NCBI RefSeq assembly: GCF_003990975.1
Contig: NZ_RZJR01000002.1
Location: forward strand, 282,741-346,740
Source: Cohnella sp. AR92
GTDB lineage: Bacteria > Bacillota > Bacilli > Paenibacillales > Paenibacillaceae
DNA length: 64,000 nt
Reading direction: 5' to 3'
Part shown: positions 1 through 64,000 of the stretch, piece by piece
Layout: each line of letters starts with the position of its first letter
How positions within the stretch are numbered: position 1 is the first letter of the stretch
The notes under the pieces: model-generated
Told to the model about the DNA's origin: nothing
Seen by the model: only the letters and a program-made list of their open reading frames with translations
The model's database searches: none
Translations under genes and position numbers: made by a program

Positions 1-923
1 TGGCTGTCGCCGTCGTACTCGTTGAAGACGCCGCCGTCCTTGTCCACGCCTTGCTCCAGGGTCGCGCGCGCCATCTGCAGCGCGGCTTCCTTCACGCGTG
101 GGAGAAGCGCCTCGTCGCCGAGCACTTCCGCCGCTTCCCAGAGCAGCCAGCTTCCCTCGATGTCGTGGCCGTACGAGACATGGGGCGCCTTGGAATGCCA
201 TTCGTCATCGAAGAAGAGCAGGAAGTGATTCGTGCCGGAATCGATGATTTTGTCCAAGTGAACTTCGATGAGCTCCTTCAGCTTCGCTCGCAAGCCTTCC
301 GGCTTCCATACGCGATAGAGGTTGGTATAAGCCTCCAGGACGTGAAGATGCGTGTTCATCGATTTGCGTTCGTTCAAATCCTTGCCGCTGAGGGACAGCT
401 CGCTCGTCTCGGTCCAGTCGCGCGCAAGCGCTTCGACGTACCCGAGATGAACCGGATCGTAGGCATGCTTCTCGAGCAGCTTATAGATCTCGCCGGCCCA
501 TGCCAGAGCCTCCTTGTCGCCCGTCGCGCGAACGAATTCGGCAAGGGCGTAGATGACGAAGGCTTGGCCGTAGACTTGCTTCTTGTCCGAGACGGCATGG
601 CCCTTCACGTCGATCATCCAATAGAGGCCGCCGAACTTCTCGTCCCAGAATCTCGAGCGCAGCGTCTCGTAGGCGCGCTTCGCCATCTCCAGATAAGCTT
701 CCTCTTTGTAGGTCCGGTAAGCGGAAGCGAACGTCCACAGAATGCGGGCATGAAGCACCAAGCCCTTATCCGCGTCTTCCAGCACCTCTCCGTTATGACG
801 AATCTCGCCGACGAAGCCGAAGTGCTTGCGGTCGACCGTATTCTTCATCCAATAGCCAAGAATGTTGTCCTTGAGCTCGGACGTCAGCTGTTCGCGCCAT
901 TGCGCCGTAGTCAGGTCGCTCAT
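1..923 (-). CDS. AGE-family disaccharide 2-epimerase (cellobiose/mannobiose 2-epimerase), 3' end outside the window
   Basis: The open frame runs from ATG at 921-923 to the window edge, giving about 307 residues of a family usually near 400. The N-terminus (MSDLTTAQWREQL, then LGYWMKNTVDRKHFGFVGEI) and the internal NTHLHVLEAYTNLYR and GHDIEGSWLLWEAAE stretches are typical of cellobiose 2-epimerases. These are cytoplasmic alpha/alpha-barrel enzymes that epimerise the reducing-end sugar of beta-1,4 disaccharides. The gene starts 12 bp after a GH113-type mannanase, so mannobiose to mannosyl-glucose is the likelier reaction here; that is inference from context. An ATP-independent N-acylglucosamine epimerase is the alternative. 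Confidence 0.85.
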   Translation of the reverse strand, partial: MSDLTTAQWREQLTSELKDNILGYWMKNTVDRKHFGFVGEIRHNGEVLEDADKGLVLHARILWTFASAYRTYKEEAYLEMAKRAYETLRSRFWDEKFGGLYWMIDVKGHAVSDKKQVYGQAFVIYALAEFVRATGDKEALAWAGEIYKLLEKHAYDPVHLGYVEALARDWTETSELSLSGKDLNERKSMNTHLHVLEAYTNLYRVWKPEGLRAKLKELIEVHLDKIIDSGTNHFLLFFDDEWHSKAPHVSYGHDIEGSWLLWEAAEVLGDEALLPRVKEAALQMARATLEQGVDKDGGVFNEYDGDS

Positions 924-935
924 TGTTTCCTCTCC

Positions 936-1883
936 TTACTTGCCTTGCAGGCTCAGATAATGGTCCCGAACGACGGCTGCCGCTTGCTTGCCGTACATGC
1001 AGTAATCGTCATTCGCCGCCGCGTCGGAGACGTCATACAGCTTCGCCGGCCAATCCCAGAGCATAAAGCCGCGCATCCAGTCGCGCTTGGCCGTCTCCGC
1101 GAACATGTCTTCGTAATATAGCTTCTGCGCTTCCTCGGACGGTCCGCCCGGCAGCGACCAGTCGTTCGGACGGTTCGGAGAGCCTTCGCGGCTCGGACAG
1201 CCGGCTTCCATGAAGAAGAACGGCTTGTTCCATCTCTTTACGACCTCTTCGATTCGGTCCAGCTGCTGCGGCCATTCTCCGATCGGATAGTATCCGCTCG
1301 AGGAGATGATATCAACCGCGTCCCACCAGCTAACGTAGCCTTCCTGGTATTTGTCGCAGTTATAAGTGACCAGGCCGCCGTAGATCGGGCGAACCTCGGA
1401 GATGAGCTGCCTCCATTCGGTCTCCCGCTTGTCCGTCTGTACCATCTCGCAGCCGACGCAGTACATCTCGCAGCCCTCTTCTTGGGCGATAACCGCATAG
1501 TGCTTGATGAATTCTCCGTAAGACGCGAACCATTCTCTCCAGCTCGGCTCCCCGGGAATCTCGTTATCGAAAAACCCGATATGAGCCCGCCAAGTGCCGT
1601 TCGCGCAGTTGACGACCGGCTTGAGGCATACCTTCAGCCCCAGCGACTTGGCCTTGCGAATCGCCGAACGGACTTCCTCATCCGTTACGGTCGGCTCCTC
1701 GCGAAACGGAATCGTCGTCGATTGAGGATGCTCCTGCTCGGCGGCAAGGGCGATCGCCACCCAGTTCACGCCGAGCTTCGCCATCTCCTCCATCGAATGA
1801 TCGGCGGCTTCGCCCGTCCAGGTTCCGCGGACACCGGTCCAGCCCCAAGTCATTCCGCATACGGTCTCGTTCCACGTTTGCAT
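936..1883 (-). CDS. GH113-type beta-mannanase/mannosidase-like glycoside hydrolase
   Basis: This 315-residue TIM-barrel protein has no signal peptide, so it is probably intracellular and acts on imported oligosaccharides. Two Glu residues fit a retaining clan-A hydrolase: E146 in the VGCEM stretch (acid/base) and E226 in FFFMEAG (nucleophile). Their spacing matches the GH113 family, whose known members cleave beta-1,4-mannan or mannooligosaccharides. The start is supported by AGGAGTGAGCAC directly before ATG. The epimerase gene follows by 12 bp. The ABC permease operon lies upstream behind a terminator, so this pair probably has its own promoter. The family call is firm; mannan specificity is inference. 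Confidence 0.82.
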   Translation of the reverse strand: MQTWNETVCGMTWGWTGVRGTWTGEAADHSMEEMAKLGVNWVAIALAAEQEHPQSTTIPFREEPTVTDEEVRSAIRKAKSLGLKVCLKPVVNCANGTWRAHIGFFDNEIPGEPSWREWFASYGEFIKHYAVIAQEEGCEMYCVGCEMVQTDKRETEWRQLISEVRPIYGGLVTYNCDKYQEGYVSWWDAVDIISSSGYYPIGEWPQQLDRIEEVVKRWNKPFFFMEAGCPSREGSPNRPNDWSLPGGPSEEAQKLYYEDMFAETAKRDWMRGFMLWDWPAKLYDVSDAAANDDYCMYGKQAAAVVRDHYLSLQGK

Positions 1884-1950
1884 GTGCTCACTCCTGTTCT
1901 CTGTATTCTGTAAACCTAAATAGTTGTTATTGTTATTAAATTGTTTCTTT

Positions 1951-1978
1951 AATTCAATAACATCTCACCTTTTGAATT
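1951..1978. promoter_or_regulatory. Inverted repeat in the leader of the GH113/epimerase pair, possible operator
   Basis: Perfect 7-bp arms AATTCAA (1951-1957) and TTGAATT (1972-1978) flank a 14-bp spacer in an AT-rich stretch about 70 bp upstream of the hydrolase start. No clear sigma-A promoter was resolved here. The repeat could be a regulator site or coincidence in AT-rich sequence. Confidence 0.25.
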
Positions 1979-2035
1979 GTATCACCCTAAGGAAAGAAGT
2001 CAATAACAAGGAATCCCGTTATGGCCGTTCCCGCA

Positions 2036-2080
2036 TAAGAAAAAGCCCGAAGTTCCCGATATCGGGTATCTTCGAGCTTT
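2036..2080 (-). terminator. Rho-independent terminator of the sugar ABC operon
   Basis: On the minus strand an 11-bp stem (AAAGCTCGAAG paired with CTTCGGGCTTT, one mismatch) encloses a CCGATATCGG inner palindrome and is followed by TTTTTCTT. It lies 55 bp after the permease stop and separates the transporter genes from the hydrolase pair. Confidence 0.8.
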
Positions 2081-2134
2081 GTACGTTCCATGGGCTTCCG
2101 CTGCAGGATGGGATTGCCTAACTTTTTTAGCAGC

Positions 2135-2962
2135 TCATTCGCCCTTCAAGCCGGACAACGTGACTCCCCTCACGAACAAATCCTGCGCCGCGAGGAAGAC
2201 GATCAGGATCGGCAGTATCGTAATGACGGTTGCCGCCATCAGCGCCGGCCAGTCGGTGGAATACAGCCCCTGCATGTTCGCAAGCCCCAAAGTCAACGTC
2301 ATCTTGTTCATCGAGCTTAGGAAGATGAGAGGATTCATGAAGTCGTTCCACGTTCCGAGCATGATGAAAATGCCGAGAGTCGCGAGAGCGGGCTTGGACA
2401 GGGGGACGAAAATTCGCCAGAAGATCCCGAACGGCGTGCAGCCGTCGATCTTCGCCGCTTCCTCCAGCGACACCGGGATCGTCGAGAAAAACTGCCGCAG
2501 CAGGAACGTCCCGAAAGCCGAGACGATTCCCGGAAGGATCAGCGACCAATGGGTATCCAGCAGGCCGTATTCCTTCATCAGCAGGAAGGTCGGGATCATC
2601 GTGACCTGCGCCGGAACCATGAGCGTCGCCAGATAGACTCCGAACAGCCCGTCGCGAAACTTGAAGCGGAGCCGCGCGAACACGAATCCGGCCATCGCGC
2701 TCGTCAACAGCTGCAGGACGACGACGATGACGGTAATCTTGAGGGTATTGAAGAAGAATCGGTAGAACGGGAATCTCTGCGTCATATGCTCGTAATTCGC
2801 GAACTTAAGCGATTCTCCCAGCCATTTCGGCGGATAAGTGAACACTTCGTTCATATCCTTGAGCGATGTGCTGATGGACCATAAGAAGGGAAAGAGCATT
2901 AAGAACGATCCGACGATCAGCACGATGTGCGCCGCCGGCTTCAACCAAATCCGCGGTTTCAC
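2135..2962 (-). CDS. Carbohydrate ABC transporter permease, MalG type
   Basis: A 275-residue inner-membrane protein with about six hydrophobic segments, beginning near residue 10. It carries the EAA loop that contacts the ATPase (EAAKIDGCTPFGIFWRIFVP). It starts with GTG behind AGGAGGCGAGAGACC. The MalF-type permease ends 13 bp upstream, so the two are co-transcribed and form the membrane heterodimer. No ATPase gene is nearby; importers of this class in Bacillales usually share an MsmX-like ATPase. The substrate is inferred from the neighbouring mannanase and epimerase as a beta-mannooligosaccharide. Confidence 0.92.
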   Translation of the reverse strand: MKPRIWLKPAAHIVLIVGSFLMLFPFLWSISTSLKDMNEVFTYPPKWLGESLKFANYEHMTQRFPFYRFFFNTLKITVIVVVLQLLTSAMAGFVFARLRFKFRDGLFGVYLATLMVPAQVTMIPTFLLMKEYGLLDTHWSLILPGIVSAFGTFLLRQFFSTIPVSLEEAAKIDGCTPFGIFWRIFVPLSKPALATLGIFIMLGTWNDFMNPLIFLSSMNKMTLTLGLANMQGLYSTDWPALMAATVITILPILIVFLAAQDLFVRGVTLSGLKGE

Positions 2963-2975
2963 GGTCTCTCGCCTC

Positions 2976-3860
2976 CTAGTAGATGCTCCATTTTCGCTGA
3001 CGCCAGAACTGAATGAACGTCACGATCAGGACGATAAAGAACAGTACGTAAGCCATCGCGCTCGCATAGCCCATTCGGAAGTACTGGAACGCGTTCTGGA
3101 ACACGTAATAGACGAGAACGGAGGTCGAACGCGCCGGTCCGCCTTGGGTCATCAGATAAGCCATATCGAACACCTGGAAGGAGTTGATGATGGACATGAC
3201 CGTCACGAAAAAAGTAGTCGGGGACAGGAGCGGCACCGTGATGCGGGCGAACTTCGAGTACCACCGGGCTCCGTCGATATCGGCCGCCTCGTAGTAGCTC
3301 TCCGAGATGGACTGCAGCCCCGCGAGGAATAGGAGCATGTTGAAGCCGAGGCTCTTCCAGATGCTCGTTATGATGACGGCCGGCATCGCCCACTTCGGAC
3401 TCGTCAGCCAGGCGGGCCCGTCGATGCCGAACCAGGATAAGGCATAGTTAAGCAAACCGAATTCCGGGTTGTAAATCCACTGCCAGATGACCGACACCGC
3501 CACCATGGAGGAGATGACCGGAATGAAGAACGCGGCCCGGTAGAAGCGGATGAACCTCAGCTTCTGGTTCAAGAACACCGCCAGAAGGAGCGAGAGGACG
3601 ATGCCGATCGGCACGCTTACGAGCGTGAAGTAGAACGTGTTCCCGAGTACCTTATGGAACACCGGGTCGGACGCCAGCTCCTTGTAATTGTCGAAGCCGT
3701 TGAAGCGGAAATCGTCGGTCAGGTTCCAATCGGAGAAGCTGATCGCGAACGTGGCCAGAACAGGCGCAAGCAGGAACAGCAGGAAGCCCAGCACGTTGGG
3801 CAGAAGCATAAGGAAAGCCCAGAAGCCGTCCTTGTACGCTAATGACTTCAATGGTCTCAT
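2976..3860 (-). CDS. Sugar ABC transporter permease, MalF type
   Basis: A 294-residue integral membrane protein with a hydrophobic segment at about residues 13-36 and several more after it. The EAA motif (EAADIDGARWYSKFARITVP) lies in the second half. The ATG follows GGGGTGAGACG. It sits between the lipoprotein binding-protein gene (78 bp upstream) and the MalG-type permease (13 bp downstream), the standard order of a carbohydrate importer of the CUT1 class. Confidence 0.92.
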   Translation of the reverse strand: MRPLKSLAYKDGFWAFLMLLPNVLGFLLFLLAPVLATFAISFSDWNLTDDFRFNGFDNYKELASDPVFHKVLGNTFYFTLVSVPIGIVLSLLLAVFLNQKLRFIRFYRAAFFIPVISSMVAVSVIWQWIYNPEFGLLNYALSWFGIDGPAWLTSPKWAMPAVIITSIWKSLGFNMLLFLAGLQSISESYYEAADIDGARWYSKFARITVPLLSPTTFFVTVMSIINSFQVFDMAYLMTQGGPARSTSVLVYYVFQNAFQYFRMGYASAMAYVLFFIVLIVTFIQFWRQRKWSIY

Positions 3861-3938
3861 CGTCTCACCCCGGAAGTTGGGGCCTCGGAAGGGACGGCCG
3901 ATCTTGCCCGCTTGCCTCCCGAGGCCGCCCTTGTCTAT

Positions 3939-5312
3939 TTACTTAGGCAGATTGCTTAGGTCCTTGTTCACGGTCGTCTCGATGCTCGCGGCCGTCTCGT
4001 CCAGCGATTTGCTGCTCAGGAAGTATCCGTCCAGCGCCGCCGTCGTATCTTCTTGGATCTTCTGGCTGCTGAGCAGGGCGTAAGGATAGGTCTTGGAAGA
4101 AGTGAAGTAAGGGATCAGATCCTTGAAGCCTTCCGGATGGACGCCTTCGGTGAGCCACTTCGCGATGCCTTCGTCGGTGTACAGCGACTTGTGGTTCGGC
4201 AGCCAGAGGCCGGCCTTGACGTTCATCAGCTGATATTCCTCGGAGGACAGGAATTGAATGAGCTTCCAGGCTTCTTCCGGGTGCTTCGTGTTCGCCGAGG
4301 CCACGTGCAGGTGAGCTTGGCCGTGCGTAACCGCGTTCTTGAACTTAGGCAGCACGCCGACGCCGACCTTGAAGTTCATGTTGGCCAGCTCTTGCAGCGA
4401 CCACGAGCCGTCGACGAGCATCGCGATCTTGCCGGTCTGGAGCATCTGCGTCGCGCTCATGCCGCTGTTCGTGAGCAGCTTGCCTTCCGGCGCGACGCCG
4501 TCGACCTTGCGGAGATCGGAGATCTTCTGCAGCACTTCCTTGACCTCCGGCGTATTCGCCGTCGACTTGGTCAGGTCGTCGGAGAACCAGTTGCCCCCGT
4601 TGCTCATGATCTCGGCGATCGTCATGTAGTAATTTTCCAACCCGTAAACGCCGTATTGGTCGACCTTGTCGCCGTTCTTGACCGTAAGCTTCTTGGCGAC
4701 GTCGACGAATTCGTCCCACGTCCATGCCTTCGTCGGGTCGCTCGGCGGGTAGGCTACCTTGGCCTTGTCGAACAGGTCTTTGTTGTAATAGAGAACCGGG
4801 GCGACGATACAGGACTCGACGCCGTAATACTTGCCGTTCACCGTGCTGAGCTGAACCGCCGAATCGATCAGGTCGTCCGCAAGCCCGCTGGAATCCACCT
4901 TGCCCGTAATGTCGAGCAGGCTTTTGCGGGAGACGAAGTCATGATAGTAGTCGCTCTGGAGGAAGAAGACGTCCGGGGCTTCGTTGCCCAGCACGAGAGT
5001 CTGCATCTTGGCGACGTACTGCGTGCCGCCGGGAATCGTCGTGTATTCGACTTTGATATTCGGGTTCTCCCGCATGAACATGTCGAGACCCTTCTTGACG
5101 CTCTCGGTCTCCAGCGGACTGACTTCCCAGCCCATGAACTTCAGCGTCACCTGCTCCGCTTTCTTGTCTCCGCCGTTCGAGGCCGAAGACGACGAATCCG
5201 CCGGCTTGGAGCTTGACGCGTTGCTTCCGGAGCTGCCGCCATTGCTGCCGCAGGCCGAGACCAGCAAGGCCAGGCTAAGGGGAACCGCCAGTGTGGCCAA
5301 CCTCTTCTGCAT
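3939..5312 (-). CDS. Extracellular sugar-binding lipoprotein of the ABC importer
   Basis: This 457-residue protein has a lipoprotein signal (lipobox VSAC, Cys21) and a Ser/Asn/Gly-rich linker to about residue 50. A family-1 solute-binding fold follows, including the NEAPDVFFLQSDYYHDF and GKIAMLVDGSW stretches. It should capture the oligosaccharide outside the membrane and deliver it to the two permeases downstream. The start follows GGAGGGTCTTTGGT. Upstream lie a palindromic cre-like site (5352-5377) and the 27-bp element shared with the regulator gene (5429-5455), pointing to control by the adjacent YesN-like regulator and by catabolite repression. Confidence 0.92.
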   Translation of the reverse strand: MQKRLATLAVPLSLALLVSACGSNGGSSGSNASSSKPADSSSSASNGGDKKAEQVTLKFMGWEVSPLETESVKKGLDMFMRENPNIKVEYTTIPGGTQYVAKMQTLVLGNEAPDVFFLQSDYYHDFVSRKSLLDITGKVDSSGLADDLIDSAVQLSTVNGKYYGVESCIVAPVLYYNKDLFDKAKVAYPPSDPTKAWTWDEFVDVAKKLTVKNGDKVDQYGVYGLENYYMTIAEIMSNGGNWFSDDLTKSTANTPEVKEVLQKISDLRKVDGVAPEGKLLTNSGMSATQMLQTGKIAMLVDGSWSLQELANMNFKVGVGVLPKFKNAVTHGQAHLHVASANTKHPEEAWKLIQFLSSEEYQLMNVKAGLWLPNHKSLYTDEGIAKWLTEGVHPEGFKDLIPYFTSSKTYPYALLSSQKIQEDTTAALDGYFLSSKSLDETAASIETTVNKDLSNLPK

Positions 5313-5351
5313 ACCAAAGACCCTCCATTGATCGATATCGATGTCAGCGCC

Positions 5352-5377
5352 GAAAGCGCTTGATAAGAAGCGCTTTC
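5352..5377. promoter_or_regulatory. Perfect 10-bp inverted repeat resembling paired CcpA cre half-sites
   Basis: Arms GAAAGCGCTT (5352-5361) and AAGCGCTTTC (5368-5377) are exact reverse complements around a 6-bp spacer, 40 bp upstream of the binding-protein start. Each arm contains the AAGCGCTT core of the cre consensus TGAAAGCGCTTTCA. No T-run follows, so a terminator is unlikely. CcpA-mediated carbon repression is the favoured reading. Confidence 0.6.
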
Positions 5378-5428
5378 ATTCGCCGCAACATCACTATACC
5401 GAAACAAAGGAGGGCCGAAATTGAAGCC

Positions 5429-5455
5429 TTTTTGGATTCCTGGACTATTTTTGGA
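5429..5455. promoter_or_regulatory. 27-bp box (copy B) shared with the regulator promoter, candidate YesN-type binding site
   Basis: This copy is a direct repeat of TTTTTGGA with starts 19 bp apart (5429 and 5448). It matches 24 of 27 bases of the copy at 10367-10393, on the same strand. It lies 117 bp upstream of the binding-protein start and overlaps the stop of the preceding gene. AraC-type activators bind such direct repeats. Confidence 0.6.
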
Positions 5456-6830
5456 CGAATAAACCGCTCACCTGCTTCGCGATGTCATCCAAAGCATCCT
5501 GCGCCGTCTTCTCCCCTTGCCAGACGGGAAGCAGCCCTTCCGTCACCGCCGGGTAGATGTCGGCCTGGTTGCGCAGGTAATAGCCGACTCCGGGCATGCC
5601 GTTCTCGAGCAGCTGCCTCATCATCGCGTCCTTGAACCCCGGGGGATGCGCGGCGGGATTCGCGTTTACCCATTCGGCCGCGAGTTCGGGGTCGGTATAC
5701 CACTTCTTCAGCACCGGCATCCACAAGCCGTCGGCGTACAGGTTGATCGCTTTGCTCGGATCGGACAGCCACTTGTACAAGAGCCACGCCTCCTGCGGAT
5801 GCTTCGAGGAGCTGAACAGCACGGTCGCCCCGCTGAGCCCGACCGTGATGCTCCTCTTCAGCTTCGGCAGGACGCCGATATCGTAGTCGACCTTGGCTTT
5901 GCCGAGGTCGAGGTTGGTCCATTGGCCGTCCACGATCATGGCGGCCAGTCCGGATTGCAGGGCGATGCTCATCGCCGGGAGGGACTTGGACTCATAGGGG
6001 GACGGAGCGACGTGATACACGTTGACGAGCTCCGCCAGCTTCTGGATCGCTTCCGCGGCTTCCGGCTCGTTCAGCGTGAAGCGGGTCCCGTCCGAGCTGA
6101 CCCAATCGCCGCCGTTGCCGAAAATAAAATTGTTCAGAGGCTCCGACCACGTCTCGAACATCACGCCGTACCGCGCGATATGGTTCTTGTCGAAGCCCGG
6201 ATCGAGCGCGTTCCGGCCGCTTCGGTCCAAGGTCAGCTTCCGGGCTTCATGGATGAATCGATCCCAATCCCAAGCTTCTTCCGCTCTCGCGGGCGGAGGC
6301 AATACTCCCGCTTCCTCCAGCAGATCCTTGCGGTAGTAGAGCCCGAAGCTCTCGGCCGCCGTGCTGATCCCCCACGCGAAGCCGGGGGAGGACTTGTACC
6401 AGAGGTAATCCAGGAAGTCTTCCTTCTTCAGCTCTTTGTCCCGCTCCAGCAGCTCGTAGAGATTCAGGAACTTGCCCTGCCGGGCGAACGCCTCGCCGAG
6501 CTCGGTCGTCATATACCCGATGTCGGGCTCCTCGTTGGAAGCGGACATCGCCATGATCTTCGTATTGTAGTCGGAGTTGGGCAACTGAATCGGGTCGACT
6601 GCGATCCACGGGTATTCCTTCGTGAAGCGCGCCAGCGCGTTCTCGATCGCTTTTTTCTCCTCGACCGATCCCCAGTACGTGAAGCGAAGCGTCACTCGAT
6701 CCTGCTCGGCCTGCCGAGGCAGCGCTGCCGTCCGTCCGGCTTCCCATCTCCATAGGATCAGACCAAAGGCTAGTGCGACAACGGTTAGAAGGGCGATTCC
6801 TGCCCGGAATCGGTTACGCCGTCTCGCCAT
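5445..6830 (-). CDS. Membrane-anchored extracellular solute-binding protein in the two-component operon
   Basis: The 461-residue product starts at ATG 6828-6830, chosen because AAGGAGGTGTCCGGAC precedes it; a longer upstream frame lacks a site. Residues about 8-27 form an uncleaved-looking hydrophobic segment with no lipobox Cys. A family-1 binding-protein fold follows (SVEEKKAIENALARFTKEYP, then GLAAMIVDGQWTN). It overlaps the end of the kinase gene by 17 bp, so it is translated with the sensor. It is distinct in sequence from the lipoprotein encoded downstream. A role as a tethered co-sensor for the kinase, rather than as the transport receptor, is inference from this gene order. Confidence 0.85.
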   Translation of the reverse strand: MARRRNRFRAGIALLTVVALAFGLILWRWEAGRTAALPRQAEQDRVTLRFTYWGSVEEKKAIENALARFTKEYPWIAVDPIQLPNSDYNTKIMAMSASNEEPDIGYMTTELGEAFARQGKFLNLYELLERDKELKKEDFLDYLWYKSSPGFAWGISTAAESFGLYYRKDLLEEAGVLPPPARAEEAWDWDRFIHEARKLTLDRSGRNALDPGFDKNHIARYGVMFETWSEPLNNFIFGNGGDWVSSDGTRFTLNEPEAAEAIQKLAELVNVYHVAPSPYESKSLPAMSIALQSGLAAMIVDGQWTNLDLGKAKVDYDIGVLPKLKRSITVGLSGATVLFSSSKHPQEAWLLYKWLSDPSKAINLYADGLWMPVLKKWYTDPELAAEWVNANPAAHPPGFKDAMMRQLLENGMPGVGYYLRNQADIYPAVTEGLLPVWQGEKTAQDALDDIAKQVSGLFVQK

Positions 6831-8673
6831 GTCCGGACACCTCCTTCGGGGACATAGGCGGGAGCAGGACGGTAACGGTCGTTCCCCGGTCCTTGGAGGA
6901 GCGGATGGCAATCCCGTAAGGCTCCCCGTACAGCAGCCTAATTCTTCGGTTCACGTTGGACACCCCTACATGATGCTTCCCGTTCATGATCGAATCCAGC
7001 TTGCTCTCTTCCATCCCTTGTCCATTGTCTTCAATCTGGAACAGGCGCCCATCATCCGTTCTCCGGCAGCGAATGAACAGCTTATTGCCGGAGCCGATCC
7101 GCTTAAACCCATGGACGAACGCATTCTCCACGAACGGCTGCAGGAAGAACTTGGGGACTTCATCTCCTAGTAAATCGTCTTCAATATCGTATTCCACTTG
7201 GAGCGTGCCGTCGTATCTTTTGCTCATGATCGTCACGTAACTCTGCAGATACGTCAGGTCATCGCTGAATCGGACGACGGCGGCATCGTTCTTAACCATG
7301 TACTTAAGCATGTTGGACAGGCTGATGACGATCTCGCTGATCTCTTCTTCCCCCTTCTCCAGCGACATCAAGCTGACCATATTCAGCGTGTTGTACATGA
7401 AGTGAGGATCCAATTGCAGGTTGAGCGCTTTGATCTGGGCTTCCTTCTCGCGGATCTGCGTCTCGTAATTTTCCTGAATGAGCTTGCGGATGTTCTCGTT
7501 CATGTCATTGAACTTCTTCATCAGCACCTTGAACTCATAGCTCCCGCTCTCCCGGAATCTCGTCTCGAACCGTCCTTCCCCCGTATTCACGATCGCCCGG
7601 ATCATCCGCGTTATCGGCTGGGTGATGATCTGCGACAGGAACAGCGACAAAGAGATGAACAGCAGGGTGATAATCCCCGCCGAGATCGCCATGCTCTTGA
7701 CGTATTGCTTGACGACCGGTCCCAGCAGCTCGCTGGGCGGAATGAGGGCGATGCTCATCCAACCGGTAATCTCCGAGCGCGAGAACGCCGCCACTTGCTT
7801 GCGGCCGCCGATCTCGAGCATCCGGACGCCGTTCTTCTGGCTCATGAGCTCGCCAAGCTGCGGCAGATCGACCTTCTCGGTCAGCTTCGAGCGATCCGTG
7901 TGGGACACGATCCGGCCTTGGCCGTCCACCACCATATAGGTGCCGCCGCTTACCGGAAGGCTGCCCTCGAACACCTTGGAGAAGAGCGTGTCCTTGAAGT
8001 TCAGAATCAGGACCGGCTTGTCCTGCAGATCCGAATAGGCTTTGAATTTGCCCTTGGAGTAGGTACCTTGAATCGTCGTCACCGCGGAGAAAAGATACCG
8101 ATAATCGTAGTCCGCGCCCTGAAGATAAGAAACATGGTACATCTCGGCGAAGTCGTAAGTCGGCAGCCACTGGATCCGGCCTCCTTCCTGCCTGGCCAGA
8201 CGGCTGATCTCGGTCTCGCCGAACGTGCCGATCGGGATGAAGTTCTTCGCGTGCTCGCTGTTCGCCGAAGAGGAGGTGCCGAAGACGAAGTACGAGGTCG
8301 CGACCTGCACGGAATACAAGTCCTGGGACTGGGCGAAGTACTTGTCCAGAATCCCCTTGATGCGCAGATCGGCGGCGAGCACCTCCGTCTTGTCGTCCGG
8401 GTTCAGATGGGAGAAAATCTCGTAGAAATCCGGGTCCTGCGTAAAGCCGTAGATCATCTCCCGAATGCGGGAGAACTTGGCGTCGATCAGCTCGTTGTTC
8501 TTCAGCACGATCGTATTGACGTCTTTCTTCGCCATCTCGAGCACCGTGTCCCGATTCAGGCGATAATCGCTGAAGCTTAGGATCAGGGCCGTGACGGCCA
8601 GCAGGAGGATATACGTAAGCAGCAGCTTCGTATGAAGCTTGCTGTCGGCGAATGAGCGAAGCAGCTTCTTCAT
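6814..8673 (-). CDS. Sensor histidine kinase, YesM/LytS-like class
   Basis: A 619-residue membrane kinase. TM1 is near residues 17-36, followed by a roughly 270-residue extracytoplasmic cache-like sensor region and TM2 near 325-350. A HAMP linker and a His_kinase domain with phospho-acceptor H424 in LDPHFMYNTL come next. The HATPase domain has N-box FVENAFVHGFK and G-box DNGQGM. It overlaps the response-regulator gene by 4 bp (ATGA), so the pair is translationally coupled. It probably senses an oligosaccharide outside the cell and phosphorylates the adjacent AraC-type regulator. Confidence 0.93.
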   Translation of the reverse strand: MKKLLRSFADSKLHTKLLLTYILLLAVTALILSFSDYRLNRDTVLEMAKKDVNTIVLKNNELIDAKFSRIREMIYGFTQDPDFYEIFSHLNPDDKTEVLAADLRIKGILDKYFAQSQDLYSVQVATSYFVFGTSSSANSEHAKNFIPIGTFGETEISRLARQEGGRIQWLPTYDFAEMYHVSYLQGADYDYRYLFSAVTTIQGTYSKGKFKAYSDLQDKPVLILNFKDTLFSKVFEGSLPVSGGTYMVVDGQGRIVSHTDRSKLTEKVDLPQLGELMSQKNGVRMLEIGGRKQVAAFSRSEITGWMSIALIPPSELLGPVVKQYVKSMAISAGIITLLFISLSLFLSQIITQPITRMIRAIVNTGEGRFETRFRESGSYEFKVLMKKFNDMNENIRKLIQENYETQIREKEAQIKALNLQLDPHFMYNTLNMVSLMSLEKGEEEISEIVISLSNMLKYMVKNDAAVVRFSDDLTYLQSYVTIMSKRYDGTLQVEYDIEDDLLGDEVPKFFLQPFVENAFVHGFKRIGSGNKLFIRCRRTDDGRLFQIEDNGQGMEESKLDSIMNGKHHVGVSNVNRRIRLLYGEPYGIAIRSSKDRGTTVTVLLPPMSPKEVSGHGETA

Positions 8674-10292
8674 CGTTCGGCGGCCTTCCCGCTCGACCGC
8701 ATCTGGCGGTACGCATTCGGCGAGAAGCCGGTCATCCGCTTGAACATCCTGTTGAAGTAAGTGGAATTCCGGAAGCCGACGCGCTCCGAGATGTCCGAGA
8801 TCTTATCGTCGGATCGCTCGAGCAGCCTCTCGGCCTGCCGGATTCTCAGATCGAGCAGGTAATCGGAGAAGTTGACCCCCGTCTTCTGTTTGAACAGCGT
8901 GCTGAAGTAGGACGGGTTAAAATGATACATCTGCGCGACGGCGTCCAGGGAGAGATCCTCCATGTAATGCTCCTGAAGATAGGATTGGCAGCGCAGAAGA
9001 AGCAAGCCGTTCTTGTCTTGCCTCGCTCTGGCCGAAAGCTCAAGCAGGCTCTCGATGAATTTCTTGAAGCGGGAGCGCAGCTCTTGATAACTGGCGCAGG
9101 TATCGAATTCCGCCCGAATGCTTGCGGCGTCGGACAACCGGTCGGCCTCCTCCGGCGCCAAGCGATGCAAGTCGTCCGCCACTTGGTCGGCGAGCCGGCT
9201 TAGCTGCTCGGAGAGCGAGGCCGGATCCGGATACGAGGCCGTCTCCTGCCGGTGGATTTGAAACAGCTCGTTCGCGATCGCCATCGCCTTCGCGCGCTCG
9301 ATGGCGCGGACGGCCGTCGACAACGGCTCCGCCAGCTCGCGCAGCCTAGGGATTCCGCCGCTTGCGAAGGGGCGGATGTCGGTGCCCCAGACGATCGCTT
9401 CATGCTCCAGGTAGAAGCGGTGCTTCAACGCCAGAACCGAGTTCTCGTAGGCGCCGGCGAGCGAGGAACCAAGCTGCGGCTGCATGGCGCTGACGCCGAG
9501 GATGGCGTGCTCCATACCGCCGCCCCGCAGCTTCTCGAACAAGCGGCTGACGCGGCTGATCGTCTCCGAGGGGCGGGCGGCGAACGGCCGATCCAGCCAG
9601 ACGAGCGAGACGATTCTTCGCTTCGACGAATCGAGGAAGCAGACCGTGTGCCCGAGCGACTTCGCGAGCAGGCTCCAGTTCTCCTTCGCTTCGAGGAGCT
9701 GCTGGTTGTCCGCGGCGTTCGTCCCGACGGTCCGGGCGGCTCCTTCTTGGGCCATTGGCACGTTCGATTGCGGAAGCTCGATGCTCATGACGAGGCCCGG
9801 ACCGTCCGCGGGGACGGTCTTCATCAGCTCCCGCTTCTGGCTGTCGTCGATGGTCCCGCCGATCCAGGCATTCCAGAGCTGCTCCTGATAAACGGATTCG
9901 GAGAGGTGAAGCGTATGCTCCTTGGCGAACAGGTTCTCCAGCTTGCCGATGACCCGCTCGATATCGCCAAGGCCGATCGGCTTCACCAGGTACTCGACGA
10001 CCTGAAGCTTGATGGCGCGCTGGGCATAGTCGAACTGGCCGTAGCCGCTAATCAGCACGGTCTTGATGCGGTTGCTCCGCTCCGCTATCCGCTCGATCAG
10101 CGTAAGCCCGTCGACGTCGGGCATCCGTATATCGGTCAGCACCGCGTCGACCGGCTCCCGCTTGATCAAGCCCCACGCCGATTCCGCATCCGTCGCTTCA
10201 AGCACGCGGTATTCCGGCCATCTCCTGTTAATGATGGCCGACAAAGACTTGACCTGGCGCGGCTCGTCGTCAACGATCAAAAGCGTCCTCAA
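8670..10292 (-). CDS. Response regulator with AraC-type DNA-binding domain, YesN class
   Basis: The N-terminal receiver domain has acidic pocket DDE (residues 9-10) and phospho-acceptor D54 in LTDIRMP. A long middle region follows, and the two helix-turn-helix units of an AraC domain lie in the last 100 residues (MYHFNPSYFSTLFKQKTG, then ISERVGFRNSTYFNRMFK). TTG at 10290-10292 was chosen as start because GGGGGAGATAGAG precedes it and the product then begins MRTLLIVDDE; TTG at 10325 or ATG at 10307 would add 11 or 5 residues. It likely activates the transport genes and its own operon through the box at 10367-10393. Confidence 0.92.
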   Translation of the reverse strand: MRTLLIVDDEPRQVKSLSAIINRRWPEYRVLEATDAESAWGLIKREPVDAVLTDIRMPDVDGLTLIERIAERSNRIKTVLISGYGQFDYAQRAIKLQVVEYLVKPIGLGDIERVIGKLENLFAKEHTLHLSESVYQEQLWNAWIGGTIDDSQKRELMKTVPADGPGLVMSIELPQSNVPMAQEGAARTVGTNAADNQQLLEAKENWSLLAKSLGHTVCFLDSSKRRIVSLVWLDRPFAARPSETISRVSRLFEKLRGGGMEHAILGVSAMQPQLGSSLAGAYENSVLALKHRFYLEHEAIVWGTDIRPFASGGIPRLRELAEPLSTAVRAIERAKAMAIANELFQIHRQETASYPDPASLSEQLSRLADQVADDLHRLAPEEADRLSDAASIRAEFDTCASYQELRSRFKKFIESLLELSARARQDKNGLLLLRCQSYLQEHYMEDLSLDAVAQMYHFNPSYFSTLFKQKTGVNFSDYLLDLRIRQAERLLERSDDKISDISERVGFRNSTYFNRMFKRMTGFSPNAYRQMRSSGKAAER

Positions 10293-10310
10293 CTCTATCT
10301 CCCCCATCTC

Positions 10311-10324
10311 GGAAAGCGCTGTCA
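10311..10324. promoter_or_regulatory. cre-like site in the regulator leader
   Basis: GGAAAGCGCTGTCA matches 12 of 14 bases of the palindrome TGAAAGCGCTTTCA, 19 bp upstream of the response-regulator start. This position would suit CcpA repression by roadblock. Together with the repeat at 5352-5377 it suggests carbon-catabolite control of both transcription units. Confidence 0.5.
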
Positions 10325-10366
10325 ACTAATAATATAAGCGCAATTCCCTACGCTAGGGGATAACTA

Positions 10367-10393
10367 TTTTTCGATTTCTGCACTATTTTTGGA
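10367..10393. promoter_or_regulatory. 27-bp box (copy A) upstream of the response-regulator gene
   Basis: TTTTT blocks begin at 10367 and 10386, 19 bp apart, and the flanking ACTATTTTT is itself a direct repeat (10363-10371 and 10382-10390). The copy differs from 5429-5455 at three positions only. It lies 75 bp upstream of the regulator start and is a candidate autoregulatory site. Confidence 0.6.
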
Positions 10394-10428
10394 TTGTGCG
10401 GCGGCCACGTAGCGCCTCAACTCGCCCG

Positions 10429-10712
10429 GATGTTGCCGTACGGCACTATCTCCGCACCCCGCACCGCCTCTACTCGCCGAGATGTTGCCGTACGACACTA
10501 TCCCGAGGTAACTCGGCAGCTCTTCCCTCTCTTCGGCAGGAATTAGTCTCCGATGAGACTTATTCAGCAGCGCGCCTCCTCCCGCGAAGGGAATTAGTCT
10601 CCAGCGAGTCTAACTCGGCAGCTCCTCCCTCTCTTCGGCAGGAATTAGTCTCCGATGAGACTTATTCAGCAGCGCGCCTCCCCCCGCGACCGGAATTAGT
10701 CTACACACCCCC
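10429..10712. repeat. Intergenic hairpin repeat cluster (locus A), 51-bp spacing in its second half
   Basis: Two copies begin GATGTTGCC at 10429 and 10481 and carry a TGCCGTACGGCA-type palindrome. Three units then begin GGAATTAGTCTCC at 10539, 10590 and 10641, with a truncated one at 10692. These are spaced exactly 51 bp and carry hairpin cores such as AGTCTC-CGAT-GAGACT. Units at 10539 and 10641 are nearly identical, giving a 102-bp super-period. The cluster occupies the gene-free stretch between the regulator and the FAD oxidoreductase; open frames inside it have no ribosome site. Confidence 0.85.
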
Positions 10713-10737
10713 AAAACCGCCGTTTTAAAAAGTAATA

Positions 10738-10920
10738 TTGGTTAAGAAGCTGGTTCGGCAAGACTTCGGCGTACCCGAGTTCTTGCTGCCGCCTTACGCT
10801 TTGTTTAACAATGAGATGCTCACGACGTTTATCAAAAATCTTGGCCATGATTTGTTCAGCGGTTCGTGCTGCAATCCCGGGTATCGTATCGATCCGGTCC
10901 AGGTCATATGCCGAGCCTCT
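10738..10920 (-). pseudogene. Probable transposase remnant (IS110-like C-terminal helix-hairpin-helix)
   Basis: A minus-strand frame without start or ribosome site translates to a piece beginning near AYDLDRIDTIPGI, then AARTAEQIMAKIF. This resembles the LxxIPGIGxxTAxxIxAEI segment of IS110 transposases. The frame runs on for about 30 further residues (ending near AEVLPNQLLNQ). It abuts the stop codon of the FAD oxidoreductase. No inverted repeats or target duplication were seen. A non-transposase HhH protein fragment is possible. Confidence 0.4.
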
Positions 10921-13159
10921 AGTTTTCCGAATAGCAACGAATCTCGTGAACGACGGCGGAAGGCGATCCGTTAATCGCCAGGAACGAGACGCGCAGCCGG
11001 TTCGTTCGCGCCTTCTTCGGAAGAACGTGCCGGACGTGCCGTTGATATTGGTCGTTTACTCGCAATGCTTCCCGCCACTTTCCTTCCTCCCAAATCTCGA
11101 TTGCGTACTCCCCCGGACATTCCGGTTCACGGAAGAAAGCCGGGTACCGGTTGTAATCTTGAAGCAGATGCCCCGGGAAGGTCAGCTCGACGACGCCTAC
11201 CGTTACGGGCTCGTTCCAGGCGAGCTCCAGCCACTGCTCCGACACGGGGAGTTCCGGATCGGATCGCCACATGTTCGCCGCGCGGTACGGCCGGGATGCC
11301 CCGCTTGCAGCGGAGGCGGCGGAATAGACGGACTGAGCGGGCTCGACGCGGAATGCGAAGGAGCGTCCGTCATCCCGGCTGCGCAGCTTTCCAGAATCGA
11401 TCTCGTAAGCCGAAGGCTGGCCGGGCGCGAGCCGCTCGGACAGATGCCAACGGACCGACGACGACGAGGTTAAGTCCAACCGTACGTATCCTTCCGTCCG
11501 GCGTTCGTCTGCGGACACGTCGACCGGCCATTCGATCCAACCGGTATAGCCTGGCGGGACGATGAATTCCCCCCGGCGCAAAGGCGGTAAATCCTTCGGA
11601 GTCCGGTAATCCCAAATGTGGCCGACGGGCACCAGCTCCGCCATTACCGTCCATTCGATCCCCGAATCGTTCGACAAATAGACCTTTAATGAGCGAAGCT
11701 CTCCCTTCGTGGCGATCCATTGGCTCCTGCGCACGTGAAGAGAAACGGATTCGCTTCCGTCCGGTTCGCCCGATCCGTCCGACAACTGCTCGCTGCTCGC
11801 GGATAGGACGGCCTTCCTCGCCAAGTCCTTCTCGTCCCGATGCTCCACGTTCGGCAGGAAGCAGCCATCCCGCAGCAGAAGCTGCTGCACTTCGCCGATC
11901 GCGAGTTCCGGCACGTCCGGTACGGCGATCCCCCTTCTGAGGGCGACGGCCGCGGCGGTTCCCGCCGCTTGCCCCATGAGCGCGGTCGTCGCCATGACGC
12001 GAACCGTGCCGAGAGCCGCATGGGTGACGCTGACGTTGCGACCCGCCATCAGCAGGTTATCGATATCCTTGGCGATCAGAATACGCAGAGGAATGCCGTA
12101 CGGCCCGCAGATCTCGCTCGCCCCGGGCAGCTCGCTCGTCGGAGCCAGCAGACCGCCCGCGACGTGCAAGTCGACGTACCAGCCGCCGAAGGCGACCTCG
12201 TCTGGGAATACGGTGCCTCGCAGCGGATCGTGCTCCGTCATGAGGTAACGGCCCACAATCCGACGGCTCTCCCGCTTGCCCGGCACTTGCCCGATCCAAT
12301 CGAGCGCGTACGTGGAAGCGAGCTTCTTCGTATTCGGGTCTTTGTTCTTGATCCAATCCCAGATGCCGAACACATGCCTAGTCAGCTCGTGGCGAATAAG
12401 CTCTGCGTCGCGGATCGTGTCCCATGGGGCGCTCAGCTCGATCCACCAGTAACCGGCCCGAATATCGTAAGGCTTTCGGTTATGGGCATAAAAAAAAGCG
12501 GGATCGTCGTAGACCGCCGCCCATTCGGGCGCCCGATACGGCACGGGACGTCCCGTGTCCTTAGCGCGGAAATGAATCGTGCTTCCCATTGTCTCGCCGC
12601 TTGCCCGTTCCGGCGCGTGCGGCTCCCCGAACTCGTGCCTGCTCTCGGTTCCCATTCGCCATTCGTTGCCGGCGAGAGCGGCCACGATCCCGTCTCCCGT
12701 GCAATCGACGAACGTCTTCGCCCAGAATTCGAGCTCGGTCTCCGCTGCCCCGACCCGCCCGACGACGGCTTCGATCGTTCTTCCGGACGCGTCCATCTTA
12801 ACGGAGAAGATCGTCGTGTTTAGGTACAGGCTGAGCCCTGGCGTCCGAACGGCCAGAGAGTACAGCGTCAAATCCCACAGGCTGTTCGTCCAGCCATTGT
12901 TGACGAACTGCTCGTGGTTGATCGCCCGATCCTCCGCCATCGCTTCGCTCAGAATGCCGGTCTCCCGGGCATACGCGTGGAAGCGCGCCGCCCCGTGGGG
13001 CGTCACCCTTACCTCGGAGGAGCTGTTCCCTCCGAGCACCGGCCGATCGTGGACAAGCGCCGTCCTCGCCCCGTGCCGGGCGGCCGCCACCGCGGCGCAC
13101 AGACCGGCCAGTCCGCCGCCGCAGACGACCAGGTCGTATTCCAATCGTTCCTTCCTCAT
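10919..13159 (-). CDS. FAD-dependent oxidoreductase with C-terminal beta-rich region
   Basis: The 746-residue product starts at ATG 13157-13159, which overlaps the preceding stop as ATGA; a longer upstream frame is rejected. The N-terminal Rossmann motif GGGLAGLCAAVAAARHG (about residues 14-30) and GGNSS binding segment mark the FAD_oxidored family. A further FAD contact region lies near NLLMAGRNVS. The last 250 residues contain a jelly-roll-like region. Family members accompany sugar-catabolic genes in Paenibacillaceae; the substrate is unknown. It is the last gene of a run of overlapping genes with a Gfo/Idh dehydrogenase and a sugar isomerase, so oxidation of a sugar or glycoside is a reasonable inference. 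Confidence 0.85.
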   Translation of the reverse strand: MRKERLEYDLVVCGGGLAGLCAAVAAARHGARTALVHDRPVLGGNSSSEVRVTPHGAARFHAYARETGILSEAMAEDRAINHEQFVNNGWTNSLWDLTLYSLAVRTPGLSLYLNTTIFSVKMDASGRTIEAVVGRVGAAETELEFWAKTFVDCTGDGIVAALAGNEWRMGTESRHEFGEPHAPERASGETMGSTIHFRAKDTGRPVPYRAPEWAAVYDDPAFFYAHNRKPYDIRAGYWWIELSAPWDTIRDAELIRHELTRHVFGIWDWIKNKDPNTKKLASTYALDWIGQVPGKRESRRIVGRYLMTEHDPLRGTVFPDEVAFGGWYVDLHVAGGLLAPTSELPGASEICGPYGIPLRILIAKDIDNLLMAGRNVSVTHAALGTVRVMATTALMGQAAGTAAAVALRRGIAVPDVPELAIGEVQQLLLRDGCFLPNVEHRDEKDLARKAVLSASSEQLSDGSGEPDGSESVSLHVRRSQWIATKGELRSLKVYLSNDSGIEWTVMAELVPVGHIWDYRTPKDLPPLRRGEFIVPPGYTGWIEWPVDVSADERRTEGYVRLDLTSSSSVRWHLSERLAPGQPSAYEIDSGKLRSRDDGRSFAFRVEPAQSVYSAASAASGASRPYRAANMWRSDPELPVSEQWLELAWNEPVTVGVVELTFPGHLLQDYNRYPAFFREPECPGEYAIEIWEEGKWREALRVNDQYQRHVRHVLPKKARTNRLRVSFLAINGSPSAVVHEIRCYSEN

Positions 13160-14181
13160 CTCGCTTCTTCCCCTTCTTCCCGACGGCCGAACCGGCTCTC
13201 TCGCCGAAGAACGGCTTCGGCCAGCTCGACCGATTGAACCGCCGAAGCGGCGTCGTGCTCCGGCCTCGTTCCCGCTCTCAGATGATCCAAGAATGATGCG
13301 TTCTCCGCGTAGAACCCGTTCACTATGTCGTCCTCCGCACCGTCCTCGTCGCCGAGCCATCTCTCGATCCGCTCGTTGCCGCGATACCGCTCCGCTTCCC
13401 CCGGCGAATCTCCCGATGTCCAGAAAGGCAGCCGCGCGAGCAGAGTCTCGTCCTCCGACATCAGAACGGCTCTCTCCATGACGGCTCCCGATACCGGAAA
13501 ATAATTCAGGGCGAACGTTACGCCCCCTTCAAGCTCGCCAGCCAGAGACACGTTCACGACGTTGCCGCCAAGATGCGCAAGCGGTCGATAGGCGATGCGG
13601 ACAGTGCGATAATCGGAGCCTGCCCAATATCGGATCGCGTCGATGCCGTGGATTAACGTAACGGACGCATCTTCCGAATCGGTTCGGCCGACCCGGTATA
13701 TATCGTACTGAACATGGTGCAGACCACCCTCTCGGCGCCGCGCGCCCGACCACTCGCGAACCCGACGGGACAGCGGCATGAAGCGCCGGTTAAAGGCGAC
13801 CTGGTTCGGAACGCTGCTTCCGTCCTCTCGCGAAGCGGCGCGGACGATGCCGAGCGTCTCCGTCCGCGACAAGCCGGGCGGCTTCTCCATCAGCACCGGG
13901 TATCCGCGCTCGAGGAGACCGATGGCAACCTTTGCGACCAGAGGAGCCGGGACGGCCAGAACGATCGCATCCGGCTGCTCCCGACGCAGCGCTTCCTCCA
14001 GGTCTCCATACGAGCGCCGGAAGCCGAACCGCTCCGCGAAGAGACCCGCTATTCCGGCGTCAAGGTCCGCGCAGGCGGCGAGCTCGACGTCGAGATGGGC
14101 GGCGGCGTATCGCCTGAGCGCGGGCCCATGGCCGCGGCGGGAGATGCCTCCGCACCCGACGAGCAGAACGCGCAGGCTCAT
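13156..14181 (-). CDS. Gfo/Idh/MocA-family NAD(P)-dependent oxidoreductase
   Basis: A 341-residue protein starting at ATG 14179-14181, which overlaps the upstream stop by 4 bp. The N-terminal dinucleotide fold has GCGGISRRGH (residues 9-18). The family EKP motif (MEKPPGLS) supplies the conserved Lys, and LIHGIDAIRYW supplies the usual catalytic His. Such enzymes oxidise or reduce sugar hydroxyls, including 3-keto-glycoside formation. It is flanked by a TIM-barrel isomerase and an FAD oxidoreductase. The exact substrate cannot be read from sequence. Confidence 0.88.
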   Translation of the reverse strand: MSLRVLLVGCGGISRRGHGPALRRYAAAHLDVELAACADLDAGIAGLFAERFGFRRSYGDLEEALRREQPDAIVLAVPAPLVAKVAIGLLERGYPVLMEKPPGLSRTETLGIVRAASREDGSSVPNQVAFNRRFMPLSRRVREWSGARRREGGLHHVQYDIYRVGRTDSEDASVTLIHGIDAIRYWAGSDYRTVRIAYRPLAHLGGNVVNVSLAGELEGGVTFALNYFPVSGAVMERAVLMSEDETLLARLPFWTSGDSPGEAERYRGNERIERWLGDEDGAEDDIVNGFYAENASFLDHLRAGTRPEHDAASAVQSVELAEAVLRRESRFGRREEGEEAR

Positions 14182-15020
14182 GGCGCCGCACCACCCGTCT
14201 TCGCGAGCAAGCCGCTCAGCACGGGAAGCTCCCGCGGCAAGTGGACGTCCGCCGGCTCCCAGCCGTACCATTCGCCGCTTAGATAACCCTCGTAGGCGCC
14301 TGCGCGAAGCAGGTCGAGGATGCGGGAGTGGTCGACGACGCCCAAACCGATCGGGCGATAGTCCGGGTGGCGTCCCGAACCGTTGGACTCCGGCGCTCCC
14401 GGCGATCGGGGAGCCCCGTCATGCACGTGAACGTGCCGGATCCACGGTGCCAGAGCGGCGTATGCCGCATCGGGCGAAGCCCCGCCCTCCAGCTGCGTAT
14501 GCAAGACATCCCATAGTACTCCGACATGGTCGTCGCTAATGGCCTCCAGAACGCCGGCCATCACGCGCGGATCCGACCAGTCGTCATGCGTCTCGAGCAG
14601 CAGAACGACGCCTGACCTTCGGGCGGACGGCGCGAGCGACCGCAGCGAATCGACGACGGAACGCTTCGATTCCGCCAAGCTTCCGCCGGGCGGTATTCGT
14701 CCGCAGAAGACGCGAACGCAGGGAATGCCGAGATCCTCGGCCAACCGGACGTAAGCTTCCGTCTCGGCGACATGCGTCTCCGCGTCGGCCGCGTCGGAGA
14801 AGCGGCAGGAAACGCTTAGGCAGCGCAGGGCGACTCCCGCCCGATCCGCCTGCTTCTTAAGTTGCTTTCTCCGTTCGAAGCCCGCGGCCAATTCGGCGCC
14901 ATGGCCGTGGCCGATTCCGGCACGAAGTTCCAGTCCTTCGCAGCCGTAGCGGCGGGCGGCGACGAGAAGCTCTTCCAGCGTCCATTCGGGAGCGGATGCG
15001 GAATGCAGGGCGATTTTCAT
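14178..15020 (-). CDS. Sugar phosphate isomerase/epimerase-like TIM-barrel protein (AP-endonuclease 2 superfamily)
   Basis: A 280-residue protein with the family metal ligands E143 (LLLETHDD), D171 (LWDVLHT), H198 (HVHVHDG) and E250 (SGEWYGW), so it is probably an active divalent-metal enzyme. Members isomerise or epimerise sugars or inositols; some act as lyases on 3-keto-glycosides together with Gfo/Idh partners. It overlaps the Gfo/Idh gene by 4 bp, and the AraC gene ends 35 bp upstream. Confidence 0.85.
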   Translation of the reverse strand: MKIALHSASAPEWTLEELLVAARRYGCEGLELRAGIGHGHGAELAAGFERRKQLKKQADRAGVALRCLSVSCRFSDAADAETHVAETEAYVRLAEDLGIPCVRVFCGRIPPGGSLAESKRSVVDSLRSLAPSARRSGVVLLLETHDDWSDPRVMAGVLEAISDDHVGVLWDVLHTQLEGGASPDAAYAALAPWIRHVHVHDGAPRSPGAPESNGSGRHPDYRPIGLGVVDHSRILDLLRAGAYEGYLSGEWYGWEPADVHLPRELPVLSGLLAKTGGAAP

Positions 15021-15055
15021 AACGAGGAACCTCCTTCAAGTAATCGTCTCCCCCT

Positions 15056-15919
15056 TCAAGTTCGCTTGCGGAACTGCTGGGGAGAGACGCCCGTCTTCTT
15101 CTTGAATTGATTGCAGAAGTACGCGCTGCTATTGAAGCCGCTTATTCTCGCGATCTGCGAGATCGGCATGTCCGTCGTCGTCAGCAGCAGGCATGCCTCG
15201 CGCACTCTTCGTGCCATCACGTATTGGGTAAGGGTGTTGCCCGTCTCTTCCTTGAACAGATGCGAGGCGTAGAAGGGGGACAGATGAAGGCTTCGAGCCA
15301 GCCGCTCGAGGGAGAAGTCCTCCCGGTAATGGTCTTCGATCCAACTCATCATCCTCTCGATATGCCGGCCTTCGCGCAGCGCGGAATTCCGTTCCTCTTC
15401 CCCTGCGCCTCTCGTTCCGAGCTTCCGAAGCTGGCGTAGCAGATCGAGCAGGAACAAGCCGAACTCCTCCTGCTGCGCGAAGACGGCCGCTCCGCGAAGC
15501 CTCTCGTCTAGTTCGCGGCACATCGCGTCGAACGCAGAGCGCCGCTCGGGATCCAGGACATAGATCGAAGCGTCCGCCGTTCCTCGCCACAACTGCTGGT
15601 AGAAGCCATGCAATGCGGGGAACGGGGAGACGAACCGCTCGAACGCGTACGGATCGAATACGATCGGCGTGCGGACGTACGTCGTCTCCATCTTGTAGTG
15701 ATGCAACTGGTAAGGCTGGCAGACGACAAGCGTCCCCGGCCTGACCGCGTGCAATTTGCCCTCGACGATAACCTGGCCCGTTCCTTCCGCGACGAACACC
15801 ATCTCGATCCCTTGGTGAGCGTTCACGATCTCCCATCCGTTCTCCTTCGTCACATGTTGGTATAAGAAAAGAAAGCCGCGCTCCTCGAACCGGGGAATCG
15901 GATTCACGAGGCGGCTCAC
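15056..15919 (-). CDS. AraC-family transcriptional regulator with N-terminal cupin
   Basis: A 287-residue regulator. An AraC-ligand cupin-like region fills residues 1-150 (NAHQGIEMVFVAEGTGQVIVEG), and two helix-turn-helix units lie at about 190-285 (ARSLHLSPFYASHLFKEETG, then ARISGFNSSAYFCNQFKKKTG). It starts with GTG overlapping the esterase stop (GTGA). Sited among the esterase, isomerase and oxidoreductase genes, it probably regulates that catabolic set in response to a small sugar-like ligand. Confidence 0.9.
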   Translation of the reverse strand: MSRLVNPIPRFEERGFLFLYQHVTKENGWEIVNAHQGIEMVFVAEGTGQVIVEGKLHAVRPGTLVVCQPYQLHHYKMETTYVRTPIVFDPYAFERFVSPFPALHGFYQQLWRGTADASIYVLDPERRSAFDAMCRELDERLRGAAVFAQQEEFGLFLLDLLRQLRKLGTRGAGEEERNSALREGRHIERMMSWIEDHYREDFSLERLARSLHLSPFYASHLFKEETGNTLTQYVMARRVREACLLLTTTDMPISQIARISGFNSSAYFCNQFKKKTGVSPQQFRKRT

Positions 15920-16974
15920 GGCTCCTGCCCTCGTCCGCCGAGACGCTCTGCCAGCCAGTCGAACGACCGGGCGCCGGAGATCTCGTGCTTGCCTTCGAAG
16001 ACGTGCGTATCGAAGCTCTCCCCGGCGCCATGCTCGCGATAGATGCGCCGCAGCCGGGTCTCCGCCGCCCGCACCCCTGCGAGCGGGAAGAGCGGGTCAT
16101 CCCGACCCGCTTCGAGAAATACGGCCCGAGGCGCGATCAGCCCAATCAAGTCGGGCATATCGCCGAGCTCCGCGATGCCGGGAACGTAGTCGCATAGGCA
16201 GTGCTGGCGGGAGAAATAGTAGCTGTCGCCGTACGTGTTCGGATAGCCGCTTAGCACGCTGGCGCGCAGTCTCTCGTCCAGCGCGGCGGCCAGATAGCCG
16301 ACGAACGCCCCGCCGGACAAGCCCATGGCGCCGACGCCGCCGGGCTTAACCTCGTCTCTCGACAATGCATAGTCGACCGCCCGAATCGCTTCGAACGTCC
16401 GAATGCCCGCCAGCGTCCCTCCGAGATGGATCAAGTAAGACGACAGCTTATAGCAGGACGACTTGCGCAGGTCCTCGGGGGTCTCGTCGAGCGAGGCGTC
16501 TTCCTCAAGACGCCGGTCGCCGAACCCGATCAGCTCCGGCACGATCGCGACGAAGCCCCTTCGCGCGAGCGAGAGGGCGAAGTGCTTGTGGATGCCCTCC
16601 CCCTCCTCGCGCTCCGAGCCGTCCGGACCGAGGCCGACCAGCTCCCGGCTGCCGTAGCCGTGGCCGTGTAAGGCGAGCACGGCGGGAAGCGGTCCTTGCG
16701 GCCGCTTCGGGATAAGAACGTAGACCGGCATCCGAAGACCGCCGAGCGTGCCGATCTCGACCCGCTCGCGGATGTGGTCGCCCCGGTCGATCCGCTCGAG
16801 CAGCTTCGGCACAAGCGCATCGGGCTTCGCCACGTCGATCCTAAGAATCTTGCTAAGCCTCGCTCTCCTGTCTTGAATGGCCTCTTCGTTCTCCCAATCC
16901 AGCGAATCCGAGATTCGCTTCGCCCGTTCCGCCCAATCGTTCACGAAGGCGTTAACCGAACCGCGCGTGCTCAT
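15916..16974 (-). CDS. Alpha/beta hydrolase, acetyl-xylan-esterase/dienelactone-hydrolase-like
   Basis: A 352-residue cytoplasmic hydrolase. An oxyanion/lid segment LALHGHGYG precedes the nucleophile Ser in GLSGGAF. The acid is probably the Asp of EAGRDDPLFP and the base the His of FEGKHEI. The start overlaps the monooxygenase stop by 4 bp and the gene overlaps the AraC gene by 4 bp. Similar proteins deacylate sugars or split cyclic esters; the substrate is not identifiable. Confidence 0.82.
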   Translation of the reverse strand: MSTRGSVNAFVNDWAERAKRISDSLDWENEEAIQDRRARLSKILRIDVAKPDALVPKLLERIDRGDHIRERVEIGTLGGLRMPVYVLIPKRPQGPLPAVLALHGHGYGSRELVGLGPDGSEREEGEGIHKHFALSLARRGFVAIVPELIGFGDRRLEEDASLDETPEDLRKSSCYKLSSYLIHLGGTLAGIRTFEAIRAVDYALSRDEVKPGGVGAMGLSGGAFVGYLAAALDERLRASVLSGYPNTYGDSYYFSRQHCLCDYVPGIAELGDMPDLIGLIAPRAVFLEAGRDDPLFPLAGVRAAETRLRRIYREHGAGESFDTHVFEGKHEISGARSFDWLAERLGGRGQEP

Positions 16975-18281
16975 CGCTCTCTCATCTCCTCGTCTCGTCC
17001 AAGTGAATTGCCCGGCTCCGCAAGCCGCCCGAAGGCGCCTTCTGCTTCTTCTACTGCCGCATTCTCGCCCTCGTCTTCGACTCTAGCTTCGGCCCTGGCT
17101 TCGGTCAGCCCAAGATGGCTTCGCAGCGTATCCGTCTCGTAATCGGCTCGGAACAGCCCTCTCGAGCGCAAGATCGGAAGGACGAGCTCGACGAAGTCGC
17201 TGAGACTGTTCGGATCGTCTCCGCCGACGACGAAGCCGTCCGCAGCCCCCGATTCGAAATAAATCTGCAGGGCGTCCGCGATCGCTTCCGGAGTGCCGAC
17301 GAACGGCGTCGGCGGTGACATCCAACGGTAAGCCGCTTGCCTGAGCGTGAGCCTTAGCTCCCTCGCTTCCCGCTTAATCCGGTCCGTTGCGCTCTGGTAG
17401 CTCTTCCGGCCAAGATCGCCGAGATCCGGGAACGGAGCGTCGGGCGGGTACACGGTGAAGTCGTGATCGTCGAAAAACTGAGCCAAGTACCGAAGGGCGT
17501 GCTCGAGTCCGACGAGAGCGTCGAGCCGCTCGCGCTTCCGCACGGCCTCCTCCCGCGTCGGCGCGATCGTGACGTTGACCGCAGGGAAGACGAGCGGTCC
17601 CCCATCGGTTCTTCCCAGCTCGCCCGTCCGGGTATGGATGGCTTCGTACAGCCGCTTCGCTTCTTCGAGCGGACGGTACGCGGTCATGACGGCATCGGCG
17701 TGCAGGGCGGCGAAGGCGATGCCGTCTTCCGACGAGCCGGCCTGGAAGACGACGGGATGTGCGGTCCCGTCTTCCGTCCAACATCTCCGCGCCGCCCTCA
17801 TGAATTCGCCGGCCAGCCGATAGCGCTCGCCGTGTTCGGGATGCTCGGGCGGGCGTCCGGCCCTGCCGAAGTTCGCCGCGGCTCCAGCCATGCCGGTCGT
17901 AACCGCGTTCCAGCCCGCCCGCTCGCCGCTCAGCCGCTGGAGCGAACCGAGCTGCCTCGCGGTCGCGCTCGGTTCGTTATACGTCGTCGACAGCGTCCCG
18001 ACGAGACCGATGCGCTCCGTAACGGGTGCCAGAGCGGCCAGCAGCGTCACCGGCTCAAGATGATTGAGAAAATGCGGGGTCGACCGCTCGTGGATATGCA
18101 GCACGTCCGCGACGAATACGAAGTCCATCTTACCTTCCTCGGCCTTCTTCGCTTGTCGGGCGTACGCTTGAATATCGATGCTGGCGTCGGCGGGCATCTC
18201 GGGATGGCGCCAGCCTCCGTAACCGCCTCCGACTCCGTGGAGAAGGGCTCCCAGCCTCATCTGTCTTCTTCTGCCGTTCAT
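16971..18281 (-). CDS. LLM-class flavin-dependent monooxygenase, NtaA/SnaA/DszA subfamily
   Basis: A 436-residue FMN-dependent monooxygenase. Features include an N-terminal LGALLHG strand, KAEEGKMDFVFVAD, the family segment AGWNAVTT (about residues 125-132) and VFQAGSSEDG. The start follows AGGAGGAGCGTC. The last 45 residues are charged and low-complexity (EARAEARVEDEGENAAVEEA), beyond the usual domain. Relatives desulfurise or oxidise sulfonates, thioethers and chelators. The cystine-type ABC genes 66 bp upstream suggest sulfur scavenging, as in B. subtilis ytm-type operons; that role is inference. Confidence 0.88.
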   Translation of the reverse strand: MNGRRRQMRLGALLHGVGGGYGGWRHPEMPADASIDIQAYARQAKKAEEGKMDFVFVADVLHIHERSTPHFLNHLEPVTLLAALAPVTERIGLVGTLSTTYNEPSATARQLGSLQRLSGERAGWNAVTTGMAGAAANFGRAGRPPEHPEHGERYRLAGEFMRAARRCWTEDGTAHPVVFQAGSSEDGIAFAALHADAVMTAYRPLEEAKRLYEAIHTRTGELGRTDGGPLVFPAVNVTIAPTREEAVRKRERLDALVGLEHALRYLAQFFDDHDFTVYPPDAPFPDLGDLGRKSYQSATDRIKREARELRLTLRQAAYRWMSPPTPFVGTPEAIADALQIYFESGAADGFVVGGDDPNSLSDFVELVLPILRSRGLFRADYETDTLRSHLGLTEARAEARVEDEGENAAVEEAEGAFGRLAEPGNSLGRDEEMRER

Positions 18282-18347
18282 GACGCTCCTCCTGTTCCGT
18301 TGCGCCCTGCAGCTCCTGACGGAATTTTCCGCCGAACTTCCCCACTG

Positions 18348-19124
18348 TCACGTCCCCGCGAGCGCCCGTTCGTTCCATGCCGTCTCCGCGAACCGTCCGA
18401 GGAATTGCCGCACGCGCTCGTTCCGGCAGGCGCCGAACATCTGCTCCGGCGTCCCCTGCTCCGCGATTTCTCCCCCTTCGAGAAACAGAATTCGATCCCC
18501 GACCTCGCGGGCGAACTTCATCTCGTGAGTCGCGACGACGAGAGTCATGCCTTGGCGGGTCAGCGCCTTCATGACTTGCAGCACTTCGCCAACCAGCTCG
18601 GGATCAAGCGCGGACGTCGGCTCGTCGAAAAGCAGTACTGCCGGGTCCATGGCGAGCGCGCGGGCGATGCCGACTCGCTGCTGCTGCCCGCCGGACAGAC
18701 GGCCCGGGTAACAGTCGAGGAACGCCCCCAGGCCGACTTGGCGAAGCAGTTGCTCCGCCCGGCTTCTCGCTTCCGCCTTGGGCATCCTTTTGACGACGAC
18801 GAGCCCTTCCATGACGTTCTCCAGCGCCGTCCGGTGCGGGAACAGCTGATGGCTCTGGAACACCATCCCGGTCTGTCTGCGGTAAGCGATCCACTCCTTC
18901 TGGTTCCGCTTCGTAGCGGGGCCGAACGCCAGCCGGCGCTCGCCCAGCTCGATCGTCCCGGCGCTCGGAATCTCCAGCAGGTTCATGCAATTCAGCAGCG
19001 TCGACTTCCCCGAGCCCGACGGGCCGATCAGAATGGTCGTCGTTCCCCTTTCGATGGTTAGGTCGATGCCCTTTAGCACTTCGCGGCCCCCGAAAGACTT
19101 ACCGATTCCGGCCAGCTTCAGCAT
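18348..19124 (-). CDS. Polar amino acid ABC transporter ATP-binding protein
   Basis: A 258-residue ATPase with Walker [11 protein letters not shown]-loop [10 protein letters not shown], signature LSGGQQQR, Walker [13 protein letters not shown] and switch His in ATHEM. The start MLKLAGIGK follows GAGGGGAGTGGCGTCC; a frame nine codons longer lacks a site. It overlaps the permease gene end only in that longer version. With the permease and binding protein it forms a PAAT-family importer. Confidence 0.93.
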
Positions 19125-19140
19125 GGACGCCACTCCCCTC

Positions 19141-19818
19141 TCATAGCTCATAGCGGCGGAAGCGCCGCTCCAGAACTCGTTGCCCGTACGCGAGAACGGT
19201 GCTTATGGCAAGGTAATACAGCCCTGCGCTCACATAGAGCAGCATCGGCTCGAACGTCGTGGCGGCGATCTGCTTCGCGACCCCGAACAGGTCTTGAAGC
19301 GTCACGAGAGCTGCCAGCGACGACGTCTTCAACAGGCCGATGAATTGATTGCCGAGAGGCGGCAAGCTGACCCGGACGGCCTGGGGCATAACGATCCGGC
19401 GGAACGCCTGCCACCCTGTCATGCCGAGCGAGTAGCCTGCTCTCCACTGTCCGCGCGGCACCGAGTCGATGGCCGATCGGACGATCTCCGAGCCGTACGC
19501 GCCTTCGGCGATCGTGAACGCGAGTACGACGGTCGGGAAGGCTGGAAGAACGATGCCGACATTGGGCAGCCCGTAGAAAATCAAGTAGAGCTGCACGAGC
19601 ACCGGCGTTCCTCGGATGATCCAGACATAGAACCGCGCCGGGTAACGAAGCGTTCTTCGCCGCGAGCGGGCGGCCAAGGCGACCGCCAGCGCGACAGGAA
19701 GCGCGAGCGCGAAGGAGACGATCGTCAAGGGCAGCGTATATCTCAACGTCCCTTGCAGCATGGGCCACAGCGAATGCAGGAAGATCTCCCACAGCCTGGC
19801 CGCCCGATCCGGATTCAT
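19141..19818 (-). CDS. Polar amino acid (cystine-type) ABC transporter permease
   Basis: A 225-residue membrane protein of the HisM/GlnP class, with hydrophobic segments near residues 27-50 and further ones after it. The coupling loop is [20 protein letters not shown], followed by [19 protein letters not shown]. It lies 16 bp after the binding-protein gene and directly before the ATPase gene. Confidence 0.92.
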
Positions 19819-19834
19819 GAAGCTTCATTCTCCT

Positions 19835-20695
19835 TTACGAAGTCAAGTCTTGGCCGAACCATTCGACCGACAGCTTCTTGTACGTGCCGTCTTCCTTCGT
19901 CTCCTGCAGCGCCCGGTTGAACGCTTCGATCAACGTGCCGTCCCCTCCCTTAACGAGAGGAAGCGCGACCTGTTCCTGGTCCTTGAGCTGATCGACCGAT
20001 TTGATCTTCAAGTCCGGCCGGTTCTTCTTCAGATCGAGATAATACAAGTTGTTGAAAATAATCGCGTCGACCCGCTTCGTCGTCAGAAGCTCCAGCGCTT
20101 CGCCCTCCGGCACGAGTACCGCGCCCTTCGATTCGGCCAGCTTGCCGTAGATGCTCGTATTCGAGCCGTACACCTTCTTGCCCTTCAGGTCGTTGAAGGA
20201 GCGAATGTCGTTCGTCCCTTCGAGCACGATCAGCGTCGGGTAGGAGATCAGGTAAGGGTTCGTAAAATCGTACTTCTTCTTCCGCTCTTCCGTAACCCCG
20301 ATCTGGTGAATCGAATCGAACCGCCCCGCGTCGAGCCCGGCGAGCATGCCTTCCCATTCGGTCTCAACGAACTTCACGTTCACGCCGCCGATCCGCTTGA
20401 ACACTTCCTTGAGAAGTTCAACGTCGAAGCCGGTCAAGTCGCGGCTCCCCGTCTCCGGGTGGAAGGCGTACGGCGGATACGTACCGGTCGTGGCGACGAT
20501 GAACTCGCCCTTCTCCTTCAACCGATCCAGATCGCTCTTCGCGGAAGTCGAAGCGGCAGCCGAAACTCCGCCGCCCAAGCCCGTGCTGCTTCCCGAAGCA
20601 CCGCCGCTGCCGGCGGCATCGTTCTTCCCATTGCCGCACGCCGTTACCGCGACGGCCAATATAATGGCCGCTAGGGCCGTTGTCCATTTCTTCAT
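19835..20695 (-). CDS. Amino acid (cystine-like) ABC substrate-binding lipoprotein
   Basis: A 286-residue lipoprotein with lipobox VTAC (Cys20) and a Gly/Ser linker, followed by a PAAT family-3 binding fold (TGTYPPYAFH, GFDVELLKEVFKRIG, EWEGMLAGLDAGRFDSI). ATG 20693-20695 is chosen because the signal peptide begins there and GGAGG lies 11 bp upstream; an 83-codon upstream extension is rejected. Similarity to TcyJ/TcyK-type proteins and the adjacent monooxygenase suggest a sulfur-containing amino acid or derivative as ligand. Confidence 0.9.
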   Translation of the reverse strand: MKKWTTALAAIILAVAVTACGNGKNDAAGSGGASGSSTGLGGGVSAAASTSAKSDLDRLKEKGEFIVATTGTYPPYAFHPETGSRDLTGFDVELLKEVFKRIGGVNVKFVETEWEGMLAGLDAGRFDSIHQIGVTEERKKKYDFTNPYLISYPTLIVLEGTNDIRSFNDLKGKKVYGSNTSIYGKLAESKGAVLVPEGEALELLTTKRVDAIIFNNLYYLDLKKNRPDLKIKSVDQLKDQEQVALPLVKGGDGTLIEAFNRALQETKEDGTYKKLSVEWFGQDLTS

Positions 20696-20846
20696 CGTGG
20701 ATCTAACCTCCGTAGGATAAAAGTGTATGATATTGCGGTCCGATCCCGGTCGTGGCGATCGGTTTGAGCGTTCTCGGCGCGCCTTGCCGCGACGGAGGGC
20801 AGCCTTCGGAGGTCCGATGGTGCGGGATTCGCCATCCGTTTGAGCC

Positions 20847-20875
20847 ATCATATTACCTGTTATCCAAGTTGTAAA
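20847..20875 (-). promoter_or_regulatory. Sigma-A promoter of the ABC/monooxygenase run
   Basis: On the minus strand TTTACA (20870-20875) is followed by a 17-bp spacer and TATGAT (20847-20852), about 150 bp before the binding-protein start. The rest of the 20696-20996 divergent intergenic region holds the amidase promoter and no gene. No SAM riboswitch-like start was seen in the leader. Confidence 0.6.
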
Positions 20876-20996
20876 GTAGGATATAATGAGATCGCAATAT
20901 CGTTCAATTAGTTCACAATCCGCTGATACGAAGACGAGGTACATTGGATTAAACGCACGGTTATCTTCATCTTCTTCCAGTTAGGAGGGCATGCGA

Positions 20997-22424
20997 ATGC
21001 AACACCCGCTCCCGCGAACAATCGGCGAAGCCGCGGCCGCTTACCGATCCCGGCAGCTGTCGCCGATTGAGCTTACCCGAACTCTGTTAAATCGCATCGA
21101 AGCGTTGGATCCGCTGCTTCATACGTTCCGGCACATCACGGCGGAGCTGGCGCTCCAAGCCGCCCGCCGGGCGGAAGAGGAGCTTCGAGGCGGCAAGGAC
21201 CGCGGACCGCTTCACGGCATTCCCGTGACACTGAAGGACAATATGGCTTATGCGGGAACGGCGTTGACGAACGGCTCCTCGCTCGCGTTCTCCGGTCGCC
21301 CGGCGGCGCATTCGGACATCGCCCGCAAGCTGACGGACGCCGGAGCCGTCATCCTCGGCCTCACCCATATGCACGAATTCGCCTACGGGCCTCATCGCCC
21401 GGATATGGAGGCCGTGCGCAATCCATGGCGTCCGGACCGGATCCCCGGAGGCTCCAGCTCGGGCGCGGCGGCGGGGCTGGCCGCCGGCTTCGCGCTCGGA
21501 GCCGTCGGAACGGATACCGCGGGCTCGGTCCGGGTACCGGCCAGCTTCTGCGGCGTCGTCGGCTTCAAGCCGACGCAAGGCCTAATAAGCCTGCATGGAA
21601 CGACGCCGCTCGCCCCTTCGCTCGACCATGCGGGCGTGCTCGCCCGGTTCGCCGCGGATGCGGAACTGTTGGTACAGGCGTTAGCCGTCGACCCGGGACG
21701 TCTGCCTTCCGCCGCAAGTCGCGCTCTCGCCGCCGCTTCGATCGCGGATGGCAAGACGCCGCTGGCCGGCCTTCGTGTCGGCGTGCTCGAAGACTTGTTC
21801 GGGGAACCGACAGAAGAGCGGACGGCCGCCGTAGCGCGGGAGGCGCTCGCCGTACTTGCGGAGGCGGGAGCCAAGCTCGTCCCCGTCCGCTTCGAATGGA
21901 GCGTATCCGAGATGAAGGAAGCGGCTTGGACGATTCTGCATGCCGAAGCGGCCCGGGAGCTAACGAAGCTCGGATCCGGCCGGCGCGCGATGTTCGGCCC
22001 CGGCTTGGCCGCCAATCTGGCACGCGCCGAAGCCTTGCCTCCGAAGAAGGTCGAAGAAGCGATGAGATGGAGGGGATGGATGTGTAAGAGAATGAAGGGA
22101 GCATGGAGCGAGACGGACGTTTGGGTTGGTCCGACGTGTCCTTGGCCCGCCAGGCGGATCGGCTCCCCTGCCCATCCGGGAGGAGCCGTGAACGGGGAAT
22201 ACGCGCCGTTCGCCAATCTGTGGGGGCTGCCTGCGCTCTCCTTCCCCGCGGGCTTCTCGGAAGACGGGCTTCCGATCGGCGTACAGATCGTCGGACCGCT
22301 GGGGGCGGATTCGCTCGTTTTGGCCGTCGGGAAATGGTATGAGAAGCTCACCGGGAGACAAGTCGCCGAACCGGACGACTCATTATGGGGGATGGAGCTC
22401 TCGCATCCTGACGGGAGGCAATAA
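20997..22424 (+). CDS. Amidase signature-family hydrolase
   Basis: A 475-residue amidase with the Ser-cisSer-Lys triad visible: Lys in HGIPVTLKDNMA, the cis-Ser/Gly-rich GGSSSGAAAG loop, and the nucleophile Ser in GTDTAGSVRVPASFCG. ATG 20997 is preferred over 20991 because it lies 8 bp from TAGGAGGG. It is transcribed away from the ABC/monooxygenase run and followed after 1 bp by a LysR gene. A GatA subunit is unlikely because gatB and gatC are absent. Confidence 0.88.
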   Translation: MQHPLPRTIGEAAAAYRSRQLSPIELTRTLLNRIEALDPLLHTFRHITAELALQAARRAEEELRGGKDRGPLHGIPVTLKDNMAYAGTALTNGSSLAFSGRPAAHSDIARKLTDAGAVILGLTHMHEFAYGPHRPDMEAVRNPWRPDRIPGGSSSGAAAGLAAGFALGAVGTDTAGSVRVPASFCGVVGFKPTQGLISLHGTTPLAPSLDHAGVLARFAADAELLVQALAVDPGRLPSAASRALAAASIADGKTPLAGLRVGVLEDLFGEPTEERTAAVAREALAVLAEAGAKLVPVRFEWSVSEMKEAAWTILHAEAARELTKLGSGRRAMFGPGLAANLARAEALPPKKVEEAMRWRGWMCKRMKGAWSETDVWVGPTCPWPARRIGSPAHPGGAVNGEYAPFANLWGLPALSFPAGFSEDGLPIGVQIVGPLGADSLVLAVGKWYEKLTGRQVAEPDDSLWGMELSHPDGRQ

Positions 22425-22425
22425 G

Positions 22426-23382
22426 ATGGATTGGATGGATCTCCACTCGCTGCTGGCCGTCGCCCGCGAGAAGAGCATTACCCGTGCGTCGGTGCGCGTT
22501 CACTTGACCCAATCGACGCTGACGACTAGAATCCGCAAGCTCGAAGACGAGCTGGGCGCCAAGCTTCTCGTGCGCAGTCCGAGCGGCGTCCGTCTCACCG
22601 ATCTCGGAAGCCGAGTCCTCTACCATGCGATCCGAGCGAAGAGAGAGATGGGGGCGATGCTCGCGGGTACCGGCGAATCCGGCGAATCGGCTGAATCGCG
22701 CCAAGCTTCGACGGACGGGATGCCGACCGCCTTCAAGATCGGGGCGGCTTCTTTGATCTCGCCCGCTTTTCTCGATCCGCTGCTTCGGGAGCTGCGCTTG
22801 GCGTTCCCGGGCTTCAGATACGACCTTATGGCGGAGCAGCCCGAGCTAATTGCGGAATCGATCGTCTTGGACGACGTTCAGCTAGGAGTCGTCCCCCGTT
22901 CCTCCGCCGCCGTGCAGGGGGTCCTATCCGTTCCGCTCTATGAAGAAGAGATGGTCTTGGTCATCCCGTCCGGCGGCCCCCCGCTCGCTCCGGACGATCC
23001 GAAGACGCCGCGGGAGTTGCTCGGCCGAACCTTCGTCACCTTCTATGAGTGCGTATCGGTCCGCACTTCCATCGACGCTTTCGTTGCCGCCTGGCTGGGA
23101 GGAATGCCGGAGGACATACGGCGGACGAACGATGTTGGCTATTTGCTTCGAATGGTCGCATCCGGTACCGGCTTCGCCATCGTCCCCCGCTCCCTCGTTT
23201 ACGGGCTTGAGACGCCGCCCGGTTGCCGTCTCTACCGGCTCTCCCGTCCCGGATCGCCTGAACAAGACGTCTGTCTTGTCTATGCGGAAGCCTCGCCTTA
23301 TGCCGCCCGTCTGCGAGCCGTTGCCGAGCGGCTGACCGTCCGCTACCGTTCCGATCGGACTCCGGCGGCAGCGGTCAATTGA
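22426..23382 (+). CDS. LysR-family transcriptional regulator
   Basis: A 318-residue regulator. The N-terminal winged helix covers MDLHSLLAVAREKSITRAS and LTQSTLTTRIRKLEDELGAK, and a periplasmic-binding-like effector domain begins near residue 100. ATG 22426 follows GGGAGGCAATAAG right after the amidase stop, so the two genes form an operon. It probably controls the divergent pair of promoters at 20696-20996. The last 8 bp overlap the convergent MFS gene. Confidence 0.92.
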   Translation: MDWMDLHSLLAVAREKSITRASVRVHLTQSTLTTRIRKLEDELGAKLLVRSPSGVRLTDLGSRVLYHAIRAKREMGAMLAGTGESGESAESRQASTDGMPTAFKIGAASLISPAFLDPLLRELRLAFPGFRYDLMAEQPELIAESIVLDDVQLGVVPRSSAAVQGVLSVPLYEEEMVLVIPSGGPPLAPDDPKTPRELLGRTFVTFYECVSVRTSIDAFVAAWLGGMPEDIRRTNDVGYLLRMVASGTGFAIVPRSLVYGLETPPGCRLYRLSRPGSPEQDVCLVYAEASPYAARLRAVAERLTVRYRSDRTPAAAVN

Positions 23383-24541
23383 CGTTCGTCCCTTCGGCTC
23401 GAACGGCGGATGAAGCACGGAACGATAACGCGACGAGCGGCAGAGCGGCCGCCACCACGGCGGCACCGATTCCTCCGAGCGCATTTAAGGGGGCCGCTTC
23501 GATGACGATTCCGCCGAGCGCGGCTCCCAACGCGATGCCCAGATGGATGACGGAGCTGTTCAGGCTGATGAGGAATCCGGACGAACGGGAATCAAGCGAG
23601 GCGAAGCGGACTTGAAGCACCGGAAGTGTCATCCACGCGGAGCATGCCCATGCGCCCGCGATGAGCGCGCTCCAAGGCCGCTGTCCCGCTACGGACAGCA
23701 ACAGCAGAGCCGCGGCATGAAGCGCGATCGTCCACGTTAACGTTTTCGACGTTCCCCATCGATCCGCGGCGACGCCGCATACGCCGAACAGAAGCAGCAC
23801 GGAGCCGATCTGTCCACCCGGGACTTGCGAGCGCGTCTGTAAAAACGGGGATATATACGTATAAACCGTCGAATAACCGGTAATCCAGAGCAGCGACGAG
23901 CCCAAGGCGGAGACGGCGCGGCCGTTCAGCGCCCTCGCCAGACGCTGTCCGCGCGGGAGCTCGTCCGCGCTTCCGACGGATGGCGTCGCTTCGCTCGCGG
24001 CCTTCGCCGTCATACGGACGGCCAGAGCGACGACGAGAGCCAGCGCCGCGAGCAAAGCGAAGTTCGCGCGCCAGCCGAACGCATGACCGACGGCGACGCC
24101 GAGCGGAACGCCCAGCACCATCGAGCCGCTCGTGCCCAGCAGAATCGTTCCGACGGCCCTCCCCTTCTTCTCCGGCGGGACGAGAGACGTCCCGACATGC
24201 AGCGAGACAACCGTGTAGATGCCGGCGCTCAGCGCCAGTACGATGCGGGAGAGCAGCAGCAGCGCATAATCATGGCTGACGAAGGCAACCAGGCAACCGG
24301 CGGCGAACGTTACGAGCGAGCCGGCCAGAAGCTTCGTCCGATTCACGCGCGCGGTCAGCGCGGTCAAGACGGGCGAGCCGATCGCGAAGGCGAATGAATA
24401 AACGGCGACGAGCTGTCCGGCGGCCGCTAAGGATACGTTGAGATCGGCGGCGAGCGTGTCGAGCAAGCCCGCGATGACGAGCTCCGACGTTCCGACCAGA
24501 AACGCCCCGGCCGCGATCCAGTAGATGGCAATGTTTTTCAT
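23375..24541 (-). CDS. MFS transporter of the DHA1/sugar-efflux (AraJ/YdhP-like) group
   Basis: A 388-residue protein with about twelve hydrophobic segments and the first-loop signature SELVIAGLLDTLAADLNVS. The motif-A-like RVNRTKLLAG follows TM2. It is read towards the LysR gene and overlaps its 3' end by 8 bp. The substrate is unknown; export of a drug, sugar or amino acid derivative is typical for the family. Confidence 0.88.
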   Translation of the reverse strand: MKNIAIYWIAAGAFLVGTSELVIAGLLDTLAADLNVSLAAAGQLVAVYSFAFAIGSPVLTALTARVNRTKLLAGSLVTFAAGCLVAFVSHDYALLLLSRIVLALSAGIYTVVSLHVGTSLVPPEKKGRAVGTILLGTSGSMVLGVPLGVAVGHAFGWRANFALLAALALVVALAVRMTAKAASEATPSVGSADELPRGQRLARALNGRAVSALGSSLLWITGYSTVYTYISPFLQTRSQVPGGQIGSVLLLFGVCGVAADRWGTSKTLTWTIALHAAALLLLSVAGQRPWSALIAGAWACSAWMTLPVLQVRFASLDSRSSGFLISLNSSVIHLGIALGAALGGIVIEAAPLNALGGIGAAVVAAALPLVALSFRASSAVRAEGTNVN

Positions 24542-24695
24542 AATAGAATGACTCCTCCTCGATCCCGACGGGCGGGTTCATTGACATCATCATAGAGGAC
24601 GGAAGCTTGACACCCGTAATCGAAACTTTCAATGACATGCCTAATAACCCGCATAGAGCGGGGCTCTAACGGGACGATTCCGCGATTCAGCACGA

Positions 24696-24805
24696 TTTAG
24701 TCTCCAATGAGGCTAACCCTGCGACGCTCCCCACCATACGGCACGCTGAGGGGAATAGTCTCCGACGAGACTAGCTCGGCAACGAGCGCTCCCGCCTACG
24801 CGACC
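24696..24805. repeat. Two copies of the intergenic hairpin repeat (locus B)
   Basis: Units around TAGTCTCC at 24698 and 24756 carry hairpin cores AGTCTC-CAAT-GAGGCT and AGTCTC-CGAC-GAGACT. Each is followed by GC-rich flanks with CTCGGCAACGAGCGCTCCCG, as at locus A. They fill most of the 377-bp gap between the MFS and LacI genes, which holds no credible gene. Confidence 0.7.
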
Positions 24806-24831
24806 AAAATTCCAATCCGAGTCATCGGAAC

Positions 24832-24860
24832 AAAAAAAGCAACCCCATTAAGGAGTTGCT
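24832..24860 (-). terminator. Terminator of the LacI-type regulator gene
   Basis: On the minus strand GCAACTCC-TTAAT-GGGGTTGC (one wobble pair) is followed by seven T residues. It sits just past the 17-bp repeats that follow the stop codon. Confidence 0.85.
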
Positions 24861-24927
24861 GATGTGCTTATGTTCCTGATGTGCTTATGTTCCTGATGTG
24901 CTTATGCTGCTGATGTGCTTATTTTGC
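24860..24927. repeat. Four tandem 17-bp repeats overlapping the LacI gene stop
   Basis: Units of TGATGTGCTTATGTTCC start at 24860, 24877, 24894 and 24911. The first two are identical and the last two diverge at their ends. The fourth contains the regulator's TAA (24919-24921), so the array begins inside the coding end and runs into the terminator. A period of 17 is not a multiple of three. Confidence 0.9.
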
Positions 24928-26007
24928 CGTATTCGCCGCTTGGTCCGCAGCTGCCGCAGCCGGAGCGGTCGACTCCCGCATGATGAAATCCCCGGAGAGG
25001 AGAATCTTCTCCTTCGGGCTTTCCGGATGCTCGATGCGCCAGAGAAGCGTCTCGACGGCGCGCTGCCCTAGGGCTTCCTTGTTGACGTGGACCGTGCTCA
25101 GCGTCGGAGAAGACAGGGCGGCATCCTCGATGTTGTCGAAGCCCGTCACCGTGCAGTCCTCCGGAATGCGAACGCCCATCCTCATGAGCACCGTCATCAC
25201 GCACAGGGCGATGGAGTCGTTCGCGCAGACGAAGGAGGTCGGGAGCTTATTCTCCTCCTTGAGCTTGGAGATAATCGCTTCCAGCGTCTCCGTCATCTCC
25301 GAGCGATTGTCGCCCTCGAAGCTCAGAAGCTCCGGCGATTGGTCCATCTCGACGTTCATCTCTTCCATCATCGAGCGGTAGCCGAGCCAGCGATCGGAGA
25401 AGCTCTTCGAGTAGCGCACGTTGCCGACGAATTGCAGCCGCTGGTGGCCGTTGCCTAACAAGTAGTTTGTCACCCGCCGCATGCATTCGAAGTTGTTCAT
25501 GAACAGCGAATCGGAAGGAATAAGCGGATCCTCGTGATCCACCATGACGAACGGGATCCCCAGGTTGCGAAGCTCGAGCAGCAGCTGGTTCGAGATAAGC
25601 CCCACGCCGATCAAGCCCAGAACGCCGTCCGGATTGATGAGCTTGGCGAAATTGTCCGTGATATGCTCCGTCACGATCATGATGCCGAGCTGGTGCGCTT
25701 CGAGACCGTTCGAGATGCCGTCGATGATCCTTCCCCAGTAGAAGGAATGCCGATTCTGATACCTCACGTTAGGAATAAGAACGATGATCGTGTCCCGCTG
25801 GGACTGCTTGACGGATTCCGCTCCGGAGCGAGAGCCTCCCGCCTTCACCTTCTTCTGGACGAAATAGCCCAGCTGCGTGGCGGCTCCGATGATTCGCTCC
25901 CGCGTATCCGCGCTTACGCCGGATTTGCCCGCAAGCGCCTTGGATACGGCGAATTTGGAGACGCCGACATGATCCGCGATTTGCTGCATCGTAACTTTTC
26001 TGGACAT
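24919..26007 (-). CDS. LacI-family transcriptional regulator
   Basis: A 362-residue repressor. The N-terminal HTH is MQQIADHVGVSKFAVSKALA (residues 7-26), the hinge SGVSADTRERI, and the periplasmic-binding core ends in a GFDNIEDAALSSPTLSTV segment. ATG 26005-26007 is used because the HTH begins there; the 40-codon upstream extension is noise. The C-terminus is Ala-rich (TAPAAAAADQAANTAK). It lies 142 bp downstream of the two permeases with its own palindromic operator, so it probably represses itself and perhaps the transport genes in response to a sugar. Confidence 0.92.
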   Translation of the reverse strand: MSRKVTMQQIADHVGVSKFAVSKALAGKSGVSADTRERIIGAATQLGYFVQKKVKAGGSRSGAESVKQSQRDTIIVLIPNVRYQNRHSFYWGRIIDGISNGLEAHQLGIMIVTEHITDNFAKLINPDGVLGLIGVGLISNQLLLELRNLGIPFVMVDHEDPLIPSDSLFMNNFECMRRVTNYLLGNGHQRLQFVGNVRYSKSFSDRWLGYRSMMEEMNVEMDQSPELLSFEGDNRSEMTETLEAIISKLKEENKLPTSFVCANDSIALCVMTVLMRMGVRIPEDCTVTGFDNIEDAALSSPTLSTVHVNKEALGQRAVETLLWRIEHPESPKEKILLSGDFIMRESTAPAAAAADQAANTAK

Positions 26008-26036
26008 AGAATGAGCCGGCCCTTTCCCTCGCGTGT

Positions 26037-26077
26037 CGATTATCGATAACAAATTATCTGTTATCATAACATAATCG
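26037..26077. promoter_or_regulatory. Nested palindromic operator upstream of the LacI gene
   Basis: Outer arms CGATTAT (26037-26043) and ATAATCG (26071-26077) enclose inner arms GATAACA (26045-26051) and TGTTATC (26059-26065). All are exact inverted repeats, starting 30 bp upstream of the regulator start. The arrangement suits autorepression. Confidence 0.6.
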
Positions 26078-26149
26078 AATCCGTTAGGGAATAGCCGGCT
26101 CGGCCGCGCCATGGAGCAAGCACTCATCGCTCATGGCGCCGCGTGCTGC

Positions 26150-26977
26150 TTATTTAACTGCGCCGTTCGTAACGCCCGCGAAAATAAAGCGCTGCATGAA
26201 CAGGAAGATCAAAACGGTCGGGATGAAGATGATCAAGATGCCCGCCGAGATGACGTTCAACTGAGCGGCGTTCGGTCCGATGAAGGAGTAGATCGCCGTG
26301 GACACGACCTTCAATTCCTTGCTCGGCATATACAGATACGCCGTGTAGAAGTCGTTGTAGATGTTGATCGTCTTCATGATGATCAGCGTCGCCGTCGCCG
26401 GAGCGAGCAGCGGGAAGATGATCGAGCGGTAGATCTTGAACAGGGATGCCCCTTCGATCATGGCGCTCTCGTCGAGATCCCTCGGGATGCTGTTGACGAA
26501 TTGCAGGTAGATGACGATCTGCAGAACGTCCGCGCCCAGATAGAGAAGGATCGGAGCCGCCATGGAGTCGTAAGCGCCGAGGTACTTGATGACGCTGAAC
26601 GTTGCGACTTGGGTCGTGATCATCGGAATGATCTGCGCGACCAGGTACATGCCCAGGATCGGCTTCTTCAGCTTGAAGTCGAAGCGGCCCAGCGCATAAG
26701 CGACCATCGTTCCGAACATGACGTTGCCGGCAACGGAGATCAGGAGAATGATAAAGATGTTCTTGAAGCCCAGCCCCAGCTGTCCGACATCGAACACCCT
26801 CTTGAAGTTGTCGAAGTTAAACCAGTCGTTAGGCAAGCTCATGCCCGATTGATAATACTCGACTTGCGTCTTGAAGGCGCCGATCACGACGGAATAGATC
26901 GGGAAGAATACGATAAACGTTGCGAGCAATAGGAAGATATACTTGGCGACTGTCCAGGCTTTGTTCGTACGTTCCAT
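26150..26977 (-). CDS. Carbohydrate ABC permease, MalG type, second system
   Basis: A 275-residue membrane protein with an N-terminal TM at about residues 12-34 and an EAA-type loop ESAMIEGASLFKIYRSIIFP, in which Ser replaces the first Ala. The start follows GGGAGGGCAAATAAG and lies 1 bp after the preceding permease stop. It pairs with that permease. No binding protein or ATPase gene is in this locus, so those parts must be supplied from elsewhere. Confidence 0.92.
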   Translation of the reverse strand: MERTNKAWTVAKYIFLLLATFIVFFPIYSVVIGAFKTQVEYYQSGMSLPNDWFNFDNFKRVFDVGQLGLGFKNIFIILLISVAGNVMFGTMVAYALGRFDFKLKKPILGMYLVAQIIPMITTQVATFSVIKYLGAYDSMAAPILLYLGADVLQIVIYLQFVNSIPRDLDESAMIEGASLFKIYRSIIFPLLAPATATLIIMKTINIYNDFYTAYLYMPSKELKVVSTAIYSFIGPNAAQLNVISAGILIIFIPTVLIFLFMQRFIFAGVTNGAVK

Positions 26978-26978
26978 C

Positions 26979-27857
26979 TTATTTGCCCTCCCGGAACAGC
27001 AGTTTGCGTTGAACGATGATGACGAGAGCGACGATGAGCAGCAGCGTGACGGACATAGCCGATGCGAGGCCGGCTTTCTGGAACTTGAACGCCATATCCA
27101 CGGTCGTGGAGACGAACGTATTCGTTCCGTTCGCGCCTAGCATCATGATATAAGGAATGTCGAACGCTTCGAGCGCGCCGGTGAGCGTCAGGATCATCAT
27201 CAGCTCGATAACGGAACGGATGCTTGGCACCGTGATGTAACGGAATGCTTGCCAGCCCGTCGCGCCGTCGATCTTGGCCGCTTCGTATACGTCGGCCGGA
27301 ATCGATTGCAGGGCGCCGATGAAGATAACCATGCTCAGACCGAAGTATTTCCAGAGGGAAATAAACGCCAGCGCGAAGTTAACGATATGCGGATTGCCGA
27401 GCCAAGATTGTTCCAGGGAAGAAAGGCCGACGGCGTCCAGGAAAATGTTCAACGAGCCGTATTCGGCATGGTAAACGTTCTTGAACATGATGACGATGGC
27501 GACGCTGTGCAGAACGTACGGAAGGAACAGGATCGCGCGGAACACGTTCCGTCCCTTCAGCTTGCTCGACAGGATGACCGCGAAGAACAGAGCCAGCGCA
27601 GTCTGCAGCAAACCGCCGACGAAGTAGTAAGCGTTGTTCTTGAACGCCCCGAAGATATCCGGGCGCGTAAAGATTTCCTTGTAATTGTCGAAGCCTACCC
27701 AATTCATGTCCCAGCCGAGACCCGTCCAGTCCGTGAAGCTGTAGTACACGAGGGATAATGCCGGATAGTACGAGAACGTCAAAGAGAGCAGTACCGGAAT
27801 GGTCAAGAAACCGAACAAGATCAGGTACCGTTGAGCTTTGTAACTTAGGTTGAACAT
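26979..27857 (-). CDS. Sugar ABC permease, MalF type, second system
   Basis: A 292-residue protein with a hydrophobic N-terminus and coupling loop EAAKIDGATGWQAFRYITVP. ATG 27855-27857 is favoured over GTG 27863 because GCAGGGG is then 5-6 bp away. It is the first transporter gene after the response regulator, across a 131-bp gap with a promoter-like sequence. Sequence differs clearly from the permease at 2976-3860, so this is not a recent duplication. Confidence 0.92.
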   Translation of the reverse strand: MFNLSYKAQRYLILFGFLTIPVLLSLTFSYYPALSLVYYSFTDWTGLGWDMNWVGFDNYKEIFTRPDIFGAFKNNAYYFVGGLLQTALALFFAVILSSKLKGRNVFRAILFLPYVLHSVAIVIMFKNVYHAEYGSLNIFLDAVGLSSLEQSWLGNPHIVNFALAFISLWKYFGLSMVIFIGALQSIPADVYEAAKIDGATGWQAFRYITVPSIRSVIELMMILTLTGALEAFDIPYIMMLGANGTNTFVSTTVDMAFKFQKAGLASAMSVTLLLIVALVIIVQRKLLFREGK

Positions 27858-27921
27858 AGACACCCCTGCTTCCGTTTCGGATAAATAATTTCTTGTAAAA
27901 CACAGGAAATCGCTTACAGTA

Positions 27922-27950
27922 ATTATATCCGAATTCGTTATTCATTTTAA
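27922..27950 (-). promoter_or_regulatory. Promoter-like sequence ahead of the second permease pair
   Basis: Minus-strand TTAAAA (27945-27950), a 17-bp spacer and a perfect TATAAT (27922-27927), about 65 bp before the permease start. The poor -35 fits a promoter that needs an activator, such as the adjacent AraC-type response regulator. Confidence 0.5.
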
Positions 27951-27988
27951 GGTTCTATGTTTGTTTTAATTGTCTTCGATTTGGATAA

Positions 27989-29506
27989 CTATAGCCTAAC
28001 TCGATCTCTGTATTCTTTGGGAGTGAATCCGGTTACCTTTTTGAAAACCTTGTTGAAATAAGCGGGATCCGGGTATCCGACCTGCTCTCCTACCTCATAG
28101 GTCTTCATGGAAGGGTTGCGCGTCAGCACCTCTTTGGCCTTGTCGATGCGCACCGAAATGACGTAATCGGTAATCGTCTCCCCCGTCTCCGTCTTGAATA
28201 GTTTGCTCAGATAGCTCGGGGTTAAATAGACGATATCCGCCAGTCGCTGAAGCTCCATCTCTTCCGTATAGTGCTGCTGGATAAACGATTTGACCGTCTC
28301 GATCGCCCGATTCTCCTGGCGCACGTTCTTCAGCTCCTGGAGCTGCTCGCCGACCGCTTGCTGCAGAGCCGAGCGGTAGGACCTCCAATCCGCGAACAAG
28401 GACGGAGCCAGCTTGATCTGCTTCTCCGATAGGTCCACCGCTTCCGCTTGCCTCTCGCTCATCTCTTCCGCAATGAGCTGGAATAGACGGGAGCTTCCCT
28501 CCGACAAGGTTCTCCAAGACGGACGATTGCGGTGAAGCTCTTCGAGCCAATCTTCGACGACGGCTTCCGCGCGCGGGATGTCCAGCACCTGCAGCGCCGG
28601 TCTCATGTCCTTGTCCAGCAATTTAACCGGATTATAGCCGTCATCGCCGTCTTTTCTCATCGAAGCATGGTCCATGGCGGCGCGCGAGCCGTTCTCGTAC
28701 CAGCCGAACTGAACGCATTCTTCCGCTTGGAGATAAGCATCCCTCAGCTTCATTGCGCCCTGATGGATGCCGCTAAGCCCAATCCTCACGAGCAGCGACG
28801 CCGGGAATTTGCGCATCAGCGTGAGCCCCAGTTCCTTCACCGTGTCGGAATGGTCGTGCTCCCCGATCGATGCCAGAATGACCGTTTGTTTGGGCTCCCA
28901 GGACATCAACCGATGCTCCCGGCTCCAATGGCCGAGATAGTTCTCCATCTGATCAACCGAAATTTCCGGCTCCGTGCGGACGACGAGCACGGCGAAATGC
29001 TGGCGAAACAAGCTGGTTTGCCCCAGATCCCGGGTCGCCCCCTGAATCATGTGCTCCGGAAGCTGGCTAACGTCGTTGCGCAGCAGAAGCCGGATATGCT
29101 CGTCGATCGCGACCGCTTTGCGGTATCTCTCCAGCTCCAAGTTCTTCATGACCCGATGAAGCAGATCGGCCAGTTCCTTCTGGTCGACCGGCTTCAGAAG
29201 ATAATCTTCGACTCCTTGCCGGATAGCCTGTCTCGCGAAGCTAAAATCGTTAAATCCGCTGACGATGGCGAACTTGATCTTCGGCTTGCGCTGCTGCACC
29301 TTCTCGATCAGTTGAAGGCCGTCCATCTGCGGCATCTTGATATCCGTGACGATCAGGTCGATCGGCAATTGGCCGAGCTGATTGAGCAGCTCTTGGCCGC
29401 TCGAGAAGCAGCCGACCACTTGGAACGCTTCTCCCGTCTGCTCGATCAGCTTGGCCAGCCCAAGCCGTATTCTCTCCTCGTCGTCCACGACCGCGATATG
29501 CATCAT
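27989..29506 (-). CDS. Response regulator with AraC-type DNA-binding domain, second system
   Basis: A 505-residue protein. The receiver domain has DDE near residues 8-10 and acceptor D55 in IVTDIKMP. The C-terminal AraC HTHs are LADIVYLTPSYLSKLFKTETG and GEQVGYPDPAYFNKVFKKVTG. The start ATGATG overlaps the kinase stop (29503-29505), so either of two adjacent ATGs may serve; an upstream 53-codon extension is rejected. It probably activates the permease genes downstream. Confidence 0.92.
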   Translation of the reverse strand: MMHIAVVDDEERIRLGLAKLIEQTGEAFQVVGCFSSGQELLNQLGQLPIDLIVTDIKMPQMDGLQLIEKVQQRKPKIKFAIVSGFNDFSFARQAIRQGVEDYLLKPVDQKELADLLHRVMKNLELERYRKAVAIDEHIRLLLRNDVSQLPEHMIQGATRDLGQTSLFRQHFAVLVVRTEPEISVDQMENYLGHWSREHRLMSWEPKQTVILASIGEHDHSDTVKELGLTLMRKFPASLLVRIGLSGIHQGAMKLRDAYLQAEECVQFGWYENGSRAAMDHASMRKDGDDGYNPVKLLDKDMRPALQVLDIPRAEAVVEDWLEELHRNRPSWRTLSEGSSRLFQLIAEEMSERQAEAVDLSEKQIKLAPSLFADWRSYRSALQQAVGEQLQELKNVRQENRAIETVKSFIQQHYTEEMELQRLADIVYLTPSYLSKLFKTETGETITDYVISVRIDKAKEVLTRNPSMKTYEVGEQVGYPDPAYFNKVFKKVTGFTPKEYRDRVRL

Positions 29507-31377
29507 CTTCCTTTTCCCCCTTCGTCCTTGCTCTCCCCCGGCATTCGAACGATTACCGTCGTCCCCGCTCCCTGTTCGCTCAAGATAGTCAAGCCGTATT
29601 TTTCCCCGTATCGGAGCTTTAATCTCTCGTTGATATTCCGCAGGCCGATCCCGCGACCGTCCCACTCCGTCGGCGGTTCGCGCAAGGAGCTCCTCAATTG
29701 CTGAAGCCGCTCCTCCGCCATTCCGACGCCGTCGTCATGGACCAGGAACTGCCGGTCCGGACCGTCCGCCCGGTACTCGATCCGGATGCTCATATGGCCT
29801 CTGCCCTCATCGTACCCGTGATAAATGGCGTTCTCGACGATCGGCTGGAAGAGAAGCTTCATGACCTGCATCGACTTGGTCTCCTCCTCCGGAGGAAGCT
29901 CGACGGTGAAGCGTTCGGCCCCATACCGGTAATTGAGAAGCTCGATGTACATCGTCAGGTGCTCCCATTCCTGAGCGATCGGAACGGTGTCCGACCCGGC
30001 ATGGATGCTGTAGCGGAGCAGCTTGCCGAGCAATTGCGCCATATCCCCGACTTCGGCATCGTCGTTCAACACGGCGGTCATGCGAATCGATTCCAGCGTG
30101 TTGTAGATGAAGTGCGGATTGATCTGATGCTGCAGCGACAGCAGCTCCGCCTCCTTCTTGCGCTGTTCGATCGCGTAGATATCCGAGATCAGCGTTTTGA
30201 TCCGGTCGATCATTCGGTTGAAGGCGCTGCCGACGAGCCCCACCTCATCCCGCCTGACGACGGGGAAGCTGACGTCCATGTTGCCGTTCTGCACCTCTTT
30301 CATCATCCTTACGAGCGACCTTAGCGGCCGAGTGATCGCGAAAACGATGACGAGCGAGATCAGCAGAGCGAAGCTCATGATGACAATGGCGGCGGCCAGG
30401 GTAAAGTTGCGGGTCCTTACCGCGTCCTTCTGAAGGTGGCTCTCCGGGATCGTAATGAGCACCCTCCAGCCCGTCGCTTCCGACTGCTTATATATAGTAA
30501 GAACATGTTCGCCGTTCAACGTGGCATGGAAGCTTCCTTGGTCTCCCCGCGCCATGGCCAGAAGATCGCTGCTCGGCAGCGTCTGCGCCAGGAATTTCAT
30601 CTCGCTGTCATAGATGACCTTACCCTCTTGATCCACGATGAGCGTCGTTCCCAACGTCGTCTTGTCGAGGTCCTTGACGATATTCTCGATAACGCCGATG
30701 CTGGCGTCGACGGCGATCATGCCAAGCTTCTCGTAATTGGCGGAATCGATGATCTCCCTTACGACGGTGAACACGTACTCCTTGCCCACGACCGGCTGGG
30801 ACACCTCTTGGGTGCTGACCAGGACGGGAGCTCCGTACGCGGCGTCCGCCCGCTTGTTCCATTCCGGATAGACCGACTTGAGATCGGGGCGAATGTTCAG
30901 GTTCTTCGCGGCGTAATAAGGATTGCCGTAGTTGTCGAACAGGTAAACCGTGTTGGTGCCGCTCTTGATATTGTTCAGAAAATAAATGCTGCTGCCGATC
31001 TTCTTCTGGATGTTGATAATTTGCTGCTGCTCGCTGGGGAGGATCGTCTCCGAGTCCACGTTCTTGGCGCTGACGCCCCCGTAGTACCGGTTCGACATCT
31101 TGAGTCCGTCTTTGATCTCCCCGATATAGGAAGGAATGATGGAGATCTTCTTCATGTCGAACAGATAATCGTCCAGCTTGTCCATCATCTTGTCCGTCAA
31201 TTGGGACGCGTAGTTGATCGTATTGTCTTCAATCGAGCTCGAATAGCTCCGCGCGGAGAGGAAGCTGAGGCCGCCGATCGGGAGAATGATCAAGAATAGA
31301 AACACGATCAGGAGCTTGCCTTCCATTCGACTGGCGGGCCTAAGCTGCTTCGGCCAACGCATGTTCCATCTTCTCAT
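29503..31377 (-). CDS. Sensor histidine kinase, YesM-like, second system
   Basis: A 624-residue kinase. TM1 lies at about residues 23-43, followed by a large extracytoplasmic cache-like sensor and TM2 near 325-350. A HAMP domain (ITRPLRSLVRMMKEVQNG), a His_kinase motif QHQINPHFIYNTLESI (acceptor His near residue 421) and an HATPase with DDGVGM come next. ATG 31377 follows AAGGAGCCACGGG. It overlaps the response regulator and is the first gene of this locus. Confidence 0.93.
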   Translation of the reverse strand: MRRWNMRWPKQLRPASRMEGKLLIVFLFLIILPIGGLSFLSARSYSSSIEDNTINYASQLTDKMMDKLDDYLFDMKKISIIPSYIGEIKDGLKMSNRYYGGVSAKNVDSETILPSEQQQIINIQKKIGSSIYFLNNIKSGTNTVYLFDNYGNPYYAAKNLNIRPDLKSVYPEWNKRADAAYGAPVLVSTQEVSQPVVGKEYVFTVVREIIDSANYEKLGMIAVDASIGVIENIVKDLDKTTLGTTLIVDQEGKVIYDSEMKFLAQTLPSSDLLAMARGDQGSFHATLNGEHVLTIYKQSEATGWRVLITIPESHLQKDAVRTRNFTLAAAIVIMSFALLISLVIVFAITRPLRSLVRMMKEVQNGNMDVSFPVVRRDEVGLVGSAFNRMIDRIKTLISDIYAIEQRKKEAELLSLQHQINPHFIYNTLESIRMTAVLNDDAEVGDMAQLLGKLLRYSIHAGSDTVPIAQEWEHLTMYIELLNYRYGAERFTVELPPEEETKSMQVMKLLFQPIVENAIYHGYDEGRGHMSIRIEYRADGPDRQFLVHDDGVGMAEERLQQLRSSLREPPTEWDGRGIGLRNINERLKLRYGEKYGLTILSEQGAGTTVIVRMPGESKDEGGKGR

Positions 31378-31580
31378 CCCGTGGCTCCTTCTCTACCCCA
31401 ATGGCAATAGACGGCCCGTTAGCCGCCTAAGCGATGATCTGCATAGTCAACATAGACAAACGTATTAGCTGCAAGTTTCATTATACTCACAACTAATTAT
31501 CCTAACAAACAGTACTTTTAGTCTCCCTCATTAAGGTCTATTGGGAAAATCGAACAAAGCCCGCGGCGCGCAAGCAGCCT

Positions 31581-31611
31581 CCTTCCGGAAGGGAAGGAAG
31601 CTGCGCGATGC
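31581..31611 (-). terminator. Stem-loop after gpr, weak terminator candidate
   Basis: GCAGCCTCCTTCC and GGAAGGAAGCTGC form a 13-bp stem with one mismatch just beyond the gpr stop. No T-run follows on the minus strand, so termination strength is doubtful. Confidence 0.45.
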
Positions 31612-31626
31612 ATTCATCGTGTTTGC

Positions 31627-32634
31627 TCAGTGGGTATATGCCGCGACATTGTCCGTATCGACCGCTTCGTGAAGGGCCGCGTTAAGTCCGCTGGCGATGA
31701 CGTTCGCGGTATCTTCCATGAACTTGTCGATCTCCTTCGGCGTCACGAGCAGATTCTGGCCGAGCGGGTCGAGCACTTCCTTCACCAACTGCAGCCGCTC
31801 GGTGCCTTCCATCCCCCCGAACACGCCGAACAGCTTGTCGGTATTGGGCGTATGCTTCTTCATATGCTCGAACACCATGTCCATCGTGTTGTTGACGATC
31901 GTCGACGCGTACACGACCGTCGGAACGCCGATCGCGATGCAAGGGACTCCCAGAATCTCTTGGGTCAGCCCTTTGCGCTTGTTGCCGATGCCCGAGCCCG
32001 GATGAATGCCGGTATCGGCGATCTGAATCGTCGTATTCACTCTCTCGAGCGATCGGGCGGCCAAAGCGTCGATGGCGATGACGAGGGAGGGCTTCGCTTT
32101 CTCCACGATGCCTTGAACGATATCGCTTGATTCGATCCCCGTCGTTCCGAGCACTCCCGGCGCCACCGCGCTGACCGGCCGATAGCCTTCTCCGACCTGG
32201 TCCGGCATCAGCTCGAAGAACTGCCTCGTGACCATGATATTCTCCACGACAAGCGGACCCAGAGCATCCGGGGTGACGTTCCAGTTGCCCAGCCCGACGA
32301 TGAACACGCTCGCCTTCTTGTCGATGCCCACGCGGCTCAGGAAGCTCTCGAACTCCTTCGCGAACGTGGTCGCCACCCGATCCTGGAGGTCGGAGTCGCC
32401 GTTGCGCAGCTGCGGAACCTCCAAGGTCACGTAATGGCCCTTCATCTTGCCGATGGCCTTCGCGCCCTCATCCGTCTGTATATGCATTCGGGTTACGGAG
32501 ATGCCGCCGGACTTCTCGTTCTCCGACCAGACGCCCGGGATCTGGCTATCCGGAGAACCCGCAAGCTCCCGGGCCTCCACGGCCAAATCGATCTGCACTT
32601 CGTACTCGCTTAAATCCAATTCGTGCTCGCTCAT
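31627..32634 (-). CDS. gpr: GPR germination protease (SASP endopeptidase)
   Basis: A 335-residue zymogen that degrades small acid-soluble spore proteins after germination. Family hallmarks include the N-terminal propeptide (MSEHELDLSEYEVQIDLAVEA), GLGNWNVTPDALGP, APGVLGTTGIES, IDALAARS and DTGIHPGSGIGN. These contain the conserved Asp residues of this atypical aspartic protease. The start follows AGGAGAGG. Divergent to rpsT, as in other Bacillales; the usual downstream spoIIP is absent and a two-component gene lies there instead. Confidence 0.97.
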   Translation of the reverse strand: MSEHELDLSEYEVQIDLAVEARELAGSPDSQIPGVWSENEKSGGISVTRMHIQTDEGAKAIGKMKGHYVTLEVPQLRNGDSDLQDRVATTFAKEFESFLSRVGIDKKASVFIVGLGNWNVTPDALGPLVVENIMVTRQFFELMPDQVGEGYRPVSAVAPGVLGTTGIESSDIVQGIVEKAKPSLVIAIDALAARSLERVNTTIQIADTGIHPGSGIGNKRKGLTQEILGVPCIAIGVPTVVYASTIVNNTMDMVFEHMKKHTPNTDKLFGVFGGMEGTERLQLVKEVLDPLGQNLLVTPKEIDKFMEDTANVIASGLNAALHEAVDTDNVAAYTH

Positions 32635-32719
32635 CGTACCTCTCCTGTTCTGTCGCGGGATTCCTGCGGGAGCAAGCTTTTCGTCGCTGTCGCGCCCTTG
32701 AACCTGCCAGCTGTATAGC

Positions 32720-32748
32720 TTGCGTTTTGCCCCCCTCCATGATAGAAT
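32720..32748 (+). promoter_or_regulatory. Sigma-A promoter of rpsT
   Basis: TTGCGT (32720-32725), a 17-bp spacer and TAGAAT (32743-32748), 52 bp upstream of the rpsT start and divergent from gpr. Confidence 0.6.
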
Positions 32749-32799
32749 GTTACAAGTTGTTTGGAGAAATACTTGTTGCTTTGCCAGGAGGTGAAATCA

Positions 32800-33072
32800 A
32801 TGCCGAACATTAAATCCGCTATCAAACGGACGAAGACGAACGACAAGCGTCGTCTGCGCAACGCTTCCCAGAAGTCCGCGCTTCGCACGGCTGTCAAGCA
32901 AGCTGACGTAGCTGTTGTAGGAACGGACGTAAACGTTGCTAAAGAAGCGCTTCAACTCGCTCAGAAGAAGCTGGACAAAGCGGTTACCAAAGGCCTTATT
33001 CATAAGAATGCGGCTGCCCGCAAGAAGTCCCGTCTGGCTAAGAAGTTGAACGCGTTGTCTTCCCAAGCCTAA
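32800..33072 (+). CDS. rpsT: 30S ribosomal protein S20
   Basis: A 90-residue basic protein beginning [18 protein letters not shown] with [16 protein letters not shown] near the end, a clear S20 that binds 16S rRNA in early 30S assembly. CCAGGAGGTGAAATCA gives the ribosome site for ATG 32800; a 13-codon upstream extension is rejected. It is monocistronic, with its own promoter and terminator. Confidence 0.98.
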
Positions 33073-33196
33073 GGCTTAATAACCGTCCAACCAAGCAAAA
33101 ACGCCTTCGGCGTCCTTCCGGCGCTGAAGCAGCTTTGCGGAGGTTATTCACAAATGGATAAGCGTGAAACTTATAAATTTTGAATAACTGAATAAA

Positions 33197-33246
33197 GGGT
33201 TGACTATGGTTGCGAGTTCTCGTTCCCAGGGTCAACCTTTTTTTAT
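33197..33246 (+). terminator. Terminator of rpsT
   Basis: GGTTGAC (33198-33204) and GTCAACC (33231-33237) form a stem followed by eight T residues. It is 125 bp after the stop; a smaller hairpin near 33095 lacks a T-run. Confidence 0.8.
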
Positions 33247-33263
33247 TGTTTAGATGGGTGTTT

Positions 33264-33300
33264 CGCCGCGATGTTGCCTTACGGTACTATCTTCCTGCGC
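33264..33300. repeat. Single copy of the GATGTTGCC hairpin repeat (locus C)
   Basis: CGCCGCGATGTTGCCTTACG followed by GTACTATC closely matches the units at 10429 and 10481. It lies in the gap between the rpsT terminator and the end of holA, which is otherwise empty. Confidence 0.6.
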
Positions 33301-33353
33301 GCGCAGCATCGACAAAGGGCAAGCCGTCCGCTTGCCCCTAGTCCAGCCTTCAT

Positions 33354-34385
33354 TCAATTCCCGCCCGCCGAGCCGGTCTTCAGCAGGAACAGCTCCAGCC
33401 CGAGCGTCTTCTCGACGCGGCCGGTCTTCATCTCGTAGTCGAGCTCCGCCAATCTCTCCAGAACGGACGACAGCCTCTCCATGGAGAAGCCCTTCGCTTG
33501 ATCGGCCGTCACCTTCGCCGCGTACGGGTGCAGCCCCAGCTGTCCCGACATCTGCTGCGGCGTGTATCCCTGCTTGCCGAGCTCCTTCACGAACAGCATG
33601 TTCCTGAATTGCCGGACGAGCAGAGCGACCAGCTTGATCGGCTCTTCCTTCTGCTTGAGCAGATCGTAATACAGCGCCAACGCTCGGTCGGTGCGCAGCG
33701 CCGCGATCTCCTCGGTCAGCTTGAACACGCTCTGCTCCGTTCCGGCCGGCACCAGCGTCTCGACCGACTCCCGAGTCACGGTTCCGTATTCGCCGGCATA
33801 CAGGCACAGCTTGTCCGCTTCCTTGGCGAGCGCGCCCATGTCGGGACCGATCCTTCGCAGCAGCTCCTCCACGGCAGCCGGCTCGGCCTTGCGCCCTTGG
33901 GCTTCCACCCGCTTCGCCAGCCATTGCATCAGCTCTTCGGCCGGCAGAGGCGAGAACGCGATGACCGACTCTTTCTCCTTCGCCAGCTTCACGAGCTTCT
34001 TCCGTTCATCCAGCTTCTCAGCCGGCACGATGAACACCAACACGGTGCTCTCCATCGGCTGCTTCATGTACTCCAGCAGCCTCTCGGTACGATGCTCGAT
34101 CTTCGCCGACTCGCGGCCGGTTCCGAACACGACGCTGTCCCTGACCAGGACCAGCTTGCACGGCACGAGAAACGGCATCGTCTCCGACTCGTCGATAATC
34201 TCGTCCAGCGGGCTCTCCGCCGTGCTGAAGCGGATAACGCCCAGATCCCGATTCTCCGCTTCCATCAGCTTAGCGGTAAGCTTCTCCGTGAACTCCTGCA
34301 CCAGGTAGGATTCCGTCCCGTAGCATATGTAATAAGGCTTGATCCTGCCTTCCTTGATCTCTCGCAGCGCTTTCCTGGCTTCCAT
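33354..34385 (-). CDS. holA: DNA polymerase III delta subunit
   Basis: A 343-residue clamp-loader subunit of the HolA/YqeN family. The N-terminal ALREIKEGRIKPYYICYGTE and YLVQEFTEKL start the AAA-like fold (without a Walker A), and the C-terminal collar domain holds VRQFRNMLFVKELGKQGYTPQQ. ATG 34385 is chosen because GGGGGAAG precedes it; a 16-codon extension is possible but lacks a site. Position between comEC and rpsT matches Bacillales synteny. Confidence 0.95.
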   Translation of the reverse strand: MEARKALREIKEGRIKPYYICYGTESYLVQEFTEKLTAKLMEAENRDLGVIRFSTAESPLDEIIDESETMPFLVPCKLVLVRDSVVFGTGRESAKIEHRTERLLEYMKQPMESTVLVFIVPAEKLDERKKLVKLAKEKESVIAFSPLPAEELMQWLAKRVEAQGRKAEPAAVEELLRRIGPDMGALAKEADKLCLYAGEYGTVTRESVETLVPAGTEQSVFKLTEEIAALRTDRALALYYDLLKQKEEPIKLVALLVRQFRNMLFVKELGKQGYTPQQMSGQLGLHPYAAKVTADQAKGFSMERLSSVLERLAELDYEMKTGRVEKTLGLELFLLKTGSAGGN

Positions 34386-34502
34386 CGTATGCTTCCCCCA
34401 TCCTGCAAGCAAGCCGTTGCCTGCGTTATTCAAAGTCTATCAAATGTGCGGGCCGAGCCGCAACCGTCTTAACGCCAGGATTGCCTCCGCGGGGATAAAG
34501 CC

Positions 34503-34554
34503 GAAGAGACTGCCTCTTCCGGTTCGTTGGCGAACCCTCCGAGACAGTCTCTTC
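34503..34554. other. Nested stem-loop in the holA to anti-sigma gap
   Basis: Perfect 10-bp outer arms GAAGAGACTG (34503-34512) and CAGTCTCTTC (34545-34554) enclose an inner GGTTCG-TTGG-CGAACC hairpin. It is the only structure seen in the 359-bp gap 34386-34744, where no frame has a ribosome site. It may end the sigma/anti-sigma transcript (minus strand reads GGCTTTATCC after it) or act as a small structured RNA. Confidence 0.5.
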
Positions 34555-34744
34555 GCATGTGGACATCTATGTCAACGTCCGCCGGCCGGCCCATGGAACC
34601 GTGCGCGAACGACCGCGACCTTGCGTCCAAGAACAAGAACGTTCTGCCGAACGCCTTCTGCTTCATCGATGCATCATACGCGGCTTGCGCGAGAAACGTT
34701 CCTCGGCGCTTGTCGTCAACCGCGATTATCCCAATCCAATCGCG

Positions 34745-35899
34745 TCACTTCGGCGAATCGGCCGCCAAGCTCTCGATGTTCGTCGAGGCCTTCCACATCA
34801 TGTCCGTGACCTTGCCCTCCGCATCCTTCCAGGAATAATGAAGAACGCTGGAATCCTCTTCCCAATAGATGCTGCTCAGCGTTTCGCTGCTGTGGACGGC
34901 GCTCTGGAAGATCAAGCTGCCATCCTCGTAAGAGTATACGCTCACTCTCTGTTCTCCCGCCGTCGCCTTGTACTTCTGGTCCGGCGAGATCCAAGATAGA
35001 GCGGAGCTCGGCATGACGAACGCGTTGGCGGCCGTATTCTGATCGTATTCAGAACCGCTCGCGATGGCGTCGCCGGTTCCCGCGATACCCTGGCTAATCT
35101 TCATGTCCTTGGCCTTATCATCGGCGGAAGGAACCGCATCGGCTGTCGGCGAAGATTCTTCGCCGGAATCTTCGGAAGAACGGGATGTAAGACTGAGCGA
35201 GTACTCCTGTTCCGTCGATTCCCCGCGACCGTCGCCGGACGAATCCGGAACTGGCGTCTCCCCTCCCGTCTCTCCGTTCTTCTTGGCTTCGGAGAAGGTG
35301 ACATCGACCTTATTCGGAGCGACAAGCGGCGTCGTTGTCGGAGGTAGCTCGCTGGCCTTGTCGTTGGCCTTGTCGTCGGCCATACTCCGCGCGGCAGCCT
35401 CCGGCGACGATGCCGGAGCCGCCGATTCCATCGACTTCGAAGCCTGCGACATCAAGGACGGACTGGCCGAATCATGGTTATCCGAGGAACCGTTAAACAG
35501 CGAAGGCGCAGCCACGATCGCAATGCCGGCGACGAGGCCCGCCGCGATCGCTCCGGCCAGCTTCCGCAGCGGGCCCCGGTTCCGTCGCCGCGAAGATGCG
35601 GCTTCCGAAGGCGATCCATCCGAAGGGGCGACAGAGTCAGCTTCCGCTTGCGCGGCCCGCGCAGCCCGATTCTCGGAGTCGATCTCGTCCAATCTTGGCA
35701 GGATAGAATCGACCAGGCTGAAGGGAGGCGTCACTCTCGGCAGCTCGGCGAGATTCCTCGACAAGAGCGTCAGACGGTCGAACAGAGCCGCGCAGTCCGG
35801 GCATGTTCGAATGTGATCGTTCATTAGCATGGTCTCTTGCGAATCGAGATCGTTGTCGATCGAGCGCTGTATTAGTTCCATTCCTTCATCGCAAGTCAT
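34745..35899 (-). CDS. Zinc-finger (ZAS) anti-sigma factor with long extracytoplasmic domain
   Basis: A 384-residue membrane protein. The ZAS motif is H29-x3-C33-x2-C36 with a further Cys at residue 3, and a single TM spans about 112-132. A Ser/Ala/Asp-rich low-complexity stalk (about 135-285) and a C-terminal region of about 90 residues with WISPDQKYKATAGEQ and VSVYSYEDGSLIF follow; the latter looks like one or two beta-propeller-type blades. It overlaps the sigma gene by 4 bp and should hold that sigma inactive. Such anti-sigmas are usually near 200 residues, so the outer part is unusually large. Confidence 0.87.
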   Translation of the reverse strand: MTCDEGMELIQRSIDNDLDSQETMLMNDHIRTCPDCAALFDRLTLLSRNLAELPRVTPPFSLVDSILPRLDEIDSENRAARAAQAEADSVAPSDGSPSEAASSRRRNRGPLRKLAGAIAAGLVAGIAIVAAPSLFNGSSDNHDSASPSLMSQASKSMESAAPASSPEAAARSMADDKANDKASELPPTTTPLVAPNKVDVTFSEAKKNGETGGETPVPDSSGDGRGESTEQEYSLSLTSRSSEDSGEESSPTADAVPSADDKAKDMKISQGIAGTGDAIASGSEYDQNTAANAFVMPSSALSWISPDQKYKATAGEQRVSVYSYEDGSLIFQSAVHSSETLSSIYWEEDSSVLHYSWKDAEGKVTDMMWKASTNIESLAADSPK

Positions 35900-36444
35900 C
35901 CCCGGACACCTCCTTTCTGGTAATCTCGCAGCAGCGACTGAAGCTGCTGCCTGGCTCGGAATAAATAGGATTTGACGGTGTTTAGAGGCAAATTCAAGGA
36001 ATCGGCGATCTCGTTGTAGGAGAAGTCCTGCATGTATCTAAGGATGATAACCGTCCGGTGGTGCTCCGGCAGCTTGCCGATCGCTTCGCGGATCTCCTCC
36101 GACGCGTAAGACGACATAACCTCCGCCTCGACGTTGTCGATCGACTCGAAGACGAGCTCGTGCTCGTCGATGGACACCGACGGACGAATGCGGCGGAACT
36201 TGTCGATGCACAGATTCGTGACGATCCGCTGAACCCACGTTCGGAATTGGGCCTTCTCTTCATAAGTATGAATCTTGGTATAAATTTTAATCAATGCTTC
36301 CTGAGAAGCATCAAGCGCATCTTGTTCGTTGCCCAGCAAATAATAGGCGGTGCGATACACCTGATTCTCGATTCCGCGGAGCAGCTCCACAAGGGCGTCG
36401 CGATCGCCGGCTTGCGCAGCTTTGATAAGTTCCAGCTCCACCAC
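35896..36444 (-). CDS. ECF RNA polymerase sigma factor (SigW-like)
   Basis: A 182-residue group-4 sigma. Region 2 includes DALDASQEALIKIYTKIHTY and FRTWVQRIVTNLCIDKFRR. Region 4 includes LPEHHRTVIILRYMQDFSYNEIADSL and NTVKSYLFRARQQL. GTG 36444 is chosen because GAGGGGAGGATCTTCT precedes it; a 7-codon longer frame lacks a site. It is coupled to the anti-sigma gene by overlap and probably recognises the promoter at 36473-36499. The orthologue in B. subtilis is not certain. Confidence 0.93.
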   Translation of the reverse strand: MVELELIKAAQAGDRDALVELLRGIENQVYRTAYYLLGNEQDALDASQEALIKIYTKIHTYEEKAQFRTWVQRIVTNLCIDKFRRIRPSVSIDEHELVFESIDNVEAEVMSSYASEEIREAIGKLPEHHRTVIILRYMQDFSYNEIADSLNLPLNTVKSYLFRARQQLQSLLRDYQKGGVRG

Positions 36445-36472
36445 AGAAGATCCTCCCCTCTGCACTTCCCTT

Positions 36473-36499
36473 AACGCAAATGCGCGTCGAAAGGTTGCA
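36473..36499 (-). promoter_or_regulatory. ECF-type autoregulatory promoter
   Basis: On the minus strand TGCAACCTTT (-35, AAC motif, core 36494-36499) and CGTT (-10, 36473-36476) are separated by 17 bp. This resembles Bacillus ECF promoters (TGAAAC, CGTA). It lies 29 bp upstream of the sigma gene start. Confidence 0.5.
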
Positions 36500-36616
36500 C
36501 CAAGCCCCTTGTTAACATAAGGAAATTTGGCGGCATGCTTGTTAATGCTCCTAACAGTCTAGCAAAAAAAGGAGCGTTTGTCTTTTCGCAAAATAGTCTC
36601 TCAACTTAGAGGCAGG

Positions 36617-39334
36617 CTACGGCTCCGCATCGGCTCGTTTGGTCCTGCGGCTAAGCTCCCCCTTGGGTGTCATGCGGTATTGTATCTCCCCGTTCCGATC
36701 CGTCCGAAAATACCGGATGCCCAGCGAATTCAAACGTTCCAGCACGACGGAATGCGGGTGTCCATACAGGTTGTTGCGCCCGGCGGAGATGATAGCCTCT
36801 TGCGGCCGCCATGCCCTTAGCCACGGTTCGGTGGTGGAAGATTTGCTTCCGTGATGCCCGGCCTTCAGCACGTCTACGGCCTTCGCCGATTCGGTCGATG
36901 CGAGCAGCTCCTCTTCCCCTTGCGCCTCCAGGTCGCCCGGAAGCAGGAAGGTTCTCCCGTACAGCGTCAACAACAGGACGATGCTTCGATCGTTCTGCTC
37001 CTTCACGTTCGGGATCGCAGCGTCCTCGCCCTGTCTTGGATAGAGCGCTTGAAGCGAAGCGGTGCGGTCCCAGCTCCAGCTCATGCCTTCGTGAATCGCG
37101 AAGATGGGGATTCCTTTATCGCTTGCAAGCTTGAAGAGCTTCCGAACGGTCTCATCCTGTTTGACCGAACCGTTGATCAGCAGCCGTCTGACCGGAAAAG
37201 CATCCAAGATCGCAGCGGCGCCCCCGATATGGTCCTGGTCCAAGTGGCTTAAGGCGAGCCAATCCAAGCTGCGGACCCCGCGCTGCTTGAGCAGCGGAAC
37301 AAGCGTCTTCTGCCCGACCTCATAAGGGTCGCGCCTAAGCCGCCACTCTTCTTTCCGGCCGAACTGCACCGTTCCTCCGGCGTCGACAAGGCCGTATTTG
37401 CCCGTTCCCGAACGAATAAGAATGGAATCCCCCTGTCCGACGTCGAGAAACTGAACCCTAGCTTCTCCGTCCAGGAAGGCCGGCCGCATTCCCCAAACGA
37501 TCCATAACCCCCATAGGATAACAAGCAGTGGCAGCACCCGGTATCGGCGAGAAGCCGAGCTCCCTTCAACCGCCGTCGGATGGGGATGTATGTCCGCTAA
37601 CGGCAGGGTGTCTCCGTCGGTTCGCGGTCCGGAAGGAATGCCCAATCGTACGGCATCCGCCCGCATCGCGGCGATCAGTCCGGATGCTTCCTTCTTATAT
37701 GTATATAAACGATGGAGAAGGCCGAAAGTCGCGCCGATCAGCGCATAAGCGGAGATTACCCAACCGATCGGCTGCTGCGGCCAGTAGGTTTGAAGCCGGT
37801 TGAAGCCCTCCGTCCAATCGATGGCAAGACTCGTCAGCGAGTTGCACCACGACGCGATCCCCGCCGCAGCCTTGCCAAGCGGATACCACATGCCGCCAAG
37901 CGCCAGAGAAGCCATTCCCAGGGGCATGACGACGAAGCTGATGAACGGGACGAGAATCAGGTTAGCCGGCAGCGAGAGAAGATGGAATTGATGAAAATAA
38001 TACACGGAGATCGGAAAAGAAGTAACGGTAGCGGTCAGAGAAACGGCGAGACCCCCGCGCAGGGACTTCCAGCGGATCAGCGGCCCAAGCCAATCGTTCG
38101 CGACCGGAACGTACAGCAGCAAGCCCGCCGTGACCACGAAGCTGAGCTGGAAGCTGACGTTCTCGACGACCCGCGGCTCCAGCGCCATCATGGCCAGCGC
38201 CGCCGCGGACAGGATGTGCAAGCCGTCCTTGAGCCGGTTGCGCCTGGCCATATAAAGGGCCAGCATCGCCATCAAGCATGCTCTGACCGCGGAAGGCGAC
38301 GCTCCCGTAAGCAGCATATAGAGAGGCAGCGCCGCGATAGCCAGCTCCTGCGCCCGTTCTCTCGGCAGCCTTAGCAGAGCCCCTAGCTGGAGCAGAAGAT
38401 AAACCACGACGCCGACATGCAGTCCCGATATCGCCAGCACATGGGTGAGCCCCAGCCGGGAGAAGTCCGCGTATTGCTCGGGATCCAGATCGTCCTCGAT
38501 GCCGAGCACCAGCCCTTTCATGTACCCTCGGTCCGTCCCCTCGTAGAGCCGGTCCATGATTCGGCCCAGCCCGCTCCTCCAATCATCCGCCCAGCGCTGG
38601 GGCAGCAGCCGCCAGGGAGGATCGGAAGGCAGCGTTCGTACCGAGGCCGCCCCCTCCGCCGATAACGTGTAAGCGATGCCCAGCCCGTTCAAGTAGTCCC
38701 GATAGTCGAAGCCGCCGAAGTTCCCGGCATCCGCCGGAAGCTTCAGCTCGCCGCTGATCTCCGCCTCGTCCCCTCTTCTCCAAGATGCGGCGACGCTTTG
38801 CTCCTCCTGCTCCTCCAGCCAGACGCGCACCAGAAGCTTCTCGCGAACCGGGATGGGCTGCGAGCGGTTCACCTCCGCCGCCTGATCCGTCTCCCGACCT
38901 TCCCTCCCGACTGTCCCTTCTTCCGCCGCTCCCTTCGATCCGAGGGACCGCTCCCCGACAGCCTCCCCGTTCGCGAGAACGATCGAGGCGGCTTTGAATT
39001 CGAACGTCACGACCTCGCCGTCTACGGACGCCGGCTCCGCCAGCCTTCCCCGCACGACGGCCTGCAGCCCGTCTTCGGCGTAAGGGCCGGCAAGCCGAGC
39101 GATCTCGGACCGGCTCCCCGCATCCGCCCATGCCCGCTCTCCGGCCGCCAACGACACCGCCGCCGCGCAAGCTGCGGCGACGCGCCATGCCGACGGAACC
39201 GCCAGCGCGTATGCCGCTAGAAGCAGCAACGCTCCGAGAACGGCCAAGACAACGGACCGCTCCGGAAACAGCGACAGCGTCGAAGCGCCGAAGGTCCAGC
39301 ATGCCGTGAAGGCCACCAACGGCCGTCTGCTCAT
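36617..39334 (-). CDS. comEC: ComEC/Rec2 DNA-uptake channel protein
   Basis: A 905-residue polytopic membrane protein for transport of single-stranded DNA during competence. It has an N-terminal TM pair, an OB-like DUF4131 region, a central competence domain (GLTHVLAISGLHVGVVVYLL, GASPSAVRACLMA), and a C-terminal metallo-beta-lactamase-like domain. The last includes LDVGQGDSILI, LSHLDQDHIGG and LKAGHHGSKSST. A terminator separates it from comEB upstream. The start follows GAGAGGAGAG. Confidence 0.96.
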   Translation of the reverse strand: MSRRPLVAFTACWTFGASTLSLFPERSVVLAVLGALLLLAAYALAVPSAWRVAAACAAAVSLAAGERAWADAGSRSEIARLAGPYAEDGLQAVVRGRLAEPASVDGEVVTFEFKAASIVLANGEAVGERSLGSKGAAEEGTVGREGRETDQAAEVNRSQPIPVREKLLVRVWLEEQEEQSVAASWRRGDEAEISGELKLPADAGNFGGFDYRDYLNGLGIAYTLSAEGAASVRTLPSDPPWRLLPQRWADDWRSGLGRIMDRLYEGTDRGYMKGLVLGIEDDLDPEQYADFSRLGLTHVLAISGLHVGVVVYLLLQLGALLRLPRERAQELAIAALPLYMLLTGASPSAVRACLMAMLALYMARRNRLKDGLHILSAAALAMMALEPRVVENVSFQLSFVVTAGLLLYVPVANDWLGPLIRWKSLRGGLAVSLTATVTSFPISVYYFHQFHLLSLPANLILVPFISFVVMPLGMASLALGGMWYPLGKAAAGIASWCNSLTSLAIDWTEGFNRLQTYWPQQPIGWVISAYALIGATFGLLHRLYTYKKEASGLIAAMRADAVRLGIPSGPRTDGDTLPLADIHPHPTAVEGSSASRRYRVLPLLVILWGLWIVWGMRPAFLDGEARVQFLDVGQGDSILIRSGTGKYGLVDAGGTVQFGRKEEWRLRRDPYEVGQKTLVPLLKQRGVRSLDWLALSHLDQDHIGGAAAILDAFPVRRLLINGSVKQDETVRKLFKLASDKGIPIFAIHEGMSWSWDRTASLQALYPRQGEDAAIPNVKEQNDRSIVLLLTLYGRTFLLPGDLEAQGEEELLASTESAKAVDVLKAGHHGSKSSTTEPWLRAWRPQEAIISAGRNNLYGHPHSVVLERLNSLGIRYFRTDRNGEIQYRMTPKGELSRRTKRADAEP

Positions 39335-39362
39335 GAACAGCTCTCCTCTCGCCTAAGCTAAC

Positions 39363-39402
39363 AAAAAAAGAACCCCGCCGCCCTAAGGCGACGAGGTTCT
39401 TC
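39363..39402 (-). terminator. Terminator between comEB and comEC
   Basis: Minus-strand arms AAGAACCTCGTCGCC and GGCGGCGGGGTTCTT pair (G-T wobbles) and are followed by a seven-base T-run. It implies that comEC transcription is at least partly independent of comEB. Confidence 0.85.
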
Positions 39403-39433
39403 CTCATCCCGATCTTCTTCATTCCAACTAAGC

Positions 39434-39961
39434 TCAAACTGCCGTTAAATCCTGCACCTCGGTATCCGGAGGAGGCGCATAGCCGTCAATCTGGCGGAAG
39501 AGAATGCCTCGCTGCTGCATCAAAGCCGTTACCTTCCCCTGGTCCTTCGGATAGGCCCGATGGTAGACGATCTCTTTGATTCCGCTGTTCGCCAGCATGT
39601 TCGAGCACGTCCAGCAAGGCTGATCCGTGACATAGACCGTCGAGCCCTCCCGATCGATTCGATCGGTGAAGAGCAGCAGGTTCTGTTCCGCATGAATCGT
39701 ACGAATGCAGCGCTGCTTCTTGATGAAGCCGGCCGCTTCGCCGCCTGCCGGAGGCGCCTCGTACTCTTCCACGATCATGCAGCCGTCCTCGGAGCAATCC
39801 GGCACACCCATCGGCGCGCCGTTATACGCCGTCCCGAGCAGCTTCTTGCCCTGCACGAGCACCGCGCCGACATGCCTGCGGGGACAGCGGGAACGAGTCG
39901 AAGCCATAAAGGCGATATCCATGAAGTAAGTATCCCAATCTTTGCGCAGGGTCTGTGCCAT
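39434..39961 (-). CDS. comEB: ComE operon protein 2, dCMP deaminase family
   Basis: A 175-residue deaminase with zinc ligands in HAEQN (His-Ala-Glu) and the PCWTC pair. The extended N-terminus MAQTLRKDWDTYFMDIAFMA is typical of ComEB/dCMP deaminase; the reaction is dCMP to dUMP. The extra DCSEDGCM segment probably forms a second zinc site. ATG 39961 is used; an upstream TTG is less likely. In this genome metY, not comEA, lies directly upstream. Confidence 0.93.
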   Translation of the reverse strand: MAQTLRKDWDTYFMDIAFMASTRSRCPRRHVGAVLVQGKKLLGTAYNGAPMGVPDCSEDGCMIVEEYEAPPAGGEAAGFIKKQRCIRTIHAEQNLLLFTDRIDREGSTVYVTDQPCWTCSNMLANSGIKEIVYHRAYPKDQGKVTALMQQRGILFRQIDGYAPPPDTEVQDLTAV

Positions 39962-40049
39962 CGCCTTCCCAACCTCCAATTGCCGTCTAGATAGGCTGTC
40001 AAGCCCAGGGCGCGAGAGCGCGCCGTCTCCTCTAGGATACCGCGTTCCG

Positions 40050-41381
<1,332 letters not shown>

Positions 41382-41437
41382 TTACCCATTGTCTCACATT
41401 TTTATCCAAGTGAAAAGATAGGAATTAAAAAGTCGTC

Positions 41438-41962
41438 CTATATCGTCACTTGGTCGCGGATCGCGGCGAGCAATTTCGGCCCTATCCCCTTCACTTGCAG
41501 CAGCTCTTCCACGCTTCGGAAAGCCCCATGCTCGTTGCGGTAGGCAACGATCGCTTGCGCCTTGGAAGGACCGATTCCCTTGAGCGCGTCCAACTGATCC
41601 GCCGTCGCCGCGTTCAGATTCAGAAGTCCGCCGGAGGAAGCGACGGTCCCCGAAGTCGGATCATTGGCTGGCGACGGGGAAAAGGAGGCCGATGCATCGG
41701 CGGGTGCGGCAGATTCCGGAGGGACCGCCGGCGAAGCCGGGGAAGACTCCTTGCCTGCGGATTCCGACGGCAATGGGGACGGCAATGCAGCCCCATTCGC
41801 TCGTTCGAGCGCTTCGGCAACCTGCCCGTTCACGGGAGTCCAGCCGGGGACAGCCGCCTCCTTCTGCGGCTGCAAGAACGCCCAGCCTAACATCGCCGCT
41901 CCCGCCAACGCCAAAGCTCCTGCGGCTATTCCTCTTCGATTCCGAGTCGAATGCTTGCTCAT
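41438..41962 (-). CDS. comEA: ComEA-like DNA receptor with helix-hairpin-helix
   Basis: A 174-residue protein with an N-terminal TM anchor (about 11-30) and a long Pro/Ser/Ala-rich linker (about 50-110). A C-terminal double HhH follows (LNLNAATADQLDALKGIGPS, then EELLQVKGIGPKLLAAI). It binds extracellular DNA and hands it to ComEC. The SLBB domain found in B. subtilis ComEA is absent, replaced by the low-complexity linker. Divergent from comER. Confidence 0.9.
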   Translation of the reverse strand: MSKHSTRNRRGIAAGALALAGAAMLGWAFLQPQKEAAVPGWTPVNGQVAEALERANGAALPSPLPSESAGKESSPASPAVPPESAAPADASASFSPSPANDPTSGTVASSGGLLNLNAATADQLDALKGIGPSKAQAIVAYRNEHGAFRSVEELLQVKGIGPKLLAAIRDQVTI

Positions 41963-42069
41963 TTTCTTTTTAACCCTCCTTAAGGATCCTTTTCCGGAAA
42001 AACGTCATGTCGGTCAAGCCATCCCTCATAGAATGTGAAGAAGTTGAAGCTTAAGGGGAGGGGACGAAG

Positions 42070-42906
42070 ATGAGGGTCGGCTTCATCGGCGCTGGCAGCA
42101 TGGGCAGCATGCTGACGGGTTCTTTCATCCGCTCCGGGGCGCTTCGCCCGTCGGACATTATCCTGTCTACCCGTACCTTGTCCAAAGCGAATGCGCTCGC
42201 GAACCGGTACCCCGGCATCCAGATCGCCCCTTCCAATGCGAGTGCGGTTCTAGGTTCGGATCTTGTTTTCCTGTGCGTGAAGCCCTTGGACTTCCGTTCC
42301 GTGCTGCAGGAGATCGCTCCTTCCTTGCAGCCATGGCAGATCGTCGTCTCGATTACGAGCCCGGTCCGGCTCGAAGCCCTGGAACGGCTCATTCCGTCCA
42401 AGGCGGCCAAGATCATTCCGAGCATCGTGAACGAGACGCTGGCGGGCTCCTCGCTCGTCATGTTCGGAAGCCGGCTGGAGGAGCGCGACCGCGCTCTGCT
42501 CTTCCGCTTGTTCTCGGCCATCAGCCGTCCCGTTCAGATCGCCGAGGAAGACGTGCGCGTCGCTTCGGACATCGCCAGCTGCGGACCCGCCTTCATGGCC
42601 AATCTGCTGGAGCAATTCATCGAAGCAGCCGTCTCCACGACGGGCGTCTCCCGCGAGACTGCGACCGTGCTGGCCCGAGACATGCTTCTCGGCACGGCCC
42701 GATTGCTGCAGAACGCCGGTTGTTCCCCGGCCGAGCTGCAGAAGCGGGTATCCGTCCCGGGAGGAATTACCGCGGTCGCTCTGGAAGAGCTGAAGGACGC
42801 CACGAACGGCGCCTTCCTGCGGGTGCTCCAAGCGACTCACGCCAAGTTCGCAGAGGATCTGGAGAAGGTCGACGCGTCTCTTAACGACAGTCAGGATCAA
42901 CCGTAA
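42070..42906 (+). CDS. comER: Late competence protein ComER, pyrroline-5-carboxylate reductase-like
   Basis: A 278-residue protein of the ProC family with N-terminal GFIGAGSMGSML nucleotide fold, CVKPLDFRSVL, and C-terminal SVPGGITAVALEELKD. Divergent position next to comEA identifies it as ComER rather than housekeeping proC. The start follows GGGGAGGGGACGAAG. Its function in competence is unclear even in B. subtilis, and proline synthesis remains possible. Confidence 0.88.
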   Translation: MRVGFIGAGSMGSMLTGSFIRSGALRPSDIILSTRTLSKANALANRYPGIQIAPSNASAVLGSDLVFLCVKPLDFRSVLQEIAPSLQPWQIVVSITSPVRLEALERLIPSKAAKIIPSIVNETLAGSSLVMFGSRLEERDRALLFRLFSAISRPVQIAEEDVRVASDIASCGPAFMANLLEQFIEAAVSTTGVSRETATVLARDMLLGTARLLQNAGCSPAELQKRVSVPGGITAVALEELKDATNGAFLRVLQATHAKFAEDLEKVDASLNDSQDQP

Positions 42907-42914
42907 AGATGACA

Positions 42915-42953
42915 AAAGGGGCGCGCCTCTCCATGAGAGAGGCCGCCCCTTAT
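42915..42953. terminator. Convergent terminator of comER and leuS
   Basis: AAGGGGCGCGCCTCTC and GAGAGGCCGCCCCTT pair around CATGA with a one-base bulge. The minus-strand product ends CCCCTTTTG, so it serves leuS best. Confidence 0.75.
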
Positions 42954-42956
42954 CAG

Positions 42957-45392
42957 TTAGTTGGCTACAATGTTGACGAGCTTGCCTTTGACGGCTATGA
43001 CTTTGCGAATGGTCTTGCCGGAGATCAGCGATTGCACCTTCTCCAGGGAGAGGGCTTGCTCTTGCAGGCCCGCTTCATCGAGGTCGGCCGCAACCATCAC
43101 GCGTTCGGCGATCTTGCCGTTCACCTGTACGACGATCTCGACTTCCGCGTCCACGGTCAGCGCCGGATCGTATTCCGGCCATGGAACGTAGCTGATCGAG
43201 CCCTTGTTCCCGAGACGCTCCCACAGCTCTTCCGCGATATGCGGGGCGGTAGGGGACAGCATCTGCACGAAGTGTTCCATCGCCTGCTTCGGAAGAACGT
43301 CGGTCTTGTAAGCTTCGTTGATGAAGATCATCATCTGGCTGATCGCCGTGTTGAAGCGCAAGCCTTCGTAATCCTCGGTAATCTTCTTGATCGTCTTGTG
43401 CCAAGTGCGGCGGAATGCCTCGTCGCCCGGCACGTCCTGGATCTTCTCGTTCAAGCTGCCGTTATCGTCCACGAACAATCTCCAGACGCGGCCGAGGAAG
43501 CGGTACATCCCTTCGACTCCGTTGGTGTTCCATGGCTTCGTCGCTTCCAGAGGACCCATGAACATCTCGTACAAGCGAAGCGTATCCGCGCCGAATTCGT
43601 TCACGATGTCGTCCGGGTTGATGACGTTGCCGCGGGACTTCGACATCTTCTCGTTGTTCGTGCCGAGAATCATCCCTTGGTTGACGAGCTTGTGGAACGG
43701 TTCCTTCGTCGAGACGACGCCGATATCGTACAGAACCTTGTGCCAGAAGCGGGCGTAGAGCAAGTGAAGCACCGCATGCTCGGCGCCGCCGATGTACAGG
43801 TCGACCGGCAGCCACTGCTTCTGCTTCTCGAAGGAGACGATCTCCTTGTCGTTCTTCGGATCGATGTACCGCAGGTAGTACCAAGAGCTTCCCGCCCATT
43901 GCGGCATGGTGTTCGTCTCGCGGCGAGCCTTGCGGCCGTCCTTGCCGACGTAGTTCACCCATTCGGTCGCGTTCGCGAGCGGGGACTCGCCCGTGCCCGA
44001 CGGCTCGATTCTCTCCATCTCCGGCAGCAGGAGCGGAAGCTCCTCTTCCGGCACGGTCTCCATCGTGCCGTCCTCGAAGTGCAGCACCGGAATCGGCTCG
44101 CCCCAATACCGCTGGCGGCTGAACAGCCAGTCGCGCAGTCGGTAGGTTACCTTGCCTTGGCCCTTGCCGTTCTCTTCCAAGTAGGAGATCATCTTCGCGA
44201 TCGCATCCGGAGTGGACAGGCCGTTCAGGAAGCCGGAATTGACATGCTCGCCGTCGCCGGTGAACGCCGCTTCCTTGACGTTGCCGCCGCTGACGACTTC
44301 GACGATGTTCAGGCCGAACTTCGTCGCGAACTCCCAGTCGCGCTCGTCATGCGCGGGGACCGCCATGATCGCGCCGGTGCCGTAGCCGCCGAGGACGTAG
44401 TCGGCGATCCAGATCGGCAGCTTCTCGCCGTTAACCGGGTTAACCGCATATGCGCCGGTGAAGACGCCGGTCTTCTCCTTGGCCAGCTCCGTACGCTCCA
44501 GGTCGCTCTTGCGCGACGCGAGCTCGATGTATTCCTCTACCGCCGCCTTCTGCCCGGCCGTCGTAATGGCGGATACCAGGTCATGCTCCGGCGCCAGTAC
44601 GCAGTAGGTCGCACCGTACAGCGTATCCGGACGGGTCGTGAACACGGTCAGCGACTGGCCCGCATGGCCCTCGATGTCGAAGCGGACTTCCGCGCCCGTC
44701 GACTTGCCGATCCAGTTGCGCTGCATGTCCTTGATGCTCTCCGACCAGTCGAGCTCCTCCAGGTCGTTCAGCAGGCGCTCCGCGTACTCGGTGATCTTGA
44801 GCATCCATTGGCGCATCGGCCGGCGAACGACCGGATGGCCGCCGCGCTCGCTCTTGCCGTCGATGACTTCTTCGTTCGCCAGCGTCGTGCCGAGCGCTTC
44901 GCACCAGTTGACCGGCACTTCGGCGATGTAGGCGAGGCCCTTCTTATACAATTGGATAAAAATCCACTGCGTCCACTTGTAATAGTCAGGATCGGTCGTG
45001 CTGATCTCGTGGTCCCAATCGTACGAGAAGCCGAGCGACTTGATCTGGCGGCGGAAGTTGTCGATATTGATCTTCGTGAACTCGGCCGGATGACGCCCCG
45101 TCTGGATCGCGTATTGCTCGGCCGGCAGGCCGAACGCGTCCCAGCCCATCGGATGCAGCACGTTGAAGCCGCGCATCCGCTTGAAGCGGCTCACGATGTC
45201 CGTCGCCGTGTAGCCTTCCGGATGGCCGACGTGAAGACCCGCTCCGGACGGATACGGGAACATGTCGAGCGCGTAGAATTTCGGTTTGCCCGCATCGTCG
45301 GTCGTGCGGAAGGTCTTGTTCTCGTCCCAGTAGCCCTGCCACTTGGGTTCGATGCTCTGCGGCTTATAGCCGTGCGGATTGTCTTGCGCCAT
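42957..45392 (-). CDS. leuS: Leucyl-tRNA synthetase
   Basis: An 811-residue class I synthetase charging tRNA-Leu. The HIGH box is HVGHPEG (near residue 55) with upstream [11 protein letters not shown], and the KMSKS box is KMSKSRGN (near 580). The CP1 editing insert ([19 protein letters not shown]) and anticodon-binding domain are complete. The start follows GAGAGGGGTTTACGACA. A T-box leader with a CUC specifier controls expression by uncharged tRNA-Leu. Confidence 0.98.
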
Positions 45393-45432
45393 TGTCGTAA
45401 ACCCCTCTCTAACAGTCGAAAAAACGTCTTAA

Positions 45433-45449
45433 GCGGCTCCGGGAGCCGC
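45433..45449 (-). other. Short hairpin between the T-box terminator and leuS
   Basis: GCGGCTCC (45433-45440), one base, then GGAGCCGC (45442-45449) form a perfect stem. On the minus strand it is followed about 8 bp later by TTTTTT, so it could be a second attenuator or an mRNA-stabilising stem. Confidence 0.4.
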
Positions 45450-45473
45450 CAAAACTCGCATAGAAACAAAAAA

Positions 45474-45725
45474 CCTCCCGCCCCAGCGCCGAATTCACGC
45501 TAGGGACGAGAGGATTATTCCCGTGGTACCACCCTAGTTGACGGCTGCCCTGCTTGGGCATCCCGTCCACTCTTCCTTCGTAACGAGAAGGCGACGCCGC
45601 GCTTGCCGCCGAATGCGGGTTACGCGCGGTGGCTCCAAGGCGAGTTCGCGGCTACCGCCAACCGGCTCGCACCGAAGCGCCGGCTCTCTGAATGACGGAT
45701 AACGACTACTGTTCCTTTTCCCAGC
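45474..45725 (-). promoter_or_regulatory. Leucine T-box riboswitch with terminator/antiterminator
   Basis: The conserved T-box AGGGTGGTACCACGG lies at 45521-45535. The terminator pairs CCTCTCGTCCCTAGCG with CGCTGGGGCGGGAGG and ends in TTTTTT (45474-45513). In Stem I, AGAGAG and GGTTGGCGGTAGCC elements precede the specifier, read as CUC at 45642-45644, consistent with leucine. Uncharged tRNA-Leu would stabilise the antiterminator and turn leuS on. Confidence 0.93.
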
Positions 45726-45742
45726 CAAATAAATATGCCCTG

Positions 45743-45772
45743 ATTATAGCCAAACGGTCCAAACGATGTCAA
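45743..45772 (-). promoter_or_regulatory. Consensus sigma-A promoter of the leuS T-box transcript
   Basis: Minus-strand TTGACA (45767-45772), an 18-bp spacer and TATAAT (45743-45748), both perfect. The -35 hexamer contains the stop codon of the upstream TetR-type gene. Confidence 0.9.
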
Positions 45773-46392
45773 GCGCGCGGCCCGATTCCGTTCCAGAACA
45801 GGTCGACGATCAGCTTGGACAGCTCTTCGCCGTCCGTCTCCTCCGACAGGTCTTCTTCCCGGTTCCCCAGCATCAGCAGCGCGGCGAACGAATGGGCGAG
45901 CACCATCGGGCTGAGCGGAGACGCGATCTCCTTATCCCGAAGCGCCTGCTCGAAAAATTCCGCCAACGCCTGATGGATGCCGGATTCCGCCTCCCGAATC
46001 CGATCGTGCTGCTCCTGGGACAAGGAGGAGAGCGCCTCGCGCATCATGGTCTCGAATTCGACATGGGTGGACGACATCTTCACCCGCGCCAGGGTCGTCA
46101 GCCGGGTTCTATAATCGACCTCTTCCTTGAGAATCCTCGCCGTGCTGACTCGAATCCGTCCCATCATCTCCGAGATCGCTTCCGTAAACAGCTGGGCCTT
46201 GTTCGAGAAGTAATAGTAGACCGAAGCTTTGGTCACGCCCGCTTTCTCCGCGATCTGGTTGATCGAGACGGGCTCATAGCCGAATTCCAGGAACATTTGG
46301 GCCGCCGAGTTCAGCACCGTTTCCCGCATGGGGAAGGCTTGGTCGGCGACCTTGGGGCGTCCCGGGGATCTCTTGGGCTTCGTCTTGTTCAT
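45769..46392 (-). CDS. TetR/AcrR-family regulator of the divergent MMPL transporter
   Basis: A 207-residue repressor with the TetR HTH near residues 27-60 (MFLEFGYEPVSINQIAEKAG, TKASVYYYFSNKAQLF) and a C-terminal ligand domain. ATG 46392 is preferred; an upstream TTG adds eight residues. It is divergent from a MMPL exporter whose promoter is spanned by two TAATTAAC repeats, so it probably represses that gene until a toxic or lipid ligand binds. Confidence 0.9.
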   Translation of the reverse strand: MNKTKPKRSPGRPKVADQAFPMRETVLNSAAQMFLEFGYEPVSINQIAEKAGVTKASVYYYFSNKAQLFTEAISEMMGRIRVSTARILKEEVDYRTRLTTLARVKMSSTHVEFETMMREALSSLSQEQHDRIREAESGIHQALAEFFEQALRDKEIASPLSPMVLAHSFAALLMLGNREEDLSEETDGEELSKLIVDLFWNGIGPRA

Positions 46393-46466
46393 ATTCCGAA
46401 TATCCTCTCTAAGCAATCATCAAACCTTCCAAACATCATACCGCAAAAATTTTGTTCGAGCTACGT

Positions 46467-46499
46467 TTGATAATTAACCTTCCGGTATATATAATTAAC
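46467..46499 (+). promoter_or_regulatory. MMPL promoter with overlapping direct-repeat operator
   Basis: TTGATA (46467-46472), a 17-bp spacer and TATAAT (46490-46495). Direct repeats TAATTAAC at 46471-46478 and 46492-46499, 21 bp apart, overlap both hexamers and are a likely TetR binding site. Confidence 0.7.
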
Positions 46500-46549
46500 G
46501 GTAACCGAGTCCATTATACACTAAAAAAAGAAGCGGGGAGAGAAAAACG

Positions 46550-48772
46550 ATGCAAGAAAGCAGCTTTCTAGGAAGATGGGTCGCGGGCAAGAGGAGCCGA
46601 TGGATCACGCTATTGGCGTGGATCGTCGCGGTGGCGCTTCTGAACGTCCTGCTGCCCGCGGTCGGCGGCCAAGAGAAGAATAACGCCCCCAATCTGAGCG
46701 ATTCGAAGCCTTCCGTTCAAGCGGACGCGATCACGGAGAAGGAATTCCCGAGCGGCGCGGACATTCCGGCCTTGTTCGTCTGGCATCGGGAAGGCGGTCT
46801 GACGGACGACGATCTGGGGAAAATCCAACTATTATCCGAGAAGCTGACTTCGGAGCCGGCGCCTCACCAGACGACCGTCCCTCCGCTTCATCGGATGCCG
46901 CTGCAGGCGCTTAAAGCGCAGCTCTCGGAGGACGGCAGCACGCTCGTGTCTCCGGTCCTGTTCGACAAGACGGCCGATACGGACCAGTTAGGCGAAGGCT
47001 TGGACAAGATCAAAGCGGAGGCCGCATCCTTGTTCGGCGCCGATCCGTTCGAAGCCGCGACCGGCTCCTCCGATCTCAGCGCCAGAGTAAGCGGTCCGGT
47101 CGGCATTCAAGTCGATGCGACCGGGCTTTTCAAGAATGCGGACTTCGCCCTGATGGCGGCGACCGTCCTGCTAGTGCTCGTGCTTCTGCTGCTCATCTAC
47201 CGCTCTCCGATCCTGGCCTTTATTCCGCTGATCGCCGTAGGCTTCGCTTATGGCGCGGTTAGCCCGATACTGGGCTGGATGGCCAGCGAAGGGTGGATCA
47301 CCGTCGATTCCCAGGGGATCTCTATCATGACGGTATTGCTTTTCGGCGCGGGGACGGATTATTGCCTCTTCCTCATCGCCCGGTTCCGCCAGCTGCTGAA
47401 GACCGAACCGAACAAGTTCGCCGCGCTCCGCCGCGCCATTACGGATTCTTCCGGTGCGATCGCGATGAGCGGCTTCACGGTCGTGCTTGCCCTATTCGCG
47501 CTGCTGCTTGCGGAATATGGCGCCTATCATCGCTTCGCCGCCCCGTTCAGCATCGCGATTCTGATCATGGGCGTCGCATCTCTTACGCTGGTGCCGGCCC
47601 TGCTCGCCATTTTCGGACGCGCGTCCTTCTGGCCGATCATTCCGCGCACGAAGGAGCAGCAGGCCGAACGCGCCGCCAGCCGCGGCAAACCGGCTCCGGC
47701 CGCCGAGAAGGCTCCGCGCAACCGCGTCGGTTCGCTCGTCGTCCGCCGTCCGTGGACGATCGTCGTCGTGTGCGTGGTCGTGCTCGGCGTGCTGGCGGGA
47801 ACGAGCTCGCAGGTCAAATTCACCTATGACATCCTCTCTTCGTTTCCGAAGGATATGGAGTCCCGCGAAGGCTTCGCGCTGATCGGCGAGAAGTTCAGCC
47901 CCGGGGAGCTCGCTCCCGCGAAGGTGATTGTCGATTCGCAGGGCAAAGACGTCTCCGGCCTGGCCGAATCGCTGAAGTCGCTCGATTATATCAGCTCGGT
48001 CGCAGAACCGCAGGTTGGCTCGAGCAACCCGAACATTCTGATGTATGAAGTGCAGTTCGCCATGAATCCTTACTCGCTCGAAGCGATGGGACATATCCCG
48101 GATCTTCGCGAGACGGCGCAGAGCGCGTTGACATCGGCGGGAGTCGCCGATGCGGCGGGCAGCGTCTGGATCGGCGGGCAAACGGCCGAGCAGCATGACA
48201 ACAAGGTTACGGGGGATCGCGATACGAAGGTCATCATCCCCGTCGTCATCGGTCTCATCACCCTGCTGCTCCTGCTGTACCTGCGTTCGGTCGTGGCGAC
48301 CGCGTACCTCGTGCTGACGGTTATCCTGTCCTACTTCTCGGCCCTCGGACTCGGCTGGCTCGTTCTCCATTACTTGATGGGAGCGGACGCCATCCAAGGA
48401 GCCATCCCGCTGTACGCGTTCGTCTTCCTCGTGGCGCTTGGGGAGGACTACAACATCTTCATGATCTCGAGCATCTGGCAGAAGCGCAAGGTCATGCCGC
48501 TGAAGCAGGCGATCAAGGAAGGCGTCGGCGAGACCGGCTCGGTCATCACGTCCGCCGGCTTGATCCTCGCGGGTACGTTCGCCGTGCTCGGCACGCTGCC
48601 GATCCAGGTGCTCGTGCAGTTCGGCACCGTGACCGCCATCGGCGTGCTGCTCGATACGTTCGTCGTGCGGCCGTTCCTCGTGCCGGCGATCACGACCCTG
48701 CTCGGCCGCCGCGCCTTCTGGCCGGGGCGGTATGAGCCGGTGGAAGAGCGCAAGAGTGCCCGCGCGGAATAA
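46550..48772 (+). CDS. MMPL/RND-superfamily transporter
   Basis: A 740-residue exporter with the MMPL topology. There is a TM at about residues 18-40, an extracytoplasmic domain, a TM cluster from about 195, a cytoplasmic loop near 365-400, and a second copy of the same pattern. GAGTDYCLFLIARFRQ and GEDYNIFMISSIWQKR are the paired TM4/TM10 proton-relay motifs (GxDY). It uses proton motive force to export lipids, peptides or drugs. Control is probably by the divergent TetR gene. Confidence 0.92.
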   Translation: MQESSFLGRWVAGKRSRWITLLAWIVAVALLNVLLPAVGGQEKNNAPNLSDSKPSVQADAITEKEFPSGADIPALFVWHREGGLTDDDLGKIQLLSEKLTSEPAPHQTTVPPLHRMPLQALKAQLSEDGSTLVSPVLFDKTADTDQLGEGLDKIKAEAASLFGADPFEAATGSSDLSARVSGPVGIQVDATGLFKNADFALMAATVLLVLVLLLLIYRSPILAFIPLIAVGFAYGAVSPILGWMASEGWITVDSQGISIMTVLLFGAGTDYCLFLIARFRQLLKTEPNKFAALRRAITDSSGAIAMSGFTVVLALFALLLAEYGAYHRFAAPFSIAILIMGVASLTLVPALLAIFGRASFWPIIPRTKEQQAERAASRGKPAPAAEKAPRNRVGSLVVRRPWTIVVVCVVVLGVLAGTSSQVKFTYDILSSFPKDMESREGFALIGEKFSPGELAPAKVIVDSQGKDVSGLAESLKSLDYISSVAEPQVGSSNPNILMYEVQFAMNPYSLEAMGHIPDLRETAQSALTSAGVADAAGSVWIGGQTAEQHDNKVTGDRDTKVIIPVVIGLITLLLLLYLRSVVATAYLVLTVILSYFSALGLGWLVLHYLMGADAIQGAIPLYAFVFLVALGEDYNIFMISSIWQKRKVMPLKQAIKEGVGETGSVITSAGLILAGTFAVLGTLPIQVLVQFGTVTAIGVLLDTFVVRPFLVPAITTLLGRRAFWPGRYEPVEERKSARAE

Positions 48773-48786
48773 AAGGTGTAAGCAAA

Positions 48787-48815
48787 GGAGCACGCCCGGG
48801 GGGCGTGCTCCTTTT
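48787..48815 (+). terminator. Terminator of the MMPL gene
   Basis: GGAGCACGCCC and GGGCGTGCTCC pair around GGG and are followed by TTTTG, 15 bp after the stop. Confidence 0.88.
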
Positions 48816-48858
48816 GTGCCTGCACCTTTTGCTTTGGCACCTCAACTAGCGATCAAGT

Positions 48859-49498
48859 GAGTAACCATTACCCATTTCCGAGCTCCATCCCGCGTTCGGC
48901 GAGATATTTGAGTAACTATTACCCATTTCCGAGCTCCATCCCGCATTCGGCGAGATATTTGAGTAACCATTACCCATTTCCGAGCTTCTTCCCGCGTTCG
49001 GCGAGATATTTGAGTAACCATTACCCATTTCCGAGCTTCTTCCCGCATCCGGCGAGATATTTGAGTAACCATTACCCAATTCCGAGCGCCCTCCCGCATG
49101 TAGCGAGATATTTGAGTAACCATTACCCATTTCGGGGCATCATCCGGCATGTAGCGAGATATTTGAGTAACCGTTACCCATTTCCGAGCTTCTTCCCGCA
49201 TCTGGCGAGATATTTGAGTAACCGTTACCCATTTCCGAGCTTCTTCCCGCGTTCGGCGAGATATTTGAGTAACCGTTACCCTTTTCCGAGCTCCTCCATC
49301 CCGCATCTGGCGAGTTATTTGAGTAACCATTACCCATTTCCGAGCTTCTTCCCGCATCCGGCGAGATATTTGAGTAACCATTACCCAATTCCGAGCGCCC
49401 TCCCGCATGTAGCGAGATATTTGAGTAACCATTACCCATTTCGGGGCATCATCCGGCGTTTGGCGAGAAAAAGGAGTAACTAATCCTCAATAGGCTCC
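48859..49498. repeat. Tandem array of twelve 51-bp units (locus D) plus a partial unit
   Basis: Units begin GAGTAAC at 48859, 48910, 48961, 49012, 49063, 49114, 49165, 49216, 49267, 49321, 49372, 49423 and 49474. The spacing is exactly 51 bp except one unit of 54. Every full unit has a GTAA-N3-TTAC palindrome, and most have a CGAGCTTCTTCCCGC block and GGCGAGATATTT. Positions 49012-49148 and 49321-49457 are identical, a duplicated three-unit block. Frames open on both strands (17-residue peptide repeats) lack ribosome sites. The array fills the gap between the MMPL gene and the methyltransferase. Confidence 0.95.
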
Positions 49499-49513
49499 TT
49501 GCGACATACCTTC

Positions 49514-50299
49514 CTACGGCTTCCTCGCCACGAAGAACAGGCGCTCGGACTCTTCGGTCGGGGCGGCCCACTTGAAGTCCGCGAACCGGTGGAGCAGCTC
49601 GAAGCCCGCGGCGGTCAACTGCTCGGCGAGCCAATCGGGGTCGTACGCGCGCTGGACGTGGGACTCTTCGAAGCGGTAGTACAAGCCGGAGTTCGCGCTG
49701 CCCGGCGCCGATTCCTCGCGCACGAAGAAGGTCAGGTCGTGTTCGATCTCCATTCGCTCCGGATCGTAATCGCACACCCACAGGTAGGCGACGTCCTTCT
49801 CGTCCAGCACGAACGGCTGCTCCTCCGCGTAGCGCTCGAGCTGGGACGGAGCATGAACGTCGAACAGGAACAGCCCTCCCGGCGCCAGCCCTTCGTAGGT
49901 ATGGCGGAACGCGGAGACGACATCTTCCGGCTCGGTCAAGTAGTTGATGCTGTCGCAGAAGCTGATGACCGCGTCGGCCGGCTCGGGCAGCTCCCAATCC
50001 CTCATGTCCTGCTGCAGCCAGCGGATGCCGCCTTTCTCTCCAATTAGTCCCCGTCCTCCCGCTTCCCACTTGTTGCGGGCGATGGACAGCATGTCCGAAG
50101 AGAGGTCGATTCCGAACACCTGGAACCCCGACTTCGCCAGAGGAATCGCCAAATTGCCCGTCCCGCAGCCCAAGTCCACGATCGTGGCCGGCATCCCGTA
50201 CCGGTCCCAGCAGCGCCGGGCGAAGCTCAACCATTCCGGGTAAGGCATCTCTTCCATCAACCGATCGTATACCGCCGCGAATTGCCGGTAGGATCTCAT
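49514..50299 (-). CDS. Class I SAM-dependent methyltransferase, YqeM-like
   Basis: A 261-residue protein with motif I VDLGCGTGNLAIPLA (about residues 41-55), motif II GIDLSSDML and post-motif FCDSINYLTEPED. Its position after the rsfS-cvfB segment matches yqeM of B. subtilis, whose substrate is unknown. A terminator lies before its start region, so it is transcribed separately. Confidence 0.88.
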   Translation of the reverse strand: MRSYRQFAAVYDRLMEEMPYPEWLSFARRCWDRYGMPATIVDLGCGTGNLAIPLAKSGFQVFGIDLSSDMLSIARNKWEAGGRGLIGEKGGIRWLQQDMRDWELPEPADAVISFCDSINYLTEPEDVVSAFRHTYEGLAPGGLFLFDVHAPSQLERYAEEQPFVLDEKDVAYLWVCDYDPERMEIEHDLTFFVREESAPGSANSGLYYRFEESHVQRAYDPDWLAEQLTAAGFELLHRFADFKWAAPTEESERLFFVARKP

Positions 50300-50337
50300 C
50301 GCGTCTCCTCCTCCGTATGCGTTCTCTTCTTTATCCT

Positions 50338-50363
50338 CATAAAAAAAGCGTCCGAAGACGCTT
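50338..50363 (-). terminator. Terminator of the yqeG to cvfB operon
   Basis: Minus-strand AAGCGTC-TTCG-GACGCTT followed by a T-run of at least seven, 55 bp after the cvfB stop. Confidence 0.9.
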
Positions 50364-50417
50364 GATTAGCCGATATTGCTCAACTTGCGCAATTGTCGAT
50401 ACATTCTTTAAACGGCC

Positions 50418-51359
50418 TTACGGCTTGTCCGATGCAGGCGCTGACGCCTTGTCATCCCCGGAAGAGCCGTCCGCCCCGACCAGCTTGGTCCAATTGCCCT
50501 GCTGGGTGACGAGCCCTTCCTTCATCAGCTTGCCCATGGCGCGCTTGAACGCCGACTTGCTGATGCCGAAGCGCCGCTGAATCGTCTCCGCCGGCGTCTC
50601 GTCGCTGTAAGGCATCGCGCCGCCCGGACGCTCCTTCAGGAACGCCAGCAGCTTGTCCGAATCCTCGATACGCCCTTTCTCCTTGGAGGAACGCATCGAC
50701 AGCGTCACGCGGCCGTCGTCTTTGACTTGCGTGACCCTTGCGAGCACCTTCTCGCCGAGACGAAGCGGCCTCGTCATCGAAGCCGTCGGGATGTAACCGA
50801 GCGCGCCGAAGCCGATGACGCCGCCGTCCACGAGCACGAAGACGCCGTCGCGGAACGTGTCCGTCACCCAGACGATCTTCTCTTCGTGGTGCCAGGAGCT
50901 CGGAGCGCGGAAGACCGCCGCTTCGTAGTCTTCGATCCTCGCCAAGCGAGCGAGCATCCGGCCTTCCTTGTCGTGCTTCATCACGACATGAAGCTCGTCG
51001 CCTTCCTGCGGCCACAGTTCCTTCTTCTCCGGCAGCTCCTTGATGGGCAGCAGCAGCTGACGGCCGATTCCGATCTCAAGGAAGCAGCCGAATCGCGGAT
51101 TAAAGTCCGCCATTTTCAGCCGGCCCATCTGGCCATACGTGAGAAACGGCTCTCTCGTCGTCGCGGTCAGCCTTCCCTTGTCATCGTGGAACAAGAAGAC
51201 GGGCACCTCGTCCCCGGCTTCCGGCCTGGCGCCGAGAATCTCGCCGTACGGCAGCAGCACCTCGGGGCCTTCCGTATCCGGCTCCGCCAGGAACCAGCCG
51301 TATGGCGGCACTTCGCGGCGCGCGAGGAGCGACGTGATCGTTCCCGCAGCGAGCGTCAT
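50418..51359 (-). CDS. cvfB: CvfB/YitL-family S1 RNA-binding protein
   Basis: A 313-residue protein with S1-like beta-barrels (GDEVPVFLFHDDKGRLTAT, LRLGEKVLARVTQVKDDGRV) and a C-terminal winged helix (AETIQRRFGISKSAFKRAMG, KLMKEGLV). CvfB binds RNA and influences virulence-factor expression in staphylococci. It starts by overlapping the rsfS stop by 4 bp. A further 25 disordered residues follow the winged helix. Confidence 0.92.
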   Translation of the reverse strand: MTLAAGTITSLLARREVPPYGWFLAEPDTEGPEVLLPYGEILGARPEAGDEVPVFLFHDDKGRLTATTREPFLTYGQMGRLKMADFNPRFGCFLEIGIGRQLLLPIKELPEKKELWPQEGDELHVVMKHDKEGRMLARLARIEDYEAAVFRAPSSWHHEEKIVWVTDTFRDGVFVLVDGGVIGFGALGYIPTASMTRPLRLGEKVLARVTQVKDDGRVTLSMRSSKEKGRIEDSDKLLAFLKERPGGAMPYSDETPAETIQRRFGISKSAFKRAMGKLMKEGLVTQQGNWTKLVGADGSSGDDKASAPASDKP

Positions 51360-51700
51360 GCGAGCGACACAGCCTTCGCGTCGGACCAGAGACGCTCCAG
51401 ATGGTAATACTCGCGTTCGTCGCGGTGGAAGACATGGGCGACAACGTCGCCCATGTCGATCAGCACCCAGCGGGCCGTGTCCATGCCTTCAAGGCGCACT
51501 CTGGCGCCGAGCTCTTCCGCTTTCTTGCGGATCTCGTTGGCGATCGCCACCACCTGAGTATCCGAATTGCCGTGGCAGATCAGGAAATAATCGGCCACCA
51601 GCGAGATTCCTTGCAGATTCAAGCCAACCAGATCGTGCGCCTTCTTGTCTTCCGCGGCGAGCACGACGGCTTGCAATAATTTGTCGGACGATAATGCCAT
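51356..51700 (-). CDS. rsfS: Ribosomal silencing factor RsfS
   Basis: A 114-residue protein with DLVGLNLQGISLVADYFLIC, VRLEGMDTARWVLIDMGDVV and VHVFHRDEREYY-type family segments. It binds uL14 on the 50S subunit and blocks subunit joining in starvation. It lies between yqeK and cvfB. Confidence 0.96.
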   Translation of the reverse strand: MALSSDKLLQAVVLAAEDKKAHDLVGLNLQGISLVADYFLICHGNSDTQVVAIANEIRKKAEELGARVRLEGMDTARWVLIDMGDVVAHVFHRDEREYYHLERLWSDAKAVSLA

Positions 51701-51811
51701 CTAATAGCCTCCTTAAACTTTAACCCTCTATCGTTCCATGCGCCGCTCGGCGGCCCTCCGGAGAGAACCCGATCCGGACGCTTCGTTTCGCTTTCGCGTC
51801 GTTCACTTTGA

Positions 51812-52381
51812 TTACTTGCCCCGGACGGATAACAGCAGGTCGTTCCGGGCCAGTACCGTGAGCGGGAATATGCGCTTGCCCCGTTCAACGAGCAGTTGGA
51901 TCGTTCCGTCGAACCCGGCGACCAGCGCCTCTTCCAGATTATTCTGCGCGAGCTCGCGAATTCGATTCACTCCCGGAAAATCGCGTCCGGGCTCGATGTA
52001 ATCCGCCAGGCAAACGATCTTGTCGAGCAGCGTCATTCGTTCCCGGCCCGAGGTGTGATAGCGGATCGCGTCCAGAACCTCTTCGTCGTCGATCCCGTGC
52101 TCCCGCTGAACGACCCAGGCGCCGACATGGGCATGCCAGAGCTCCTTGTCGTGCTCCAGCAGCTCCTTCGGCAGCTCCTCTTCGCGAATGATTCGCTCCA
52201 TCCGATCGATTGCCCAAGCCTTCGTATAATCGTGAAGAAGCGCCGCGAGCCATGCTTTGTCCTTGTCCCCGCCGAATCTCTCCGCCAGCTCGACGGCCGT
52301 ATCGACGACTCCCTGAACGTGACGCCATCTCTTGTCCGGCATCTGGCTTCGGGTCGCCTCGATCAAAGCTTCACGATTCAT
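51812..52381 (-). CDS. yqeK: YqeK-family HD hydrolase, diadenosine tetraphosphatase
   Basis: A 189-residue HD-domain protein with H-HD-D ligands in RWRHVQGVVDTA, AALLHDYTKA, HVGAWVV and IRYHTSGR. Members symmetrically hydrolyse Ap4A to ADP. ATG 52381 is preferred; ATG 52390 is only 1-2 bp from the ribosome site. It overlaps nadD by 11 bp. Confidence 0.93.
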   Translation of the reverse strand: MNREALIEATRSQMPDKRWRHVQGVVDTAVELAERFGGDKDKAWLAALLHDYTKAWAIDRMERIIREEELPKELLEHDKELWHAHVGAWVVQREHGIDDEEVLDAIRYHTSGRERMTLLDKIVCLADYIEPGRDFPGVNRIRELAQNNLEEALVAGFDGTIQLLVERGKRIFPLTVLARNDLLLSVRGK

Positions 52382-52982
52382 ACAACCCATTCCTCTCGAT
52401 GTAATCTTGCACCGCGGAAGGGACGAGATAGCGAATCGATCTTCCGCTCCTCCTGCGCTCCCGGATGTCCGTCGAGGAGATGCCGATCGGCGGCATCGGC
52501 GCGGCCAGAAGCTTGCTCCGCAGAAACTCCGGAAGGCTCGATTCCTCGCTCTCCTCCCCTTGCCTGCTCAAGCAGACGAAGAAAATTCGTTCGGCGAGCT
52601 CCTCGATCCGGCGCCAATTCGGCAGATCGTTCATCATGTCGGTTCCGACGATCCAGTGGAACTCCCGCTCCGGGTCTCGCTCCTGAAGAGCGATGACGGT
52701 ATCGATCGTATAAGAGACGCCGCCCCGCTCCAGCTCCTGGGCCTCGACCCGGAACCCCGGACGGCCCGCTATCGCGGCTTCCGCCATATCGCGGCGCTCG
52801 CGGGCGGCGGCTCCCGGCTGAGGCTTGTGGGGAGGAGTATTGGTCGGAATGAACCATACCTCCTCCAGCCCTGCCGCCTCCATCGCCGACTCCGCCGCGA
52901 TCAGATGCCCGATGTGAATGGGATCGAACGTTCCTCCCATCAGACCCGTGCGAATCCTGCGGCCCCCTGAAGGTGTATTCAT
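52371..52982 (-). CDS. nadD: Nicotinate-nucleotide adenylyltransferase
   Basis: A 203-residue enzyme for NaMN to NaAD in NAD synthesis. The nucleotidyltransferase motif GGTFDPIHIGHL lies at residues 16-27, TPPHK follows, and ISSTDIRER lies near the C-terminus. ATG 52982 is used; a TTG four codons upstream is too close to the GCGAGG site. Confidence 0.96.
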   Translation of the reverse strand: MNTPSGGRRIRTGLMGGTFDPIHIGHLIAAESAMEAAGLEEVWFIPTNTPPHKPQPGAAARERRDMAEAAIAGRPGFRVEAQELERGGVSYTIDTVIALQERDPEREFHWIVGTDMMNDLPNWRRIEELAERIFFVCLSRQGEESEESSLPEFLRSKLLAAPMPPIGISSTDIRERRRSGRSIRYLVPSAVQDYIERNGLYES

Positions 52983-53002
52983 GTCGGAGTTCAACCTCGC
53001 AA

Positions 53003-53296
53003 TCAGCGCGGAAGTTCGATCTGCTTGTTGTCCTTGGATTCCTTGTACAGCACGATCGTCTTGCCGATGACCTGAACCAGCTCGGCTCCGGAACGCTTCG
53101 AGAGCTCTTCGGCCACTTCGTAGCGATCGTCATCGTTATTGTTCAGGATATTCACCTTGATGAGCTCGCGGACTTCCAGAGCTTCCTCGATATGGCGGAT
53201 CAGATGGTCGTTCGTTCCGCCTTTCCCTACCTGGAAGATCGGATCGAGATGATGCGCTTGCGAACGGAGAAATCTTTTTTGCTTGCCTGTTAGCAT
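53003..53296 (-). CDS. yhbY: YhbY-family RNA-binding protein
   Basis: A 97-residue CRM-domain protein (MLTGKQKRFLRSQAHHL, FQVGKGG, VIGKTIVLYKES) of the type linked to 50S assembly; yqeI in B. subtilis. It lies between aroE and nadD with short gaps. Confidence 0.95.
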   Translation of the reverse strand: MLTGKQKRFLRSQAHHLDPIFQVGKGGTNDHLIRHIEEALEVRELIKVNILNNNDDDRYEVAEELSKRSGAELVQVIGKTIVLYKESKDNKQIELPR

Positions 53297-53324
53297 AAGT
53301 TGTACCTGCTTTCCTTATCGGTCT

Positions 53325-54185
53325 TCATGAACGGGCCGGCACGGCTTCGCCGAACGATTCCAATACGGCGCTGCGCATCGCGGCCGCCGGCGCGGGCTTC
53401 CCGGTCCAATATTCGAAGGCATACGCCCCTTGGTAAACAAACATGCCTAAGCCGCCGTGAATGCGGCAGCCTCTCTTCTCGGCTCCCTTCAGGAATGCCG
53501 TCGTGAGAGGATTGTAGATCAGGTCGCTGGCGACGGCCCCGGGGCGGAGCCACTCCGGATCGATCGGCGTCGCGTCCACGTTCGGCGACATGCCCACGGA
53601 GGTCGTGTTGATGACGACGTCCGCGCCGGCGCACAGCTGCTGGACCGATTCCCACGGAGCAGCCGACACGACGGAATCGGAACCGAACGAGTCCGCCAGC
53701 TCCTTCGCGCGTTCCGCCGTGCGGTTCGTCAGAAGAATCGCTTCCGGATTCTCGCGGGCGAGCGCCCAGACGATGCCGCGGGCGGCCCCGCCGCAGCCGA
53801 GCACGACGATTCTCTTGCCCGCGAGCTCCGGCTCCGCTTCTTCCTTCAGCGAACGGACGTAGCCGATGCCGTCGGTATTGTAGCCGATCAATCGGCCGGA
53901 TTCGTTCACGATCGTATTGACCGCCCCGATGGCGCGGGCTCCCTCGTCGATCTCGTCCAGAAACTTCATGACTTCGATCTTGTGGGGAATCGTGACGTTC
54001 AGTCCGCGGAAGCCTAGCGCGCGAATGCCCGCGATCGCCTCTTCCAGACGATCCGGCGCGACGTGGAAGGCTCCGTAAGCGCCGTTGATTCCAGCTTCCT
54101 GCATCGCTCTATTCAGCATGACAGGGGATTTGGAGTGGCGAACCGGATCCCCGATCACCCCGTAGAGCACGGTATGACTGTCCAT
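53325..54185 (-). CDS. aroE: Shikimate dehydrogenase
   Basis: A 286-residue NADPH enzyme converting 3-dehydroshikimate to shikimate. Substrate residues lie in HSKSPVMLN, NVTIPHK (catalytic Lys) and YNTDGIG (catalytic Asp). The cofactor fold is GCGGAARG with NRT. ATG 54185 is preferred over 54194 because AAGGGG is then 10 bp away. Confidence 0.96.
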   Translation of the reverse strand: MDSHTVLYGVIGDPVRHSKSPVMLNRAMQEAGINGAYGAFHVAPDRLEEAIAGIRALGFRGLNVTIPHKIEVMKFLDEIDEGARAIGAVNTIVNESGRLIGYNTDGIGYVRSLKEEAEPELAGKRIVVLGCGGAARGIVWALARENPEAILLTNRTAERAKELADSFGSDSVVSAAPWESVQQLCAGADVVINTTSVGMSPNVDATPIDPEWLRPGAVASDLIYNPLTTAFLKGAEKRGCRIHGGLGMFVYQGAYAFEYWTGKPAPAAAMRSAVLESFGEAVPARS

Positions 54186-54203
54186 GGCTTCCATTCCCCT
54201 TTT

Positions 54204-55325
54204 TTACAGCATCGAATCCCTAAGCATAACCTTGACGCCCTTCGGCGCATGGACCTCAAGAAGGGCTCCGGACTTGCCGTTCACCTTGATCCAGCCCATG
54301 CCCGAGACGAAGACGTCGACCGCAGAGCCCGGTTGGACCCGCAGCGAATGCTTCGTCCAAGGAGGAACGCTCTCCAGTCCTTCCCGCGAAGGAGGGGCCA
54401 GCATAACGCCGCGATGCTCCTCGTAGAGCGCGTCCGCCTTCTCCAGCTTCGTCCGATGGATCGGAAGGCTGCTGGAGACGTAAGCGGTGAACGATTGGTG
54501 ATCGCCTTCCACGAAGTCGAACCGAACGATGCCCCCGAAGAAAAGCGTCTGTTTGGCGTCAAGCTGATAAGTCGCCGGTTTGAGCGGCTTGTCCGGCATG
54601 ACCGCGTGCAGGGTCTCTCTCGGAACGACCTCGGATAGACGGGTACGATAGACGATTCCCGGCGTGTCGATAATGCTGCGTCCGTCCTCGAGAGGAATAT
54701 GGACGGCATCGAGAGTCGTGCCCGGGTAACGGGAAACGGTCAGCTCGCGCTCCAGGTCGCTGTAATCCGAGATCAACCGGTTGACCAGCGTGCTTTTGCC
54801 TACATTGGTCGCGCCGATGACATAGACGTCCCGTTTGCCCCGAAGATCCGCGATCGTCTCGACCACTCTCTCGAAACCGATGTTCCGTCTTGCGCTGCAC
54901 AGAAGGACGCCGACGACCTTAAGTCCGTTCGCGCGAGCTTCCTTCTGCACCCAATTGCGGAGCCGGTTCCAGTTGGTCACCTTAGGCAGCAGGTCGATCT
55001 TGTTCACCACGAGCAGCACCGGATTCGAGCCTACGAATCTCTGAAGCCCGGATATCAGGCTGCCCTCGAAGTCGAACAGGTCGACGATATGCACGACAAG
55101 GCTGTCCGTCGAAGCGATTCCTCCGAGCAAACGTAAGAAATCGTCCTGGTCGATAGCGACGGACGATGCGTCATTGTAATTCTTGATGCGGAAGCAGCGT
55201 TGGCAGATGATCGGCTCGCGGCCTCTCGCCGATTCGGGCACAAATCCCGGGCGGCTGGGCTCGATGGTCTGCAGGGCGATCCCGCAGCCTGCGCAACGGC
55301 TGTTCTCCATTAACGATTCGGTCAA
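54204..55325 (-). CDS. yqeH: Ribosome biogenesis GTPase YqeH
   Basis: A circularly permuted GTPase of about 373 residues needed for 30S assembly. The N-terminal zinc finger is CAGCG and CQRC, followed by G4 NKIDL, G1 GATNVGKST, G3 DTPG, and a C-terminal domain. TTG 55325 is chosen as start because AAGGAGG lies about 10 bp upstream and the yqeG stop is 2 bp away; ATG 55310 is an alternative five codons in. Confidence 0.93.
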   Translation of the reverse strand: MTESLMENSRCAGCGIALQTIEPSRPGFVPESARGREPIICQRCFRIKNYNDASSVAIDQDDFLRLLGGIASTDSLVVHIVDLFDFEGSLISGLQRFVGSNPVLLVVNKIDLLPKVTNWNRLRNWVQKEARANGLKVVGVLLCSARRNIGFERVVETIADLRGKRDVYVIGATNVGKSTLVNRLISDYSDLERELTVSRYPGTTLDAVHIPLEDGRSIIDTPGIVYRTRLSEVVPRETLHAVMPDKPLKPATYQLDAKQTLFFGGIVRFDFVEGDHQSFTAYVSSSLPIHRTKLEKADALYEEHRGVMLAPPSREGLESVPPWTKHSLRVQPGSAVDVFVSGMGWIKVNGKSGALLEVHAPKGVKVMLRDSML

Positions 55326-55327
55326 AT

Positions 55328-55852
55328 TCAGCGTTCCTCCTTCTCCGGCCACAAGCCGCGCTTGCGAAGCCGGGACAGGGCGATTTTCTCGATCTTGCGG
55401 TTGATCTGGGTTCCAAATCCCTCTTCTGCCGGGGCGATCGGCGTCACGAGAATCGTATGCAGCCCCATGCGGCGGCCTCCGAGAATATCGGTCAGCATCT
55501 GGTCGCCTACGACGACCGCCTGCCCGGCATTCAGCTTAAGCAGCGAGAGCGCCTTGCGGAATGCCTTCCCGAACGGCTTGCGGGCGGCCGGGATAAACGG
55601 AATGCCGAGCGGCTTCGAGAAAACGGACACCCGGGATTCATTGTTATTGGATAGAACGACGACTCGGAAGCCCTCCCGCTTGACGAGTTCCAGCCAAGCA
55701 GTCAGCTCCGGGGTCGCATTCGCCGTCTTCGCGCTGACGAGCGTGTTGTCCAGATCCGTAATGATCCCGCTGACCCCTCGCTTCTTCAAAGCTTGCAAGT
55801 CGATATCGAACACGGTACTTACGATCTGATCCGGCAGCAATCGTTGGAACAT
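55328..55852 (-). CDS. yqeG: YqeG-family HAD phosphatase
   Basis: A 174-residue HAD protein of subclass IIIA with motif I TDLDNTLV (nucleophile Asp), motif II VLSNNNES, Lys in ARKPFGKA and motif IV VGDQMLTDILG. It is the first gene of the operon through cvfB. The physiological substrate is unknown in this family. Confidence 0.94.
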   Translation of the reverse strand: MFQRLLPDQIVSTVFDIDLQALKKRGVSGIITDLDNTLVSAKTANATPELTAWLELVKREGFRVVVLSNNNESRVSVFSKPLGIPFIPAARKPFGKAFRKALSLLKLNAGQAVVVGDQMLTDILGGRRMGLHTILVTPIAPAEEGFGTQINRKIEKIALSRLRKRGLWPEKEER

Positions 55853-55891
55853 TCCCGAATAATCCCCTGTCTCTTACGAAATGATGAACAA

Positions 55892-55920
55892 AATATACCA
55901 CACCCCGTGAATCCTTGCAA
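55892..55920 (-). promoter_or_regulatory. Sigma-A promoter of the yqeG operon
   Basis: Minus-strand TTGCAA (55915-55920), a 17-bp spacer and TATATT (55892-55897), 40 bp upstream of yqeG. The -35 touches the T-run of the preceding terminator. Confidence 0.75.
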
Positions 55921-55958
55921 AAAGCGGGAAAGCCGGCTTACGCAATCGGCTCTCCCGC
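55919..55958 (-). terminator. Terminator of the MoxR-DUF58-transglutaminase operon
   Basis: Minus-strand GCGGGAGAGCCG and CGGCTTTCCCGC pair and are followed by TTTTT, 44 bp after the transglutaminase stop. Confidence 0.85.
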
Positions 55959-56001
55959 AAGGGTTCAAATCATCCATTTTCTAGCTTCATTCGGTTGCGA
56001 A

Positions 56002-58251
56002 TCATAGGGCCTTGCGAATTCTCTCCGTCAACCTCGAGAATTCCCGGTACGTTTCTTCCTCGCCTTGCCCGGATCCGTAGCGTGCGCCTTCGAACTGAAT
56101 AAGCGCCCCTTCGAATTCCGGCTTCAGAGAGCCGAAGCGCCCTCCCCATTGGTGGAAGGTCTCCCGCAGCGTCTCGTGCTTGCTGCGCTTGAAGCCTCTG
56201 CGCTGCATGAAGCGCACCAGGCTCTCCATCTCCTTCACGATTCGCTGATTCGGCGTCGCGCCGAGATGCCGGAGCTGCCGAATGGCGCGGCCCACGCCTC
56301 CTCTGCGGCGCAGGATCAGATAGATAGCGGCTAGAAGGACAACGGCGACGACGGCGCCAACGCTCCAGAGGATGGCCGAGACATTCATGCCGCCTCCTTG
56401 CGCGTTCGGCTGCTCCAGCGGCTCCGCCGTTGCTTCGACCACCGTTTGGGTCGCTTCCGGCGTTACTTCCTTAGGCACGGGCACCGGGATCGAGAAGCCG
56501 GACGTCGGCTCGAAGGACACCCAGCCGTACCCTTCGAAATAAGCTTCCGCCCAGGAATGGGCATCGGCATTCCGAACCGTGTAGGTGCCCGCACCGTCCG
56601 GATTGAAATTGCGGTTCCCGTACCGCTCTTCCTGTTGAGCGGCCGGGTTCACGCCCGAGGTATATCCCTTTACCCAGCGGGTAGGTATGCCAAGCGTTCG
56701 GGCCATCACGACGAACGAGGTAGAATAATAATCGCAATAGCCTTCCTGGATCTCGAACAGGAACGCGTCGACCACGTCCTTGCTCTTCTGCTTCGACAGG
56801 TCCGGCGTATTGGTATACGGATAAGTCGTTCGCAGATACTGCTCCAGCGACTTCAGGCGATCGTAGTCGTTCGTCGCGGAAGCGGTCACCGATTGCGCCA
56901 GCTCCCGTACTCTCTGAGGCAAGGAATCCGGGAGTTGAAGATAGGCGTCCCGCGGAATACCCGACCCGGAGCCCGAGGCGGCGGAGAGCGTCCGCAGGCG
57001 TTCTTCGTCCAGCTCCTGCACCTCGGAGACGATCGTATAGCTCTCGACGGACGCCGGCCTCTGGAAGCGAAGCTCCCTCTCGTCCGGATTCCAGAACAGC
57101 TGCGCGTTCCGGGAGCTGTTCAATTCGACGAGCTGAGACGCGGGGGAGGCCGAGAAGAGAACCGCCAGCCTGTCCTTGCGCAGCATCGTGACCGTCTGCT
57201 CGATCTTGCGAGTCCCGGCTTCGCTTCCCAGCTCGGGAACGAGCGGCAGCTTAGCGGCGTTCTCGCCGGCGAAGACTTGTTCGCTCGTCTGCCCCTTGCG
57301 ATCGGACCATCCTTTGCCCGTATAGACGGCTTTGGTCTCTCCGCGCAGGTAAGACTTCAGGTTGGTCGCCACCTCCATGACCGGAGAGTAGTCGTATTGG
57401 AAGCCTCCGCCGATCTGGGTGTCGTTGCGCCCGTAACCCGACTTCGAGGACATTTGCCCGCCGGAAGAGGAGATGAAGTTGCTGAGTTCTCCCCCTTCTC
57501 CCGCGAAGCTCGGAACCTCCTTGTCCTGCGACCGCAGCCACATCGAATACGGATCCTCCAGCAGCACCGGCGCCCTCGGCATCCAGCTCCCGACGACAAC
57601 CAGGAGACCGATAACGAGCAGCGCGGGCAGCACCAGCTCGAACGGCCGCTCCGCCATGGCGGTCCAACTGTCGTAATGCTTCTCCCGAAGCATGCGAAGA
57701 TGAAGGACGACCAGCCAGCCTAAGCCGGCCGCTACCGACCAAAGAATGCTGCGCCACAGCTCGAACGGAAAGAAGGAGTCGATGATGGCTAACGTCGTCA
57801 CGGCCGCAACCATAACGATAATGGCTTTTCCTTTGGTGGCCGTCCAATAGGCCAAGACATGGCACATGAGCAAGGTAAGAGCCGCAAGCTCGATGACGGG
57901 ATGCATCTGCTCGATATTAAACGTCAGGAAGCTTCGCAAGCTCTCCCAATCCCGCGTTGCCGGCCAGCTCTGCCAATCGGCGTCGGCAAACAGGAACGTC
58001 GAGCCCAGAGCTCCGACGGCTTGAATCAGAATGCGCACCCATAAGATGCGGGTGAAGAGCAGCTCCGTGACTCCGTAAATCCCGAGCGCCGCATAGATCA
58101 CATGGAAGGTCTCCGGCCACCAATAGTCCTGGAAAGGCTGGATCAGCTGGAGGACCAGAATGAGCGCGAAGATCCGATGGAGCCTCTCCAGCACCAGCCT
58201 TCGCCAGAGAACGTTCTCCTTCGGCCGGGCTTCGGCCAAAGCTATGCTCAT
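56002..58251 (-). CDS. Membrane transglutaminase-like protein (TgpA type)
   Basis: A 749-residue protein with several N-terminal TMs (about residues 20-210), an extracytoplasmic transglutaminase-like domain and another TM near 620. The catalytic triad is Cys in GYCDYYS, His in DAHSWAEAY and an acidic residue near WVSFEPTSG. A DUF4129-like cytoplasmic tail follows. ATG 58251 overlaps the DUF58 stop by 4 bp and follows GGAGGTGGGAACCGC. The triad with MoxR and DUF58 is widespread; the substrate is undefined. Confidence 0.9.
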   Translation of the reverse strand: MSIALAEARPKENVLWRRLVLERLHRIFALILVLQLIQPFQDYWWPETFHVIYAALGIYGVTELLFTRILWVRILIQAVGALGSTFLFADADWQSWPATRDWESLRSFLTFNIEQMHPVIELAALTLLMCHVLAYWTATKGKAIIVMVAAVTTLAIIDSFFPFELWRSILWSVAAGLGWLVVLHLRMLREKHYDSWTAMAERPFELVLPALLVIGLLVVVGSWMPRAPVLLEDPYSMWLRSQDKEVPSFAGEGGELSNFISSSGGQMSSKSGYGRNDTQIGGGFQYDYSPVMEVATNLKSYLRGETKAVYTGKGWSDRKGQTSEQVFAGENAAKLPLVPELGSEAGTRKIEQTVTMLRKDRLAVLFSASPASQLVELNSSRNAQLFWNPDERELRFQRPASVESYTIVSEVQELDEERLRTLSAASGSGSGIPRDAYLQLPDSLPQRVRELAQSVTASATNDYDRLKSLEQYLRTTYPYTNTPDLSKQKSKDVVDAFLFEIQEGYCDYYSTSFVVMARTLGIPTRWVKGYTSGVNPAAQQEERYGNRNFNPDGAGTYTVRNADAHSWAEAYFEGYGWVSFEPTSGFSIPVPVPKEVTPEATQTVVEATAEPLEQPNAQGGGMNVSAILWSVGAVVAVVLLAAIYLILRRRGGVGRAIRQLRHLGATPNQRIVKEMESLVRFMQRRGFKRSKHETLRETFHQWGGRFGSLKPEFEGALIQFEGARYGSGQGEEETYREFSRLTERIRKAL

Positions 58252-59495
58252 GCGGTTCCCACCTCCAGTGCCTGCTGAAGCTCTTCCAGATTCGTCACGT
58301 TGCTGAAGCTCCATCCTCTGGACTGGAACATCCGTCCCCAGCTATGCAAGCGATTCGCTTCATCGGATCCTTTGGGCGCGGGAGCGGATGCAATGCGGAT
58401 ATGGCTCGCCGCTTGCCGCCGCGCTGCCAGCGCGGTCAACGCCTTCGCCGAGCCGTCATCGGTCTCGGGCGAGATCAGGACGAGGCAGGCTCCCAGCTCG
58501 AATCTCTGAGACGCTTCATAGATCGCCTTGTCGTAACGCTCGGTACCGTCCGCTTCCGCATCGATAAGATGATTCGTTACTTCCATGCGGGTGACAACGG
58601 CATGGTTCGCACCATAGTAGACTCGTTCCGCTCCGGCCGAGACGAGACCGACCGGCATGTTCTTGCGGAAGGCAAAATCGAGAAGCGAAGCGGCTACGGA
58701 TACCGCCAGCTCGAACTGCTCGTTCGAAGAGTACGATGCCGCTCGGCGATCAAGAACGACCACCAGGCGAGGCAGAGCCTCTCTCTCATACTCCTTGGAC
58801 TTCCACTCTCCCGTGCGCGCCGTCGCGTTCCAATGAATGCGCGACATCCGGTCGCCGTGGATATATTCTCTCACCCCGTCGATCTGGGTGGTCTCGCGCG
58901 ACCAAGCCGATGTGGCTCGCTGCTCCGCGGTTCCGGTTCTCGCGATCCGCACGAAGCGCCAGTCCCGGATGTTCGCGATTCGCGGACTGACCTGGATCTC
59001 CTGAGGCTCCAGGAACGAGCCCTTGTGCTCGAACAAGCCGAAGATGTCTCGGGTAGAGCATTCCGTGGAATGAAAATGATAGCGTCCTCGTTTAAGAGGG
59101 GCCGTCTCGTACACCAAAGCTCCCCTTCTCTTATAGTCGGGGACGAAGCTAAGCTCGTAATTCTGAAGCTCCTGGCTGGACTGCCTTGTCAATCGTTCCC
59201 TCACGATGACATAAGGAAGCGGCCAGAAGCCGGGAACGTGAACCGACAGCTTTAACCGAAGCCGGGAGCCGGCCGGAATGACGGCGCTCAGATCCGCCGC
59301 CGATTCCAGCGAACGGGTTCCCTGAACGTGCCCGATCCCGCTCCAGCGTCCCAGCAAGAGGTAAAGACCGAGGGCGTTAAGGATGACGAACAGCATCAAG
59401 GAAGTCTTGCCTCCCTGGAATAGAAGAAAGAGAAGAGAGGCCGCATACAGGGCGACGGCGAGCCCTCCGAACCGGGCCTTCGACATCTTCTTCAT
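58248..59495 (-). CDS. DUF58 (VWA-like) protein
   Basis: A 415-residue protein with two N-terminal TMs (about residues 8-50) and the DUF58 block near 215-270 (DGVREYIHGDRMSRIHWNAT, then AALPRLVVVLDRRA-like strand). ATG 59495 follows GGAGCGTTAAGA, two bases after the MoxR stop. It works with MoxR ATPases, probably in assembly or activation of cell-envelope complexes. Confidence 0.9.
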   Translation of the reverse strand: MKKMSKARFGGLAVALYAASLLFLLFQGGKTSLMLFVILNALGLYLLLGRWSGIGHVQGTRSLESAADLSAVIPAGSRLRLKLSVHVPGFWPLPYVIVRERLTRQSSQELQNYELSFVPDYKRRGALVYETAPLKRGRYHFHSTECSTRDIFGLFEHKGSFLEPQEIQVSPRIANIRDWRFVRIARTGTAEQRATSAWSRETTQIDGVREYIHGDRMSRIHWNATARTGEWKSKEYEREALPRLVVVLDRRAASYSSNEQFELAVSVAASLLDFAFRKNMPVGLVSAGAERVYYGANHAVVTRMEVTNHLIDAEADGTERYDKAIYEASQRFELGACLVLISPETDDGSAKALTALAARRQAASHIRIASAPAPKGSDEANRLHSWGRMFQSRGWSFSNVTNLEELQQALEVGTA

Positions 59496-59497
59496 TC

Positions 59498-60451
59498 TTA
59501 ACGCTCCATTCCGACGGGAACCGGAATCTGCCGGATGACGGCCTGAAGCACGCTTCCCGCGGTGGCGCCCTGCATCCGGGCCTCCGAGCGGAGATGCAGG
59601 CGATGTCCCAGCACGAGCGGAGCAACCGTCTTCACGTCGTCGGGAAGGACGAAGGTTCTGCGCTGCAGCAGCGCATAGGCTCTCGAGCACGCCGCCAGGG
59701 CGACGCCGGCGCGAGGGCTCGCTCCGAGCAGCACGGACGAGTGCGTCCTCGTCCCGCGCGTCAACGCGAGCAGGTAATCGACCACGCTCGAGTCCATATG
59801 CACGCCTTCGGCGACTCGTTGAATATCGACGATGTCTTCGACCGACGCCACGGCCTCCAGGCTGTCCGCGGAGCGATGGGCGCTCGGTTCCGTCAGCAGG
59901 CGCTTCTCGGACGCCTCGTCCGGATACCCGATCGAGATCTTCATGATGAACCGGTCCAGCTGCGCTTCGGGCAGCGAATAAGTTCCGTCGAATTCGATCG
60001 GGTTCTGCGTCGCGAAGAGCGAGAACGGCTTGGGAAGCGGATAGGTGACTCCGTCAACCGATACGTGCCGCTCCTCCATGGCTTCGAGCAGCGCGGACTG
60101 CGTCTTCGTCGTCGCGCGGTTGATCTCGTCCGCCAGCACGACATTGGCCATGATCGGCCCGGGACGGAAAATAAATTGCTCTTGCTTGGGATGATAGATA
60201 GAAACGCCGGTTATATCGGTAGGCAATAGATCCGGGTTGCACTGAATGCGATGAAAGTCTCCTCCGACCGACCTGGCGAGCGCTTTGACCATCTGGGTTT
60301 TGCCGGTGCCCGGCACGTCTTCGATCAGAACGTGGCCGCCAGCGGCAAGCGCGGTGAGTATCCATGTAATCTCGTCTTTCTTGCCGAAGATACAAGATTC
60401 CATATTACGTTTAATTAATTCCAAAATATTAATCGCTTGTTGATGCTCCAT
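59498..60451 (-). CDS. MoxR-family AAA+ ATPase
   Basis: A 317-residue ATPase with Walker A EDVPGTGKTQ, Walker B LADEINRA, sensor 1 FATQNPIEFDGTY, Arg finger EAQLDRF and a C-terminal lid. The start follows AGGAGGAGACAGGC. First gene of the operon with DUF58 and transglutaminase, for which it is likely the chaperone. Confidence 0.95.
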   Translation of the reverse strand: MEHQQAINILELIKRNMESCIFGKKDEITWILTALAAGGHVLIEDVPGTGKTQMVKALARSVGGDFHRIQCNPDLLPTDITGVSIYHPKQEQFIFRPGPIMANVVLADEINRATTKTQSALLEAMEERHVSVDGVTYPLPKPFSLFATQNPIEFDGTYSLPEAQLDRFIMKISIGYPDEASEKRLLTEPSAHRSADSLEAVASVEDIVDIQRVAEGVHMDSSVVDYLLALTRGTRTHSSVLLGASPRAGVALAACSRAYALLQRRTFVLPDDVKTVAPLVLGHRLHLRSEARMQGATAGSVLQAVIRQIPVPVGMER

Positions 60452-60517
60452 GCCTGTCTCCTCCTATGGAATCTTGAGACTGTAAAAGGCCAATATAACA
60501 CAAAACGAACTTAACTT

Positions 60518-60547
60518 ATTATACCTGATTTTGGAGAAGACCGTAAA
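60518..60547 (-). promoter_or_regulatory. Promoter of the MoxR operon
   Basis: Minus-strand TTTACG (60542-60547), 18-bp spacer, TATAAT (60518-60523), 67 bp upstream of the MoxR start. Confidence 0.55.
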
Positions 60548-60575
60548 TTTTGAGTTCCTACAAATAATAATAGAG

Positions 60576-60607
60576 AAAAAGCCAAACCGCATAACGGCAG
60601 GCTTTTT
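60576..60607. terminator. Terminator of the spoVA operon
   Basis: GCC and GGC bases plus A/T arms AAAAAGCC and GGCTTTTT enclose an imperfect CCG/CGG stem. The T-run reads well on the minus strand, 42 bp after spoVAE. Confidence 0.75.
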
Positions 60608-60649
60608 CGGACCTTAAGGTAAATTTTAGGAATTTCGACAAGCCTGAAG

Positions 60650-61000
60650 TCATCCCTTCGGCTTCACGACCAAGGCGGCCAGGAAGGAGAAAATAATGGC
60701 TGCCGATATCCCCGCGCTCGTCACTTCGAAGATGCCGGTCAGCACCCCGATCCATCCGTCTTTCCGGAGCTCGGTCAGCGCGCCGTGCACGAGAGCGTTG
60801 CCGAAGCTCGTGATCGGAACGGTCGCTCCCGCTCCCGCGAAGTTGATCAGCGGCTCATATAAGCCGAGCCCGTCCAAGACCGCCCCCAAGACGACCAAGA
60901 GAGACATGGTATGCGCGGGAGTCAGCTTCGCGACATCGAACAGCAGCTGACCGATAATGCAGATTCCTCCTCCTACGAGGAATGCCCATAAGTATTGCAT
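60650..61000 (-). CDS. spoVAE: Stage V sporulation protein AE (SpoVAEb type)
   Basis: A 116-residue membrane protein with about four TMs and the family segment [20 protein letters not shown]. It is part of the inner-spore-membrane channel for dipicolinic acid. ATG 61000 follows AAGGAGTGGCGTAC; a GTG three codons upstream is out of spacing. Paralogous in fold to SpoVAC in the same operon. Confidence 0.94.
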
Positions 61001-61027
61001 GTACGCCACTCCTTCTTGCTAATATCC

Positions 61028-62032
61028 TTACGCTTCAATGGAAACGGCATGCGCGATGCACGGGATGGATTCGCCTTGCTGGAACGACAAAGGGCTCAGC
61101 AGCGCCCCGGTCGCGGCGACGAGAATGCGCTTAAGCTCCCCCTTCTCCATCCGCTTCAGCAGATACCCGTACGTGACGACCGCCGAGCACGCGCAGCCGC
61201 TTCCGCCCGCTTGTACTTTCTGTTTCGCGACGTCGTAAACAAGCAGGCCGCAATCCCGGAACGTCGTCTGCTCAAGCGGAACGCCGTTGCGCATCAGGAG
61301 TTCCTTGGCGATCGGGCTTCCGACTCCGGCCAGATCCCCGGTCACGATCAAATCGTAGTAACCGGGCTCCCTTCCGGTATCCTGCAGATGAGCCTGTATC
61401 GTATCGACGGCGGCCGGAGCCATCGCCGCTCCCATATTGAACGGGTCCTTGATGCCCAGATCGATCACTTTGCCGATCGTGGCCGCCGTAACCCGCGGCC
61501 CCTCGCCGGTTCGGGCGACGACGGCCGCCCCCGCTCCGGTCACGGTATATTGGGCGGTCGGAGGCTTCTGCGAGCCGTACTCGGTCGGGTAGCGGAACTG
61601 CTTCTCTACGGTGCAGTTGTGGCTGCTCGTTGCCGCCAGCACCCGCTCTCCCGCCCCGGAGGCCACCATCAGCGAAGCCAGGGCCAGCGTCTCCATCGAG
61701 GTCGAGCAAGCGCCGAACACGCCGATGTACGGCGTTCCGAGCGTTCGCGCCGCGAACGTGCTGCTGATGATCTGGTTAAGCAGATCTCCGCCGACGAAGT
61801 ATTCGATATCCTGCTTCTTCAGCTTGGCCTTGCTGACGGCAATGTCCGCCGCCTGCTCCAGAAGCAGGCGTTCGGCTTTCTCCCAGGACGGCTGCTGAAG
61901 CTCCATGTCGGGATGGACTAGATCGAAATCGGCCGCCAGCGGACCCTCTCCTTCGTCCGGGCCGACGACCGTGCCGGTGGCGAGTATGACGGGAGGGTTC
62001 GGGAACACCCAGGTGCGTTCTCCTTGCTTCAT
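61028..62032 (-). CDS. spoVAD: Stage V sporulation protein AD
   Basis: A 334-residue thiolase-fold protein (GTPYIGVFGACSTSMETLAL, TATSSHNCTVEKQ-like, GSGCACSAV) that binds dipicolinic acid during uptake into the forespore. It starts with ATG after GGGAGATGAGGGC, 5 bp beyond spoVAC. Confidence 0.96.
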   Translation of the reverse strand: MKQGERTWVFPNPPVILATGTVVGPDEGEGPLAADFDLVHPDMELQQPSWEKAERLLLEQAADIAVSKAKLKKQDIEYFVGGDLLNQIISSTFAARTLGTPYIGVFGACSTSMETLALASLMVASGAGERVLAATSSHNCTVEKQFRYPTEYGSQKPPTAQYTVTGAGAAVVARTGEGPRVTAATIGKVIDLGIKDPFNMGAAMAPAAVDTIQAHLQDTGREPGYYDLIVTGDLAGVGSPIAKELLMRNGVPLEQTTFRDCGLLVYDVAKQKVQAGGSGCACSAVVTYGYLLKRMEKGELKRILVAATGALLSPLSFQQGESIPCIAHAVSIEA

Positions 62033-62036
62033 GCCC

Positions 62037-62531
62037 TCATCTCCCTACTCCGCCGAACAGCCAATGCGCGATCCCGATGAAGAAAGCCGCCACGACGCCG
62101 AACACGATAACCGAACCGGCGAGCTTGAACATATTCGTGCCTACGCCCAGCACAAGCCCCTCGCTTCGATGCTCGATCGCCGCGGAACACATCGAATTGG
62201 CGAAGCCGGTAACCGGTACGGCCGTTCCCGCCCCCGCCCACTGGGCGATTTTGTCATACACCCCGATCGAAGTCAGAATAACGGACAGCAGAATCATGAT
62301 CGCCACCGTCGGGTTCCCCGCCCTAGTCGGCGACATGTTGAATGCCGCTTGGAAAAACGACTGCACCCCTTGGCCGATCAAGCAGATCACGCCCCCGACC
62401 AGGAATGCCCGCAGACAGTTCTTCAGGACCGATCGAGCCGGCTCCCGGTTCTTGGCGAATTGCTTGTACTCCTTGGCGGACATCGACATTGGTTTATAGG
62501 AAATGGATTTGCCGGCTTCCTTGGTAGCCAT
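62037..62531 (-). CDS. spoVAC: Stage V sporulation protein AC
   Basis: A 164-residue membrane protein with the GAGTAVPVTGFANSMCSAAI segment shared with SpoVAE and about four TMs. It is the mechanosensitive part of the DPA channel. Start is uncertain: ATG 62540 and ATG 62531 lie 3 and 12 bp from AAGGAGG. Only the C-D-E core of the spoVA operon is present; spoVAA, AB and AF are not adjacent. Confidence 0.93.
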   Translation of the reverse strand: MATKEAGKSISYKPMSMSAKEYKQFAKNREPARSVLKNCLRAFLVGGVICLIGQGVQSFFQAAFNMSPTRAGNPTVAIMILLSVILTSIGVYDKIAQWAGAGTAVPVTGFANSMCSAAIEHRSEGLVLGVGTNMFKLAGSVIVFGVVAAFFIGIAHWLFGGVGR

Positions 62532-62805
62532 ATGGACCATATCCCTCCTTCCGGAACAATAGGAGCAACAAGGATAGTATTTGCCGAGGGAAGAACGTCT
62601 ATGATTGCCAAAAATGGCCTTTGAGGGGGTTCGGAAAAACAGGCGGACGGGTGGAGTTGGAGCTAAGCGCGCGGAAATAAGGTTCCATCCGAGTCCAAGC
62701 CGCAAAAATCAAAGCGCTTGCAGGCTTCCGGCCGCATATTATGTAGAAGGAAACGGTTAAATCCACCTGGGATTGGACACACTGGTAGCTAAGGAGGGGA
62801 TTGAC

Positions 62806-63021
62806 ATGCTTGACCCGGAACTTCTTAGAGCCGAGGGCGAGAAGTATTTCTCCAAGGACTTGCTGCAGGAGCTGGCAGGCCTCAAAGATCGGCTTCAACT
62901 CACCGAGCTGGAGCTTGGACATATTCAGAACCTGGCCCAGTGGGCGTACCACAGCGGCTTCAACACGGGACTCAGCTGCGGACGACAGCTTTCTTTTAAT
63001 GATAGAATGAAAGTTCAATAA
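62806..63021 (+). CDS. Small hypothetical protein (71 residues)
   Basis: ATG 62806 follows AAGGAGGGGATTGAC, and a terminator lies 17 bp after the stop, so expression is likely. The product is acidic and helical at the N-terminus (MLDPELLRAEGEKYF), rich in Leu and Glu (residues 20-35), with AQWAYHSGFNTGLSCGRQ near the end. No TM or signal is seen and no family was recognised. A cre-like TCAAAGCGCTTGCA lies at 62709-62722. It sits between spoVAC and sigK, which hints at a sporulation link without proving it. Confidence 0.75.
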   Translation: MLDPELLRAEGEKYFSKDLLQELAGLKDRLQLTELELGHIQNLAQWAYHSGFNTGLSCGRQLSFNDRMKVQ

Positions 63022-63038
63022 AAACGATCGCTCGCGCT

Positions 63039-63066
63039 ATCCGTTCTCTTAAGAGGACGGATTTTT
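63039..63066 (+). terminator. Terminator of the 71-residue gene
   Basis: ATCCGTTCTCTT pairs with AAGAGGACGGAT (one wobble) and is followed by TTTTT. Confidence 0.85.
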
Positions 63067-63161
63067 GCTTATTGCGCGCGCTTCTCGACCTGCCAAGAAC
63101 CGGCCAAGACAATAAGAAATGCTTGACACCGGGCGTACAGGCACGGATGGGCTCCTACCCA

Positions 63162-63169
63162 CATAGAAT
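63162..63169 (+). promoter_or_regulatory. Sigma-E-like -10 element ahead of sigK
   Basis: CATAGAAT matches the sigma-E -10 consensus CATACAAT at seven of eight bases, 51 bp before sigK. No convincing -35 was found, as for promoters that need SpoIIID. Confidence 0.35.
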
Positions 63170-63220
63170 GGTAATGTTTCCTCATGCGCTCGCGACCAAC
63201 TAGCCGGAGGTGGCCTACCC

Positions 63221-63922
63221 GTGCCTGGATTTTTTACCGCCGTAGCCCTGTTCATCAAGCAGCTCAGCCTGCTCGTGTCGTACGTCAAGAACAATGCGTT
63301 CCCGCAGCCCCTGACCGACGAAGAGGAAGCCCTGCACCTGCAGCGGATGGCGGAAGGCAATCCTCATTCCCGCAACCTGCTGATCGAACACAATCTTCGT
63401 CTGGTTGCCCATATCGTCAAGAAATTCGACAACACCGGCGAAGACCTGGAGGATCTGATCAGCATCGGAACGATCGGCCTGATCAAGGCCATCGAGAGCT
63501 TCCAGCCGAACAAGGGAACGAAGCTGGCGACGTTCGCCGCCCGTTGTATCGAGAACGAGATCCTGATGCATCTGCGTTCTCTTAAGAAGACTCGCAAGGA
63601 CGTATCTTTGCATGATCCCATTGGTACGGATAAGGAAGGCAACGAAATTACCCTGCAGGACATCCTCGGAACCGAGCCGGACGAAGTCGTCGAGAAGGTG
63701 CAGCTGAAGATCGAGAAAAGCAAAATTTATCGCAACCTCGACATTCTGGACGAACGGGAGCAAGAGGTGATCCGAGGCCGGTTCGGCCTGGACGGCGGCG
63801 GCGACGAACGGACTCAGCGCGAAATCGCGCGGGAGCTGGGGATCAGCCGCAGCTATGTGTCGCGGATCGAGAAGCGGGCTCTCATGAAGCTTTATCATGA
63901 GTTTTATAAGGCGAAGCGGTAG
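63221..63922 (+). CDS. sigK: Sporulation sigma factor SigK, uninterrupted
   Basis: A 233-residue late mother-cell sigma factor. It has an N-terminal hydrophobic pro-sequence with the expected processing site between Ser20 and Tyr21 (before [11 protein letters not shown]). Region 2 follows ([38 protein letters not shown]), and region 4 ends in [18 protein letters not shown]. It starts with GTG after GGAGGTGGCCTACCC. The gene is one continuous frame, with no skin-type element. Confidence 0.97.
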
Positions 63923-63929
63923 TGAAAAG

Positions 63930-63957
63930 GAGCCACCGGCTTAGCCGGTGGCTTTTA
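63930..63957 (+). terminator. Terminator of sigK
   Basis: AGCCACCGGC-TTA-GCCGGTGGCT followed by TTTA, 8 bp after the stop. Confidence 0.9.
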
Positions 63958-63962
63958 TGCCA

Positions 63963-63993
63963 GTAAAAAACGGGCGGCATCAGCCGACCCGTC
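63963..63993 (-). terminator. Terminator of a convergent gene beyond the right edge
   Basis: Minus-strand ACGGGTCGGC and GCCGCCCGT pair with a one-base bulge and run into TTTTTT. The gene it serves is outside the window. Confidence 0.65.
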
Positions 63994-64000
63994 CTTCGTA

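Follow-up and report, generated by a model that had tools for sequence, protein, structure and literature searches.

Palindromic repeats at four loci

The window, a stretch of 64 kb from Cohnella sp. AR92, carries palindromic repeat cores at four loci, A to D (Table 1). The cores lie at the positions given for these loci in an earlier note. Array A consists of two blocks with different cores. The first block is of the TGCCGTACGGCA class, of which further copies occur at 52-bp steps (C6, C8, C12 and C35). In the second block the middle AGTCTC core has one mismatch, and a degenerate fourth core follows at about 10698; TRF reports this block at period 51 (score 197) and at period 102 (score 360).

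Array D lies between two convergent genes, MMPL and a methyltransferase, and TRF finds 11.9 copies of period 51 (score 852). The array is open on both strands, which is expected from a period of 51 alone. The order of hairpin and then array at this site is also found in C. fermenti L183. The sequence AGTCTCNNNNGAGACT has 98 copies in the genome and none when the letters are read in reverse, which is more than chance.

Outside the arrays, locus B has two cores and locus C one, all from classes that also form arrays. The interval at locus B is the sole 58-bp interval of the AGTCTC class, and the locus is likely the remnant of a former array. Locus C is flanked by convergent genes, a 103-aa ORF (+) and the DNA polymerase III delta subunit (-).

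Table 1. Repeat cores and neighboring features in the window
Feature	Position	Strand	Details
Array A, first block	10430-10450, 10482-10502	+	two TGCCGTACGGCA-class cores, 52 bp apart; 0 and 1 mismatches to GATGTTGCCGTACGGCACTATC
Array A, second block	10509..10702	+	three AGTCTC-N4-GAGACT cores at exactly 51 bp: 10545-10560, 10596-10611, 10647-10662
Locus B	24699-24714 (degenerate), 24757-24772 (perfect)	+	two AGTCTC-class cores, 58 bp apart, no array
Locus C	33271-33291	+	lone TGCCGTACGGCA-class core, classed as isolated site
T-box	45499-45731		Rfam match at gathering score
MMPL gene	46550-48772	+	
Terminator-like hairpin and T-run	48786..48816	+	3' of the MMPL gene, ahead of array D; by eye
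Array D	48858..49468	+	12 GAGTAACCATTACCC-class cores, 51-bp spacing save one 54-bp step
Methyltransferase gene	49514-50299	-	

Most arrays share a unit length of 51 or 52 bp

In a sample of 1.63 Mb (27% of the genome), 47 of 58 tandem arrays with periods of 40-70 have a period of 51 or 52. The other periods are 42, 45 (four arrays), 60 (five arrays) and 66; the 45- and 60-bp arrays resemble reading-frame repeats by eye. Merging gave 51 arrays; one with a period of 207, which looked collagen-like by eye, was removed to leave 50. These were chosen by period (51/52 and multiples) before intervals were counted. Palindrome-based counts use 32 of the 50 arrays and leave out 16 under the palindrome cut-off, including array D, as well as two with units of 104 or 415.

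The spacing is fixed. Of the 175 centre-to-centre intervals in the 32 clearly palindromic arrays, 173 measure 51 or 52 bp. Because the arrays were chosen by period, this count measures constancy within arrays only; moreover, the units of an array are copies and not independent. The interval is 51 bp in 75 of 82 cases for the AGTCTC class and 52 bp in every case for the TTGAAC (37/37), GTCGA (14/14) and TGCCGTACGGCA (14/14) classes. The longest arrays reach 14 head-to-tail units. Only 4 of the 13 junctions between blocks of different classes less than 170 bp apart match 51/52 or its double. Seven junctions join AGTCTC and TGCCGTACGGCA blocks; three of them measure 52 bp and one 102 bp.

Ordinary slippage could generate minisatellites that are tandem, intergenic and, as at loci B and C, partly decayed. 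We consider this origin very improbable because unrelated sequences would then have arrived at one period. Protein-coding repeats were rejected as well: a period of 52, found in 23 of the 50 arrays, shifts the frame with every unit. CRISPR arrays also combine a partly palindromic conserved part with a spacer, and their unit length is set by a molecular ruler. However, CRISPR spacers are unique, whereas Cohnella spacers repeat within an array (TRF matches of whole units including the spacer are 57-100% in the 51/52-bp arrays), and Cohnella cores vary among arrays.

Cores are conserved and spacers are nearly array-specific

Each unit consists of a core of about 28 bp, palindromic in most arrays, and a spacer of about 23 bp. 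In all 32 arrays the units differ less from each other in the core than in the spacer (Wilcoxon 4.7e-10), with a spacer divergence between units of 0.11-0.58 per array. Between arrays, spacers are nearly array-specific; a small residual identity remains within classes (0.32-0.37 compared to 0.26-0.29 for shuffled sequences). The constrained core and the fixed spacing support the view that the repeats are a cassette of binding sites rather than a product of minisatellite decay.

The earlier note attributed common flanks to loci A to D, a claim that we could not confirm as made. One of the proposed flank motifs, GCTCCTCCC, has one copy on each strand of the window. The other two, TTCGGC and GCGAGAT, occur 58 and 67 times and 16 and 11 times on the two strands, respectively. 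When A and D are compared with shuffled controls their similarity is weak: the local score is 25.5, compared to 14.5 ± 3.9 after permutation of the unit columns with the period preserved. This score is reached by 12 of 500 permutations of all unit columns and by 4 of 500 when the spacer columns alone are permuted. When two units of each are aligned, 27 of 200 shuffles score as high. An A-D control that yields 0 of 200 shuffles breaks the period and overstates the similarity. Between B and D the similarity is reached by 106 of 200 shuffles. For A-B and A-C it is 0 of 200 each, and these pairs have cores in common.

The picture of common flanks with swappable cores is largely inverted: the core is conserved within a class and the spacer is nearly array-specific. 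What stands of a fixed frame with exchangeable cores is the length of the unit and, to some extent, an outer GAGWTA...TAWCTC frame that borders the palindrome in four classes.

Arrays are enriched between convergent genes

Genes in this analysis are uncurated calls based on codon scores. Among 294 sites, 281 lie outside called genes and 13 are isolated. Convergent regions are enriched for arrays (16 of 35 array regions compared to 57 of 674, p = 2.8e-8) and divergent regions are depleted (1 of 35 compared to 168 of 674, p = 9.6e-4); these counts omit called genes that overlap arrays (two arrays affected) and arrays at contig ends that lack one flanking gene.

Most gene ends facing an array are 3' ends (50/70). 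Such a position would suit transcribed RNA hairpins that serve as mRNA 3' stabilisers, attenuators or processed small RNAs and are in tandem by chance, and the 3-5 nt loops of most classes permit hairpins. Yet a terminator-like hairpin already precedes the array at 28 of the 50 facing 3' ends, compared to 5.5 expected from shuffles (the rate in genes generally is 148/344; p = 0.09 for the difference). RNA has no need of a 51/52-bp ruler, and a search of the window against Rfam at gathering scores returns a T-box and nothing at the arrays.

The letters of the palindromes speak against RNA as well. Among 2277 stem cells there are 77 G-T, 71 A-C and 273 other mismatches. G-T and A-C mismatches are about equally frequent, thus there is no wobble signature, nor is there a strand signature. 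The inner half-sites are class-specific: all 13 array consensuses of the AGTCTC class have the same inner 5 bp in their two half-sites. In this class the left and right choices in GAGWTA are independent (Fisher p = 0.65 for G/A and p = 0.31 for T/A), which argues against a fully paired stem. After the wobble counts and the half-site independence we set the hairpin reading aside and judge it improbable.

Half-sites that vary independently at a constant helical phase are consistent with dimer operators, and the AGTCTC class combines both properties. These sites are putative, and their outermost letter is symmetric in 0 of 95 units, hence a simple symmetric dimer does not account for this position.

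Arrays turn over between species

Other Cohnella DNA, 1.4 Mb in all, contains 28 arrays of period 40-70, and 25 of them again have a period of 51/52. Their sequences are mostly different, and some lie at the same site. The palindrome is strong in nine, moderate in nine and unclear in nine of 27 other-species arrays, when the best of all phases is taken. In a second genome one core class occurs with both 51 and 52 spacing. Both the presence of an array and its core change between species at the same site. Both flanks of the D site were matched in 14 relatives, 5 of which carry an array there, and C. thailandensis carries degenerate array remnants (by eye).

Scans of the genus by pattern find AGTCTC in one and TTGAAC in two of 37 genomes, and arrays of these two core classes in none of the 36 other Cohnella genomes. 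The second TTGAAC genome (G006) was discarded, as its single match has no surrounding tandem array and looks coding-like by eye. A contig scan for two adjacent AGTCTC cores, in which own-genome records were possibly excluded, gave no match. No such arrays were found in 16 Paenibacillus/Chengkuizengella loci or in stretches of 120 and 160 kb sampled from two Cohnella genomes.

Arrays do not track a RAYT transposase

The arrays invite comparison with REP, BIME and REPIN elements. PMC3733652 and PMC3116915 describe short palindromic extragenic repeats with several classes per genome, located for the most part where neighbouring genes are convergent or co-oriented. Some REPs of P. fluorescens form tandem clusters with next-neighbour peaks at 71, 110 and 184 bp. 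Cohnella arrays resemble REPs as described there (PMC3733652) in being extragenic palindromes of multiple classes per genome at convergent or 3'-end positions. Mobilization by a RAYT transposase would explain this resemblance, and a RAYT-like partner that tracks copy number had been suggested.

We found no such partner. Y1_Tnp has 0 matches in the own genome, compared to matches in 5 of 14 control rings, and across 37 Cohnella genomes, 12 of which carry a Y1_Tnp gene, there is no correlation with the arrays. Seven of the nine array-bearing genomes compared lack the gene (G000, G001, G022, G026, G031, G032 and G033), and for these, within the reach of the Y1_Tnp Pfam model, a RAYT partner is refuted. 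The other two, G008 and G010, carry Y1_Tnp, in G010 about 0.7 kb from the D-site array. The constant GTAG/CGTC tag is absent beside the cores in the consensus units of 32 arrays (by eye). In contrast to REP, BIME and REPIN elements, Cohnella arrays have few single copies, their 51/52-bp unit spans unrelated sequences and other species, and up to 14 units run head-to-tail instead of forming inverted doublets. The proposed REP/BIME logic is therefore not supported, and mobilization by RAYTs is extremely improbable.

Predicted rows of dimer sites

We give an even chance to the following reading: A and D belong to a set of intergenic arrays in Cohnella, and the arrays are predicted rows of double-stranded dimer sites, five helical turns apart. 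The cores would be read by a protein that binds double-stranded DNA as a dimer, neighbouring dimers may touch along one face of the helix, and separate members of one protein family would read the different core classes. In the intergenic gap, where transcription is sparse, such rows may plausibly act as a nucleoprotein block or a topological buffer. No candidate partner emerged from the 1322 proteins predicted in the 27% sample; an all-against-all comparison of these proteins for multi-copy DNA-binding paralogues gave transporter, regulator and similar families (by eye).

The main rival is a selfish bacterial satellite. In this case an enzyme, either a recombinase or a transposase, would measure out 51/52 bp and multiply the arrays; the palindrome would be its site, and the cell would draw no function from the arrays. 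Presence and absence at the D site, species-specific cores, the remnants in C. thailandensis and the avoidance of genes and divergent promoters all agree with such an element. However, with so few isolated sites, single new insertions look rare, and the own genome has no Y1 transposase. Furthermore, the spacers differ among arrays, which does not fit simple copying of whole units from one array into another, and we know of no enzyme that duplicates fixed-length units regardless of sequence. We regard a selfish origin as rather unlikely.

Rows of dimer sites resemble clusters of operators or partition sites (parS, SlmA sites and matS), where dimeric proteins bind palindromes in double-stranded DNA and in some cases form higher-order complexes. 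Cohnella differs in its rows at a constant five-turn pitch, dozens of loci, many core classes per genome and turnover between species. We found no account of such arrays in searches of the open PubMed Central library.

Repeat families are usually known by a conserved sequence. In Cohnella arrays the length persists while the sequence turns over, suggesting that bacterial chromatin contains a physical ruler. In centromeric and other satellite DNA of eukaryotes, too, the unit length stays constant while the sequence changes fast, although the Cohnella arrays are short and spread over many intergenic sites on a bacterial chromosome. It is possible, and we suggest it only tentatively, that the arrays are a bacterial counterpart of satellite DNA: the five-turn ruler would be conserved, and core and spacer would be replaced in each species in step with a fast-changing putative partner that builds the lattice. 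Should a partner protein be identified, Cohnella would become a bacterial model for the co-evolution of a DNA-binding protein with hundreds of sites, similar to that of satellites and their proteins in eukaryotes, and would help to show how the gaps between convergent genes are organised.

Repeat Arrays in the Source Genome

In Cohnella sp. AR92, palindromic repeats form arrays in which the core is constant within a class and the unit length is constant across all arrays. Each unit consists of a mostly palindromic core of about 28 bp and a spacer of about 23 bp. The four loci of the window (G000:C12:282741-346740; the source genome comprises 6.02 Mb in 36 contigs) that an earlier note described are all present, and their cores were located in the sequence (see table).

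Coordinates of repeat loci and neighboring features (loci A to D and the next three rows: window positions; L: fetched loci of relatives)
Feature	Location	Interval or period (bp)	Description
Locus A, first block	10429-10712 (whole locus)	52	two TGCCGTACGGCA-type cores
Locus A, second block		51	three AGTCTC-N4-GAGACT cores, after the TGCCGTACGGCA-type pair
Locus B	24696-24805	58	pair of AGTCTC cores
Locus C	33264-33300		single TGCCGTACGGCA core
Locus D	48859-49498	51, one step of 54	12 GAGTAACCATTACCC cores
Tandem repeat just past locus B	24855-24922	17	four copies of GTTCCTGATGTGCTTAT
T-box leader	45499-45731 (-)		Rfam RF00230, 109 bits
Leucyl-tRNA synthetase-like gene	42957-45392 (-)		811 aa
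C. thailandensis array	L213:579-809	50	contains CAGTGCCTTATCC
C. thailandensis array	L214:15087-15364	48	contains CAGTGCCTTATCC
Transposase-like genes, D site	L182:822-1435		HTH_Tnp_1 and HTH_21; adjoin array remnants
C. caldifontis tandem array	L272:11852-12469	77	31-bp sub-units; adjoins a 51-bp array
Y1_Tnp gene	G010:C1:4241194-4241550 (-)		about 0.7 kb beyond the array at the D site
Array at D site, G010	L198:3817-3926	51	

The exact 51-bp spacing claimed for A and D holds for the AGTCTC cores of A and most steps of D, not for A's TGCCGTACGGCA pair or the one longer step in D. The flanks said to be common to A and D are weakly similar. Their score of 25.5 (14.5 ± 3.9 after permuting unit columns with the 51-bp period kept) is reached by 12/500 of these permutations, and with two units against two units 27/200 shuffles reach the score. 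Permuting spacer columns alone, 4/500 reach it. For B and D, 106/200 shuffles do so. TTCGGC, proposed as a shared flank, occurs 125 times over both strands of the window.

Genome-wide, AGTCTCNNNNGAGACT occurs 98 times (reversed-sequence control 0), the TGCCGTACGGCA type 26 times at up to three mismatches (one place contributing from each strand; 0 in the control) and the GAGTAACCATTACCC type 65 times at up to two mismatches (control 7). A pattern-free scan (TRF) covered 1,635,125 bases as stretches, or 27% of the genome. Merged TRF rows yielded 50 arrays chosen by a period of 51, 52 or multiples (one period-207 array was dropped): 25 at 51, 23 at 52, one at 104 and one at 415. When arrays are not chosen by 51/52, there are 58 with a period of 40-70 and a score of at least 120. 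Of these, 47 have a period of 51 or 52; the other 11 have periods of 42, 45 (four arrays), 60 (five) and 66.

Core classes include AGTCTC-N4-GAGACT, TGCCGTACGGCA, TTGAAC-N3-GTTCAA, GTCGA-N5-TCGAC and GAGTAAC/GGGTACC. Blocks of differing class frequently adjoin each other. Of 13 such junctions shorter than 170 bp, nine are off the 51/52-bp ruler; the four that fit are all AGTCTC beside TGCCGTACGGCA (52 bp three times, 102 bp once).

Array density is uneven: contig C35 holds 19 in 360 kb, C8 13 in 271 kb, and C24 a single array in 280 kb, at the contig end. Arrays or cores appear no more than a few hundred bases into contigs C5, C16, C19, C24, C35 and C36. Hence assemblies probably break at arrays, and draft genomes would show too few of them.

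Constant Length, Constant Core

From one core centre to the next, the distance is 51 or 52 bp in 173/175 cases from 32 arrays with a clear palindrome, arrays that were pre-chosen by period and whose internal intervals are copies. The AGTCTC class prefers 51 bp (75/82; 52 five times, 50 and 53 once each). The interval is always 52 bp for TTGAAC (37/37), GTCGA (14/14) and TGCCGTACGGCA (14/14); GAGTAAC has 51 bp 20 times and 52 bp eight times. A reading of the arrays as coding repeats is excluded by the 52-bp units.

The core diverges less than the spacer in 32/32 arrays (Wilcoxon 4.7e-10). Counting outward from the centre, positions 2 to 12 have a mean divergence of 0.02-0.21, with most values under 0.13; the centre itself has about 0.2 and the spacer 0.16-0.39. 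Arrays of the same class have an identity of 0.61-0.83 to each other in the core and 0.32-0.37 in the spacer, for which shuffling gives 0.26-0.29. Thus the core is what a class retains, and length is what all arrays retain.

Genomic Placement

By our own home-made gene calls, 281/294 scored sites lie outside genes, despite 80.7% gene coverage; only 13/294 sites are isolated. The 35 array-bearing intergenic regions are convergent (16), co-oriented (14 + 4) or divergent (1). Among 674 other intergenic regions of at least 100 bp, 57 are convergent and 168 divergent. Arrays are therefore enriched in convergent regions (odds 9.1, p 2.8e-8) and depleted from divergent ones (odds 0.09, p 9.6e-4). A terminator-like hairpin separates gene 3' end and array at 28/50 facing ends (shuffles expect 5.5). 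Since genes in general reach 148/344 (p 0.09), the excess over ordinary genes is only suggestive.

Arrays in Other Cohnella

The nearest named relatives by gpr identity are C. thailandensis (93%) and C. fermenti (92%). In its longer pattern, the AGTCTC class has 94 sites in the source genome and none in 36 other Cohnella genomes. TTGAAC has 38, with a single match elsewhere, outside any array. GAGTAAC is common to the source genome and C. fermenti (L183).

The 1.41 Mb of fetched DNA from other Cohnella (a small part overlapping between loci) contains 28 arrays with a period of 40-70. In 25 the period is 51 or 52, mostly with other sequences. The remaining periods are 48, 50 and 54, the last in a two-copy array (L251). 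Taking the best phase (phase means 0.20-0.27), the palindrome is strong in nine of 27 arrays (at least 0.6 of pairs), moderate in nine (0.50-0.57) and unclear in nine. Samples of two genomes, G029 (160 kb) and G005 (120 kb), contain no 51/52 arrays.

The complete chromosome G001 has 163 matches to AATTAGTCGG-N5-CCGCG at up to one mismatch (control 0). The matches listed (about 100 places) span 0.41 to 6.55 Mb, and inside clusters they are spaced by 51, 52 or multiples. Hence draft assembly does not account for the arrays.

At the gpr locus, 9/22 Cohnella loci carry arrays, compared to 0/16 Paenibacillus or Chengkuizengella loci (p 0.005); in 6/9 the array immediately follows gpr. At the D site, the convergent gap holding array D, both flanks could be matched in 14 relatives. 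Five of them carry an array (L183, L196, L197, L200, L247), four with different cores. Seven lack an array (gap 100-386 bp), one (L193) has a 902-bp gap with no periodicity, and C. thailandensis (L182) has, by eye, degenerate GAGTAAC-type remnants beside a transposase-bearing insertion.

Relation to REP Sequences

The earlier note had likened the loci to REP/BIME logic or a cassette of binding sites and proposed a search for a RAYT-like or other encoded partner. Like the arrays, REPs are placed at gene 3' ends and between convergent genes (PMC3733652), and Pseudomonas fluorescens REPINs include tandem clusters, with other module lengths and some adjoining RAYTs (PMC3116915). However, REP/BIMEs have a GTAG or CGTC tag beside the palindrome, and the consensus units of 32 arrays of the source genome, read by eye, have no such constant tag. 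A Y1_Tnp gene occurs in 12/37 Cohnella genomes; the source genome has no Y1 transposase. In a comparison of nine genomes with arrays, Y1_Tnp is present in G008 and G010 and absent from seven, which speaks against the REP/BIME reading. Because these seven do without it, we take the proximity of Y1 gene and array in G010 as coincidence.

The sections consulted of a motif survey (PMC5217627) describe spaced motifs that lie between convergent genes but are of other kinds. We found no published account of these arrays in the open-access literature; what would set them apart from it is constant length combined with sequence turnover.

Protein Sites or RNA Hairpins

RNA stems should show more G-U pairs than A-C on the transcribed strand. 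Stem mismatches are G-T 77, A-C 71 and other 273, of 2277 cells, with no clear strand skew by gene context. For the AGTCTC class, all 13/13 array consensuses have the same inner five bases in both half-sites. At the outer GAGWTA positions G/A and T/A, the letter on the left is independent of that on the right (Fisher p 0.65 and 0.31, with units of one array non-independent), which disfavours a paired stem. Such a pattern would be expected of two protein half-sites with tolerated letters. The outermost palindrome letter is symmetric (complementary) in 0/95 units, and 10/13 array consensuses have the same letter at both ends on one strand. The AGTCTC unit hence has polarity, a poor fit to a symmetric dimer and explained by none of the models.

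A Possible Ruler

Spacing persists while sequence is replaced, which would call for a ruler. The main rival explanation is a selfish satellite, multiplied by a putative enzyme that measures 51/52 bp; it is compatible with rows of bound protein. A length of 51-52 bp corresponds to about five turns of B-DNA, so that the cores face one side of the helix. In the reading we favour, dimers of a putative DNA-binding protein would line up along each array. The outer letters GAGWTA recur in four classes of the source genome, and some other Cohnella species have the similar GGAGTTA or GGAGATG. This points to a single protein family that may vary in its inner contacts between classes.

Two features of the window stand apart. 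The 17-bp copies adjoin the end of a LacI-family gene and are not of the 51/52 kind. The T-box leader lies upstream of the leucyl-tRNA synthetase-like gene.
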